A stretch of 64,000 nucleotides of DNA, taken from contig NC_088295.1 of NCBI RefSeq assembly GCF_032854445.1, positions 5,086,501-5,150,500 of the forward strand. Reading direction: 5' to 3'. Every line of letters starts with the position of its first letter. Within the stretch, counting starts at the first letter, position 1. Positions 1 to 64,000 of the stretch are shown in pieces. Under the pieces are notes generated by a model. The model did no database searches. It worked only from the letters and a program-made list of their open reading frames with translations, and was not told the origin of the DNA. This stretch comes from Liolophura sinensis. Its lineage: Eukaryota; Mollusca; Polyplacophora; Chitonida; Chitonidae. Both the position numbers and the translations under genes were made by a program.

Positions 1-185
1 CCATAAATACAGCTGGCAGGTAAACCGTCACCACACATACAGCTGACAGGTAATCCGTCATCACCATACATACAGCTGGCAGGTAATCCGTCATCACCAT
101 ACATATAGCTGTCAGGTAATCCGTCACCACACAGCTGTCAGGTAATCCGTCACTGCACATACATCTGCCAGGTTGTATGGCTTTT
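1..185. repeat. Short tandem repeat, about 35-bp unit
   Basis: About five imperfect copies of a unit containing 'acagctgtcaggtaatccgt'. It lies upstream of the first visible polycystin exon, presumably in an intron. The array may begin before the window. Confidence 0.8.
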
Positions 186-221
186 GTGGAATCGGTCCCT
201 GTATATGGCTTTTTTTTTTTG

Positions 222-385
222 GTTATAGTTTAATATGGTTGTCTGTTAGATACGGTACGGTGTATTCTGTTTGGGTTATAGTTGGACAATGGTTGTCTGT
301 TAGGTACGGTACGGTGTATTCTGTTTGGGTTTATAGTTTGACATGGTTGTCTGTTAGGTACGGTACGATATATTCTGCTTTAATT
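222..385. repeat. Three-copy tandem repeat, about 58-bp unit
   Basis: Three copies of a unit with 'tggttgtctgttaggtacgg' and 'tatattctg/tgtattctg'. The open frame across it is a by-product of the repeat. Confidence 0.8.
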
Positions 386-531
386 ACGCAGCTGAAAAGA
401 GCCATTTTCTTAATTTTTATTTCAATGGCTTATTTGATTCATGGCTGTCATGGTCTAATGTTATTACCATAACAGAGCTAACACAGATTCAACTGAGTGT
501 CTTTGTTTCTTGTTTGACTTTGGTGACATAG

Positions 532-773
532 AGAACACCGAGTCTCCCGTAAAGCCTCTGGAGGCGGAAGAAGTGGAGAAGGCTCGCACAATGAGGTTGA
601 GGGAGACGAAGACATTTGAGGTGGTTAAAGAGATTGGGCTGTACCTTCTTTTCCTGGTGATTATGTGCTCCATAGGGTACACGAACAGAGATCCCCGAAG
701 CTTCTCTCTTAACAGGAATCTTCAGAACATGCTGGTGAACAGCCAACAGGACGGCAGACTGGGCCTCAAGGAC
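532..773 (+). CDS. Polycystin exon a (first channel helix)
   Basis: The acceptor is a pyrimidine-rich run ending in gacatag at 531 and the donor is GAC|gtaagc at 774. The frame stays open from 459, so an acceptor at 486 is also possible. The exon starts two bases into a codon and ends in phase 0. It encodes ENTESPVKPLEAEEVEK, the helix, and LKD before the donor. Confidence 0.85.
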
Positions 774-3700
774 GTAAGCTCCTCTCCCTACAAATAATAT
801 CATTAAAGGCATATACTTTCTTAATTCCGCCACTCTGGCAAATGCCAGTAGTAACTCTCCATGCTGGAACAAATGCAGATCAAGATACATGTTTGTTCCA
901 TTCGCAAAAGATCGGTGATATAGCCTATCGTAAGCCATTAGCGATAACAAGGGCTTCCGTGAAAAAGTCGTTCTATTTTAAACATGAATTTCAAACCAAA
1001 ATGAAAACAGTTTTTTAAAGGACCTAGATCTTAGGAAATCTTCACAATGTTACCTCGTCCATCCCGCGTCCAGGTGACTACTGTGGAACAGTATTTTTCC
1101 TGGCTGAACAAGACGGCCTTCCCAGCCCTCTTCCACGAGTTATACGACAACCAAAGCCGCAGAACCTGGGGCGATCGCTTCTTTATCCGAGATCTTCAAA
1201 ACGTGCGCGTGGGTCCACCGAGGCTGCGTCAAGTCCGCACCGTCCACGGTAACACATTCACTCTATTAAGTTATTTCTTAAGAAAATACGCCGCCATGCA
1301 TGAAGACGAATCTTCCCTCTCTCCACCATCTATGTCTTATTGTCTCTTGTCACATATACATTTCAGAACGGTTACTAATGGCTATCTTAGAAACAAATCT
1401 GGTGATTTTTGTCTACGGATGCCACTTTATGGCTGACGGACTTTATGCTTGGAACTTTGCAATTTGTTTCAGCGGTTGACGGCCTGAACTATGATTTGGA
1501 TACTTCGCTGATTATCACATGCATATTATGAGAAGAAATGGGCCTGCGATTTTATTGTTATTATTTTTATTGTCATTGTTTTTATTGTTATTAATGAGGA
1601 TTTCCAGATACGCCAGATATACATTATAATTATATGTTTATTCTGACCACTGTTGTTGTTGTAGCATCCGTCTGCGCTGTACGAGGTATCGCCTTGAAGG
1701 TCTGCGACACGTTCTCTGCCTCGAGCAGGGAAGAGGACTCTGATTACTGTATTGGGTGGAAGTCAGGGCCTTGCGCCCAGGAGGAGAGGGCTTTCAAACT
1801 GACCTCTAAAGCCTGGAAGTACACCAGCTCCAGTGAAGTCTGGGGCATTCCGGTGTCCGGCGTGTACAACTCGTACAGCGGAGGAGGTTACATCGCTGAG
1901 CTCAACATCAACCTGGACGTGTCTAAAGCCGTTCTCCAAGAGCTCTTGTCCGCCTTCTGGGTGGACAAGAGGACAAGACTGCTTACTCTCGACTTCACTG
2001 TGTATAACGCCAACACCAACCTATTCTGCTTCGCCAGCCTGATGTCCGAGTTCCCGGGGACAGGTGGTACCATCACCACCGCCGTCATCTTACCGTTCAG
2101 GGTCTACCAGTACGCTGGCACGCTGGGCAACTTTGTCTTCTTTACCGAGATCATGTTCATCTTCCTTTTAGCGGTGGCAGTGGTAAAACTCGTGCTGAAA
2201 ATGGTGAAGCATGGAGTTAAGTATTTGTACGACTTCTGGCATGTCGTAGACTTCGTTTCGCTCGTGTCCTGTTTCGTGGCTGTCGCCATGTACGGACTGA
2301 GGAAGTTTAGCACAGAAATGGCGCTCCACCGTTTCCAACTGGACGGGCGTCAGTTTGTCAGCTTTCAGCAAGTGACCTTCTGGGATAACATGATGGTCGC
2401 CATGGTGGGCCTGGTAACTTTTACCTGCACTATCCGCACCGTCAAGATACTCGGCTTCAGCAGGCGTCTGGACGCAATCCTGACCGTCCTGTCAATGGCG
2501 CTAAGAGACCTTTTCTACTTTAGCCTGATGTTCCTAATATTCCTCATGGCCTTCGTGGCCTGTGGATACTTCATGTTTGGACAGGATCTCAAAGCTTACC
2601 AGACAGTGTTGACCACGTGTGAGACTCTCATGACAAGTTTGGTGGGCAAATCGCCCTTCACTGAAGTCCGCCATAACGAACCTGTTATGGCGCAAATCTA
2701 CTTCTCCTGCTTCGTGTTCTTCTTTATCTTCGTTTTGCTCACGATGTTCCAGGTTATCCTCAACCAGAGCATCGCTTTGGTTCGCCTTAATAAAGACTTC
2801 ACTTCCATCCAGCACGAGATGGTTCAAGTGCTCATCTCTAAGCTCAAACCATTTATAAGCTTTTTTTCTCGAAGAAAAGGTAAGACAAACCAAGTTCACA
2901 GGAAGTGCCCGCATGGGTTGCTAGGTTAATGAACTAATGTTAGATACAAGCTGTAAGCGCTTTCTTCAGATTTCAACTGTGGGCCAATATGGACTCGTAG
3001 TACATTATCTTGCATTTGTTATGTAACTCATCAGTGGGTTACAGGAGAGTGAAGTCATTCTGAGACATTTAATACGACCTACATAGACAGTGTACTCTTA
3101 GGTGTGATCCACATTAACGTAATGTTACCTTCTCTAAATTGGGTTGGCTCAAACGCAATGAAGCCTGTTGCCTTGGGAACGTATGGTGTCCTAGTTCAGT
3201 AGCTACGGGAATTATTGCTGAACAAAATGTTTTTGACTTTTCCGACAGAAGAGAGGAACAAAAGCAACCTTATTATTTTGGAACGTGAAGAAAACGTCCC
3301 TAAGGTTAGTTAGCATAAATTTATTCACTCGTGCAATGTAGTAAGAGTTGTAAGTCATGACTTACACGTGTAATATAGTCAGACTTGTGAGTCATTATGA
3401 TCCAATCGTGTAATGTAGTCAGAGTTGTGAGTCATTATGATCCAATCGTGTAGTGTAGTAAGAGTTGTGAGTCATTATGATCCAATCGTGTAGTGTAGTA
3501 AGAGTTGTGAGTCATTATGATCCAATCGTGTAATGTAGTAAGAGTTGTGAGTCATTATGATCCAATCGTGTAGTGTAGTAAGAGTTGTGAGTCATTATGA
3601 TTTATTCGTGTAATGTAGTAAGAGTTGTGAGTCATTATGATCCAATCGTGTAGTGTAGTAAGAGTTGTGAGTCATTATGATTTATTCGTGTAATGTAGTA

Positions 3701-6121
3701 AGAGTTGTGAGTCATTATGATTTATTCGTGTAATGTAGCAAGAGTTGTGAGTCATTATGATTTATTCGTGTAATGTAGTAAGAGTTATGATTCATTATGA
3801 TTCATTCGTGTAATGTAGTAAGAGCTATGAGTCATTATGATTCAGTCGTGTAATGTAGTAAGAGTTGTGAGTCATTATGATTCATTCGTGTAATGTAGTA
3901 AGAGCTGTGACTCATTATGATTCAGTCGTGTAATGTAATAAGAGTAATGATTCATTATGATTCATTCGTGTAATGTAGTAAGAGTTGTGACTCATTATGA
4001 TTCAGTCGTGTAATGTAGTAAGAGTTGTGATTCATTATGATTCATTCGTGTAATGTAGTAAGAGTTGTGACTCATTATGATTCACTCGTGTAATGTAGTA
4101 AGAGTTGTGATTCATTATGATTCAGTCGTGTAATGTAATAAGAGTAATGATTCATTATGATTCATTCGTGTAATGTAGTAAGAGTTGTGAGTCATTATGA
4201 TCCAATCGTGTAATGTAGTAAGAGTTGTGAGTCATTATGATCCAATCGTGTAGTGTAGTAAGAGTTGTGAGTCATTATGATTTATTCGTGTAATGTAGTA
4301 AGAGTTGTGAGTCATTATGATCCAATCGTGTAGTGTAGTAAGAGTTGTGAGTCATTATGATTTATTCGTGTAATGTAGTAAGAGTTGTGAGTCATTATGA
4401 TTTATTCGTGTAATGTAGCAAGAGTTGTGAGTCATTATGATTTATTCGTGTAATGTAGTAAGAGTTATGATTCATTATGATTCATTCGTGTAATGTAGTA
4501 AGAGCTATGAGTCATTATGATTCAGTCGTGTAATGTAGTAAGAGTTGTGAGTCATTATGATTCATTCGTGTAATGTAGTAAGAGCTGTGACTCATTATGA
4601 TTCAGTCGTGTAATGTAATAAGAGTAATGATTCATTATGATTCATTCGTGTAATGTAGTAAGAGTTGTGACTCATTATGATTCAGTCGTGTAATGTAGTA
4701 AGAGTTGTGATTCATTATGATTCATTCGTGTAATGTAGTAAGAGTTGTGACTCATTATGATTCACTCGTGTAATGTAGTAAGAGTTGTGATTCATTATGA
4801 TTCAGTCGTGTAATGTAATAAGAGTAATGATTCATTATGATTCATTCGTGTAATGTAGTAAGAGTTGTGACTCATTATGATTCACTCGTGTAATGTAGTA
4901 AGAGTTGTGATTCATTATGATTCACTCGTTTAATGTAGTGTAGATCATTTTGATTTGTTGATGTAGCATCAGTTGGGTCGCTATAATATTTTTTTTGTCA
5001 AAAAGGTTAGAAAAAAGTCAGCTGGGAGTTTAGAGGCATCATTCAGGAGAATAATCTACCACCTGAGTCAGTGTTTTTCCAGCATAGTAGTTATTTTTTC
5101 AGTTTAACCAGTGACATTCCAGCATAGTCGTTATATTTCGAGTTTAGTCAGTGGTTCATTCCGGCATAGTCGTTATGTTTCCAGTTTAGTCAGTCGTTTT
5201 ATACAATTTATTCCAGCATTATCATTGTTTTCTTCTAGCTTAGACAGTGGTTTATTCCTGCTTAGTTTTTTGGTTAAAGGAGAAGAAAACATTAAAGTTA
5301 TGCCAAAATCAGATAAAAGAGCGTCAAAACTTATTTGCAAATATGGTCTTTAATATTATTTTGGATTGTTTTTATCAAGAGAAAAAGGTATTTGAAAATA
5401 TTTTTGTATGGTGGGTATCTCGGACCAACTTTTGGTATTTATCATTGTTGCATAATAATTTTCTAACTAAGGATGTGATGCTTGTCTATAAAATTTATTT
5501 GAATGTAAATTTGTTGTTTATATCGAAACATAGGCATTTACACTAAAATATGATAATATTTATGAACATATTAAAAATATAAATATGATCCAAATTGAGG
5601 TTTAATACATTTGTTAGCTGAAAAGAAAAAATTCTAGTGCAAAAATATATATTAAACCTGAGTTATATCCTCAATTATGACATTATTAAACAAAGACTAT
5701 AAATACTATAAATAGGTGGTCCCAAATATCCACCATACAAAAAAAGCATTTTCAAGTGTCTTTTTCTCCTTAAAGAAAAATGGGGAAAATATTGAAGACC
5801 ACATTTAGGAATAACTTTTCGCTTCCATCTGATCTTTATGTCATTTTTATGTTTTCTCCAGCTATAATTTCTTGATAAATAGAATAGTGAGGTGTGGGCA
5901 TTTCACTGCTCTTTAAGCACAAGCCCTTTAACTTAGTTGTCGGTTGTCACAAATGGGAAAATATTCATGAAGTCAGTGTAAGTAGAGACGACCCACAAAG
6001 TTAAATGTTTTTCTTTTTTCAGATTGAGGGTACTCCTTACCAGAAGCTGTTTAACCGGCACATCCTACAACAGCGCATAATTAATACCGATGGACATGTA
6101 CGGTCGAGTCCGAGCTGCTAG
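532..6121 (+). CDS. Polycystin-family cation channel, 3' part of gene (5 exons)
   Basis: Exons 532-773, 1074-1248, 1665-2879, 3249-3304 and 6023-6121 join in consistent phase and encode 594 residues to a TAG stop. The first exon has a basic stretch, then a membrane helix (IGLYLLFLVIMCSIGY), then NRDPRSF, the usual entry to the extracellular TOP/polycystin domain. Exon 2 carries the VGPPRLRQVR motif. The large third exon holds the rest of the TOP domain (SYSGGGY, DFTVYNANTNLFC) and five more hydrophobic helices including a pore region (LMTSLVGKSPFTEV). This is the pfam PKD_channel arrangement. FVSFQQVTFWDN and GYFMFGQDLKAYQTV look closer to PKD1/PKD1L/PKDREJ than to PKD2, so large N-terminal domains (REJ, GAIN, PLAT) probably lie left of the window. 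The cytoplasmic tail is short, with no EF-hand or coiled coil seen. The family call is firm; the subfamily is inference. Confidence 0.9.
1074..1248 (+). CDS. Polycystin exon b (TOP domain start)
   Basis: Acceptor gtccag at 1073, donor CACG|gtaaca at 1249; enters in phase 0 and leaves in phase 1. It encodes VEQYFSWLNKTAFPALF and the family motif VGPPRLRQVR. The frame remains open past the donor to 1436, but that tail has no polycystin character. Confidence 0.88.
1665..2879 (+). CDS. Polycystin exon c (TOP domain and channel core)
   Basis: Acceptor gttgtag at 1664, donor AAAAG|gtaaga at 2880. The codon split across the junction with exon b (G|CA) is restored. This 1215-bp exon encodes about 404 residues: cysteine-bearing TOP domain, five hydrophobic segments and the pore loop. 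Reading through the donor would add 16 residues and a stop at 2927-2929, a possible short isoform. Confidence 0.92.
3249..3304 (+). CDS. Polycystin exon d (short cytoplasmic exon)
   Basis: Acceptor ttccgacag at 3248, donor CCTAAG|gttagt at 3305. The 56 bp complete the split codon and give EERNKSNLIILEREENVPK in frame. Phase agreement on both sides is the main support; the peptide is charged and has no recognised motif. Confidence 0.78.
3325..4945. repeat. 40-bp minisatellite, about 40 copies, in last polycystin intron
   Basis: The unit contains 'gagtcattatga' and 'cgtgtaatgtagtaagag'. Most copies carry TGAGTCA or TGACTCA, the AP-1 consensus. A 17-unit block (about 3521-4180) recurs almost unchanged 680 bp further on (4201-4860). 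Marker variants such as 'taatgtagca' at 3731 and 4411 show the offset. Confidence 0.95.
4946..6022 (+). other. Rest of last polycystin intron
   Basis: AT-rich intron sequence. Around 5100-5240 there are loose repeats of 'ccagcatagtcgttat'. The open frames here show no protein-family character. Confidence 0.6.
6023..6121 (+). CDS. Polycystin terminal exon
   Basis: A strong tract (ttttcttttttcag) ends at 6022. The exon encodes 32 residues beginning IEGTPYQKLFNRHILQQR and stops at TAG 6119-6121. It is separated from exon d by a 2.7-kb intron filled largely by the 40-bp array. Confidence 0.8.
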   Translation: MEGTPYQKLFNRHILQQRIINTDGHVRSSPSC

Positions 6122-6281
6122 AGTACATCACCATGTGAAGAACGACAGCGAGTGGATCAGGGCCATGACAGTGAATGTTTTTTGTATAAGAAAGAATCTC
6201 CCATCATGCGTTGTGCGTTCGGAGACACGAATGTTTGCTCATTTCGTGCTCAACACCGCCTGTTATATCATATATCCACAG

Positions 6282-6425
6282 TGGCACACTGCATTGTTTT
6301 ATTTGCACTCAGATGTACTGACTTTCGTGTGGCACACTGCATCGTTTTATTTGCACTCAGATGTACTGACTTTCGTGTGGCACACTGCATCGTTTTATTT
6401 GCACTCAGATGTACTGACTTTCGTT
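6282..6425. repeat. 48-bp triplicate after the polycystin stop
   Basis: Three nearly identical copies of a 48-bp unit beginning 'tggcacactgcatcg'. They lie 160-300 bp past the stop, so probably in the 3' UTR. Confidence 0.9.
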
Positions 6426-9017
6426 AGGACATGAAACATTTATGGCGTCATGAGAGAACAAATATCTGCGGTTCAAATCGGACAAAGTCCCTCTTGTATT
6501 TGCATATATACATATAGGCCACATTCTTGTCACATGTGTTGTTCAATTTTCCATCATTCTGGCCGCTGAGTTCAGGTACTTTATGACCGTGATTTTCCAG
6601 CAATAGGTTGTACCACAGAAGACATAATGGTGTTTGCGACGATTAAAGCTTTCCTCAGGTGCAAAGAATCTACGAATATCTCTTCTCCAAAGTATAATGT
6701 GCTAAATTTTTTATGCAGTGAAATAAGCAAGAGAATTCTCGTATATATGTACCGAGGCCCTTACTCCACAGGAGAATCAAGCCCGATTCACAAAGCCCTA
6801 CTATAACCCCTGAAACGACGGTGCCAGGGGGCTCGAATCCATTACGAGTTCGCTCGTACCAGATTTTTGTATCAGGAATTGGTACGTTCGGGTAGCCCCA
6901 CTTTCCTCTAGTGTTGATCCACGGTGTGTTTTTGTAAGGATTATTTAAGAGTAGGCTGTACAGAGACAACCAGATAAGGAGAAGAGGACAATGTCAGAAC
7001 TACAATGTGGGTCTCGCACTGTCCCCACAGTAGACATATTCTGTTTTAGTATGTGCAAATTGTGAAGCTTTCGTACAATTTTAATGTAACTGAACAAACC
7101 GCACGGGGAAGAAAGTTCCATTTGCTGCATATTTCACAAGACGGAGGAAAACGTTCTGGTATTACATTGTCTCCACAGCTTAGCATGAATAGTTGAAGAG
7201 CTAGTCGATGCCGTCCTTATTGTGAATTTATATGCGAAGGTGCCTTGTGTGTATCAGTCCCAGTAATTAGGCAACCACATTAATAAAGAGACTAAAGCCC
7301 GAGTATTTAAGACAGTTCTTCCTTAGATTGTCTTACAACGATGCGTCGTATGCATTTAATGTAGTAAAGCTTGTCGTCATCACTTTTTTTTTGTGGGACT
7401 CGTTTTAGCGAAGAACTAGCGATTCCCACCTGGATCGTCAATATATCGCAATGACATGCGTCACCATAACAAACACGCATCACATACTATTGCTATTCAT
7501 CGATAAGGCTTTTCCCTGAGCCATACAACTGACACTTGCTGCGTCGTAAACTGACCTTTGAACGAGTCTGTGCTGTAAAACAGATGAGAGCCCCATTAAA
7601 ATATTGAACGGTTTGGTTAAAGCAGAGCTTTCCATGAGGTGACGCATGTTCACTGAGAACAAGGCGGCTACATTATCGTTACTGTATTTAACATTAAAAG
7701 AAGTGAAAATTCTCGATTGATATATAAATTTTCTTATGGTATCGACCCAGGCACTGAGGGGAAATCTTGAATCATCCGATGTCAGGAAACTTGATAATAT
7801 CTACACATATTGGTTTGTAAGCGTTCTTTTCTTGACGACCTGGTCACCAAGAGCAAACCTTACAGCATGGAATTAGGAAACTTGGTAATGTGGACACAAG
7901 ACTGGTTGTTAGCGTTATCTTGAGCTGATAACGCAGAGGACACCTTACAGCACTGGCTTAGGGAACTTGGTAACCTGGGCACGTAACACAGAAACACGGC
8001 TTTGTCTCAATGACCCTCTATCACTGGCGTAGCTTTGAATCCCAAGTTTCCCACAAAAAGTCGTAGAGGTATCAAGATGAGATCTGTTCATGCCCAGGAT
8101 CCGCTATAGTTAGGATCCATACATCCATGATGTGACTGAATGCAACTTTAGATAATAGGCTACACATATTCACGTCAATCTACGGCGTGGGAAAACGACT
8201 CAGGCAGGCGGACGTTAGGAGGCGCCGGCAAGGTTCATCTAATTACATCACGAGGATTTCCTACCGACGTTGTGTACTAATTTTGACAATGGGAAGAAGG
8301 CCGCCCGGCACTTTTACTCACGGGCAATGTATAGGCTTATCTACTTAAGGTACCTGTGAATGCAAATAAATTAGTGCTTGGAATAGGATAATACTAAGCC
8401 TGTACTCAAGTCATTATCAGTAACTGCCGATTTATTCACCTGTGGTTTAACCTCGATTTGATTGCGTCCTATCACGACAGTCTCTCTTTGTAGCACGTCG
8501 GTCTCGACGCCAACATATTTATAGTGTTAAGAGACATCTGACAAGAGGTCTCCACCGAGTCACGATCTTCGGACCTTGTCCTTTCATGCCAGTCCTTAAC
8601 TTTTGCATTTGCTGAACCTGGGGGGACGGATTCATTATGATGATGTAACGTTCGCACAGGCCTTGCATGAAAACAAACCATGACAGGGGTTCGTACAGGT
8701 ATATGAAAATGAAATTCAAGGAGTTTTTCCACGAGATTTTTTTTTTGTCATTTTCACGGCTAGTTTAAACTTACCATGGGCGCCAAATTACAGTCTATAT
8801 TTTAAGTCTGAATAATAGAGCTTTAATTTGCATGCATGTATACTGAATAGTACACTTGCTTTTGCAAGAAATATCTGCACTTCACCTCTGTAATGCGACA
8901 CATTCTTTGACCCGGCCTTGGCTCAGTGAAAAAAAAAATGAACGCCATATATCATTATGCAAGGCTTCCTATGGGGTCAGTATTTTTAATTTTTTTTTTA
9001 GCCATACTTCCTTAGCG
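6426..9017. other. Intergenic space between convergent genes
   Basis: No convincing gene on either strand. Open frames are short and lack splice partners or family motifs. Confidence 0.6.
7282..7287 (+). terminator. Possible polyadenylation signal for the polycystin gene
   Basis: The clearest AATAAA downstream of the stop at 6121, about 1.16 kb away. No other support; another occurs near 8363. Confidence 0.3.
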
Positions 9018-9912
9018 GCCATGACTCTTGTAGGTCTCCTTCTGTAATTCGTTTTTTATCTGCCTTGGTGTAGCTGCTAGAATCAGTTTGGTCTCTTCCA
9101 GCTGTATCTGGAGTTTTTCAAACGTTACACTTAGAACAATTGCCCCCAAAATAATGGACCAGGGCTTGACAGTGTGTTTTTATTTTGTGGAAAAAAAAAA
9201 TCAATCCATTTTTCCACCTATCTGTAGAATCCTAGTCAAATGTAATTTCCTCTGTCAGAAAAATTTGTTAATTTTACATTAATTTGTAAGCTCAACTTTA
9301 TTTAAATGCAACATTATGATCAGTACATTGGAGTAACGCAGCCTGACAGGGAGAAAACCATATGGTGTACAACATGTATGTAACAGCACATATTCTGAAA
9401 CATTTAATTTACTTCGGATCAAAAAAAATTAGTTTAAGTGGAAAAGTTTAAGTTTATCATGTGAGGCGACTTCATTTACAGGTGGAACTCTACCTTGATT
9501 TATCTCCCTTAATTTTTTTTTTAACAATTGGCGTTGAAAGAATGCCCCAAAATACCATGATTCTCATTTGTTATTAACAAAAATGATTTTCAAGCGTTAT
9601 TTAATGTATGTCAACTTGCAACAATGCTGAACCTCCCTTGTAGATTTCTGTCAAGTAATCTCCATCCAACTGTGTTGTTTGTTTCGCCGAGATGAGGACG
9701 TTTGAAATGAAAGTAAGTGGATTATTTTCATAAGGAAAAATTGCAAAAATCTGCTTAACACTCCAGAAAACTCTCATGGTAGATTTTACATAACGTTTAT
9801 ATTTTTTAAGTAAATAAACTTGTCGCCAAAAACATTCACATTTTTTCAAATTTCTCGCCTTCCAAAAATTGTTCTAAATTTGCGACAAGGGCGAGTGCAA
9901 GCGGAAGCCCTG
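9018..9912 (+). mobile_element. Unnamed dispersed element, copy A
   Basis: About 0.9 kb that matches 25272-26032 in reverse orientation. Shared landmarks are 'ctgtaattcg', 'atctgccttggt', 'tagaacaattgccc', 'caaaaatgattttcaagc', 'tttgaaat(g/a)aaagtaa' and 'ccaaaaattgttct'. On the minus strand both copies keep the peptide ENNP(L/F)TFISN followed by ISAKQ. I do not recognise the family. The ends are judged by eye. Confidence 0.75.
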
Positions 9913-10918
9913 ATTATGGGAGAATTATCAGCGAGTTTCCGATATAGAGACTCGGCAGCCAGCAGACAATATTTCAGTTCGGGACAAACTAAGATTTTTC
10001 AAGAGTTTCCAGGAGTATTTGTCTTTTTTAAGGACTTTCGAGGAGCTTCCTGTGCGCACCCTGCATGAATGAACAGACAAATATTTGATGAAGTTTACTT
10101 TAGTCAGAACATAAAAAAAAAATAATTGCTGTGATCTTATCACCTGCCTATGTACAGGGAGCACATAGAGGGTAGTATACACATCATGAAGAAAGTACTG
10201 GATTAGAAAAACTTCACACTTTATCACACAGAAAGACAGCGTTACACAGAAATAGAAAACGGATTGGCGAGTTCATCTGACAACAGGTGGAGAAATGATA
10301 ACTTGCTACTAGAACGTCTACTAGAGTACACTTGTAGAGAGACCTACATATCACAATTTCTCTTACCATATACAGCACATCAAAAATTGACAAATAACAC
10401 GAGGTAATGTTTGAGTATTTACAGCACATTCTGACCAAAAGAATTAGGTAATACAGCGTTTGCTGCTTTCACTACTATATTTCGACTACACTAATAATGC
10501 CTCACTATCAACTGATCCACTCAACCCATTTATACTCTGTGAGCAAAGTATTTATCTGATCTCCAGGTGAGAGAAAACATCTTCTAATTTCCACTTCCTG
10601 GAATCGGCCAAAATGGTGAAGACTACATAGGGCAGGGAAATGCAAAGGGCACAGTAGAAATCTAACCTGTTAACTGTTCATTTTCTGGAATAAAACATAC
10701 AAACGGATGGACCATTTTCGTGTATATGTTATACCTTATATTACATGTTCAGTGTGGCATTTTGTTAGGATAACTTAATTTTAACCATAAAGATCAAAAG
10801 CAAAGATGTATTTCAGATCAAAAATCTAATGAGTTTCATTGTTGATACTCTAATCAAGCAGACATGGCAAATAAAGAGAGAGAAATCCAGCTGTGAAGTG
10901 TGTCTCGTCCTCTGCTGC
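9913..10918. other. Downstream flank / 3' UTR of prosaposin-like gene
   Basis: Sequence 3' of the prosaposin stop on the minus strand. No canonical AATAAA was seen on that strand; variants TATAAA and GATAAA occur around 10532-10556. No other gene seen. Confidence 0.5.
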
Positions 10919-10957
10919 TTAGCTCTTCCATACATGGCGTCTGCAATAGTGCAAGGC
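10919..10957 (-). CDS. PSAP: Prosaposin terminal exon 18
   Basis: 39 bp: ALHYCRRHVWKS then TAA. Acceptor gttgtag. The C...VW ending completes the SapA pattern. Confidence 0.88.
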   Translation of the reverse strand, partial: ALHYCRRHVWKS

Positions 10958-13900
10958 CTACAACGTGAGAAAATACACCATTAGTTAGAAATAAATTCCA
11001 CCACCATATGGCTGAAATACAGTCGATGTGGTGTAAAGCCATAATGATTCATTCATTCATTCAGAAATAAACAGCATTTTCTATTAATGTTTGGACTTTC
11101 CTCACAAGGGATTTAAGGGATAAATGTATGAAAACTGGATAGGCATGACTTAGGGAAGGAGTTTTCAGGGTCTATATAATCAGAAGAATGGGTTTGATGA
11201 GTGAGAGCTGACTGTTTCAGTGAGTGCACGTGTACTCACATGGTCTCCACACTTGCTGGCTGTCTCTTTGTCCTTACACCACTGCTCTGGACCGCTCAAA
11301 CAAGCCACGCTTATCTCCCCTGTGTGGCCAGACTGCTTGAAGTACAGCGTGTTGTCTTTGATCTGCTGGGTGTGGACAGGTGGGGGTAGATTCCTCAGCT
11401 GGGAGGGGGTGGAGGAGGAGTTAGTACACAAGTCCAGTTCCTGTGGGGATCGGATGAAAAACAAGTATGAGCAAGGGCTTAACTGGGACCTACAAACATC
11501 AATATATACACACAGCTATTCATTCAGCTTTTCCGCTCATTTATTTTATTGTGGTTTCGTGCTTTACTCAAGAATTTTTCATTTGTATCATGCCAGTAAC
11601 TTTAATGCCTGGAAGAAAGCCACTTCCTTTATTGACAAACTTTCCCCCTTGTGACACACAAACACACAATATTGGTGGAAGTCAAGAGGTCTTCCACACA
11701 AGTCAGATTGTTCAAATGGTCACATTAGCATCGTCAACACGGGTAACCACAAAATCCCGCAGTGAGAGCACGGGTAACCACAAAATCCCGCAGTGAGAGC
11801 ACGGGTAACCACAAAATCCTGCAGTGAGAGCACGGGTAACCACAAAATCCCGCAGTGAGAGCACGGGTAACCACAAAATCCTGCAGTGAGAGCACGGGTA
11901 ACCAAAAAATCCTGCAGTGAGAGCAAGGGTAACCACAAAATCCCGCAGTGAGAGCACGGGTAACCACAAAATCCCGCAGTGAGAGCACGGGTAACCAAAA
12001 AATCCCGCAGTGAGAGCACGGGTAACCACAAAATCCCGCAGTGAGAGCACGGGTAACCACAAAATCCCGCAGTGAGAGCACGGGTAACCAAAAAATCCTG
12101 CAGTGAGAGCACGGGTAACCACAAAATCCCGCAGTGAGAGCACGGGTAACCACAAAATCCCGCAGTGAGAGCACGGGTAACCACAAAATCCTGCAGTGAG
12201 AGCACGGGTAACCACAAAATCCCGCAGTGAGAGCACGGGTAACCACAAAATCCTGCAGTGAGAGCAAGGGTAACCACAAAATCCCGCAGTGAGAGCACGG
12301 GTAACCACAAAATCCCTGTTCAACACCTGCATTGAACCCATAACTTTTATGACCTAGGCATGTAAGCGAGATGAAGCAAACATTCTGCATAATTTTACTG
12401 CTTTTGAGACTTTAATTTCTTTGGTTTAATCAATGTAAGAACCACACTCCCTGAAACCATCTGAATTTAAATTATGTGGAAGAGATTTCATAGTGAAGCG
12501 TAAATTATAAATGTGACTTACTGCGCATACTTTACCAGGGTCAGCTAACTGTGCAAGCAGCTGTGCAATGGTTGGTCCATACTCCTGGATAAGGTTGTCA
12601 CACTGTAAGTAAACAAACATGCTGCTGTACAAGGTTGTCACACAATAAGTAAACAAACATTCTGCTGTACAAGGTTGTCACACTATAAGTAAACAAACAT
12701 GCTGCTGGACAAGGCTGTCACACTGTAAGTAAACAAACAAGCTGCTGGACAAGGCTGTCACACTGTAAGTAAACAAACATACTGCTGGGCAAGGCTGTCT
12801 CACTATAAGTAAACAAACATGCTGCTGGACAAGGCTGTCTCACTGTAAGTAAACAAACATGCTGCTGGACAAGGTTGTCACACTGTAAGTAAACAAACAT
12901 GCTGCTGTACAAGGTTGTCACACAACAAGTAAACAAACATGCTGCTGTACAAGGCTGTCACACTGTAAGTAAACAAACATGCTGCTGGAAAATGATGTCA
13001 CACTGTAAGTAAATAAACATGCTGCTGGACAAGGCTGTCACACAATAAGTAAACAAACGTGCTGCTGGAAAATGATGTCACACTGTAAGTAAACAAACAT
13101 GCTGCTGGACAAGGTTGTCACACAATAAGTAAACAAACGTGCTGCTGGAAAATGATGTCACACTGTAAGTAAATAAACATGCTGCTGGACAAGGCTGTCA
13201 CACAATAAGTAAACAAACGTGTTGCTGGAAAATGATGTCACACTGTAAGTAAATAAACATGCTGCTGTACAAGGTTGTCACACTATAAGTAAATAAACAT
13301 GCTGCTGTACAAGGTTGTCACACTAAGTAAATAAACATGCTGCTGTACAAGGTTGTCACACTGTAAGTAAACAAACATGCTGCTGTACAAGGCTGTCACA
13401 CTGTAAGTAAACAAACATGCTGCTGTACAAGGTTGTCACACTATAAGTAAACAAACATGCTGCTGTACAAGGTTGTCACACTGTAAGTAAACAAACATGC
13501 TGCTGTACAAGGTTGTCACACTGTAAGTAAATAAACATGCTGCTGTACAAGGCTGTCACACTGTAAGTAAACAAACATGCTGCTGTACAAGGTTGTCACA
13601 CAATAAGTAAACAAACATGCTGCTGTACAAGGTTGTCACACTGTAAGTAAACAAACATGCTGCTGGACAAGGTTGTCACACTGTAAGTAAATAAACATGC
13701 TGCTGGACAAGGTTGTCACACTGTAAGTAAATAAACATGCTGCTGTACAAGGCTGTCACACTGTAAGTAAACAAACATGCTGCTGGACAAGGTTGTCACA
13801 CTGTAAGTAAATAAACATGCTGCTGGACAAGGCTGTCACACAATAAGTAAACAAACGTGCTGCTGGAAAATGATGTCACACTGTAAGTAAATAAACATGC

Positions 13901-16900
13901 TGCTGTACAAGGCTGTCACACTGTAAGTAAACAAACATGCTGCTGGAAAAGGCTGTCACACTGTAAGTAAATAAACATGCTGCTGTACAAGGTTGTCACA
14001 CTATAAGTAAATAAACATGCTGCTGGAAAATGATGTCACACTGTAAGTAAATAAACATGCTGCTGTACAAGGCTGTCACACTAAGTAAACAAACATACTG
14101 CTGTACAAGGTTGTCACACTGTAAGTAAATAAACATGCTGCTGTACAAGGTTGTCACACTATAAGTAAATAAACATGCTGCTGTACAAGGTTGTCACACT
14201 GTAAGTAAACAAACATACTGCTGTACAAGGTTGTCACACTATAAGTAAATAAACATGCTGCTGTACAAGGTTGTCACACTGTAAGTAAACAAACATGCTG
14301 CTGTACAAGGTTGTCACACTATAAGTAAACAAACATACTGCTGTACAAGGTTGTCACACTATAAGTAAATAAACATGCTGCTGTACAAGGTTGTCACACT
14401 GTAAGTAAATGAACATGCTGCTGGACAATGCTGCTCCACTGTAAGTAAATGCATTTTATTTATTCATTTGATTGGTGTTTTATGCCGTACTCAAGAATAT
14501 TTCACTTATACGATGGCGGCCAGCATTATGGTGGGAGGAAACCGGGCAAAGCCCGGAGGAAACCCACGACCATCCGCAAGGTTGCTGGAGGAAGCCAGCA
14601 TGATGTAAGTACATGCAAATAAATATACAGCTGTGAGGAGCTGATTACCACTCTCAGCATTACAGGGTGTCCAGGTGGCTCTCCTTAAAGATCCGATTAA
14701 TCAATCAGAATTTCAGGAAGGGCTTTGCTCAGAGATGAACACACATCTTCCAACACTTACTGTTAATGTCTTTTTATTCCCGTGGTACGAACAGTCACGG
14801 ATTTCGCGGCAAACACATTTCCGCGAAAATAAGTGCAATCGAATATAAAACCCATATATAGGTAATTTATTAATGTAGCATGTATTACAGTTATAAATTC
14901 GTTGTCAAGCACTACAATGCGACGCTGTTGTTGCTGTTGCTTTATTGCTGCGGTTAGAGACATAAAAATCAGTCATTTGTACTGGGTGTGTGTACCTGAT
15001 ATGATATACATACGAGGAGAGAGGCTGTTTTTTTTATCGACTGTACTCGCCTTCCAGTCAAATCACCTATCTGATGCGCATTGTTCGGGGGCTCTCTGCA
15101 TTTCAAACTTCCCTTTCACAATGATGATTTCTAAGAAATTTACACTAATCTGTCACAGTTCACTCAAAGTTTCACTCACACTGCTGATGCATGAAAATAA
15201 AAGAGGGGGATTTATTTATATCACATTTATTCCTTCGTCGTCTGCCGGAGTCAGTGACACGAATATTTGCTCACACGGCAGGTAAGGGACTTCGTCTTAT
15301 AAAGATTAACAGTCTTCCTTTGTCTGATCAAATTACTGTATTGTATAGAATTTTTGTCACATCTCTTATTGGTACAAAACAAGTTTAAATGTTGACGTAT
15401 GTTAAATGTTGATGTATAACTTGACGTTTCTGTATTGAAGTTTGATTTTTGTTTATCAGTTGTCCAAAAATTCTGTTAAGATCTGCAAAAGTGGGTTTTT
15501 ACGAATGAGTCTTCTTGCCAAATCTGCACAAGTTTATGCCCATGAATAAAAAGGCATTTACAGTATGCACGGTTATAAGACAAGCAATCCAAATTCCAAC
15601 AATGCTGGAGAAGTAATCACTATTTCTCATTAAACTACACAAGAAAGCTCCTCATGCAAATACTGCTACTTTCTTATTGAAAATAAGAAATTTCCCTGTG
15701 AGGTGTCTGGGTCGAAAAGAGTAGCACTGCCCCCTAAGAGAGCTTTGGCATAAAAAAGAGACTATTAAAGCCAGAGCACTCTTCTGTGGTCCCAACGTAT
15801 GGCTTTTGTATTATATATGACAGATCTTTGAAGAAGACACAAAAAACCAAAGGCAGTAATGTTTCCTCAGTTTCCAGCATCTCTCCAAGAAGTTTCAAGA
15901 GAGCGACTTACCTGAGTTTTTAAGTGTCAGGTAAGAAGTTGCAAATCTTGTCCAACAGATCCATGATATCCTGTTCAGTGGCATTGTCCTTCAGCAGGCT
16001 GTCAATGTACTGAACAACCAGCTTACAGGACCTCACAGGCTCCATCTTTGATTGGGCTGAGTTTTGCCTGCTGAACCACCTGCCTGCTGCAGAAACCCAG
16101 AGTCCTGCACACTTGAGAAGGGTCCAGGTCAGCCACTAGCAGCGCGATCACCGCAGAGGCATACTGAATCCACAAATGACTTGCATTCAACCCTGATCGT
16201 GTCAGGCAGACGGGCACACACTGCATCCAGGGCACGGGTCACTTCCTCCTGCCCAAAGTCAGGGTATAATCATATTTAAACACAGGTAAATGTAAGGTAG
16301 AGCAAGCATGAACCTGGTTAATTTACATACACCTCGATATACATCAGATCAATGGCTTTTCATCGATATGGTGATACTTCAGATTTGGTAGACGCCCTTG
16401 TTCAAGTAATCAGACAGTACACTCACGCACCCAACATTCTTGCGTTCCCATTTCACATAGCCAGTTTGGGCTTCACCCTAATAATGTCATCCACATGTAA
16501 CACTAAATGAGCACATCAAACTGGGAAAATATTTACTGCCAATTTTATTCCTTGGTAGATCAATTTCAACCAAGTTTGAGCAAACAACTCGAAACATTTT
16601 GTTTTGTAAAGAAGATTAAAGTGTTTATCCCAAATGGCTTTCTGAAACATGTCCCAGAGCTTAGTTCGCAGGCTGAGGGCCTTACAGGCAATACATCACA
16701 AAAATACAGAGATCCATTACTCTTTAACGGTACACCTATCATAAAGAATAAAAGTCCATAACCAGACCAAATTTCAGTTCAACATCCACAATGAACACTT
16801 CAAATAGCATTCACTCAATACAGTCTAGTTAACTAGGGATCAATTGCTGACCCCACACAGGTGGCTGAGCACTGGTAGGCCTATGCACTGACTGTGGGAA

Positions 16901-19900
16901 GTGGAGGACAGAAAATTTGGTTCTTTGTTAGAATAGTTTAAAAGCTTTTTGAAAGGACTAACATGAAACTGAAGTAAAATACCGGATCTGCGTGATTTTT
17001 TTCGCCAAGTGCAATCTTTTTTAAAGTCGTGATTAACGAGTGAGCCAATATGGACATATGTAATGGATCACCACGACTGCTTAAAACTAATTAATTTTTT
17101 ATCTACCGTAAAAAGTTAAAAGATGGACAAATAACTTGTTGTCTTACGTAAAAGGTTTTCCTTGTTGTGGGAGTCATTTGGCAGGGAAAAATTCTGCCAC
17201 TCAGTGATTTTGAAAACCAAAAATGAAACTCTGACGCTGTGCCACAGTAACAACAATGCGCTATTACAATATGAATTTCATGTACAGAAGTAGTAAAAAA
17301 TAAAAACATGATATAGGACAAGTTTTGTCTATATGACAACTGAGAATTTGTAGTTTTCGCAAAATCATGTAGCGCTCTCATGGCAAACGCATGGAGGAAA
17401 AAAAAAAAAAGATGCGTTCGAGTGCTATGCTCACGGAAAAAGAAAAAATGATTTCCTATTTGCACCAATACACTTTATTCGAGTTTCGGCTTACCAGGCA
17501 CAGTGTACCTTAAATATATTCTTGTCTGACTGTTACTATAAAATGCCTTCCTCAAATTCATTCCACTCTGTTAATTTATGCTTAATAATGCATGATTTAT
17601 GCCAACACTTAGATGAATTCAGACATCTGGCATCAAATTTTGTTTGTGAACTTGAGTAACAGTTGAGGCAATATGTATGTGAGCAGCTTATATGTGTATC
17701 AAAAAAGTGATTACAAATTGTTTTTTTTTTTTTGGTTGGACAGTAATGTTTTGGTATTTACTATACTTGTGTGAAAAAATATCACTAGTGTCTAATAAGC
17801 AGTAACATCACAGCGGATTATTATAGACTTAATCTGCGATTAGACCACTGTCTTAATCCCAGGCTTAATTAAAATATTCGGAAGTGTCATGGAGAACTCC
17901 AGGCAGGTTTAGCATCCAGCAATGGCACTATGCCAAAATTGAAGAACAATAGGCATGTTGTATTGGTATTTGGAGTAGGCTAAGTAAATAATACAAGTGT
18001 TAAACTTTAAATGAAACACTGAAAAGTTTTGAAAATTGTAAACAATAGGAATAAATTAATCTCTCAAAACTGGCTGCTGGAGCTGGATTCGCCGTTTCTG
18101 TGTAGATCACTCTCCTGTACAACTCCCAGGGTGGCCATTTGGTCAGCAACTGAGCATGTCGGTATAGGCAATCAACGATGTAGGCTAAATCTTGAAAACT
18201 TTGTTAACACACCAGTTAGATTAAAAACAAATTCACCAGCCATTTCTCCTAGGCCAGAAGCTCGCACTAATGCACATGCTTTATTCATAAGTCGCGTTGG
18301 CTTGTGAAATTTATGCAAAGATTCAGCCTGTTTACTATAAAATATCTGTTGCATGGTTCTATATGGCAAAATATAAATGTATATCAAAATTAGTGTACAG
18401 ACCGTCAACACCATTCAATGACTTTGATCGCTTATTTTACTCCCTTAAGTTCATTAGGTTAGATACTGCAATAACTTTCTTCTTTTAATAGTATATGCTC
18501 AAATAGCTGAAACACACGGACAGCACCTTTGCTTGCAAACAAGGCTATGTCTGTAGACGGAACTACCTTCACACCTTCCGTCGATAGTCCTGCCCTCTCA
18601 GCAGGTCTATGACCCAGCCCAGTAGAGAATTTGTTACGTGTCTGTGGAGCGTTATTCAGAATCTTGGAGCGTAACATGAGCGCTAAATAACTGACATTCA
18701 GCCTGAGCTGTACTGTAACTCCTTTCAAACTCACCCTGGTGGAGTTCTCCATTAGCAAAGAATCCAGCTCTTTGAGCACGAACTCGCACAGCAAACACTC
18801 AGTTGAGGCGCGGACTTTCTTCAGAGGTTTACGAATACTGACGGCAAGTTTGGGTGTGGCCACACTGACAGCTGTGATGCGTCGGTGCGGTCGCTGAACA
18901 GCAGGGCACAGGTGTAGAGCCTTACATGCCACATTAGGATCCTGAGGAGAAATATGGAACAGTCTTAGGGTAGTACTATCATATTATGCAAACATCACAA
19001 GATCCCATTTTAGCTCAGGTCTTGTCCGATTCCCTGGAATCTACTGGAAAGTCATCAGTCCAATCACTACAGCGCTTAATCAAGGGAGATAAGTGTTACA
19101 CTATAAATTGTCAAACTGTCTAGTTGTCCATGTGTTTTTAATTTTATCTTGGCTACATAAATCAACTGAACAATTAAAGTGAGCCATTAAACTGACAAAC
19201 AGAAAACAAGAAAATGAGAAAAGAAGCACTGAAGACAGCTCACCAGTTCATTTGCAAGATACTCAAAGACCAAGGGGGCATAATCATGAATCAACTGCTC
19301 GCACTGAAACAGAAGAAAAATCAGCTATGTTATTAATATATGTCAGTACAGATGAAGATGAATAAGAACCTACCCAGCATCACTTAGTGCATTATTAGTT
19401 ATATCACTCAAGGAGAGGATGCATATGTCCCCTTTAACACTGCACAAACTTATTGGTGTTTGTCCCAGTTGTATGGCTGCAAGCTTGGTTTTTTTTACTT
19501 GTATACTTTTGGAATAAACAAATGATAGGCAGCAACTTTCATATGGTTGACACGCTGAACAAGACGATGAACTGGGGGGATATGTTTACTTCAGCCTTCA
19601 TCTGGCAAAACAAAGTGGGGTGAACAAGAATACTGACTTCAGAGTATATGCTGACCTCAGCCTTCATCTGTTCAACCCCCTTTGGCCAGACGAAGATTGA
19701 GGTAAGCATATCACCTTTAGTTATAATTTACCTCAGCCTTCATCTGGCCAAACAAAGGGGATAAACAACGTGACTGACTTGGGGGATATGCTTACCTTAG
19801 CCTTCATCTAGCCAAAGAAAGGGGATACACCAGATGACTGACTTTGGGGATATGCTTACCTCAGCCTTCATCTGGCCAAACAAAGGGGGATACACCAGAT

Positions 19901-22900
19901 GACTGACTTGGGGATATGCTTACCTCAGCCTTCATCTAGCCAAAGAAAGGGGATACACAAGATGACTGACTTGGGGGATATGCTTACCTCAGTCTTCATC
20001 TGGCCAAACAAAGGACAGATGTTCTGTATCAGCAGGTTCTCCACTTCAATCTGAAATGAAGAGCGGTCACAAAAATCATCAACAGTTAAATCTCAAGAAA
20101 AAAGAAAACAACAACAAAAACAAACCCCCAATATTGAGAAATAGCTTGCTTACAAGATTATGCCACACACTATCAAGTCAAGGAGCCAGAAACCAGAGGC
20201 AGAACTGAAACACATGATCTAAAGATTTAAGATTGAAGTCCTCAACATTAAACACCTGATGAAGTTGTGGGATGTTCTGCAGCAACCTGCACATGGCAGC
20301 CAGTTTCCCCCCGTTTTCTCCCTCCATAATCCTGGCCGCCGTCGTATAAGTGAAATATTCTTGAGTACAGTGTAAAACAATCAAATAAATAAATAAATCA
20401 AACAAATACCTGGGTCTTGGCGTCCCGGTCCAATGCCTGTATCTCCGTCATCACAGTTTTGCAAATATTACATTCCTCTGGGCCATTAATGTCATTTGTC
20501 TGTAGAAAGGGAGTTAAATCACGTTAGCAGAGCATAATTCTACAATGGAAATGCTCGCCATAGTGTAAATAGAAGACAAGCTTTGACAAACCCAGTTCTG
20601 AGAGAAATTTCCATACAAAGCAGCAGAAAACATGGGACCTACCATGTATATTAGTGTACAACTTACCATGGGAATGTGTTTAACCAGCTCTAGGAATTTC
20701 AGCCGGAACTCCATAGCATCTTTGACGTTCCCAGATTTGCACAATCCAAGGATACGGCATATCACACCTGGATTCTGTCAGAAACAAATGGACAACAAAG
20801 TTTGGATAACACAATTATATCTACCTGGAAAGCAGGGTGAGGTGACCTCTGGACTACAGTTAATTCAATAGAGATCACAAGAAGGGTACACAAATTGAGG
20901 TCATAAATGTGCAACACACATTATAGAATGTGGCACCATTTTATAATGCTATGAGCAAATAGGGTTCTTTTCTAGGAATTCTTCCTCATCCTAATTCTTC
21001 TGTATGTCTGCCTGTCTTAGACTGAAAATACACGTCTCACCATGTACTGTATGAATATCCATTAAGACCAAAATTACATTACAAAAATCAGTACCTGTAA
21101 GTCAACATAATCCAGAACAATTCTGACACACAGTGGACGTTACTTACAAATTCTGAAGACAGCATATCCAGGAACAACGGAACATACTGAGCTACCAACT
21201 TCTTGCACTGAAATGACAAGAATAAGGGGATAGTTCTCATTGGACAAGAACTCAACCAATCAAGCCATTTCTCCATAAAACACACCATGGTCAAATTTGT
21301 TTTGAAAGCCATAGTTAAACAATTACATCTTGGCAAACTGTTATGTCCACACAACATAAAGGGATTTTCTGTATACATATAAGTAAAAATGGCTGATCCA
21401 AGCTTACCATATCTTCCAGTGGCCCCATATGAGCACACAGGACGTCCAGATTCTCCTCAATCTGAGCCTGAATTTACAATACAGTCACACAGCTGGATTA
21501 ATAACATAATAGTCACACTGTAATCGCATTAACAATACATTTATAATCATTCCATATCTACATGTGGCTAAAGCTCATCTCACTGTAGCCAATCAGCGCC
21601 CTGACTGTTGGCAGGTGGCTCTATTCTCGCTCTTTCTAGTTCATCTGTCGTTTACATCAGGATGGTCTCCCAGGACATATGTTCCTGTCTGTGCAAAGTT
21701 TTTACTATGTGCACCGCTGATCCCTTCAAACCAACATCTGACATTTATCATTAAGAGTGAACCATTCTTGAGTATGATGAACATCAATATAAATAAAATC
21801 AATACACTTTACATTACATATCTAAATTCTAACGCAGTGCCCCTATGTGTAGAACAGCATTATGGTCAAAGTCAAATCAAAATGTTCTTGTGACTTATTC
21901 CACTGCAATTTTCATTGTCTTGGGTAAGTGAACATTTAATCTTGGAAAAAGTCTTGGAACAATGGAACTACAAACTTATCAGCTGTAATATTAACATGAG
22001 ACATTCTTTTCTTTCCAGAAAACATTTACTGAGCATTACACTGATGCATGTGATTAATATCCCCCTAGTCTACTTGGGAAGACACATAACCTTACCACAG
22101 TCTGGTTCTCATTGAGAATGGTCTCCACATCCTTTATAAACTTGGTACAGTCGGCGCACAGGTCAGGTTGGGAAGATGTGGTTGTGATTGGAGGTTGTGA
22201 TTCCTGATTGGGAGAGGAAGACTGAGGTTAGGCTGGAGGGAGGAGCCTGGAGAGCCCAGGGAGAGGGTGAAGCCATAAAGTCATGTACACTTCATGATCT
22301 ACATTAACAAGTATCTTCCAATTCAATATTTGTTTATTTATTTAATTGTCTCTTAATGCCATCAATGTAGGAATGTCTGGATAGGACCTGCTGTACATGT
22401 ACTCCTTACAAGATCCATCTGAAGTTTGGACATTATCAATAAACACGGAATGCCACTGAAAATAAATGAACATGTCTACTTACAACAACAAGGATACTAT
22501 CAAATACTCATGCAAAACTATCACTATCAATACATTTTTTTTTTCAATACACTTTCACAGTTTTTCATACATGTATAGTTTACATTCTATAAAGTTTTCA
22601 CAAATTTACATTCAGAACACAAGAAGGCTGGTGCTTTGGAACAAGACTTATGCACCACAAATCACACAAAACTACCGCCGTTGTCATTACAGGTGACTGG
22701 GACAACATGCTTGTCCCACAAAGAAATATACAGACAGTTAACTTTATGACTCAATATGTAAACACCACATGTACTATAATTCGACATCAAATATGAGTCA
22801 AGTACAACATGTACAGACTAGGACAGGATAAAACGTTGTCATCGTCACAGAAAAAAACACACAAGAAGCAATAAGGAAGGTGATACAGAAGCATACATAT

Positions 22901-25900
22901 ATTCACACTATAGAAGAGGTGGTATTGTGCTAAATCAGGGAAACAGCTACACAGTGCAGACAGGTGAGTGTGTAAGGACTGTGGATAAATCAGGGAAACA
23001 ACTACACACTGCACACAGGTGGGTGGGTTACAGGGAAACAGCTACACACTGCAGACAGGTGGGTGTGTTACAGGGAAACAGCTACACACTGCACACAGGT
23101 GGGTGGGTTACAGGGAAACAGCTACACACTGCACACAGGTGGGTGGGTAAGGTTTGTGGATAAATCAGGGAAACAGCTACACACTGCAGACAGGTGGGTG
23201 TGTGACAGGGAAACAGCTACACACTGCACACAGGTGGGTGGGTTAGAGGGAAACAGCTACACACTGCAGACAGGTGGGTGGGTAAGGTTTGTGGATACAT
23301 CAGGGAAACAGCTACACACTGCAGACAGGTGGGTAGGTTAGGTTTGTGGATAAAGTTACTAGTTCCAGACCAGCATTTATCACCAACGGACAATTCATTT
23401 AAGGGACACTGAAAGTTCTAAACGCACCAATTAGTGCTTATCCTGTGTCTCAAAATCTGTCAATACCAGCTGTGGCATGTGATTACCCTACAAAGTAATG
23501 AGGTTGGGGGATAATCCATGTGAATGTAATGATCAATGTAGATACAAAGACCTAGAGTTTGTCATCTTACCGGGTCTTTGGTGAGCTCAGCAGTACACAT
23601 CCCTATAGCTGCACACACGGCTTTGGGGTCCTATCACAACACAGAAACACAATCATGTGATCAGTTCACATTTGCACACAACCTACATGTAAGCTCACCG
23701 ATTCCAAATCTATATAAACGGACAAGCCAGCTATGTAAATGATCAGGACACAACACATGATTATAAATTGGACATCTGTTAAGATTTACCATTTACTTAC
23801 TTTATTGCATTTGGCACTTGGTGCTGAATGTCCTACAAACTAAATTAGGCAGCACCTAGAGAAAAACACCATACCTTGCCACCTGACTTTTAGGTGGAGC
23901 TACAGTTTAAGCCAATGTACGCCTACCTGGACTATACAAAAATGAAAGCCCCATGTAAAATGCCATATCTTCTATTCTGTCAAATTGCAGATTTCATTTA
24001 ACTCATTTTATAAGACTCTCCTCCAAGGTGTATCATGAAATGCAATACCTGCAGTAAATTTAATAAATTGTACTATTACATAAACTTCCACCCAAAACAT
24101 GAACAGTATCAAGCCAAACATATTTCAATTAGCTGTACCACACCCAGTCACCACTCAATAATCAACGTGCCAGATCCTTATGGGAAAATCGGAAACTTCT
24201 TTTACTGTGAGATACCAGGAGTTCCGCTCGCGCTCACCATTGTCGCCAATTGCAAATACATCTGTGAGTTACCAGGAGTTCCGCTCACCATTGTCGCCAA
24301 TTGCAAATACAACTGTGAGTTACCAGGAGTTCCGCTTGCGCTCACCACTGTCGCCAATTGCAAATACAACTGAGTTACCAGGAGTTCCGCTCGCGCTCAC
24401 CACTGTCGCCAATTGCAAATACAACTGTGCATTACCAGGAGTTCCGCTCACGCTCACGACTGTCGCCAATTGCAAATACAACTGTGAGTTACCAGGAGTT
24501 CCGCTCGCACTCACCATTGTCGCCAATTGCAAATACAACTGTGAGTTACCAGGAGTTCTGCAATAGTCAATTGGCGCTCACCACTGTCGCCGATTGCAAA
24601 TACAACTGTGAGTTACCAGGAGTTCCGCTCGCGCTCACCATTGTCGCAAATGCAAATACAACTGTGAGTTACCAGGAGTTCTGCTCGCGCTCACCACTGT
24701 CGCCAATTGCAAATACAACTGTGAGTTACCAGTAGTTCTGCTCGCGCTCACCATTGTCGCCAATTGCAAATACATCTGTGAGTTACCAGGAGTTCCGCTC
24801 GCGCTCACCATTGTCGCCAATTGCAAATACATCTGTGAGTTACCAGGAGTTCCGCTTGCGCTCACCATTGTCGCCAATTGCAAATACAACTGTGAGTTAC
24901 CAGGAGTTCCGCTTGCGCTCACCACTGTCGCCAATTGCAAATACATCTATGAGTTACCAGGAGTTCCGCTCGCGCTCACCATTGTCGCCAATTGCAAATA
25001 CAACTTTGGATTGACCATAAAATCAGGAAAATGCCGAAAGTTTTTGGCGACAAAATTATTTACTGGCTATTGAAGTGATGGAAATGGCGACAGTGTGAAG
25101 ACTCGTTATGCACATGGCCATTTGTTTTTTGTTCTCTTTCCACACGGGAATAACAGGTTGGTGAACGTAATCACAGTTTTGTATAAACCACCTGCGTTTA
25201 TTTTATTTTATTTTATTCTTTTAAGCAAGCATCACATCAGTTTTTTTAAATTTTTTAAAAAAACAAATGGCAGCAGAGCTTCCACAGGTGCACGTCACTG
25301 TTGCAAATTTAAGAACAATTTTTGGAAATGGTGATAAAATTCGAAATGTTTTCGGTGATGAATTTATTTATCTAAGAAAATGTACAAACATTATACACAA
25401 AGTACCTGGCAAAGTTTTCCTAGTACTTTTCATGCATGAGAGTTTTGGGTCGTTTTATGCGTATTTTCACCATTTTTCTGATGAAAACAATCCATTTACT
25501 TTTATTTCAAACGCCTTCATTTCAGCGAAACAACAACAACATAGTCACGGTGATTGTAATTAACAGAAATCTATAAAGAGGGTTCAGCATTCTTGGAAGT
25601 TGACTTACATTAGATAATGCTTGAAAATCATTTTTGTTAAGTAATGAACGAGAATCATGGCATTTTTGGGGCCGCCTTTCATAGCCAAATTGAAAGAAAA
25701 AAATTAAATTAAAAAAAACACAACTATTAAGGGAGATAAATATAGGTAGTGTTAGAAATGTAAATGAAGTTGAAAAATTCCACCCTTGAACTAAATTTAT
25801 GAATTAAACTTTTCTGAGAGGAAATTTTATTAGGACCCTACACAGATTAATTGAAAAAAAATTTGATTGTTTTAAAAAAAAACACTCTGCTATTATTTTG

Positions 25901-28900
25901 AGGGCAATTGTTCTAAATGTGGCATGGGATAAACTCTAGATATAGCTGGAAGAGATCAAACTAATTTTAGCAGCTATACCAAGGCAGATAAAAACGAATT
26001 ACAGATGGACACCACTAAGAGTCATAGATACTTCTCCCATTCAATCAGCTGAAGACCACAAAGATTAAGTAAAGGCCACTAAGAAAGTATAGATATAGAA
26101 AAAATGTATTTGTTACAAAAACTGGTGAGTAGCTAAAAAAAAAAAAAAAATACTGACCCAGAGGAAGCCCTGAGTTAGAACAGTAAGAACTTACGAGTTC
26201 ACTGGAGAGAAGCTGTAAAATCTCTGGTAAATACTCCTTCACCATGTCGTCACACTGGAACATACAACCACATCAGTACATGCACTTTACTGTCAGTTAG
26301 CAAAAAAGGACACATAAACATATACATTATTATGTCTCAAAGGCTTGGTTTGCTTTAAAGTCATTAAGAAAACATACTGTGGACTTCAGATCCGGGAAGT
26401 TTGATTTAACAAGGGTGGTATAAAATGCACATGTGTATATGTGATAACCTACTATGGCAGATGTCTCTGCTTCTCTTTGGTAATCTGGAACATCGTCTTC
26501 ACCAATATTCACTATCCCTGTATCGGTGTTACAAACCCAATGAGAGGAGTAGTATTGAGTAAAATATAGATGTAAATCCAGTAACTTGATCTGGGCTAAA
26601 TATTACAGAAGCAGGTTCTACTATGTCATGCAGAAGATTTACAACCTCTGGACCAAACTTTCTCACCTCTTTCTTCAGTTTCTCATCAGGCAAGAGGGCG
26701 CAGCCTTTCTCAAGGAACTCTGTCAACTGTGCCTGGAATGGGGAAGGTAAAAACACAATATACCACATGTTCTCCTCAATTACCTTGTCAAGGGTAACAA
26801 CATGCTGAGTGGTGCTTGAGTGGTAACTGACCCACTGCTACATCTGGTCTATTGTGTGGTAACTGACTCACTGCTTCATCTAGTCTACTGACTGGTAACT
26901 GACTCACTGTTGCATCTAGTCTATTAAGTGGTAAATGACTCACTGCTACATCTAGTCTATTAAGTGGTAATTGACTCACTGCTACAGCTAGTCTATTAAG
27001 TGGTAACTGACTCACTGCTACATCTAGTCTATTAAGTGGTAACTGACTCACTGCTACATCTAGTCTATTAAGTGGTAACTGACTCACTGCTACATCTAGT
27101 CTATTAAGTGGTAATTGACTCACTGCTACATCTAGTCTATTAAGTGGTAACTGACTCACTGCTACATCTAGTCTATTAAGTGGTAATTGACTCACTGCTA
27201 CATCTAGTCTATTAAGTGGTAACTGACTCACTGCTACATCTAGTCTATTAAGTGGTAACTGATTCACTGCTACATCTAGTCTATTAAGTGGTAACTGACT
27301 CACTGCTACATCTAGTCTATTAAGTGGTAACTGACTCACTTCTACAGCTAGTCTATTAAGCCTATTAACCTACACTCACTACTACATGCAGACTATTAAC
27401 CTTATCTCACTCATCACTATTCACATGTAACCTATTAACCTTCACTCACTCATCACCATATGTAGTCTATTAACCTTCACTCACTGCTACATGTAGACTA
27501 TTAACCTTATCTCACTCATCACTATTCACATGTAACCTATTAACCTTCACTCACTCATCACCATATGTAGTCTATTAACCTTCACTCACTGCTACATGTA
27601 GACTATTAACCTTCTCTCACTCATCACTATACACAAGTAACCTATTAACCTTCGCTCACTCAGCACCATATGTAGCCTTCACTCACTACTACATGTAACC
27701 TACTAACCTTCACTCAACATTACACGTAACCTATTAACCTTCACTCATCACTTCACGTTACCTATTAACCTTCACTCAACACTGCACGTAACCTATTAAC
27801 CTTCACTCATTACACGTAACCTATTAACCTTCACTCATCCCTACACATGACCTATTAACCTTCACTCATCACTACACATAACCTATTAACCTTCACTCAT
27901 CACCACACATAACCTATTAACCCTCACTCACAACTACATGTACCCTATTAACCTTCACACATCTGTATATGTACCCTATTAACCTTCACTCACCACTACA
28001 TATAGATGTTATTAAAGTGTAACCTTCAATAACTCACTACTACATCTAGTCCACAAGGTTTATCAAAAATCCCAGACTACATGTGTTGCTTCACATCTAC
28101 CTGGGCTGAAGTAAAATCAGATTCATGTAATCATGTCACTAGAATTTGTGAACTGAGTGCTGTGATATCAAATGTGTTAAATTTTATTGTGATTTTTGTG
28201 CTTTTTTAAGCCCTGCTATTCCACAACTGGAACGCAACAAAGAGCCACAATGCTGTATGATTCCTAAAAATAATTTCACGGTATGCTTTCAAAAGTTAAA
28301 AAGAAACCAACAACAATCTCTAGCTACTGGACTACACTATCATATGTAAAGCAGCGTTTTAAACTGGATGATATTACTACTGAAAAAAAGATGTTTTCTA
28401 AAAATGGTATGCATGAGTCACAAAATAAGACATGTATTACATGTACAGGTGTAAATATAGTCTTCTGATCAGGTGACTGAACGAAGTGTTAAGGCCTTAT
28501 AGTTACAAAGAATCCCACTTTCTATCCCCAGCTGGGATAACAGAGGGTACAAAGGTGGACCTAGCAACTGACCACGTAGACTACGAGGTTATCACCCACT
28601 GGGGAAGCGTGTTACTAGGCCAGTAGCAAATCATTGCTTTTAATCCCGTACTCACGATGTCTCCTTTCCTAACCTGCCAGTGTTACCTGTACAGGTGTGA
28701 CACTTAACAACGCTATCTTGTCCACTGCTTCTAGCACGGATCAGCAGGTTATCCACATAGGATAATCACCTTTGTAGCATTGTCCTTGAGGAATTTACGA
28801 GCCTCAGTCACAGCAAACACACAGATCTCACATTTGGGGTCCTGTAACAGGAAAAAGGCAAAGATTACAGCTAGGCAACTCTTAAACATGAACCCAACAT

Positions 28901-31900
28901 CTGAAAGCCAAACTTATTAAAGGAAGCACTCATTGGAGAGCTTCCTGGTACAACATGTACAAGGTATCCTGACATGTTCAAGCACACGGGAGTGAACTGA
29001 AATGAAACAGGAAACAATACAGCTCACATACATACCTTCACACTTGAATTCGACAAATACATGTAACTATCAGTTCAGGTATCTTAAACAATTCTTGTTC
29101 AAATCCATGTCATCTTGAGATGAACATTAGGCCTATATTTTCTACTCAGAAATACAACTTAGGAGAGAAATTCTGGGGCAACTTTCACAAAACTTTGTAA
29201 GTGACATATCTCGTAACTTCTTGTCAAGATTATGTTGCCATAAGGCGACGTCATCTAGCAGAAAAGTTACGAAGATTGATTCACAATGTTTTGTGAAAGT
29301 GGCCACGGTTGTCTTTATAAGAAAAATTTAAAATACAAGAGAAAACAGAGAAATGAGATAGCAGGAACATGCATCCACTTGAGGACTCCTCTAATATACC
29401 TCTTTGACTGGCACTATGTTGTATTTCCACACAGCCGTGATGCAGTGCTGCATGGCACCACACTCCCGGGCATGTTTGACATGACTGCACCAGTAGCTTG
29501 GTCCAAAGGTGCATTTGTTAGATCCTAGTAAGGCTGGCGAGGCACTGGCTGCAACAGACAAAACAGACAGGTTTTACTATTTATTTACTTGTCAACTGGT
29601 GTTTACATTATAACAGTTTTGGATGTAGGAAATGATGATTTTCATGTGAACACACTTGCAAGATACATCATGAATTTACCACAGGGTTTCCAAAGGTCTA
29701 CCAGTACATGCCTGACAACTTCAAATGACAAGTTAGGAAATAAATCTAAATGTTTGAGCTCTTCAAGCAATCATTTATCAAAACAAATATATTCCTTTGT
29801 GTTCCTTCAATTTTAAAAATTTTTTAGTTTTTAGTCATGTGCAGGAATACAGAAAACCAGACATGGCAGTCATAAATGTCCTGGTCAATGTGAAGGAAGG
29901 CACATCTATTACCAGTGGTAGTCACTGAGGATATACCAGCACTGTAGTAGTAAAAGGAGAGACCATACCTTTTAATATTTATGACATATAGTGTGAATAT
30001 GAAACTTCCTGAGATGCAAATTATCTGTAACATGACAAAATATGGTAACTATGGATAGATTGTTTCACATCCTAGTGTGTCTGTGATTCACTGATGTCCA
30101 CAGAAACGCAAAATGAAACTGAAACAAAAACTGCAGTCCATTACAGGTTGTTCAGGTAGGGCCTACATATTCACTCCAGTGTGCTACAGTCCATTACAGG
30201 TTGTTCAGGTAGGGCCTACATATTCATTCCAGTGTGCTACAGTCCATTACAGGTTGTATAGGTAGGGCCTACATATTCACTCCAGTGTGCTACAGTCCAT
30301 TACAGGTTGTTCAGGTAGGGCCTACATATTCATTCCAGTGTGCTACAGTCCATTACAGGTTGTATAGGTAGGGCCTACATATTCACTCCAGTGTGCTACA
30401 GTCCATTACAGGTTGTTCAGGTAGGGCCTACATATTCATTCCAGTGTGCTACAGTCCATTACAGGTTGTATAGGTAGGGCCTACATATTCACTCCAGTGT
30501 GCTACAGTCCATTACAGGTTGTTCAGGTAGGGCCTACATATTCATTCCAGTGTGCTACAGTCCATTACAGGTTGTATAGGTAGGGCCTACATATTCACTC
30601 CAGTGTGCTACAGTCCATTACAGGTTGTATAGGTAGGGCCTACATATTCCCTCCAGTGTGCTACAGTGCATTACAGGTTGTATAGGTAGGGCCTACATAT
30701 TCACTCCAGTGTGCTACAGTGCCTTACAGGTTGTATAGGTAGGGCCTACATATTCACTCCAGTGTGCTACAGTGCATTACAGGTTGTATAGGTAGGGCCT
30801 ACATATTCCCCCCAGTGTGCTACAGTCCATTACAGGTTGTATAGGTAGGGCCTACATATTCACTCCAGTGTGCTACATGTATTCACATACTTAGATGGGT
30901 AGGCTGGGAGTTACCATCACTATAATTGACAATCAGTGAAAACAACAAGAAAGCACTAACTATTCATCAGTCCTACGTACAGCTTCAAATGCTGTAGAAG
31001 TTGGGTTACTGATGAAGTTGGGTTACTGATGAAGTTGGGTTACTGATGAAGTTGGGTTACTGATGAATGGGGACTCTACAAAATACTGCAACACTTACTG
31101 CATGTTGTGGTGTACGAGTCAATCATGGGCTAACCTATTCAGCACACAATGTCATTTTTGAGCAACAAAGCTTATATGTGTTCAACAGAGAATATCTGTA
31201 CACTGATTGGTTGAGATGGGGAAGAAAAAAGACGGTACATGTGCTTAAGTATAAGATAATGGAAGCACAGGATCAATGACCTTGTAAAATAGGTCCACAT
31301 CAAGCATTAGTGTTTTACTGGACTACATAGATACACATGCACACAAATTTGGTTAAAATTGCTTAAAGAAATCAAGAGAGTCTTCAGCAAGAAATAAAAG
31401 AATAATTGGGCGTATTCGAGCCAAGTGCCATGAAAACACCCCTAGAGCAAGGTTTAACACAGGAAAAGGGATAACCTGTGCATTGTATAAGAGTCAGATT
31501 AAAATACTTCCTTGAGGGCAGGAAATTTAATAACTGTGACATGAACAAGATGCTCTACTTGCAAATGTGCAAGGAAAAATTTATACACATTCTACCTTTT
31601 GTCTTGTTCTAACAAAAGCCATTTTCCCAGTTTTAATTTTTTCTACAATCAGTTTTAGCCTGCAAACATGTCAACGTGTGAGTTCTGCGTATACTGTCAA
31701 ACATCTGAATTCCTGTCTGAATACTATCTTACACATAATTAAAAGACACCAAGGTATTACAGAATGCTGTTGGGACACACAGAGTACATATAGTGCTGTG
31801 GCTGGCTATACAGTCTAATTAAACAGTGTTAATTCAAATAAATGTTTTTAAATACTTTCACTTCAATGCTATTTTTTGCTGTCATTGTAACTTGCCAATT

Positions 31901-34900
31901 ATACAGGCAATTTCCCTAATAAAAGTATAGGATACATGTGTTTTTCACACATTTCTTTTTACACGTGCAGTGCATAATCTCTCTAGTGCTATACAGAATA
32001 CAGAAACTTTATTATTAACAATGGTCTTTATTCACAAGGACATGTAGTCTGTTAACACAAAGGCCTAGACGCCGCACACTAGAATTACCAGCACAGCTTG
32101 TCTATAATATTATATCCATACACATTACTGCAAGTAGGAGGAATCTGAAATTTTCAGATTTCAAGATGCATGGAGGACAAAAACTAACTTGTTTCTTAGT
32201 CCTGACACATCAAAAGCTATTCAAAACTAGGTATTTTCCTATGCAATAATGTTAACGACCATTTGTTTCACCCACACCATTAGTTACTAAAGAGGAATAA
32301 CATGGTCTCCAGCTTCCGATCCGCCTTACAAAATATCAACAGCCATTCTATCATCTTTTGACCCAAAGACGGCAGTTGTTAACAAGTTTGTACGGGTAAA
32401 GAAATTTTTAGAAAAGTAAATGAAAATCTACCTGTAACATCAGGCAGGTTACCATAGAAAAAATTAATACTGCAACCCCTGCTATCAAAGCACCAGATGA
32501 AAAGTACAGAATAAAATTGTCAGTGAGTGAGTCATTAAAATAAACCCAACACAGGTTGATGCGAAATAAACGTATCAACTTCATTCCAATTCATTCCTTT
32601 TGTAGAAGAGGTGAACTAATCACTTTATGTTAGAATGGTTTTGGGCAGTTTATACGTAAGCCTGCATCTACGTGTATACCAGGTAGTCCTTTATAACTAC
32701 AAAGGAAAGAATTTGTGTACATGTTGGCCTAAGTATATATGTATGCACACGTAGGTCCTGACTTTTCTTCACACTCTTTCACTCGATCAACTTCAGACTT
32801 TCCAGGTGTATTACTGGTGATCCAAAACAGTGTTGAGTATCTGAAAAAATGTTCTGTGGTACCGTTTTCTTAGAAAGTCGGAAGTACCGTACTCCCTCTG
32901 ACAAAAAATGACCTGTAGCACCGTCGACATGGTTCAGTGGAGATCAGGAGTGATCATTTTATGTTTCTGGCATCACGACAATAAAAAAAATTGATGGCTC
33001 TGTGGCTATGATTGGACCTTAATTGTTGCACACTGTGGTGCCTGTGATTTGACCCACAAAAATATCTGTGTTCTTGTCAAATGATTGAATAATTATGGCT
33101 TTTACGCCACATCAGCAATTTTTCCAGTCATATCGTGGCGAGTTGTGGTCAAATGCCCCAACTCCGTTATGGGCCCTACATTTAATGTACTTGTCTTACA
33201 AATTATGTTAGGGGAGACCTGGTGGATCAGAAGATGCGACATCAGTTCACTGAGGTCTTCTACGTTAAACAATGATCATCTGAGAAGCAAGTTAACCACA
33301 CACAATGACAGAAGCACCACTCAGAAATCTTCACAACTCTCAATTCACTACTGTATAACTACATGATCATTTTTGTGAAAACTTCTACGGCTATAACTAC
33401 AGGTAAAACTAAGTTTTCATATGACAGAATTACTTCTATTCATATTGTGTGGAAAGGATGCATATTAATCACTGCCTCGGGATGCATATTAATCACTCTG
33501 CCTCGGGATGCATATTAATCACTCTGCCTCAGGATGCATATTAATCACTCTGCCTCGTGATGCATATTAATTACTCTGCCTCGTGATGCATATTAGTCAC
33601 TCTGCCTCAGGATGCATATTAATCACTCTGCCTCGTGATGCATATTAATTACTCTGCCTCATGATGCATATTAGTCACTCTGCCTCAGGATGCATATTAA
33701 TCACTCTGCCTCGTGATGCATATTAATTACTCTGCCTCGTGATGCATATTAGTCACTCTGCCTCAGGATGCATATTAATCGCTCTGCCTCAGGATGCATA
33801 TTAATCGCTCTGCCTCAGGATGCATATTAATCGCTCTGCCTCAGGATGCATATTAATCGCTCTGCCTCAGGATGCATAATCATTCTTCATCAGGATGCAT
33901 AATCATTCTACATCAGGATGCATAATCATTCTCCATCAGGATGCATAATCATTCTACATCAGGATGCATAACCATTCTCCCTCAGGATGCAAAACCATTC
34001 TACATCAGGATGCATAACCATTCTTCATCAGGATGCATAATCATTCTCCCTCAGGATGCATAACCATTCTACATCAGGATGCATAACCATTCTCCCTCAG
34101 GATGCATAACCATTCTACATCAGGATGCATAATCATTCTTCATCAGGATGCATAATCATTCTTCATCAGGATGCATAATCATTCTACATCAGGATGCATA
34201 ATTATTCTCCCTCAGGAGACATAATCAGTTTACCTCAAACATCTGATTTTGCATTTAGATGTACCACACTAAGCTGCAGTGGAGTTGTAAAGATCGAATT
34301 GCATGCTGCCTGTGTCTTTCATTCATCCGTGCATTTCTCAGCTGTTCATAGTGAAAAACAGATTCTTTGATTAACTGATACTTAATTGATTGGTGTTTCA
34401 CGCTGTACCCAAAAATATTTCACTTATACAATGACGGCCAGCAGTGTGGTGGGAGGAAACCAGGGCAGAGCCTGAAGGAAACCCATGACCATTGTAAGGT
34501 TGCAGCTATGATTAATTGATAGGAGTCGTAGATGGCAAGAGAGCAAGTTGCTGGACTGTAACAACTATGGATGAATATTCCCTTTGGAAGGATCAACATC
34601 TCTGGATTTTTACAGTCAAGTGCCCTAGGACCCCAAGCATTGTAAAGAGGTGACTGGATGGGCGTGGTAAGTCAGTAATCAATGCTTTTCCGAAATCTTT
34701 AAATTTTTCCTACCAAGTCGAAGGGGACCCAGCCATGACTAAGCGAGCTTCAGAACAAATTAAAAAAGAGCGTGGCGTTGTCATTCAGGGGTAGTTAAAC
34801 AGGCATTTATCTGTTATTTAAAACGGATTATTTGGGACAAAAATAATGTGGTCTTAAATAACACAAAACAGCCAATAAACCAAAAGCTTACAATATACTC

Positions 34901-35180
34901 TAAAAGCAATAAGGCACCTTAAACCAGACACAGGGCTTAGAACTTAAGACCGACGCTGGCTACAATCACTAGATTACGAAACATACTCCACCAAGTCAAT
35001 GACCCAGGCCGGTCTATGAAGCCCTACTTTCACCAATGCAATGACAATAAATCACATTGACTTAGTTCACCTGTCGGTCACAAACTCTTCCTTTCTTTCT
35101 AAATTATTGCTACACCAACTTGGTCTTTCCTTTAAGTACTTACCCAAAGCCAGAAGAGCACTAAACACCACCAGTTGCAT
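10919..35180 (-). CDS. PSAP: Prosaposin-like precursor, 18 exons
   Basis: Spliced product of about 618 residues once three single-base indels in one exon are allowed for. Order: signal peptide (MQLVVFSALLALG); SapA domain (CTFGPSYWC...CGAMQHC...VW, about residues 24-57); five saposin-B domains with the six-cysteine pattern (about 66-140, 164-236, 270-343, 380-453, 471-544); and a second SapA domain (CLSGPEQWC...CGDH/ALHYCRRHVW, about 587-616). In the known family the precursor goes to lysosomes and is cut into saposins, small lipid-binding activators of sphingolipid hydrolases. N-glycosylation sites NAT, NQT, NST and NAT sit at the same place in domains 1, 2, 4 and 5, as in vertebrate saposins; domain 3 lacks it. 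Nearly all introns are phase 0, so domains could be added or lost as cassettes. Vertebrate prosaposin has four B domains; five here is one more. Confidence 0.93.
11240..11440 (-). CDS. PSAP: Prosaposin exon 17 (Cys6, linker, SapA domain 2)
   Basis: 201 bp, 67 codons. ELDLC supplies the last cysteine of saposin 5. A Pro/Ser-rich linker follows, then CLSGPEQWCKDKETASKCGD. Acceptor ccccacag, donor CAT|gtgagt. Confidence 0.92.
11538..11621 (-). mobile_element. Degenerate tRNA-SINE fragment (family A)
   Basis: Shows the diverged tail-proximal body (tttactcaagaatttttca and a GGAAGAAAGCC relic) seen better in other copies. Confidence 0.55.
11735..12315. repeat. 31-bp minisatellite, about 18 copies
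   Basis: The unit contains 'gcagtgagagcacgggtaac' plus 'cacaaaatccc'. It lies in the intron between prosaposin exons 16 and 17. Variants (cccgc/cctgc, ccac/ccaa, cacgg/caagg) recur in patterned order. Confidence 0.95.
12522..12602 (-). CDS. PSAP: Prosaposin exon 16 (saposin 5, Cys4-Cys5)
   Basis: 81 bp, 27 codons: CDNLIQEYGPTIAQLLAQLA then DPGKVCA. Acceptor gtttacttacag, donor gtaagt. The acceptor plus the first 12 exon bases are repeated about 46 times upstream in the intron. Confidence 0.92.
12603..14450. repeat. 40-bp minisatellite copying a prosaposin 3' splice site, about 46 copies
   Basis: On the minus strand each unit reads tgtttacttacag followed by TGTGACAACCTT and a spacer with cagcagcatg. 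This is the acceptor and first 12 bases of exon 16. The array begins right at the exon. A few units have lost two bases; distal units carry more changes. Confidence 0.95.
14455..14602 (-). mobile_element. tRNA-SINE family A, 5'-truncated
   Basis: Tail first on the plus strand, then 'attggtgtttta', 'gtactcaagaatatttcact', 'ggtgggaggaaaccgggc' and 'acccacgaccatccgca'. Inserted next to the end of the 40-bp array. Confidence 0.85.
14603..15911 (-). other. Prosaposin intron, distal part
   Basis: No gene or repeat array seen. Short open frames only. Confidence 0.6.
15912..16248 (-). CDS. PSAP: Prosaposin exon 15 (saposin 4 end to saposin 5 Cys3), frameshifted as assembled
   Basis: 337 bp. It opens in phase 0 with EEVTRALDAVC and CKSFVDS, shifts frame, continues as ASAVIALLVADLDPSQVC and GFCSRQVV to CEV, shifts again, then gives LVVQYIDSLLKDNATEQD and DKICNFLPD, and shifts once more before the donor gtaagt. 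Two changes are one-base gains and one is a one-base loss. All three keep a saposin reading on both sides. The exon also lacks introns that other saposin repeats have. Either the assembly has small errors here or this allele is damaged. Confidence 0.8.
16249..18734 (-). other. Prosaposin intron 14
   Basis: AT-rich intron with homopolymer runs. No other gene or array recognised. Confidence 0.6.
18735..18941 (-). CDS. PSAP: Prosaposin exon 14 (saposin 3 end, linker, saposin 4 start)
   Basis: 207 bp, 69 codons. DPNVACKALHLC closes saposin 3. After a basic linker, CLLCEFVLKELDSLLMENST opens saposin 4. Donor gtgagt. Confidence 0.93.
19244..19303 (-). CDS. PSAP: Prosaposin exon 13 (saposin 3, Cys4 segment)
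   Basis: 60 bp: CEQLIHDYAPLVFEYLANEL, donor gtgagc. Confidence 0.93.
19575..19985. repeat. Tandem copies of a prosaposin 5' splice site (about 65-bp unit)
   Basis: Six forward copies of the end of exon 12 with its donor (TTTGGCCAGATGAAGGCTGAG minus strand, less than perfect, then gtaagcatatcc), plus one inverted copy at about 19675-19715. Copies nearest the exon are nearly identical to it; the farthest (19585, 19652) are degraded. Confidence 0.88.
19988..20050 (-). CDS. PSAP: Prosaposin exon 12 (saposin 3, Cys3 segment)
   Basis: 63 bp: IEVENLLIQNICPLFGQMK then TE, donor gtaagc. Its last 26 bp and donor are the seed of the array at 19575-19985. Confidence 0.92.
20262..20405 (+). mobile_element. 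tRNA-SINE family A touching the exon 11 donor
   Basis: Diverged body, then 'cgtcgtataagtgaaatatt', 'gtgtaaaacaatc' and an (aaat)n tail that ends about five bases from the 5' splice site of exon 11. Confidence 0.8.
20410..20499 (-). CDS. PSAP: Prosaposin exon 11 (saposin 3 helix 1)
   Basis: 90 bp, 30 codons, with PEECNICKTVMTEIQALDRD. No N-glycosylation sequon at the position used in the other saposins. The donor CAG|gtattt lies directly against a SINE tail. Confidence 0.92.
20667..20774 (-). CDS. PSAP: Prosaposin exon 10 (saposin 2 end, linker)
   Basis: 108 bp, 36 codons: NPGVICRILGLC closes saposin 2. The linker then ends LELVKHIPM. Donor gtaagt. Confidence 0.92.
21148..21207 (-). CDS. PSAP: Prosaposin exon 9 (saposin 2, Cys4 segment)
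   Basis: 60 bp: CKKLVAQYVPLFLDMLSSEF, donor gtaagt. Confidence 0.93.
21408..21467 (-). CDS. PSAP: Prosaposin exon 8 (saposin 2, Cys3 segment)
   Basis: 60 bp: AQIEENLDVLCAHMGPLEDM, donor ATG|gtaagc. Confidence 0.92.
22096..22203 (-). CDS. PSAP: Prosaposin exon 7 (linker, saposin 2 helix 1)
   Basis: 108 bp, 36 codons. A Thr/Ser/Pro-rich linker leads to LCADCTKFIKDVETILNENQ and the NQT site. Acceptor caatcag, donor GTG|gtaagg. Confidence 0.93.
22938..23335. repeat. Tandem repeat, about 39-bp and longer units, about 10 copies
   Basis: Units contain 'gggaaacagctacacactgc' and 'acaggtgggtggg', some lengthened by 'taaggtttgtggataaatca'. Lies between prosaposin exons 6 and 7. Confidence 0.9.
23571..23630 (-). 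CDS. PSAP: Prosaposin exon 6 (saposin 1, Cys5-Cys6)
   Basis: 60 bp: DPKAVCAAIGMCTAELTKDP. Acceptor gtgatag, donor gtaaga. Closes saposin 1 and starts the linker. Confidence 0.93.
24205..25010. repeat. 57-bp minisatellite, about 14 copies
   Basis: The unit contains 'gttaccaggagttccgctcg', 'cgctcaccattgtcgcc' and 'aattgcaaatacaactgtga'. The reverse strand matches the right end of the dispersed element (gcgacaagggcgagtgcaag, cggaagccctg), so the array probably grew from an element end. Confidence 0.92.
25272..26032 (-). mobile_element. Unnamed dispersed element, copy B
   Basis: Reverse-orientation relative of 9018-9912, lying in the intron between prosaposin exons 5 and 6. Its plus-strand frame at about 25267-25560 keeps GDEFIYLRK and ENNPFTFISNAFISAKQ. 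No terminal inverted repeat or target-site duplication could be settled by eye. Confidence 0.75.
26195..26254 (-). CDS. PSAP: Prosaposin exon 5 (saposin 1, Cys4 segment)
   Basis: 60 bp: CDDMVKEYLPEILQLLSSEL. Acceptor gttccag, donor gtaagt. Confidence 0.93.
26667..26732 (-). CDS. PSAP: Prosaposin exon 4 (saposin 1, Cys3 segment)
   Basis: 66 bp, 22 codons: AQLTEFLEKGCALLPDEK through KKE, donor gtgaga. The frame stays open past the donor and still looks saposin-like (see findings), but splicing to exon 5 restores Cys4. Confidence 0.85.
26815..27360. repeat. 36-bp minisatellite, about 15 copies
   Basis: Unit 'actgactcactgctacatct' plus 'agtctattaagtggta'. Being 36 bp long it leaves a long minus-strand frame (SQLPLNRLDVAV repeated) that is a repeat artefact. 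Intron between exons 3 and 4. Confidence 0.95.
27361..28010. repeat. Degenerate tandem repeat, about 27-31-bp unit
   Basis: Many imperfect copies of 'acctattaaccttcactcat' with 'cactacacgta'. Directly follows the 36-bp array and shares 'ctattaa' with it, so may be an older stage of the same expansion. Confidence 0.85.
28011..28769 (-). other. Prosaposin intron 3, exon-proximal part
   Basis: No additional gene or array seen. Confidence 0.55.
28770..28841 (-). CDS. PSAP: Prosaposin exon 3 (saposin 1, helix 1)
   Basis: 72 bp, 24 codons: DPKCEICVFAVTEARKF to DNATK. Acceptor gttacag, donor AAG|gtgatt. Carries Cys1, Cys2 and the NAT glycosylation site. Confidence 0.92.
29174..29308. mobile_element. 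MITE-like element with about 45-bp inverted ends
   Basis: The left arm (ggggcaactttcacaaaact ... ctcgtaactt) and right arm (aagttacgaag ... ttttgtgaaagtggcc) are inverted repeats around a 45-bp centre. Size and structure fit a small non-autonomous DNA transposon. Target-site duplication not resolved. Confidence 0.6.
29400..29548 (-). CDS. PSAP: Prosaposin exon 2 (SapA domain 1)
   Basis: Acceptor gttgcag, donor AAAGAG|gtatat. Encodes the whole first SapA domain, with cysteines in the CxFGPxYWC / CGAMQHC pattern, ending VPVKE in phase 0. Confidence 0.93.
30128..30880. repeat. 53-bp minisatellite, about 14 copies
   Basis: The unit contains 'acagtccattacaggttgt', 'caggtagggcctacatatt' and 'ccagtgtgct'. 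Alternating tcagg/atagg variants show a two-unit higher-order pattern. Prosaposin intron 1. Confidence 0.95.
31008..31068. repeat. 17-bp tandem repeat, 4 copies
   Basis: Four copies of 'gaagttgggttactgat'. Confidence 0.9.
31069..33450 (-). other. Prosaposin intron 1, middle
   Basis: No gene or array recognised on either strand. Confidence 0.55.
33456..34222. repeat. Composite minisatellite: 26-bp then about 23-bp units
   Basis: The first half (to about 33870) repeats 'ggatgcatattaatcactc' with 'tgcctc'. The second half repeats 'aggatgcataatcattctac' with 'atc'. The two unit types share the core 'atgcata', so the second looks like a shortened form of the first. Confidence 0.93.
34385..34505 (-). 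mobile_element. tRNA-SINE family A, truncated
   Basis: Body motifs 'attggtgtttcacgctgtac' and 'ggtgggaggaaaccagggc' in reverse orientation, in prosaposin intron 1. Confidence 0.8.
35144..35180 (-). CDS. PSAP: Prosaposin exon 1 (signal peptide)
   Basis: ATG at 35180, 12 codons plus one base, donor G|gtaagt at 35143. Encodes a hydrophobic secretory leader. The split glycine/alanine codon is completed by exon 2. Confidence 0.88.
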
Positions 35181-35261
35181 CCTAGCACTTGTCTGTTACG
35201 TAAATGTAAAGAAAAACTAAATGTTCACTCTTCCTCTTATCTTCTGGTAACTGCGATTATC

Positions 35262-35340
35262 AAATGGTCATGTGAATGTGAGTGACATCACATGACTCAA
35301 GCCAAAGTGGGCAGTAACTGAGCAGCCCGTTGCTGATTGG
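35262..35340 (-). promoter_or_regulatory. Likely prosaposin promoter-proximal region with two M-boxes
   Basis: About 85-115 bp upstream of the ATG there are two TCATGTGA motifs (one on each strand), at 35268-35275 and 35288-35295. MITF/TFE proteins bind this E-box, and it is close to the CLEAR element used by lysosomal genes. A CCAAT box (ATTGG on plus) lies at about 35336-35340. Function is inferred from motif and gene identity. Confidence 0.5.
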
Positions 35341-36263
35341 TGGAAATTATTCTGCGACTCGTACATTTCTGAAATATCGTAAAGGCGGGAAAATGATTTA
35401 TCAAGCGTGGAGTTTTGAAAATCGAGTTGGCAAGGCAAACCAGTTAACGTTAATTGTCCTTACACGCTCATTTATGTACAAATATACATAATGAATAATA
35501 GCCTTCTCTTACCGGCGCTACATAATCAAAGGTGAAGTAGGCCCTGTCGAGATTTAAACAATTTGCTGGCATTAGGCCTATATCTGCCCGAGTGTCGAAA
35601 TTCGACACACCTTCAAAGGCCTATCGATGTAGGCCTGTAAAGCCTACTGCATACTACGCCGAAAAAAAAAAAAAAAAAACAGAAGAAAAGAAAGCGGTCT
35701 GTCAATCTTGTGAATGATTCAGTTATATAGTGTATCTGTGCGTAATTCTGCATTAAAACTGTGTTGTGTTTTTACCATTTAGATACAAACCAAAGCCTGT
35801 ATATATATGAGTAGGCCTACGCCTCTCATCTATTTAGTAATTAAATTATTAATTAATTAACTAATCTATTTATAAGATCCCAGGGGAAACCCATGACCAT
35901 TCGCGGATGCTGACAGGCCTTCCAGCATTATTTATTTATAGGTTCAATATGCACGCATGTGCATCTCTAGCCGATTGATGGATATGTTTGCCCAAACGGC
36001 CAGATACAACGCATGTAAATTCTGACTGGTTCAGGTTTGGCTCAGTTTAGCCTAAGTCAGGGGGTCTGTTATTTTCAGGTAGGCCCTACCGGCCGTTGGG
36101 CTCACCCACAAACATTAACATGACCACTGGTAAGCGTCGGAAATTACTTGCATCGAAATAATTCTCCACGTTACTGTCGAGATGTGGTAGATCATAAGCC
36201 TTGAGTGCGACCCATTCGGGTAACGAGCCATCATTACAGTACAAGTGCACGAGCAAGCAAATC
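35341..36263. other. Intergenic, upstream of prosaposin
   Basis: Contains only a short SINE family A relic (35879-35927: ggggaaacccatgaccattc) and simple sequence. No gene seen. Confidence 0.55.
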
Positions 36264-36565
36264 GCGCGCGAATGGTACCGTTCTCCCGCGGCACGAGAAC
36301 GGTCATCGTTCGAGACCACGGTATGTAGGCCTACATAGATCAATAGTAGTTATTTGGAGCGCAGCCCGCTGACAGAAATTGACATGTGTATGTCTGGGTC
36401 ACGCGCGAACGGTTACCGTCCTCGTCCCCTCATCCTGCGACCGCGTTCGTCACCGATCGAGACGGGGTGATGTAGGCGTTGTAGATGTAGGTGTTGTAGA
36501 TTAATAGTAGGCCTAGTAATCTGGAGCACAGCCCGTTGATAGAAATTGACGTGTTTGTCTGGGCC
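36264..36565. repeat. Two diverged tandem copies, about 150-170 bp each
   Basis: Both copies share 'cgcgcgaa(t/c)ggt', 'ggagc(g/a)cagcccg' and 'gacagaaattgac/gatagaaattgac' in the same order. Confidence 0.7.
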
Positions 36566-36586
36566 ATTCTTAAATCTAGCACTAGA

Positions 36587-36857
36587 TTTATTTATTTATT
36601 TATTTGATTGGTGTTTTACGCCGTACTCAAGAATATCTCCCTTACACGGCGGCGGTCAGCATTATGGTGGGAGGAAACCGGGCAGAGCCCTTGGGAAACC
36701 CACGACCATCCGCAGGGTGCTGCAAGACCTTCCCACGTACGGCTGGAGAGGAAGCCAGCATGGGCTGGAACTGAACTCACAGCGACGGCATTGGTGAGAG
36801 GCTTTTGGGTCATTACGCTGCGCTATCCAGCTAACCAACTGAGCCACGGAGGCCCCT
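36587..36857 (-). mobile_element. Full-length tRNA-SINE family A with target-site duplication
   Basis: Read on the minus strand: a tRNA-like head (tggctcagttggttagctgg as A box, gtgagttca as B box), then the body 'cctgcggatggtcgtgggtt' type region, then 'acgccg' and an (aaat)n tail. It is flanked by tctagcac(t/a)aga at 36575-36586 and 36858-36869. The most complete copy in the window. Confidence 0.92.
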
Positions 36858-36869
36858 TCTAGCACAAGA

Positions 36870-38654
36870 GGCTAATTTGTAGAGGCTGCCAATAAAACTT
36901 CTACATGAACAGAGTTCTTAAATATCGTCTGAGTGGAAAAATGCTAAGGAACCATGTATAAATGTTTCAATTTCGCCGCTTGTGGGTTTTTCTTATGGAG
37001 GGGTGAAGAGGGTAAGTAAATCCTGGGTTATTCTTATGGAGAGGATGAAAAGTGAAAGGGGGGGGGGGGTGATTGGTGGAGAGCGAGTCAGTTGAGGTGT
37101 TGTGATTGGTGGAGGGGGTCGTGCGCATGCGATAACGTCATGATGACGTGTTCATTATCACGTCATGACGTCATAGGACTGGTCATCAGCGGTCAACGTG
37201 GCAAAGCGCATGCACGTGCAACTGGAGTACATAGTGTACTCACAGATGGGCTATGAGTCAGCGTAATTTTTTTATCAGCATGACGTCATGGTGCAAGCGC
37301 GACCGGACGCAGACAGGTTGTAGAATGTTCTGGAATGTTCTAGAAGGTTTTGAACTCGAAAGCCGTGTGCTGCTTAGACTCGTCACTTGCGCATAGGACT
37401 CGCACGGTTTCAGCCTTACCTCTCCGTTTCACCATTCCGATGACCAATCACTATGATAGACAATCCCGCTGGTGTGAACAAAGAGGTCGTTAAAGAACAA
37501 CCTGAAGGCTTTTTCGCAGCCAATACCTCCGAAGAAGCGGAAGACTGCTGACCTGCCGTTAGTACCCAATCACAACGTTGACGTCATCAAAGTCTTCTGT
37601 ATCCAGGTGCGAGGGAGTAGCGCCAGCTTTCATCAAAACTTTGGGCAGCGTTACCAAAAAGAGACGCCTGGGAGAGCTATCCTACTGGTAGATGCCTGAG
37701 AGATTTCCACGTCCAGCTTCGAGTAGGGAGTGAACGGTAAAGCCGTCAATGCCAGCCAACACTCCACCTACGTTTGACGGAGAGCGACTCTCTCGCCTTA
37801 CTGAGGATTTATTTGTCACTTTTTTGGTGTGACAACATGTCCAAACCGGTGACTGGTGCTGGTATGTGAGTATCAAGCCGTGGGTCCAGTACTTTTCAGG
37901 GGGAAAATATTACTCACGTTTTGGCGACTCAGACGCCTGGATCCCATTGCTGGAGACTTTGCCTAAGACAGGACAATGACTTCACAGCCGACACCCCAGA
38001 ACACCGGCACCAGTAGAGCACTCATGCCCCCACGAGTAGCTATAGCATAATTTCCCCCAAGCATATAACTTCTGTTGTTGTTGCTATTGTTGTTTTTTTT
38101 TAGCTATGTTCACTTCAGATGGCAACGTGTATTGGTGACTAAGGATATGTTACCATTTTTTCTGTTTAAACGGACGGAAGATAACATCACCACCACTACC
38201 ATCAACAGTACCCACCAACTGAGAAAAGTGTAAGGAGCAACGGAGAATAATACCAGACAACCCTTTTATTAACTATATCCACCAATACATGGATGATGTA
38301 CTGAACTTTGACGATCTGTAATTTTTTTCTCTGAACTTTGACGGCGAATGGAACTTTGTAATTGCTTTTTTGTTTGAAATCACGAATTGAACTTTTGACT
38401 CCGCCTTGAGCTTTGACCTCACCTTGAACTTTGACCTCTTATTGAACTTTTGCTCATCCATGATGACTGATAGTTTTGGTTTTTTTTCGTTCCCCCAGTT
38501 CCTGAAGTTTGTTTTATGATGCAGAAGTAAAAAAACAAACAGGTATACCTGGTGTGCCGATGTTATAGGGGTAGACATTTTGATTGAAGGAATCACGGTT
38601 ATTCTTATATTAAGCTATCTTGTAGATTAGGAGATTAGCCAACACACGACGTTA
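36870..38654. other. Intergenic, CRE-bearing, no gene recognised
   Basis: GC is higher than in the flanks. Three perfect TGACGTCA motifs occur (37166, 37281, 37579). Frames are broken. It may be part of the same degraded element as the integrase at 38655, but I could not show this. Confidence 0.5.
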
Positions 38655-39111
38655 ACTGGACGTCTTACTTGCCTTAACACGCGGGTACAATCGGGCATAC
38701 CATCTCAGTATCGGTCGAGCACTCATCAGCATCACTACCAAGAACGAAAAGGAGGTTCGTGCCTGGTTATACCGTCCCATCCGCCCTCGGTCGATTTCAC
38801 CGCTATGATGTGGGAGATCTCGTCCGCATCAACAAAGTCAGGGGGATTTTCGAGAACTGCTACCTCCCCAGCTGGAGTCAAGAAATCTTCCGCATCTTTC
38901 CATGGAACGTGTGGTCTATAAGTTGGAAAACTTGAACGTGGAGCGGTTGAAGGCGACGATGTGAAACTCCAAACCATGAAGACCTCCCCGGATATGTACT
39001 ACCAAGTGGAGACCGTGTTAAACACAAAGAAAAAGCGGCGCAAAACGTACCATTTGGCATGTGACTATCCAGCTAGTTTAAATCCTGCGACCGATGTGAA
39101 ACGTATTTAAA
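38655..39111 (+). pseudogene. Degraded Polinton/Maverick-type integrase, C-terminal part
   Basis: Broken frames give, in order: YHLSIGRALISITTKNEKEV (the linker after the integrase core); YDVGDLVRINKVRGIF and YLPSWSQEIFRI, the highly typical SH3-like 'GDLVRI...KGYLPNW.EEIF' motif of Polinton-type integrases; VYKLENLNVERLKATM; and YYQVETVLNTKKKRR, a chromodomain start, ending DVKRI and TAA at about 39109-39111. At least two frame changes and loss of the chromodomain KW-GY core show it is dead. The catalytic core would lie further left and was not found. Confidence 0.8.
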
Positions 39112-39373
39112 CTTCCACAAACTTTCTCCGTCACAGTCTTGGTAACGATGCTTAAGGGGATAGACCAGTACATGCAAAGACTGCAAGAGACCAAAGGTGC
39201 AACAGCCGCCGTGATTGGATTCTCCTGTACGCTGGCCTTTTGGTAGTTGAGTTTGCTGGGGAACTCAGTGCCGTACTCACGCAAGAACAGTCTGCAGTGC
39301 AAATCTTTCAAGATGGATTGAACAGGACGTTGCTTTGTGCGTTTCAAACAGCGTTTGCCTGGACCACACCAGC

Positions 39374-39860
39374 ACCATCTTTAACGGTGAAGGACATCTC
39401 GTCACCGAAGCTAACTCGCACCATGACCCAACCGACGACCCCGTTGTTCACTCTGAGTCATCCTACAGTCCGCCCTACTACACGGCCCGACGTCAGTTTA
39501 CCCCGCTAAGTCCCAACTAAACGACCTTTAACGGTGAAGGTAATCTCATAACCGAAGCTAACTCGCACCACGACCCAACCGACAACCCCGTTGTCCTCTC
39601 CTGGTCATCCCACAGTCCGCCCTACCACACGGCCCGACGTCAGTTTACCCTCAACTAAACGACCTTTAACGGTGAGATCATCTCGTAACTGAAGCTAACT
39701 CGCACCACGACCCAACCGACGACCCCGTTGTTCTCTCCGAGTCATCCTACAGTCCGCCCTACCACACGGCCCGAGGTCAGTCTACCCCCAACTAAACGAC
39801 CTTTAACGGTGAGGTCATCTCGTAACTGAAGCTAACTCGCATCCCGACGTCAGCTCACCC
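39374..39860. repeat. 139-bp tandem repeat, about 3.5 copies
   Basis: Each copy starts 'acctttaacggtgaagg' and runs through 'gaagctaactcgcaccacga', 'agtccgccctaccacac' and 'ggcccgacgtcagtttaccc'. The first two copies read FNGEG(H/N)L(V/I)TEANSHHD in frame to a stop. Next to the integrase remnant. Confidence 0.88.
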
Positions 39861-41540
39861 CGCTCATCCCAACATCCCAATCACTCCATCGAGTTCACCA
39901 GGCCGAGTTCACCCGCCCACGACAACGACTCAACCACCTCAACTCAGTTCAACGACGATCCTACCACGATCTCTCCTTTACATCATCCACACTCACAACT
40001 CTCTTTGACCTTCAGTGAATTCTCACCAACAATAAGGTCGCCTTTCCTGCCCATTTCTGCTTGTGTACATGTGTTAGTTATGATAATTTTTAATTAAGGT
40101 ATTCCCCCACTTCATGAAATGTAAGTACAATGCAGCCTACTCATTTGCCAATGTTGTTATAGGCATGGTATGCCTTTTTAAGCACCAAGTCTCGTTTAAC
40201 ACAGTTTTATTCTCGATGTGGGCACTGCTAATACCCAATAAAGCATCAAACGCATCCCGTTTAACTGAGTAGACTTTGCCCATGACCGCCAAAGATCTTC
40301 ACATGCTAGTGCTATATAACGTGGAAAAGCGTCCATTTGGGAGGAGGAGAGGGTGGGGAGATCCCCTAGGTATACTATACTATACTATACTATACTATAC
40401 TGTACTATACTATACTATACTATGAGGTGTGTCAATGAGTGCGCGCTCTGTAAAGTACGGTTGAGTAGAGTAGAGTAGAGTACAGTACAGTACAATTCAC
40501 CGAGGACAAAGGCCGCAAGGGAAGCGACGATGGAGGCTAGTAAGGCACGGATAAGCTCGCTTTCTTGCACAATGGGGCGATTACGATGTAGCGGGACACT
40601 CTTCCTCTCGAGCGTGCGTACCTACGTCTTGTAAAGCCCCAACTGTGCCTTATGAGGTGGGTCGAGGAGAACATTCCCATTTAACACATTTTTTTTAGCA
40701 CAATCAAACGGGCAACGGAGAAACGCTGCTTCGGGTCCACGAAAGATCGTACTTTGGATCTCAAGATTACCATTGTCGAGGATTTTCAACAAAGTAGCAG
40801 TGTAGTCTCTTGGTTACATGGTTATTATTAGAAATACTTTTCAGATCTCAGAATTTATCATTCCTGTCAGTATTTGCATTTGGAACAACTCTTAAGATTT
40901 TTTGGGGCTCATAGTGAATGAGAGTTAACTACCACAAGCACTTATTTCTTCCCTGTTTTTTGTTTTGTTTTTTTTTTCTTTGTCTTTTTTTGTCTTTTTT
41001 GTGTACACACGCCTATACACGTTGTCTAGAAATCTCACCTGGCGTGAGCCGGACCCTTCGCGTGCGTTACTGAATACATTTCTCCACGTCACCATTGTTC
41101 AGGAGGAGAGATTGAGAAAAAGTAGATGGGCTACCACCTCTACCGACTCACACGATATTAATCAGCAAAATATGCTTTCCAAGTACCGGTAATGATAAAT
41201 TACTGAGCGGCGTAATCCCTTCAAAGAACTTATAGGGATGGTATTCTATTTACTTGTCTTCAACCTCTCCTAACAAAGCCGATATATGCCGACAATGTGA
41301 GAAAGTTATTTAATACTGAACGCAGTGTTGAATCAGACCCCTTATAAAACTGATCATTCAGTTGTTCACTCAGCGTCAGATGCATGTCAGTAGACATCTG
41401 AAGTCTCAGCTTTATGTAGATTTCGTCTAAACTAACAGCACATCAATCAGATAAATAAATAAAGAAAGAAATAATCGAATAGAGTACATTACAAATTAAA
41501 TATACAAACAAAGAGCTCTTTCAAATCGGGGTCGGTCATA
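39861..41540. other. Intergenic with short microsatellites
   Basis: Contains a (tatac)n run at about 40368-40424 and (agagt)n/(acagt)n at about 40462-40492. No gene seen. Confidence 0.6.
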
Positions 41541-41544
41541 TCAA

Positions 41545-41650
41545 AAACTTTTTCAAAAAGGTGCTTTTTGCTGCCTCGCTTGGCGATCAGCACCTAGAGG
41601 CGAGAGGAAGGAACCAGGACTGGTTCGGCCTGCAGTACAAAAGACGCAAT
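41545..41650 (+). mobile_element. SINE fragment, third type
   Basis: The segment 'gctgcctcgcttggcgatca' and 'ggaaccaggactggttcgg' resembles the interior of another mollusc SINE I recall; identification is from memory. Confidence 0.45.
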
Positions 41651-42461
41651 ACTTAGCACCTTGAATGCACCCAATCCACATGCTGTTAGCAGAGGTTATG
41701 GTTTTTGTCGAAAAGTTGATCAGCCCAAACGTAATCGAATTTTTGCTATACTGTTTTAGAATAATCCAAATGGTTGCCTGTCACAGAATATCACCCTCGT
41801 GTTACCTTTCCAAGTCGGTAAGAAAGTTCTTAAAATTTTTATAGCGGGTCCCATCAGACTTTATTTTCACTATCATTTTAACACTATAACTAGTACATGT
41901 ACGGGACGAAATGCAATGATCTGAGCTATTCTTGGTAAATACAGGAAATTTTATATGAGTAAATATGATGAGTAAATATGGATTTTTTTTGGAAAAAATC
42001 ACCGCTATAAGCTCAATAGACTCTTTAATATTTACTCCACGTCTGGAATTTGTGTTAAATTGTTGCCGCAATTAAGTTACAGCCCAGCGCGTAAACTTTT
42101 ACACCACTGGGACCCTGATCAGAACGTGGTCTCCTTCATTATTTGAAAAAAGTATATAGCACTAAAAGTATATAAAACTGTGCATGCATACAGTATTATG
42201 CTTCTAAATATGCAGTACCTGTAGGCAATGTGATAGTTTGTCTGAAGTCTACCTACAGTATATATAGGTACAGCACGAATGTGAGAAAATGGCCTCTTAC
42301 CTCTGATCGTGTTGTCTATGGACACTTCTGAATGAGATATGAGTTCACGAAAATTGGCATCTTGAGAGTTAGTGTCAAAAGAGTGTCTTTTCCAGGTCTA
42401 ACAAGTGAGGCTGATGACGTTACTAGTTCTCTACAGACGGGTATATACGGATACTAAAATT
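41651..42461. other. Intergenic, no feature seen
   Basis: Only short open frames without family character. Confidence 0.55.
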
Positions 42462-42478
42462 TCCACTTGCAGGGGGCC

Positions 42479-42625
42479 GTAAGTGGGAAGGTCTGCCAGC
42501 AACCTGCGGATGGTCGTGGGTTTCCCCCGGGCTGTGCCCGGTTTCCACCCACCATAATTCTGGTCGCCGTCGTATAAGTGAAATATTCTTGAGTACGGCG
42601 TAAAACACCAATCAAAAAAAAAAAA
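42479..42625 (+). mobile_element. tRNA-SINE family A, 5'-truncated, with 17-bp target-site duplication
   Basis: Starts inside the body (gtgggaaggtctgccagcaa) and ends in 'acaccaatc' plus poly-A. Flanked by tccacttgcaggg(g/t)gcc at 42462-42478 and 42626-42642, showing insertion by target-primed reverse transcription. Confidence 0.92.
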
Positions 42626-42642
42626 TCCACTTGCAGGGTGCC

Positions 42643-43485
42643 ATTTTGTCCGTCTTTCCCAGAGTACGAGCCGTGTGACGCGGCTGCAGTGAAGAATGGG
42701 GGGACTTTATAAATCAGGTATACATTTTATGGGTTTGATCTTTTGTTTTATGTCGGTGGAAATTATCAAGAAAATACAGAATGTAAGGTGTCTGGTTTAG
42801 TTTAATTGGAGAGAGCGTATAGTTTACGGCGATTATGTTTTTATGGCCTCTGTATGTACTTTGACCTGTATCATCAACCCCTAAGAAAACATGGATGAAT
42901 ATAAAAATTACAGATCAGACTAGCAAGATAAAAGAAGCAAGCAAGCGATATTTACAACTGCTGCAAGAACATATTCTGCGCAACATCATCCACTCGTAAC
43001 AATATATATACTGTCTATATCCAGTTTTTCGATAATGTAAATTATATGCTTAGATTAACTACCTTTGTAAGGTATATAATATAGAACTCACTTGTTTTTC
43101 TCTGTAAAATTTCTCATTTTGGGACGCAGTTAATTGTGGAAAAATACACATGGACAACATAGTATATACATTCAGAAAACAAACTTTTATTACGTGTGTT
43201 GCAAAAATACCAATTCTGAATTATTATAATTCCAAACTAATTTAATAAACAGTTCACTATTATAGTCTATTTCTTTTAGCCAGTCTCCTATATTCCGCTA
43301 TCTATAAAGTCAGTCATGCTCGCTACCAAAATGGCCTTTAGTCAGTGACACGTAACAATACAAGCTCTGCATATGGACATGTTGGCAGTTCATATTTTTG
43401 AATAGGAAATAAAGTTAGAATACTGTTTCTAATTCATAATGTTAAATTGCATAAGCTCGCTTTCGACGGCAAGAACCATTCTGGT
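42643..43485. other. Intergenic, no feature seen
   Basis: AT-rich; no gene or array. Confidence 0.55.
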
Positions 43486-44765
43486 GACATTCTGGTGATC
43501 TGAAAACAACATTACCTTGTGACAGGGCATTCAGGTGAACTGAAAACAACATTACCTTGTGGTAGGACATTCAGGTGGACTGAAAACATCATTACCTTGT
43601 GACTGGATATTCAGATAGACTTTACAACATTACCTTTTGACAGGACATTCAGGTGGACTGAAAACAACATTACCTTGTGACTGGATATTCAGGTGGACTG
43701 AACAACACTACTTTGTGGTAGGACATTCAGGTGGACCGAACAACATTAGCTTGTGACAGGACATTCAAGTGGACTGAAAACAACATTACCTTGTGACTGG
43801 ATATTCAGGTGGACTGAACAACACTACTTTGTGGTAGGACATTCAGGTGGACTGAAAACAACATTACCTTGTGGTAGGACATTCAGGTGGACTGAAAACA
43901 ACATTACCTTGTGACAGGACATTCAGGTGGACTGAAAACAACATTACCTTGTGACAGGACATTCAGGTGAACTGAAAACAACATTACCTTGTGACAGGAC
44001 ATTCAGGCGAGTTGAAAACATCATTACGTTGTGACAGGACATTCAGGTGGACTGAAAACAACATTACCTTGTGACAGGACATTCAGGTGGACTCAACAAC
44101 ATTACCTTTTGACAGGACATTCAGGTGGACTGAAAACAGCATTACCTTGTGGTAGGACATTCAGGCGGACTGAAAACAACATTATCTTGTGACAAGACAT
44201 TCAAGTGGACTGAAAACAACATTACCTTGTGACAGGACATTGAGGCGAACTGAACAACATTACCTTTTGACAGGACATTCAAGTGGACTGAAAACAACAT
44301 TACCTTGTGACAGGACATTCAGGTGAACTGAAAACAACATTACCTTGTGACAGGACATTCAGGCGAGTTGAAAATATCATTACGTTGTGACAGGACATTC
44401 AGGTGAACTGAAAACAACATTACCTTGTGACAGGACACTCAGATAGACTGATCATCATTACCTTGTGGTAGGACATTCAAGTGGACTGAAAACAACATTA
44501 CCTTGTGACAGGATATTCAGGTAGACTGAAAACATCATTACCTTGTGACAGGACATTCAGGTGGACTGAAAACCTCATTACCTTGTGACTGGACATTCAG
44601 GTGGACTGAAAACAACATTACCTTGTGACAGGACATTCAGATGAACTGAAAACAACATTACCTTGTGACAGGACATTCAGGCGAGTTGAAAACATCATTA
44701 CCTTGTGACAGGACATTCAGGTGAACTGAAACAACGTTACCTTGTGACATTCAGGTGACCTTGTG
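43486..44765. repeat. 40-bp minisatellite, about 32 copies
   Basis: Unit 'ggacattcaggtggactgaa' plus 'aacaacattaccttgtgaca', with frequent single-site variants and occasional deletion of 'aaa'. Confidence 0.95.
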
Positions 44766-46112
44766 GAGACTGAACTGAGCTGCGAGTCAAGATTTTATTG
44801 CTTGTGGATTTTTTTTTATTGTTTGCGTATGTATCAATAATTAATAATCATAAAACTTTTGAAAGTTGTGCCGCAGGTAATTAAGCTTTCACAAGCCTTG
44901 CAGCCTGTAGCCTTTTCCATGGATTGGAATTCTTATGAATTCTTCATTGTTTGAAAAAGTATCTGCCGGAGTGTGTGTGCATTATTCTACCTGCAGTAGT
45001 TTTCAGAAGACTGGAGTCTCCATCAAACTGGATAACGCAGCGGTTAAACAGGGTTACCGGTGTTAACTGGTTCTAAAGCCAAAGATGACTGCAACGGCAC
45101 GGTGACGTCACTCGCTGCCAAGACACATCAGGTCTGTGTTGCAAAATATACATTTCCGGAGATAAATGGTTTTCAGAACATATGTCTATTTTATAAACAA
45201 TCTTTACCATTAAAAAATCGTTGATCTGAAGATAAACCTGAAGGAGTGAGTCACCACACAAGTTACAAACAAACATACATAGTATACATGCTCACACTCT
45301 TGTGGTGTTTTCAGCGAAGGACCTCCTCAACTATTGTGGGCGTTCCTGTGCTTTAGCGGTTAACCGAAAAATGTCATATATTTTAGCACTGGAATGAAAT
45401 AATAATTTGTATTCTTGTCCCGGGTTTGTTTTCGTTCGACTGGGTTAAAATCTATTTTTGCTAGTTTTCGTGATGTGCCATGCTATAATCCACGGTTTTG
45501 GCATGGACAAACAGAGTAAATGAGTTTATTATATTGTACTTTTTTAACTGTTGTTTTGATTCTAAAACTTCGATAATGTTTTCATAAGAGCTGGTATTAT
45601 TTTAGGCAGTAGGCGTTAATACTCTGCTATGTGAAGACGTGTTAGCGTATCACACGATATCAGAAGAGGCTGGTCACTTTCCACCAGCTGGTTTTCAGTC
45701 TTCTTGATGAGGTGGCTTTTGAAACTAAGTTACAAAGTTTTATTACATATATAGACTTCTCCACAAGAAAACAAGTAGTAATTGCACCCCTATTACTAAC
45801 GGCCTTAATACTTACTTTTGAGGCGGGAAGAGGGGTGAGGGGACTTCATACCTTGTCATGTATCTGCGGACAAGCATAAAGATAGATAGGTGTCGGGTAA
45901 AATAGGGCGGTTTAGGATGGCCGAGTTAAAGTTTTGGATTGATATTTTACAAACAGGGCAAACTTTATTGGATTTGTTCCCTTCAAAATTACCGCATGTT
46001 GTTTCATTTGACCGTGGTTGAGTGGTTAACGTGCTAGGACAGAAGAAATGACATCTCACCTATGCGGTTGATCTGAGTTCAGTTCTAGCTCATGATAACT
46101 TCCTCTCCAATC
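44766..46112. other. Intergenic, no gene seen
   Basis: No splice-supported coding sequence or array. Confidence 0.55.
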
Positions 46113-46166
46113 TTGGCCACAGACAGCATATGCATAAACGTTTATGCGTATGCTGTCTATGGCCAA
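46113..46166. repeat. 54-bp near-perfect palindrome
   Basis: Arms 46113-46138 and 46141-46166 pair at 24 of 26 positions around a 2-base centre (left arm begins ttggccacagacagcatatg). Confidence 0.9.
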
Positions 46167-46339
46167 TTATACATCAGTTTCAAATACGGATGGATTTGAG
46201 CCAAATCATAGACCTGGCTTCAGCTGTACGTAATACTTTTGTAACTTCTTTTCTTCTCGTCAGGAAAAACTCAAGCAAAGATGTATATTTTGAGAAAGCG
46301 TTCATTCAGTTTCCATGCTTGATCCTGTATCATCAACTG

Positions 46340-46518
46340 AGCTTCCGTGGCCTACATGATTAGAGTTCCAGCGCGGCGCAATGACCCAGGCCTCTCACTA
46401 ATGCTGTGAGCTCAGGTCCAGCTCATGTTGGGCGTGCGTGAGAAGGTCTTCAAGCGACCTGCGGATGGTCTTGCATTTTCCCCGGGGTCTGTCCGGTTTC
46501 ATCCCACCGAAAAGGTGG
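46340..46518 (+). mobile_element. tRNA-SINE family A, head and body, 3'-truncated
   Basis: The tRNA-like head 'cttccgtggcctacatgatt' is followed by 'caatgacccaggcctctcac', 'gaccatccgca' complement body and a cccaccg end. Lacks the tail. Confidence 0.75.
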
Positions 46519-47190
46519 CTAAAACCAATGCTTTCAAGCATCGGCATACATATCAATTGCTTAAACTTGCATTTTGTAATTTTTATGTTAGCTTTAGTTG
46601 TAAACAAATATATTATATTCTGAAATGAATAGAGACCCATAATAATGGAAAAATCAGCTCAAAACTGAAGTAAGAGCCGCTAGACAAACTCCTCAAAACG
46701 TTACCTGTCATGAAAATTTCAAAACATTTTAAAATGAAAGTATATGCATTCACATAGCGCAAATGTAGGTACTCTGACGCCACATTAACCTTTTTGTCCT
46801 TATATTCACCAACTGACGATTTTTTAGGATCTATTTTACTCGTATTCATGTTCGTATTCGAACAAAGAAAACTGCGCGGGAAAAACATCTTGTGACGTCA
46901 GAGTACCTGAACACCGTCTATACAGCTCATAAAGTCCTCATAAAGTTTAAAAATTTCAATGCTCCTCAAAAACCTTTAAAAAAATTTAAATTATTCTACG
47001 CATAGTTTTCAGTTGTCCATCAGATGGACGCTAACTTCATTTTAGAGGGGTTCTTTTCCTTTAAAGGTAAAGAAAACACTAAAATGAAGTATATGTCAGA
47101 TGAAAGCCCACTGTCCAAGAAAATAGTTGGATTTATATTTTAGGATTTTATAAACGAACCAAAATGGTTTTAAAACATCAGATTCTACGG
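46519..47190. other. Intergenic, no feature seen
   Basis: No gene or array. Confidence 0.5.
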
Positions 47191-47194
47191 TGGT

Positions 47195-50145
47195 CAGTAG
47201 TGAACCAGAGGCTATCAGTGACGTCACATCCAGATTCCACCGTGGTCTGTAGTGACCCAGAGGGCATCAGTGATGTCACATCCAGATTCCACGGTGGTCA
47301 GTAGTGAACCAGAGGCTATCAGTGATGTCACATCCAGATTCCACGGTGGTCTGTAGCGACCCAGAGGCTATCAGTGATGTCACATCCAGATTCCACGGAG
47401 GTCTGTAGTGACCCAGAGGCCATCAGTGATGTCACATCCAGATTCCACGGTGGTCTGTAGTGACCCAGAGGCTATCAGTGATGTCACATCCAGATTCCAT
47501 GGTGGTCTGCAGTGACCCAGAGGCTATCAATGATGTCACATCCAGATTCCACGGTGGTCTGTAGTGACCCAGAGGCCATCAATGACGTCACATCCAGATT
47601 CCAAGGTGGTCTGTAGTGACCCAGAGGGTATGAATGACGTCACATCCAGATTCCACCGTGGTCTGTAGGGACCCAGAGGCTATCAGTGATGTCACATCCA
47701 GATTCCACGGTGGTCTGTAGCGACCCAGCGGCCATCAATGATGTCACATCCAGATTTCACGGTGGCCTGTAGTGACCCAGAGGCCATCAATGACGTCACA
47801 TCCAGATTCCACGGTGGTCTGTAGTGACCCAGAGGCCATCAATGACGTCACATCCAGATTCCACGGTGGTCTGTAGTGACCAAGGATATGAATGATGTCA
47901 CATCCAGATTCCATTGTGGTCTGTAGTGACCCAGAGGCTATCAATGATCTCACAACCAGATTCCATGGTGGTCTGTAGTGACCCAGAGGCTATCAATGAT
48001 GTCACATCCAGATTCCACGGTGGTCTGTAGCGACCCAGAGGGTATGAATGATGTCACATCCAGATTCCATGGTGGTCTGTAGTGACCCAGAGGGTATCAG
48101 TGACGTCACATCCAGATTCCATGGTGGTCTGTAGTAACCCAGAGGCTATCAATGATGTCACATCCAGATTCCACGGTGGTCTGTAGCGACCCAGAGGGTA
48201 TGAATGATGTCACATCCAGATTCCATGGTGGTCTGTAGTGACCCAGAGGGTATCAGTGACGTCACATCCAGATTCCAGGGTGGTCTGTAGTAACCCAGAG
48301 GCTATCAATGATGTCACATCCAGATTCCATGGTGGCCTGAAGTGACTCACAGGGTATCAGTGATGTCACATCCAGATTCCACGGTGGTCTGTAGTGACCC
48401 AGAGGCCATCAGTGATGTCACATCCAGATTTCACTGTGGTCTGTAGTGACCCAGAGGCTATCAGTGATGTCACATCCAGATTCCACGGTGGTCTGTAGTG
48501 ACCCAGAGGGTATCAATGATGTCACATCCAGATTCCACGGTGGTCTGTAGTGACCCAGAGGCTATCAATGATCTCACAACCAGATTCCATGGTGGTCTGT
48601 AGTGACCCAGAGGCTATCAATGATGTCACATCCAGATTCCACGGTGGTCTGTAGTGACCCAGAGGGTATGAATGATGTCACATCCAGATTCCATGGTGGT
48701 CTGTAGTGACCCAGAGGGTATCAGTGACGTCACATCCAGATTCCAGGGTGGTCTGTAGTAACCCAGAGGCTATCAATGATGTCACATCCAGATTCCATGG
48801 TGGCCTGAAGTGACTCACAGGGTATCAGTGATGTCACATCCAGATTCCACGGTGGTCTGTAGTGACCCAGAGGCTATCAGTGATGTCACATCCAGATTTC
48901 ACTGTGGTCTGTAGTGACCCAGAGGCTATCAATGATGTCACATCCAGATTCCACGGTGGTCTGTAGTGACCCAGAGGCCATCAGTGATGTCACATCCAGA
49001 TTTCACTGTGGTCTGTAGTGACCCAGAGGCTATCAGTGATGTCACATCCAGATTCCATGGTGGTCTGTAGTGACACAGAGGGTATCAGTGAGGTCACATC
49101 CAGATTCCATGGTGGTCTGTAGTGACCCAGAGGCCATCAGTGACGTCACATCCAGATTCCAGGGTGGTCTGTAGTAACCCAGAGGCTATCAATGATGTCA
49201 CATCCAGATTCCATGGTGGCCTGAAGTGACTCACAGGGTATCAGTGATGTCACATCCAGATTCCACGGTGGTCTGTAGCGACCCAGAGGCTATCAGTGAT
49301 GTCACATCCAGATTCCACGGTGGTCTGTAGTGACCCAGAGGGTATCAATGATGTCACATCCAGATTCCACGGTGGTCTGTAGTGACCCAGAGGAGATCAG
49401 TGATGTCACATCCAGATTCCACGGTGGTCTGTAGCGACCCAGAGGGTATCAGTGATGTCACATCCAGATTCCACGGTGGTCTGTAGTGACCCAGAGGCTA
49501 TCAATGATGTCACATCCAGATTCCACGGTGGTCTGTAGTGACCCAGAGGCTATCAGTGATGTCACATCCAGATTCCACGGTGGTCTGTAGTGACCCAGAG
49601 GGTATCAATGATGTCACATCCAGATTCCACGGTGGTCTGTAGTGACCCAGAGGAGATCAGTGATGTCACATCCAGATTCCACGGTGGTCTGTAGCGACCC
49701 AGAGGGTATCAGTGATGTCACATCCAGATTCCACGGTGGTCTGTAGTGACCCAGAGGGTATCAATGATGTCACATCCAGATTCCACGGTGGTCTGTAGTG
49801 ACCCAGAGGCCATCAATGACGCCACATCCAGATTCCACAGTTGTATGTAGCGACCCAGAGGGTATCAATGATGTCACATCCAGATTCCACGGTGGTCTGT
49901 AGTGACCCAGAGGCTATCAATGATGTCATATCCAGATTCCATGGTGGTCTGTAGTGACCCAGAGGCTATCAATGATGTCACATCCAGATTCCACGGTGGT
50001 CTGTAGCGACCCAGAGGGTATCAATGATGTCACATCCAGATTCCAGGGTGGTCTGTAGTGACTCAGAGGCTATCAATGATGTCACATCCAGATTCCACGG
50101 TGGTCTGTAGTGACCCAGAGGGTATCAGTGACGTCACATCTGTAC
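47195..50145. repeat. 52-bp minisatellite, about 57 copies
   Basis: The unit contains 'gatgtcacatccagattcca', 'cggtggtctgtagtgaccca' and 'gaggctatcaat'. About ten units have TGACGTCA instead of TGATGTCA. Blocks of several units recur as higher-order repeats, for example the 'ggcctgaagtgactcacagg' variant at about 48327, 48796 and 49216. The largest array in the window. Confidence 0.96.
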
Positions 50146-50396
50146 TTTTTGCTTGAAATAGCCGGTTTAATGTTCCATTCGGTGAATGTATTCTTAAATA
50201 TACGTGTATATGCATTTTTATTGAAGAAATGTAGCAGTCTATGTGCGGTAAGTGGCAAAACCTGATGTGAGGTCACTGGTGAGGTCACAATATTGCCAGA
50301 AAAAGTCACCGTAGAATTAAAACTATCAAATGCATTTTATTCGGTTAAAAACATTTTAAGAAATATATGGAACTACCTTTATGAACAGTGTTTAAT

Positions 50397-50495
50397 GGGT
50401 TTTTTTTACCTAATTCTGCTTAAGCCATGGTGCTGGGTCACGTGTAAATTGCTACTATCTATGCATTTACATGAACAGTTAGAGTAAAACCCTGA
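50397..50495. repeat. Direct duplication, copy 1 (about 100 bp)
   Basis: Shares 'gcttaagccatggtgct', 'cgtgtaaattgctactat' and 'tgcatttacatgaacagtta' with 50777-50876; about 380 bp apart. Confidence 0.85.
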
Positions 50496-50776
50496 CTAAG
50501 GTAAATTGACAAGAAACCCATTTTCACGGTTACATGCGACCATTTGCCGGCGATCACATTGTCGTCAGTGCTCTGGTTTTACTCTCTGTGCCGTACGTCT
50601 TTAATTATATTGTGTTCCTGCATAAACCAGGATTTTGCTGGTGGACTAAGCATCCTCGAGGTCTGGTCCCTTTGCATTGTTTTAATGTGATGGTATGTTA
50701 AATGTGATGACAACAAAGAATTTTGAGCCATTATAGACCAGTAACGCCTAATATATTGCAATTAACATCACTGCAT

Positions 50777-50876
50777 GTTTTTACCTAATTTTGCTTAAGC
50801 CATGGTGCTAGGGGACGTGTAAATTGCTACTATTTATGCATTTACATGAACAGTTACAATAAAACTCTACGTCTGA
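50777..50876. repeat. Direct duplication, copy 2 (about 100 bp)
   Basis: Partner of 50397-50495, diverged at a few positions. Confidence 0.85.
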
Positions 50877-51840
50877 CAGTAATCTAATATTGTGCAAACG
50901 ACCTGAAAACAACGACTGCCAATTCATGATGCAAGAGACATAACTGCACATTCATTCTGACAACCGGTTCATAAAGACTATGGAGGGTCAACAATTAAAG
51001 AGGAGAAAAAAAGGATGAGTACCTGTGAGGAGCAAGGATCAAAGCGATCAGGATAAGAAACCAGATGAATCTATGCATGGAAACAGATATTCGTGTACGA
51101 GCCGTCAACCAAGATGGACGTTCTAGGTCAATAATAGCAAAGCCAATTCCCAAAACAACGTTTAACATAAACCACCAAGGACTTAAGAACGAATGAACGA
51201 AAGTAGGACGGAATCATGCAACGTGAAGCAGTCAACAGTTTTCAGTTAAGTTGGGAAAATGCAAGGTATGTTCTGGGCGATTGAGTGAAATCAGTATATG
51301 CAGATCGTGTACCACGCGAGTACAAGATAAGAAAACAGATAGAGACCAGGGAGGAGCAAGGATTAAATGGTCAGGATAAGCAAACAGAGACCACGACGGA
51401 TAAAGAATCAAAGCCGCCGGAACAAGAAAACAGATGGAGACCAAGAGGAACCGCACTGCATATAATTTCAACTTATTTCGACCCCAAAATATTCTCTATA
51501 TTGTCCTTTGGAAAAAAATTCCTATGAAAAAAAATACAACGTTTGTAAAATATAATCTTTTTTGTAAATACAATGTTAAGAAACCAATTTCTTTGTACAT
51601 CATTTATTTAAAAAATACTTAGCCTGAATAATTCATTGACTTGCTTGGTTAATACGAATATATAGAAAGCATAGTACAAATTCAAATTAAATTGCATGTT
51701 AGCAATATAGTACCACGTGGTTCTCTTAAGACAAATGAGTTTTCTTGGCCACTACTTCCATACATAGAGCAATGCAGAAAAATATCATTTACTTCCTGTT
51801 AATGTTGTAAAAGAGAAATAATCTTCAATTATTAAAAGTA
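50877..51840. other. Intergenic upstream of the aquaporin gene
   Basis: Diverged short repeats of 'aggagcaaggat(c/t)aaa' and 'aacagat(g/a)gagacca' at about 51030-51450. No gene seen. Confidence 0.5.
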
Positions 51841-51850
51841 GACGTACAAG

Positions 51851-51862
51851 TATATAAAAGGA
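51851..51862 (+). promoter_or_regulatory. TATA-box candidate for aquaporin exon 1a
   Basis: TATATAAAAGGA, about 490 bp upstream of the exon 1a ATG. A donor-like gtaagt follows at 51891 and an acceptor-like cacaacag ends at 52347, so a tiny untranslated first exon is possible. Speculative without transcripts. Confidence 0.35.
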
Positions 51863-51926
51863 GCATATGTACATACTCCTCTTCACAGATGTAAGTCATA
51901 ATAATGACAATGTGAAATTAATGTTT

Positions 51927-52096
51927 GTACGTGGGAAAGTCTGCCAACAGCCTGCGGATGGTCGTAGGTTTTCTCTGCCCGGCTCTGCCCGGTTTACTCC
52001 TACAATAATGTTGGCGGTCATCGTATAAGTGAAATATTTCTGAGTACGGCGTAAAACACCAATCAAATACATAAACAAAGAAATAAATAAATTAAT
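51927..52096 (+). mobile_element. tRNA-SINE family A, 5'-truncated
   Basis: 'tacgtgggaaagtctgcca' start, 'cctgcggatggtcgtaggtt' body, 'cggcgtaaaacaccaatcaa' and an AAATAAAT tail. Confidence 0.85.
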
Positions 52097-52348
52097 TCAT
52101 GAATTAATGGTTTATTAAGTAACTAGCTCGTTAAGTAGTGAGTGATTTGTTCATTTGTTTATTGAATCATTTGCTCGTGAAACAACGTAGCTACACACCA
52201 CATGCAATGATATGATCATATCCATCAGTTCGCCATGTGACAACACGATACGTCCCGTGTCGTCAGGTTAAGGTCTGCCTTGTCTTGCGGGCTACAGAGT
52301 GGGAAGGGGGCGTGCTGTCATGTGACAGGTACTTTTTCTCACAACAGT

Positions 52349-52620
52349 ATGTCGGAATCAGTGGGAGCAGAAGTAATCAATGAGAGGAGAGAAACTAAGA
52401 GTCGGTGGTCACCTACACCCGCCGAGGAAGCGGAAACACTTGGCAGGGGCCAGATTTACTTCGACGGTTACCTGCGGCCATGCCTGGCTGAGTTCGTGGG
52501 TTTGGTAGTCTTCGTGTTCACCGGCTGTATGGCGGTGCAAGATTTACCGTCCGTCGTTTGCGTGGCCATAGCACACGGACTGACCATAGCCCTGTTGGTC
52601 GCATCTTTCGGAGCAGTCAG
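52349..52620 (+). CDS. Aquaporin alternative first exon 1a
   Basis: ATG at 52349 (first in-frame ATG). Encodes a 40-residue polar N-tail, then [20 protein letters not shown] and [17 protein letters not shown]. The donor AG|gtgagt leaves phase 2, matching exon 2. The helix 1-2 loop is about 9-10 residues shorter than in exon 1b. Confidence 0.88.
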
Positions 52621-55600
52621 GTGAGTAGCAGAGCTTAATCAGCGGGTAACTATCAAATATGCTACAACTAGCAGATACTACAAGTATCCATGTCCAGCCC
52701 CCCTCTGGCTGTAAACAATGTGAAGAATGTGATGTGTAAACAATGCGAAAAAATGATGTCGAGGTCAGGTCAGCAGGGACACAGGTCACAGATCCGCATT
52801 GTACAGGTATTCTGTATGCATAGGCCAGTTAATCACAGTGCTGCCCACCGTCGTATAAGAGAAGTATTCTTGAGGACGGCGTAGGCCTACAACACCAATA
52901 AAATAAATAAATAAAATATAATGCAAATTTTACTAACAAGAAATGCCTTGTCATATTTTGCACCCAACATCTTACAATAGGTAAATTCAAAACAATAAGA
53001 CCCCGTGTTGTTTTTTGAGTGTGGTAATTTAAGTACGCCTTAAGGTATTATATATTATCTTTACTTCTTGCTTTCATTCTACTAAACACACTAATTCTAT
53101 TTCATGGTTATGTACGGGTGATAATGATTATACATTAATTTCCCACGAGGAGTGGGGCGTGGTTCTGGGGACACTAGGTATGGTCTCAGTTTTAGCCTTG
53201 GGAGAAACACGTGGCTCAGTGGTAAGGTGAGTGTGATCTCCAACAGCTGATGGGACAGGGGGTACGAGTTCAGTTCCAGCCTTGGGAGACACTCATGACT
53301 CGGTAGGGTAAGGTAGGAACGACTAACAACCGCAGATGGAACACAGGTTCAGTTCCAGCCTTGGGAGAGACTCGTGACTCGAGGGAAAGATGTGCGCCAC
53401 TCCAACCGCTGATAGGACTCGAGACAAGGGTTTAGTTCCAGCCTTGGGAGAGACTCGTGACTCGGTAGGGTAAGGTGAGCGCTACTCCCAACCACTGTTG
53501 GAACACGAGACACGGGTTCAGTTCCAGCCTTGGGAAACACTTGTGACTCGGTAGGGTAAGGTGGGCGCGACTTCCAACCACTGATGGGACACGAAGTATG
53601 GGTTCAGGAGGCACTACCGGCCCGGATAGCACAGTTGGTGAAGCGTCCGTTTCGGGACCGGTAGATCCTTGATCGAGTCACACCTAAGACTTTAAAAGAG
53701 GAAGTTGTAACTTCATCGCTTGGCGAGGGTATAGTGCAACGACTGGTTGACCCGTGTCAGTATAATGGCTCTGGAGGGGCGACTTACTTACCTTCGGTAA
53801 GCCGTCTCCGTGAAGCAGCACTAGATAAAAGAGCGGTGGAAATCCGTCCTGCAACAAGGAGGCACATTACACGTACATGCACCCTAATGATTCCTTCGTC
53901 GTCATATGACTGAAAAATTGTTGAGTACGACGTTAAACCCCAAGCACTCATTCACTCAGGAGGTACGTCGACAGGAGATACGGATTCAATTCCCGCTGTC
54001 ATATTTGCGGAACGTTGGTGACAATAAGATGGAGGCGACCCTCCCCCGGGCTTTGTCCCATTTCCTTCCACCATAATGCTGGCCGCCGTTGTATCAGTGA
54101 GTACGGCGTAACACAGCAATCAAATAAATCAAATAAATTAATCGACGGCTCTCATCCATGGGGTATTTATACAGGCTTTCTGTTATGAAAAAGCAATTTC
54201 TACCACCATTGTGGCGCTTATGCCGCAGGCCACACTTGGATCGTTACCTTAATCCACATTATTCAGTTTATCACGTTAAACAACAATAAATTAGATAAAT
54301 AATATCTTATATTGGTGCATATATTATAATCGAAGCACACGTTCTGCAGTTCACCATCCACTTTAGTATAGGCCCCTACTGTGTCAGACAGGCAAGTACA
54401 AACTCCCTACGCAATCAACAAGTAGGCCTACAGATTGTCGCGAACAACTCTTTTCACACATAATCATAATGATCTACTTTAGCAGTATCGGCCAGGTGAT
54501 CATTACGTATACTACAACACTACACGTCAGATCCATATCGACCAATGCACACTGACCCAAGGATATAAACGCCCTACATGGACTCTTTAACACAGTAAGG
54601 CCAGTTTTGAGGGCATTCCATATGCATGAACGATTGATGGACATAAGTTTTGTTCTAACAGTAGCAATTAATACCTACAAATTGAGAAAGGGCACCTAAT
54701 ACTCCGTTGAATACCAAGACATTTGGTAATACGACAACAAGCAACTCTAACCAGTGACCAGTCTGCCCACGACTAACCCATGCCACAACACAGGTGTGAA
54801 CATAATTTTATTACAGTTTGCTTTCGGACAACAATAAAAAAACGCGATATGATGAAAACTTTATTCAAAATTGGTTGCTCAGCACATGCAGCAAGATTTG
54901 CAGGGTACTCATGCACCCTTAAACCACACATGTTAAAACGATGCAACATGTTAATTCGCTGTAAAACATGAGTGCGAACGTGTAATGTTACGACGCGTTA
55001 TGAGCGTCAGCAGGATGTAACATAATCATGACAAGATTTTTAAGATGTACAATGAGAATACAGCACCTGAAAGCCTTAATTTGATATCAGATATACAGTG
55101 TTAAATTGCAGTTAGTTCTTATCATTTCATAAATTGTTAAATTTCCGTAGAAACTGTTTACGTAGCATAGAAAATTCTTTCCTGTCTCCGACACTCTTAA
55201 ACTGTGAAGAGTTTAGGATATATACGGCAATACACTTCAAGTACGTAGTTTCGAAGGCTTAAAACAGGGATGAGCCTGCATGGTGGCACTAAAACCTTGA
55301 GTGGTTTCAATGCCGATATCAGTATGAAAACAGTTGTTTCCCTACCAGTATCAGTATGAAAACACTATTTCCTGCTTGTGTCATAACTCGCCTGCAAAGA
55401 GAACCGTCACACAAATGTAACAACATGGTTGTTACTTCATCAGTCCACCATTTTAATATTCACTGAAGGCATGCTACAAAGCCAATGCTTTAAAAAGTTT
55501 GTTGATAATTACTGTCATATAAAAGTTCACAACTTTATGGGTTTCTTAAGCAATGATTTTAAATGGCTGAAGACCCGTATGCGTCTCTGTGTGCGTCCTG

Positions 55601-58600
55601 TATTTTTGATAGGCCTAATATAACTTTTGTATGCGGTGACATTACCCCATGGTAACCTGAAAAGGCACTCCTACGTGACCTGACATTCAAGGTAACTCAG
55701 CACTAAAAAATAACACATCGCACCTGTTGTATCCAACCACACGTCCACGTTGTTCCTGGTAACACCGCTGGAAAAGGAAAGCTTACCCAGACGCTTGGTC
55801 ACCTCCTATGTTTTCTTGCGCAACATATATCTAATCCGTTGGTGTTGTGCCTGTACCTGCTGGACGGGTGACAGTAGAGCACGTCGCCATCGACCAGTCA
55901 GATGGGGATGATAAGCGAGGAGGCGTTTAATGCTTACATACGGCCGTGTATAGCGGAGTTTGTGGGGATGGTACTGTTTGTGTTTACGGGGTGTCTGTCC
56001 GTGCAGGACTCTATTGCAGGCGGCCAGGGCATTCCTTTCCACCAGGCAGTTTGCGTTGCGCTGGCGCATGGTATGGCCATTACATTCCTTGTCGTTGGCA
56101 TAGGACATATCAGGTAAATTTACTGTCATGACGCTAATCATGACCACATCCAGTTGGCCGAAAACACGAACATCGAATTGCGCTTATGTTGGCATAAATC
56201 CACGCGTATCTTGACCGAAAATTATGCGCACATTGACGGACAACCAAGCACATATTGACTGAAAACTATGCGCACATTGACAGTAAAAATATGCGCATAT
56301 CGAAGGAAAACTATGTGCATATTGTCGGAAAACTATCGATATGTTGTCTAACAACTACACTCATATTGCCTTATACGCGCCCTTAATGACGAAAATTAAC
56401 GGATGACTACATGCATATTGACGGATGACTACACTCATATTGACAGATGACTACATGCATATATGGACGGATGACTACACTCATATTGACAGATGACTAC
56501 ATGCATATATGGACGGAAGACCACATGTATAGACATGTACATTGAATATTTTCGTATTAAACACATTACATGCATACTGGCCAACGACCAGTATCAGTTT
56601 GTGGCATACGAAATGCTCAATAACGCACTTCATTATGTTTACTGCTGACGAGAGCCTGTTATTTTGGTCAAGTCTAAATCTGGTAAGTCTGTGTCAAATA
56701 AACTGCCGTTAATATGTGGTTTGCTGATTCAACATTGACGTGAAGTAATAACACACCGGGCCTAAATGGTGCAATTAAAAATTGGCTTATAATTGTATTG
56801 TGATGAGGCTCTGTGATGGATATAAGATGAACTGCTATCTCGATCCCCCTGAGGACTCCTGAGGACTGAGGATTTGTCCCGTGACCCAGAACGGTCCGAT
56901 GTTAAGATTACATACAGGAGATGTGTCAGGCAGGCCTGTGGTGGTAATAACGTCAAGACGACAAGACGGCAGTTTGTCTGTTAAACCCCAAGCACTCACA
57001 TACTCATTCCAATTAACCTATAGCACGTCATTAGCGTCATGGCACAAAATTCATTTTATTTCATTGTATCACTAGTGTTGCCATAAACCTTCCACAATGC
57101 CTGCGAAAATGTCACAAACATTCTAGCCTCTTGTAACCAACTCTTGCACAAATATTCTAGCCTCTTGTAACCAACTCGTCCACAAGCATCCAAGCCTCTT
57201 GTGACCAAGTCGTCCACAAACATTCTAGCCTCTTGTAACCAACTCTTGCAGAAACATCCTGGCCTCTTGTAATCAACTCGTCCACAAGCATCCCAGCCTC
57301 TTGTAACCAACTCGTCCACAAACGTTCTAACCTCTTGTAACCAACTCGTTCACAAGCATTCTAGCCTCTTGTAACCAACTCGTCCACAAACGTTCTAAAC
57401 TCTTGTAACCAACTCGTCCACAAACGTTCTAACCTCTTGTAACCAAGTCTACAAACGTTCTAACCTCTTGCAATCAACTCGCCACGAACATTCTAGCCTC
57501 TTGTAACCAACTCTTCCACAAACATTCTAACCTCTTGTAACCAACTCGTCCACAACCATTTTAGCCTCTTGTAACCAACTCGTCCACAAGCATCCCAGCC
57601 TCTTGTAACCAACTCGTCCACAAACGTTCTAACCTCTTGTAACCAACTCTTCCAACAAAAAGTCCTAACCTCTTGTAACCAACTCTTCCAACAAAAGTCC
57701 TAACCTCTTGTAACCAACTCGTCCACAGACATTCTAGCTTCTTGCAATCAACTCGTCCACAAACATTCTATCTTCTTGTAACCAAATCTTGCACAAACAT
57801 TCCAACCTTTTGTAACCAACTCGTGCACAAAGATTTTAGCCTCTTGTAACCGACTCTTCCACAAGCATCCCAGCCTCTTGTAACCAACTCGTTTACAAAC
57901 ATTCTAGCCTCTTGTAACCAACTCTTCCGCAAACATTCTAACCTCTTGTAACCAATTCGTCCACAAACATTCTAGCCTCTTGTAACCAACTCGTCCACAA
58001 ACATTCCAGCCTCTTGCAATCAACTCGTCCACAAGTATTCTTGATTTCAATGATTAACATTTTCACGGTCTCCACCGAAAAGTCACAAGCATTACTCTAA
58101 TGGGCATTGCTGAGTCCCCCGCCGAAAAGTCACAAGCATTACTCTACGGGCCATTGCTGAGTCCCCCGCCGAAAAGTCACAAGCATTACTCTGGTTCGAG
58201 CAGCGAAGGTTTCCATAATCCATCATCAACTCTCTACAAGCAAAACGAGGGTATTGCAACCAACCTTTCCACAAGTAATACCTGGGTATTGCGTGCAAAT
58301 TTTAACAAGCATTACCGGGTACTGCAACCATCTTTGATGAGTGTTTTCTTTTTAATTTTTGCAATAAAGTGCCTTTAATATGTTTTTTTTTAAATTTTTG
58401 TATTTTATTTTATTTTTTTTCATGACAGCGGTGGCCACCTCAACCCAGCAGTCACCCTCGGTGTATTCCTGTCTGGTGGAATCAAACCTCTGCTGGCCAT
58501 GGCCTATGTTGTGGCCCAGCTCCTCGGCAGTCTGGTCGGGGCCGGTTTGGTCCGGGTAAGTTTGACCCGTCTGTTTGAACCACCAACGAACAAGTATTCT

Positions 58601-61600
58601 GACTAGAAAGCCGCGCACGAATCGGCGAGAGCTGGGTTTGAACCTGCCCCAGCATTGGTCAGAGATCTAATTCGGAGGCTTGGTCATTAAGGGCCCTCAG
58701 CCGGGTGTATACATAATACACTGTCCTCTGGAATATATTTGTTATTTTTGTTGCCGCCTACCCGTAACCGTGTTTATTTATTTATTTATTTTGTATGCTT
58801 GGTAAGCATTATGTCTGGTACTATTTGTATTTTGTTTTTAAACAATGTTAAACTTCATATGTTCCTACTTGTGATTGGCAGGCTGTATTGCCCAGCACCA
58901 CTTTTAAGGCTATAGGAGGGGGCGCCCACAATCTGGTCCAGGGAGTTGGGCCAGGCCAGGGGATTGTCTGTGAGACTCTGCTCACCATGACTCTCGTGCT
59001 CGCCGTCCTCATGTGCGCTGTCGACACCGACAAGAACGTCCTCGCCCCGCTCGCCATTGGATTCGCCGTCACAGTCGACATTTTGGCTGGGTGAGCCATC
59101 AACCACTGTTCATAGATCACGATGTTGTGTGTTATGCTTTGGTATAATTTGAATCACAACGTTACTTATCACAAAGTTAATAAGTAGTAAAAAGGTAAAG
59201 TTAGCCATTTAGGGCGCCTTTCAAAACAAATGTAGACAGTTTGCTAAGTCTGCATAGTGAATAGGTCGATTTCAGATCCTAAACAACTGGGTCCTACTTG
59301 ACAAAGTTTTGTTGCATCACGATGACCAGCTGTGGACAAACTGCACAAGCATACGTAGATCGACGCATTTGGAGAGAGCTGGATGCTTCTGATCGCAGAA
59401 AAGTTGAGCACGTTAATTCAAGTCAGTAGTCGTCAGTGATCGCAAATCCGCAAAGACAGACCGAGCATGCGACTGGAAGAAACTGTATTTTTAACGACCG
59501 GAAGCATCTCGGAACAACTGGAAACAACTTTGAAAATATAATCGGACACTGGTTTTAGTCGATCTACGTGCACTGACTCAGCAGTTGCTGGGAGTTGAAC
59601 ATTTTTGTTCGACCCGAATGACCCAGTTGCCGCCAGCCGTAGCCGACCTAGGCCTGGTCATACTGAATTGAATCAAAATTGGTCATATATCGTTAGATCA
59701 AAAACAAACCTTTCGACAAAAGCCTTAGGCGTAGGTCGACTTTGTGGAGACGACTCACGCCCAGCCTAAAACCAGCGCCCGATCGTTGCTTCAAAGTGCT
59801 GCCAGTTGCACCCCCCCCCCCCATAAAAAAAAAACAAAAAACAAAAAAAAACAAAACAATTTGCACCGAGTCGCAAAATCAATCGATAAATAAAAGCAAT
59901 GCTGTATCTGATCACCGAAGCTTCCATAACATCGGCAACAATGTATCTGTATGTTTTTAGTGCGTTGTCTACGTTGGTGGAACTTTGCACGAAAAGGGCA
60001 AGAGTACATCGGACTTGCGACTGCATGGGAACAACTGGGAGCAAATGATCGAGCGCCGGAGTAGTCAATCCAAGTGACACTGTGCGATGCTCACGATCAC
60101 ATTTATAGTTTTGCCAAAACTTTTGAACATATGCGTTACGCGTATCGACCTACGTTTCGTTTATTGGTTTATGACAAGATCTAATTCAATGAATATATTA
60201 AGCAGGAAACAATATATCTGATTGCTTGCATCCTAGAATCTATGTCAGTGCGACTTGCATGAAGTAGACAAGAGTGTAGGTGTATATCTTCAGTACTAGG
60301 ATATCTGTCACTGGAACTGCAACGTATCTATTTGCTTTCATCACAAGATATCCTTCACTGAAGTTTCCAAAAAGGAGACAACACTGTATCTGTATATCTT
60401 CACCACCGGTGCGGGATCTTGGTGACTGAAACAGGTAACTGGCTTGCGTATTACAGCATCTACAGTTGTCGCTGCATGGGGCTTCCAGGTAACAATGCAC
60501 CTATTAGTGTTCATTGCAAAATCTATGCAAAGAATGTACCCGGATGTCTTCGTTTAAGATGAAATAGAAGATCAAAAAAAGATCAAACAGATCAAGTAAC
60601 TTCTAAGAACAGACAACAGTATACGTGAGGGTGTCGATTAACAGGATATGTGTTGCAGAAACGTTTCTTCGTCTCTTCATCAGCGGATCTACATCAGTGG
60701 GGTATCCGTGAAACAGTTAGCAATGTTTCTCTGTGTTTTCATCACAGGATCACCGTTACTGGAGGTTCCATAAAGCAGTTGGCAATGTCTCCCCATGTTT
60801 TCATGACAGCATCAGCGCCAGTGGAGCTTCTATAAAACAGTTAGCAATGTCTCTCCGTGTTTTCATCACAGGATCAACATCACTGGAACTTCCATGAAAC
60901 AGTTAGCAATGTATCTGTGTTTTCATCACAGGATCAACGTCACTGGAGCTTCCATGAATCCAGCCAGAAGCTTCGGCCCTGCTGTCGTCGTGAGCAACGT
61001 ATCCAACGTCTGGTCGTATCATTATGTGTATTGGGTGGGCCCTCTTATGGGTTCACTTTTAGCGACGCTACTGTACAGGTGAGGATAGTGTCGTGAAATA
61101 CCGTAGTACACACGACTAAGTTATTATGGTCTCCGTTAATGACGTTGCGATACAGGCGAGAATAGTGCCGTGAAAGGCAATATATTTATTTATTTATTTC
61201 ATTGGTGTTTTACTCCGTACTCAAGAATATTTGACTTATACGACGGCGGCCAGCATTATGGTGGGAGGAAACCGGGCACAGCCCGGGGGAAACCCACAAC
61301 CATCTGCAGGCTGCTGCAAGACCTTCCCACGTACGACCAGAGAAGAAGCCAGTACGAGCTGGCCTTGAATGTCAATAGTACACACTACTAACAGTATCAC
61401 TGTAGAACGGGCAGGGCCTCTGGTGGGATAGCTGTTAGCGATGTTGCTGTACAGGTGAGAATAGTGCCGTGAAACGCAATAATATACACGACTAACAGTA
61501 TCACTGTAGAATGGACTGGGCCTCTGATAGGATAACTGTTAGCGATGCTGCTATACAGGTGAGAATAGTGCCGTGAAACGCAATAATACATACGACTAAC

Positions 61601-62152
61601 AGAATCACTGTAGAATGGGTGGGCCCTCTTCAGGGGTATCTCTTAGCGACTCTTTTGCACTCACGACTTAAAAAAGCACTGTCACCAATGCGGTCGCTGT
61701 GAGTTCAAGTGCTGGCTTCCTCTCCGCCTGTACATGAGAAGGTCTGACAGCAACCTGCGGATGGTCGTGGTCCTGTATACTGTGACTCCCTGTCACAGTA
61801 TACAGACACCTGACACGACTCCTAGTCACAGTATACAGACACCATACACGACTCCCTGTCACTGTATAGACACCTGACTAGTATAAAATAGGACATACAC
61901 ATTTCTAACAATGTCACTGTGATTGGCAATTTCTGTCTCTCATTTAGCCCCAAGCCAGCAATATAGACGATAGAATATAATATAGCCTCAAAGCGATAGT
62001 CATTTCCAGTACGGTGTTTATAATTCGTCCATGTTAAGCTGTATAAGTCTGATCCTACCCCGTTGTTTGATTTCAGACTGTGCTTTGCTAATCCTGATAA
62101 CCGCCTGGTTATGAGAGGAACACCGCAGACAACTTACCAACGGTTTGAGTAA
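52349..62152 (+). CDS. Aquaporin-8-like channel with alternative first exons
   Basis: Exon 1a (52349-52620) or exon 1b (55902-56113) joins exons 58429-58555, 58882-59090, 60932-61078 and 62077-62152. Products are about 276 or 256 residues, the usual aquaporin size. Both NPA boxes are present: [10 protein letters not shown] and [24 protein letters not shown] before the second box, the GC(M/L)(A/S)VQD motif in helix 1 and AHG in helix 2 match the AQP8 group, whose members pass water, ammonia and hydrogen peroxide. The helix-1 cysteine matching the redox-gating Cys53 of human AQP8 is kept in both first exons; the mercury-sensitive cysteine two residues before the second Asn is serine. All junctions keep phase. 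Substrate is inferred from family. Confidence 0.92.
52838..52918 (+). mobile_element. tRNA-SINE family A, tail fragment
   Basis: 'ccgtcgtataagagaagtat' with 'acaccaataaa' and an AAATAAAT tail. Confidence 0.75.
53165..53603. repeat. Imperfect tandem repeat, about 85-90 bp, about 5 copies
   Basis: Copies share 'gggttcagttccagccttgg', 'gagactcgtgactcggtagg' and 'gtaaggtgagcgc'. In aquaporin intron after exon 1a. Confidence 0.85.
53615..53955 (+). mobile_element. tRNA-SINE family B, near full length
   Basis: The head 'ggcccggatagcacagttgg' (A box), 'gatccttgatcgagtca' (B box) and the body 'aagactttaaaagaggaagt' lead to the tail 'gttaaaccccaagcactca'. Imperfect flanking duplication tcaggagg(c/t)ac at 53604-53614 and 53956-53966. 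Confidence 0.88.
54035..54140 (+). mobile_element. tRNA-SINE family A, 5'-truncated
   Basis: 'ctcccccgggctttgtccca', 'ccataatgctggccgccgtt' and an AAATAAAT tail; an internal deletion removed part of the region before the tail. Confidence 0.8.
54141..55901. other. Aquaporin region between exons 1a and 1b
   Basis: No further exon or array seen. The promoter of exon 1b should lie here; no TATA box was convincing. Confidence 0.5.
55902..56113 (+). CDS. Aquaporin alternative first exon 1b
   Basis: ATG at 55902. Starts almost at helix 1 ([20 protein letters not shown]), then [19 protein letters not shown] and [17 protein letters not shown]. The donor AG|gtaaat has the same phase as 1a, so 1a and 1b replace each other rather than follow each other. 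Confidence 0.88.
56165..56545. repeat. Degenerate tandem repeat, about 28-30-bp unit
   Basis: Copies vary around 'aaaactatgcgcacattgac' and, further right, 'ggatgactacactcatattg'. Confidence 0.8.
56955..57000 (+). mobile_element. tRNA-SINE family B, tail relic
   Basis: Only 'ctgttaaaccccaagcactc' and the CACATACTCATTCC end remain. Confidence 0.6.
57075..58040. repeat. 34-bp minisatellite, about 28 copies
   Basis: The unit contains 'cattctagcctcttgtaacc' and 'aactcgtccacaaa'. In the intron before aquaporin exon 2. Confidence 0.95.
58065..58335. repeat. About 47-bp repeat, 3 good and several decayed copies
   Basis: 'gaaaagtcacaagcattact' with 'attgctgagtcccccgcc'. Decayed copies continue toward exon 2 (acaagtaatacctgggtatt). 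Confidence 0.8.
58429..58555 (+). CDS. Aquaporin exon 2 (first NPA box)
   Basis: Acceptor ttttttttcatgacag. [20 protein letters not shown] is followed by [20 protein letters not shown]. Donor CGG|gtaagt. Confidence 0.93.
58882..59090 (+). CDS. Aquaporin exon 3 (helices 4-5)
   Basis: Acceptor gattggcag. [17 protein letters not shown] runs through [20 protein letters not shown] and [17 protein letters not shown]. Donor GG|gtgagc. Confidence 0.93.
59091..59880 (+). other. Aquaporin intron 3, proximal part
   Basis: No gene recognised. A poly-C/poly-A tract lies at 59810-59860. Confidence 0.55.
59885..60931 (+). repeat. Tandem copies of the exon 4 acceptor (about 60-62-bp unit)
   Basis: Four recognisable copies (cag at about 60684, 60747, 60809, 60871) of 'tttcatcacaggatcaacgt' plus 'cactggagcttccat'. 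More decayed copies run back to about 59900, e.g. 'gatcaccgaagcttccataa'. Confidence 0.85.
60932..61078 (+). CDS. Aquaporin exon 4 (second NPA box, helix 6)
   Basis: Acceptor ttttcatcacag. [20 protein letters not shown], then [19 protein letters not shown]. Donor CAG|gtgagg. Both of its borders are multiplied in the flanking introns. Confidence 0.93.
61120..61655 (+). repeat. Tandem copies of the exon 4 donor (about 104-bp unit)
   Basis: Copies of the last about 45 exon bases with donor and intron start (acaggtgagaatagtgccgt) at 61454 and 61558. A donor-mutated copy (gcgaga) lies at 61155 and a partial copy at about 61612-61655. A SINE interrupts the series. Confidence 0.87.
61180..61370 (-). 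mobile_element. tRNA-SINE family A inserted in the exon 4 donor array
   Basis: Tail (tatttatttatttatttc), 'ggtgttttactccgtactca', 'ggtgggaggaaaccgggcac', 'aacccacaaccatctgcagg' and part of the head. It lies between copies of the array, so it is younger than the first duplication or moved with it. Confidence 0.87.
61681..61770 (+). mobile_element. tRNA-SINE family A, head fragment
   Basis: 'caccaatgcggtcgctgtga', 'gttcaagtgctggcttcctc' and 'cctgcggatggtcgtgg'. Confidence 0.75.
61773..61875. repeat. About 35-bp repeat with a perfect hairpin
   Basis: Three copies of 'gtcacagtatacagacacc'-type units. The first forms a 14-bp perfect stem (61773-61786 with 61792-61805). Confidence 0.85.
62077..62152 (+). 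CDS. Aquaporin terminal exon 5
   Basis: Acceptor tttgatttcag. [20 protein letters not shown] then QRFE and TAA. Cytoplasmic tail. Confidence 0.88.
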
Positions 62153-62228
62153 AGGAACACATTGAATGGAAGACATTATTGGTATTTATGTGCTATATTT
62201 GAATGAATCAATCTAACCCTGAGGTACA

Positions 62229-62234
62229 AATAAA
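62229..62234 (+). terminator. Aquaporin polyadenylation signal
   Basis: Canonical AATAAA 77 bases after the stop codon. Confidence 0.75.
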
Positions 62235-62559
62235 ACATGACCTATACTGAAAATTTGGCACGACAAATTGAGGACAGACTCTGCTGAAGCATATGGTTTT
62301 ACAGCTAAGGAAGCAGTCGATTCGCTATCTGTATAATTTGACACAAGCTCAAGGGCAAAGACTGCCCCCGCTAGAATCTGTAATAATATTCTTACCTGAC
62401 AACTCGTTTAACGCTCCCCCCCCCCCACCATTGAAATCAACATAAATGGCTGACGTATTCTATGTCCATTCAGTTAAGACTGGGCTGGACATTGCGTTAA
62501 AAGTCACCACCCCTCCTAAGCTTACTTCTGTAAACACATGGCTGGGCTCAGTGGACTAA

Positions 62560-63135
62560 AATTCAGCTCTGATTATCGTGTTGTTCAGCTTACTTTTCCA
62601 GACACATGGCTGAGCTGGGTGGACTAAAATTCAGCTCTGATTGTCGTGTTGTTCAGCTTACTTTTCCAGACACATAGCTGAGCTGGGTGGACTAAAATTC
62701 AGCTCTGATTGTCGTGTTGTTCAGCTTACTTTTCCAGACACATGGCTGAGCTGGGTGGACTAAAATTCAGCTCTGATTGTCGTGTTGTTCAGCTTACTTT
62801 TCCAGACACATGGTTGAGCTGGGTGGACTAAAATTCAGCTCTGATTGTCGTGTTGTTCAGCTTACTTTTCCAGACACATGGCTGAGCTGGGTGGACTAAA
62901 ATTCAGCTCTGATTGTCGTGTTGTTCAGCTTACTTTTCCAGACACATAGCTGAGCTGGGTGGAATAAAATTCAGCTCTGATTGTCGTGTTGTTCAGCTTA
63001 CTTTTCCAGACACATGGCTGAGCTGGGTGGACTAAAATTCAGCTCTGATTGTCGTGTTGTTCAGCTTATTTTTCCAGACACATAGCTGAGCTGGGTGGAC
63101 TAAAATTCAGCTCTGATTGTCGTGTTGTTCAGCTT
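62560..63135. repeat. 68-bp minisatellite, about 8-9 copies
   Basis: The unit contains 'ctgattgtcgtgttgttcag', 'cttacttttccagacacatg' and 'gctgagctgggtggactaaa'. More decayed copies continue to about 63440. Downstream of the aquaporin gene. Confidence 0.95.
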
Positions 63136-63440
63136 ACTTTCCAAACACTTGGCTCCTCTGGTGAACTAAAGTTCAGCTTGGATTGCACTATAGTTCAGCA
63201 TAGCTTTCTAACTTTTCTGAACTACAGTGGAGCTCTAATTACAATGTATTGTTCAGCGTCCTTCTCCAAATACATGACTGAAGTAGGTGTACTAAAATTC
63301 AGCTTTGATTGCTCTATAGTTCAGCGTACTCCAAACTGATCGTTGTTCTTGTGGACTAAACTTCAGCTCTGATTGCACTAAAGTTCAGCTTACATGGTTG
63401 GGTTGGGTGGACTTAAGTTCAGTTTTGGTTTCGCTATAGT

Positions 63441-64000
63441 TTTTGCTTACTTTTAAAAACCGCATGCGCTTCCCACGTGGCAGCATTGGCTGTAGCCTTC
63501 AAATTAGATGATATTAGGTGACTGCTCAGGCTACATAGTGTGATCACAAAACCTTGGGACGAAACCAGATCTTACCCTTTAGCCTCATTCCTGATCGAAG
63601 GTTCCAGCGCTTTTCAATGGTACTTGAAGGTGATATTAGATTGTGGCCCAATGGCAACGAAGGAAATCGACAGGTCAATTTTTTTGAAAATTAATATAGA
63701 GATTAAGCTGCGCATTATCAGCCCCTACACTTGTTAACTTGACACGCTTTTAAAGCAACCCTGCACGACTGTATTTATTTTATTGATCCAATCGGGATCG
63801 TTAATAAAACTGAAAACCAACTTGTCTTTTTGTTTTTTTTTTTTTGTTTTGTTTTTTTTGTTTTTCCATCCATAATCGTTGTATTGCGAAATTATCTCTT
63901 GATGATATCTCCTGAAGTTTAGGATTATTAACTACGTTAGCTTACTGACCAAAATCCTTCACCTGGGATAACCTTCCATGCTTGCATTATTAGTCGGTTA
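63441..64000. other. Right end of window
   Basis: No gene or array recognised; a T/G-rich run at 63825-63865. Confidence 0.5.

What the first reader, a model, noticed from the sequence alone, without database searches (positions are those of the whole stretch)
12522..61655. Minisatellites seeded by real exon-intron junctions, four times in two genes
Four arrays are not random intron repeats. Each unit contains a piece of a coding exon plus its splice signal: prosaposin exon 16 acceptor, prosaposin exon 12 donor, aquaporin exon 4 acceptor and aquaporin exon 4 donor. All touch or nearly touch the parent exon and extend into the intron. In the two with clear divergence, identity falls with distance from the exon, as if copies were repeatedly generated at the exon edge. 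Two unrelated genes on opposite strands show it, which suggests a genome-wide process. I know of no named mechanism for this.
Basis: partly seen in the sequence, partly recalled or inferred. Interest (0 to 1): 0.85.

Follow-up and report, generated by a model that had tools for sequence, protein, structure and literature searches.

The report
Splice-junction minisatellites ("mirages") in a chiton
In this chiton genome, short tandem repeats often contain a piece of an exon with its splice signal; the arrays are real, but the same thing was described in amphioxus as "mirages", and here they are about as common as chance seeding by a repeat-rich genome would give.

Summary
In detail: four arrays, two in a prosaposin-like gene and two in an aquaporin, repeat an exon edge with its splice signal. 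The genome matches the published HiFi assembly of the chiton Liolophura japonica.

In a sample of 213 kinesin and myosin exon matches (420 splice junctions), 19 met a written criterion and 14 were real on reading, on nine contigs. Seven of the 14 come from the 256 junctions of the exons not yet read when the criterion was written. The feature is therefore widespread.

It is not unnamed: amphioxus genes carry the same structures, called "mirages".

A special exon-edge process is not shown. The confirmed rate is 3.3% of junctions (2.7% in the later set); random intron points meet the same geometric test at 2.3% (ratio 1.46, 95% CI 0.69–2.87). That arrays touch the exon and run into the intron follows from tandem duplication of a junction. 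Decoy splice sites are mostly kept, but no better than other positions in their arrays.

Best explanation: random minisatellite seeding filtered by selection on coding sequence. A weak, threshold-dependent fall of identity with distance remains. As far as the listed search results go, a mollusc case and a frequency estimate are new.

The parts
   Evidence: sequence reading; saposin domain hits in the same gene
12591..14449 (-). acceptor-type junction array, 40-bp unit, functional copy 12630-12591 plus 46 decoys; 85% of decoys keep AG
19553..20014 (-). donor-type junction array, 64-bp unit, functional copy 20014-19951 plus 6 decoys, all 6 keeping GT
   Evidence: MIP profile hit
60646..60958 (+). 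acceptor-type junction array, about 62-bp unit, functional copy 60897-60958; copy at 60646 weak (0.67)
61032..61660 (+). donor-type junction array, about 104-bp unit, functional copy 61032-61135; a truncated copy, an inserted interspersed repeat, then further copies at 61408, 61512 and 61616

Best explanation
These are mirages: minisatellites whose founding tandem duplication happened to span an exon-intron boundary. Tandem duplications arise throughout genes in this minisatellite-rich genome. Those founded inside coding sequence are removed by selection. Those founded in introns survive freely. Those that straddle a junction survive because only one copy stays joined to the rest of the exon, and that copy is still spliced. 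Every other copy is left in the intron as a decoy exon edge, so the array necessarily runs from the exon into the intron. The decoys then evolve like other minisatellite units, by copy-number change, homogenisation and drift, while coding selection holds the functional copy. Shown here: the structure, its frequency in a sample, depletion inside exons, and decoy splice dinucleotides that are kept about as well as the rest of their units. Inferred: the duplication mechanism (slippage or break repair), the role of selection, and correct splicing, probably because the authentic site is the nearest partner in exon definition.
For: Structure of the four window arrays. 19 of 420 junctions flagged, 14 confirmed by reading, 5 acceptor and 9 donor cases, on nine contigs. 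Later-fetched exons alone: 12 flagged, 7 confirmed, of 256 junctions (2.7% confirmed). Random intron points: 797 of 34,930 = 2.3%. A second criterion gave 16 of 420 (CI 2.1-5.7%; 13 of the 16 confirmed on reading) against 136 of 6000 (CI 1.2-3.5%). Exon-facing array ends: 4.0e-4 per bp in introns, 0.6e-4 at 80-200 bp inside exons (3 ends in 50,375 bp); array coverage 16.5% beyond 150 bp from an exon match and 2.2% in exon matches. Within-array conservation of the splice dinucleotide is ordinary (mean percentile 0.55, p=0.49, 15 arrays). The assembly is HiFi with a mean read of 8.3 kb, longer than these arrays (PMC11068029).
Against: Array ends at 8-40 bp inside exons are about twice the intron background (11 ends in 13,440 bp; over 8-80 bp, 17 in 30,240 bp, 1.4 times), all flagged junctions give 4.5%, and the window has 4 cases at no more than 28 junctions, so a modest bias toward junctions is not excluded. 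The decay of identity with distance is stronger than at ordinary array edges at one threshold (p=0.043). Splice dinucleotides match the functional copy more often than other dinucleotides do (0.86 against 0.76, p=0.025; p=0.005 and 0.0006 at stricter copy thresholds). That comparison is biased, because the functional copy is locked at this dinucleotide and free to drift elsewhere, but it does not exclude some retention. No RNA was examined.
Confidence: 0.75

Rival explanations
1. An exon-edge-directed duplication process: something about splice junctions (co-transcriptional RNA-DNA hybrids, splicing-linked breaks, nucleosome edges) seeds tandem copies there, and new copies are added next to the exon.
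For: Array ends at 8-40 bp inside exons are about 2x background; 12 of 14 arrays have identity falling with distance, more than ordinary array edges.
Against: Ratio to intron control 1.46 with CI 0.69-2.87, and 2.7% against 2.3% in the later-fetched set; array ends are also raised at 20-120 bp on the intron side (29 in 41,850 bp), so nothing is specific to the junction; the gradient weakens with stricter copy thresholds (8 of 11 and 6 of 9 negative) and the largest of the four window arrays is flat; the amount of exon included varies from about 9 to 72 bp, with no fixed offset.
Confidence: 0.12
2. The junction arrays are kept by selection as splicing regulators or as a reservoir of alternative exon edges.
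For: 210 of 236 decoys keep the canonical dinucleotide (185 of 204 at a stricter threshold), more often than other dinucleotides match the functional copy; the globin paper proposes that mirages can yield new introns (PMC3087553).
Against: Within arrays the splice dinucleotide is no better kept than other positions; published amphioxus RT-PCR results suggest no interference with regular splicing.
Confidence: 0.06
3. Assembly artefact: collapsed or expanded repeats.
For: Tandem arrays are prone to misassembly; coverage was only 14x.
Against: Mean HiFi read of 8.3 kb exceeds array lengths; many copies diverge by 5-30% or more and so are not duplicated reads; an interspersed repeat lies inside one array; the same pattern recurs at 14 other junctions. 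No reads were examined.
Confidence: 0.03

Closest known systems
Mirages of amphioxus (Adh3, globin genes BflGb6 and BflGb9, PGBD5; troponin C cited, and retinol dehydrogenase and presenilin papers cited for similar structures)
   Same: Minisatellite-like tandem copies of exon-intron boundaries, at both 5' and 3' boundaries, with splice signals in many copies; unit lengths 10-72 bp (Adh3) and 150-160 bp (globin) bracket most of those here (passages of PMC3087553 and PMC3902484; the original Adh paper is not held)
   Different: Here in a mollusc, with up to 46 decoys in one array, and with a frequency estimate across a gene sample. Somatic instability and RT-PCR are reported for amphioxus and were not examined here.
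Human interferon-induced transcript (6-16, IFI6) minisatellite providing multiple splice donor sites
   Same: By its title, a minisatellite that repeats a donor site (title seen only, in reference lists; the gene name and anything further is recalled)
   Different: By its title the human copies provide donor sites to a transcript; use is unknown here.
Intron gain by tandem genomic duplication
   Same: Tandem duplication that copies splice signals (search listing and abstract starts only, e.g. PMC4974935, PMC2891723)
   Different: There a duplication is held to create a new intron; here many copies accumulate inside an existing intron and, as far as can be told, the exon is unchanged.

Membership tests
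Mirage (junction-spanning minisatellite, amphioxus) | tandem repeat unit spans an exon-intron boundary | tested here: met
   four window arrays and 14 of 420 sampled junctions
Mirage (junction-spanning minisatellite, amphioxus) | many copies carry the AG or GT splice signal | tested here: met
   210 of 236 decoys in 16 arrays; two arrays with a single decoy left out; 185 of 204 at a stricter threshold
Mirage (junction-spanning minisatellite, amphioxus) | both donor and acceptor boundaries are affected | tested here: met
   2 acceptor and 2 donor arrays in the window; 5 acceptor and 9 donor cases in the sample
Mirage (junction-spanning minisatellite, amphioxus) | regular splicing is not disturbed | not testable with these tools
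   no RNA data at hand
Mirage (junction-spanning minisatellite, amphioxus) | copy number varies between haplotypes or in the soma | not testable with these tools
   one assembly, no reads
Mirage (junction-spanning minisatellite, amphioxus) | concerted evolution inside the array, boundary copies excluded | tested here: inconclusive
   weak decline of identity from the functional copy, 12 of 14 negative, 2 of 14 at p<0.05, 8 of 11 and 6 of 9 at stricter thresholds; ordinary edges 21 of 40 negative

The most novel reading that the evidence does not exclude
Splice junctions in chitons, and perhaps in other minisatellite-rich invertebrates, are hot spots where tandem duplication starts about 1.5-2 times more often than elsewhere in a gene and grows outward from the exon, giving a continuing supply of duplicated splice sites and half-exons from which new exons and introns can be made.
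Probability: 0.13. Interest if true: 0.75.

Novelty: new member of a known kind. Interest (0 to 1): 0.42.

Why it matters
If about one junction in thirty carries a run of decoy splice sites, this genome is a natural test of how the spliceosome picks the authentic site among up to dozens of near-identical ones, and a source of raw material for new exons and introns. It also shows that the amphioxus mirage is not peculiar to cephalochordates. It is a caution as well: gene predictors may call false exons inside such arrays.

Tried and rejected
Special exon-edge seeding: tested with two criteria, excess not significant. Selection for or against decoy splice sites: comparison with the functional copy suggested retention (p=0.025; p=0.005 and 0.0006 at stricter thresholds), but that comparison is biased because the functional copy cannot drift at this dinucleotide; the within-array comparison showed nothing. 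In 3 of the 15 arrays the register was off by a base or two, so the position scored was not the splice dinucleotide. Some of the 236 decoys are weak matches (for example C12:686729, 35 decoys, falling to 17 at identity 0.75 and 7 at 0.80).

Rows dropped: of 19 flagged junctions, 5 were rejected by reading, all 5 in the later-fetched set: C10:35282571, true acceptor further in; C11:27414708 acceptor and donor, a half-exon copy within an array already counted; C6:54957544, no convincing exon there; C9:756885, profile match runs past stops. For C9:5672128 the refined junction was about 30 bp off; the true donor is still inside the array, and it was kept. The control points were not read by hand, so the confirmed rate is stricter than the control rate. 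Using all flagged junctions gives 19/420 = 4.5% against 2.3%. Of the 16 hits of the second criterion, 3 are among the rejected, and it missed C2:5378501. Some of the 420 junctions, placed by a simple splice-site score, will be wrong; 6 exon edges gave none. The profile searches score only the best candidates, so the 213 matches are the listed ones, not every kinesin and myosin exon.

The criterion was written down after the first 50 loci had been seen and before the other 109 regions were fetched. Confirmed: 7 of 164 junctions in the exons already seen, 7 of 256 in the rest.

An aquaporin alternative-exon reading of the last donor copy (61616-61660) was considered and dropped, because such an exon would skip the NPA motif. 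No sister-species comparison was made: no other chiton genome was at hand.
Full report
What was checked. Tandem Repeats Finder lists 65 rows in the window, which reduce to 42 arrays of period 10 or more covering 26.7% of it. Reading the gene regions with Pfam hits for SapB, MIP and a polycystin channel places a saposin-type gene on the minus strand and an aquaporin on the plus strand. Aligning copies to the functional junction copy confirms the four arrays: two acceptor-type and two donor-type. Among 14 listed exons compared with arrays of unit 15 bp or more within 4 kb, the next best exon-unit match scores 11 against 19-25 for these four.

Source. The genome (609,464,459 bases in 632 contigs) is that of the chiton Liolophura japonica. 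The published assembly has 609,495,693 bases and 632 scaffolds (passages of PMC11068029). Scaffold lengths such as 96,433,062, 58,388,612 and 37,343,639 are identical, while two that I compared (C10, C13) are a few kb shorter here. It was built from HiFi reads of mean length 8.3 kb at 14x, so arrays of up to about 2 kb should be spanned; no reads were examined.

Is it widespread? Kinesin and myosin head exons were taken as a sample chosen without regard to repeats: 132 and 81 listed matches. All 213 were fetched with flanks, in 145 segments totalling 251 kb, and 420 splice junctions were placed (6 edges gave none). The criterion, written after the first 50 loci had been seen and before the rest were fetched, was: an array spans the junction, ends 8-80 bp inside the exon, and reaches at least 15 bp into the intron. 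19 of 420 met it. Reading each one left 14 real junction arrays, 5 acceptor and 9 donor, on nine contigs; 7 of them are among the 164 junctions of exons already seen and 7 among the other 256. Examples: a 73-bp unit repeated over 20 times after a kinesin donor (C11:27412983); a 64-bp unit before a kinesin acceptor (C8:682171); and a 95-bp unit whose copies include the myosin stretch NPLLEAFGNAK (C1:67512493), a motif whose conservation I recall.

Is it more than random seeding? Random intron points from the same segments met the same criterion at 797 of 34,930 (45 segments; CI 1.3-3.3%). The confirmed junction rate is 14 of 420 (CI 1.7-5.1%); the ratio is 1.46, CI 0.69-2.87. In the later set alone it is 7 of 256, 2.7%. 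All flagged junctions would give 19 of 420, 4.5%. A second criterion based on matching the first 24 exon bases to the array unit gave 16 of 420 (CI 2.1-5.7%) against 136 of 6000 (CI 1.2-3.5%). The density of exon-facing array ends is about twice background at 8-40 bp inside exons (11 in 13,440 bp), 1.4 times over 8-80 bp (17 in 30,240 bp), and also raised on the intron side at 20-120 bp (29 in 41,850 bp). It is about one seventh of background at 80-200 bp inside exons (3 in 50,375 bp). A two-fold bias is therefore possible but not shown. A depletion within coding sequence is clear, and selection is its likely cause.

Geometry. If a segment spanning a junction is duplicated in tandem, only one copy stays joined to the rest of the exon: the last for an acceptor, the first for a donor. 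The others must lie in the intron. This is reasoning, not a tool result.

Decoy sites. In 16 arrays with two or more decoys, 210 of 236 decoys keep the canonical AG or GT; at a stricter copy threshold 185 of 204 do. Compared with the functional copy, the splice dinucleotide is kept better than other dinucleotides (0.86 against 0.76, p=0.025; p=0.005 and 0.0006 at stricter thresholds), but the functional copy is locked at that dinucleotide and free to drift elsewhere, so this is expected without selection on the decoys. Compared with other dinucleotides inside the same arrays, it is conserved to an ordinary degree (mean percentile 0.55, p=0.49, 15 arrays, 3 of them with the register off). The simplest reading is that the decoys are neither purged nor kept, so splicing probably ignores them; no RNA was examined.

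Gradient. Of 14 arrays with five or more decoys, 12 have identity falling with distance from the functional copy, 2 of them at p<0.05. With stricter copy thresholds the numbers are 8 of 11 (3 at p<0.05) and 6 of 9 (2 at p<0.05). Ordinary array edges give 21 of 40 negative, with Mann-Whitney p=0.043 against the 14. The largest of the four window arrays is flat.

What is known. Passages of two papers show the same structure in amphioxus under the name mirage: globins, with Adh3 and papers on retinol dehydrogenase and presenilin loci cited (PMC3087553), and PGBD5, with Adh and troponin C cited (PMC3902484). The globin paper notes that both boundaries can be affected, that the results suggest no interference with regular splicing, that the mechanism of origin is unclear, and that mirages could create new introns. 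A human minisatellite with multiple splice donors is known to me from a title in reference lists. Ten library searches were made, nine of them on this topic (one search was for the species). The rows listed show no report in a mollusc, but several lists were capped (20 of 77, 12 of 94, 8 of 648) and I read titles and abstract starts. An abalone paper describes an intron minisatellite without, in the passages seen, any link to a junction (PMC6905558). Most subscription papers are not held, so this is weak evidence of absence.

Verdict. A real and widespread feature of a known kind, in a new phylum as far as searched, explained best by ordinary minisatellite formation filtered by selection.

Noticed in passing
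G000:C11:27412983-27414830 (L020, L133): A kinesin gene carries a 99% identical copy (105 bp compared) of the 3' part of an exon ([35 protein letters not shown]) about 1.7 kb downstream, embedded in the junction array with its own donor: a candidate for exon or intron gain in progress.
   Followed up: partly
window 61183-61370, also at 14490, 20332 and 42560: An interspersed repeat (core CTCAAGAATATTTCACTTATACGACGGCGGCCAG, 4 matches in the window) lies inside the aquaporin donor array, so that array is probably older than this insertion.
   Followed up: partly
window 52448-52620 and 55908-56112: Two aquaporin first-exon-like segments upstream of one set of downstream exons: alternative first exons or a partial gene duplicate.
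   Followed up: no
G000:C99 (108,685 bp): Seven COX1 matches about 15.5 kb apart, six of them full length, and one more on C632: probably a concatenated mitochondrial contig, an assembly product.
   Followed up: no
window 61616-61660: The last copy of the aquaporin donor array keeps an open frame ([16 protein letters not shown]), with most codon differences from the parent exon synonymous by eye, unlike the two middle copies.
   Followed up: partly
window 1598-2929: Polycystin-family channel coding sequence in a 443-codon open frame (PKD_channel, Polycystin_dom).
   Followed up: no
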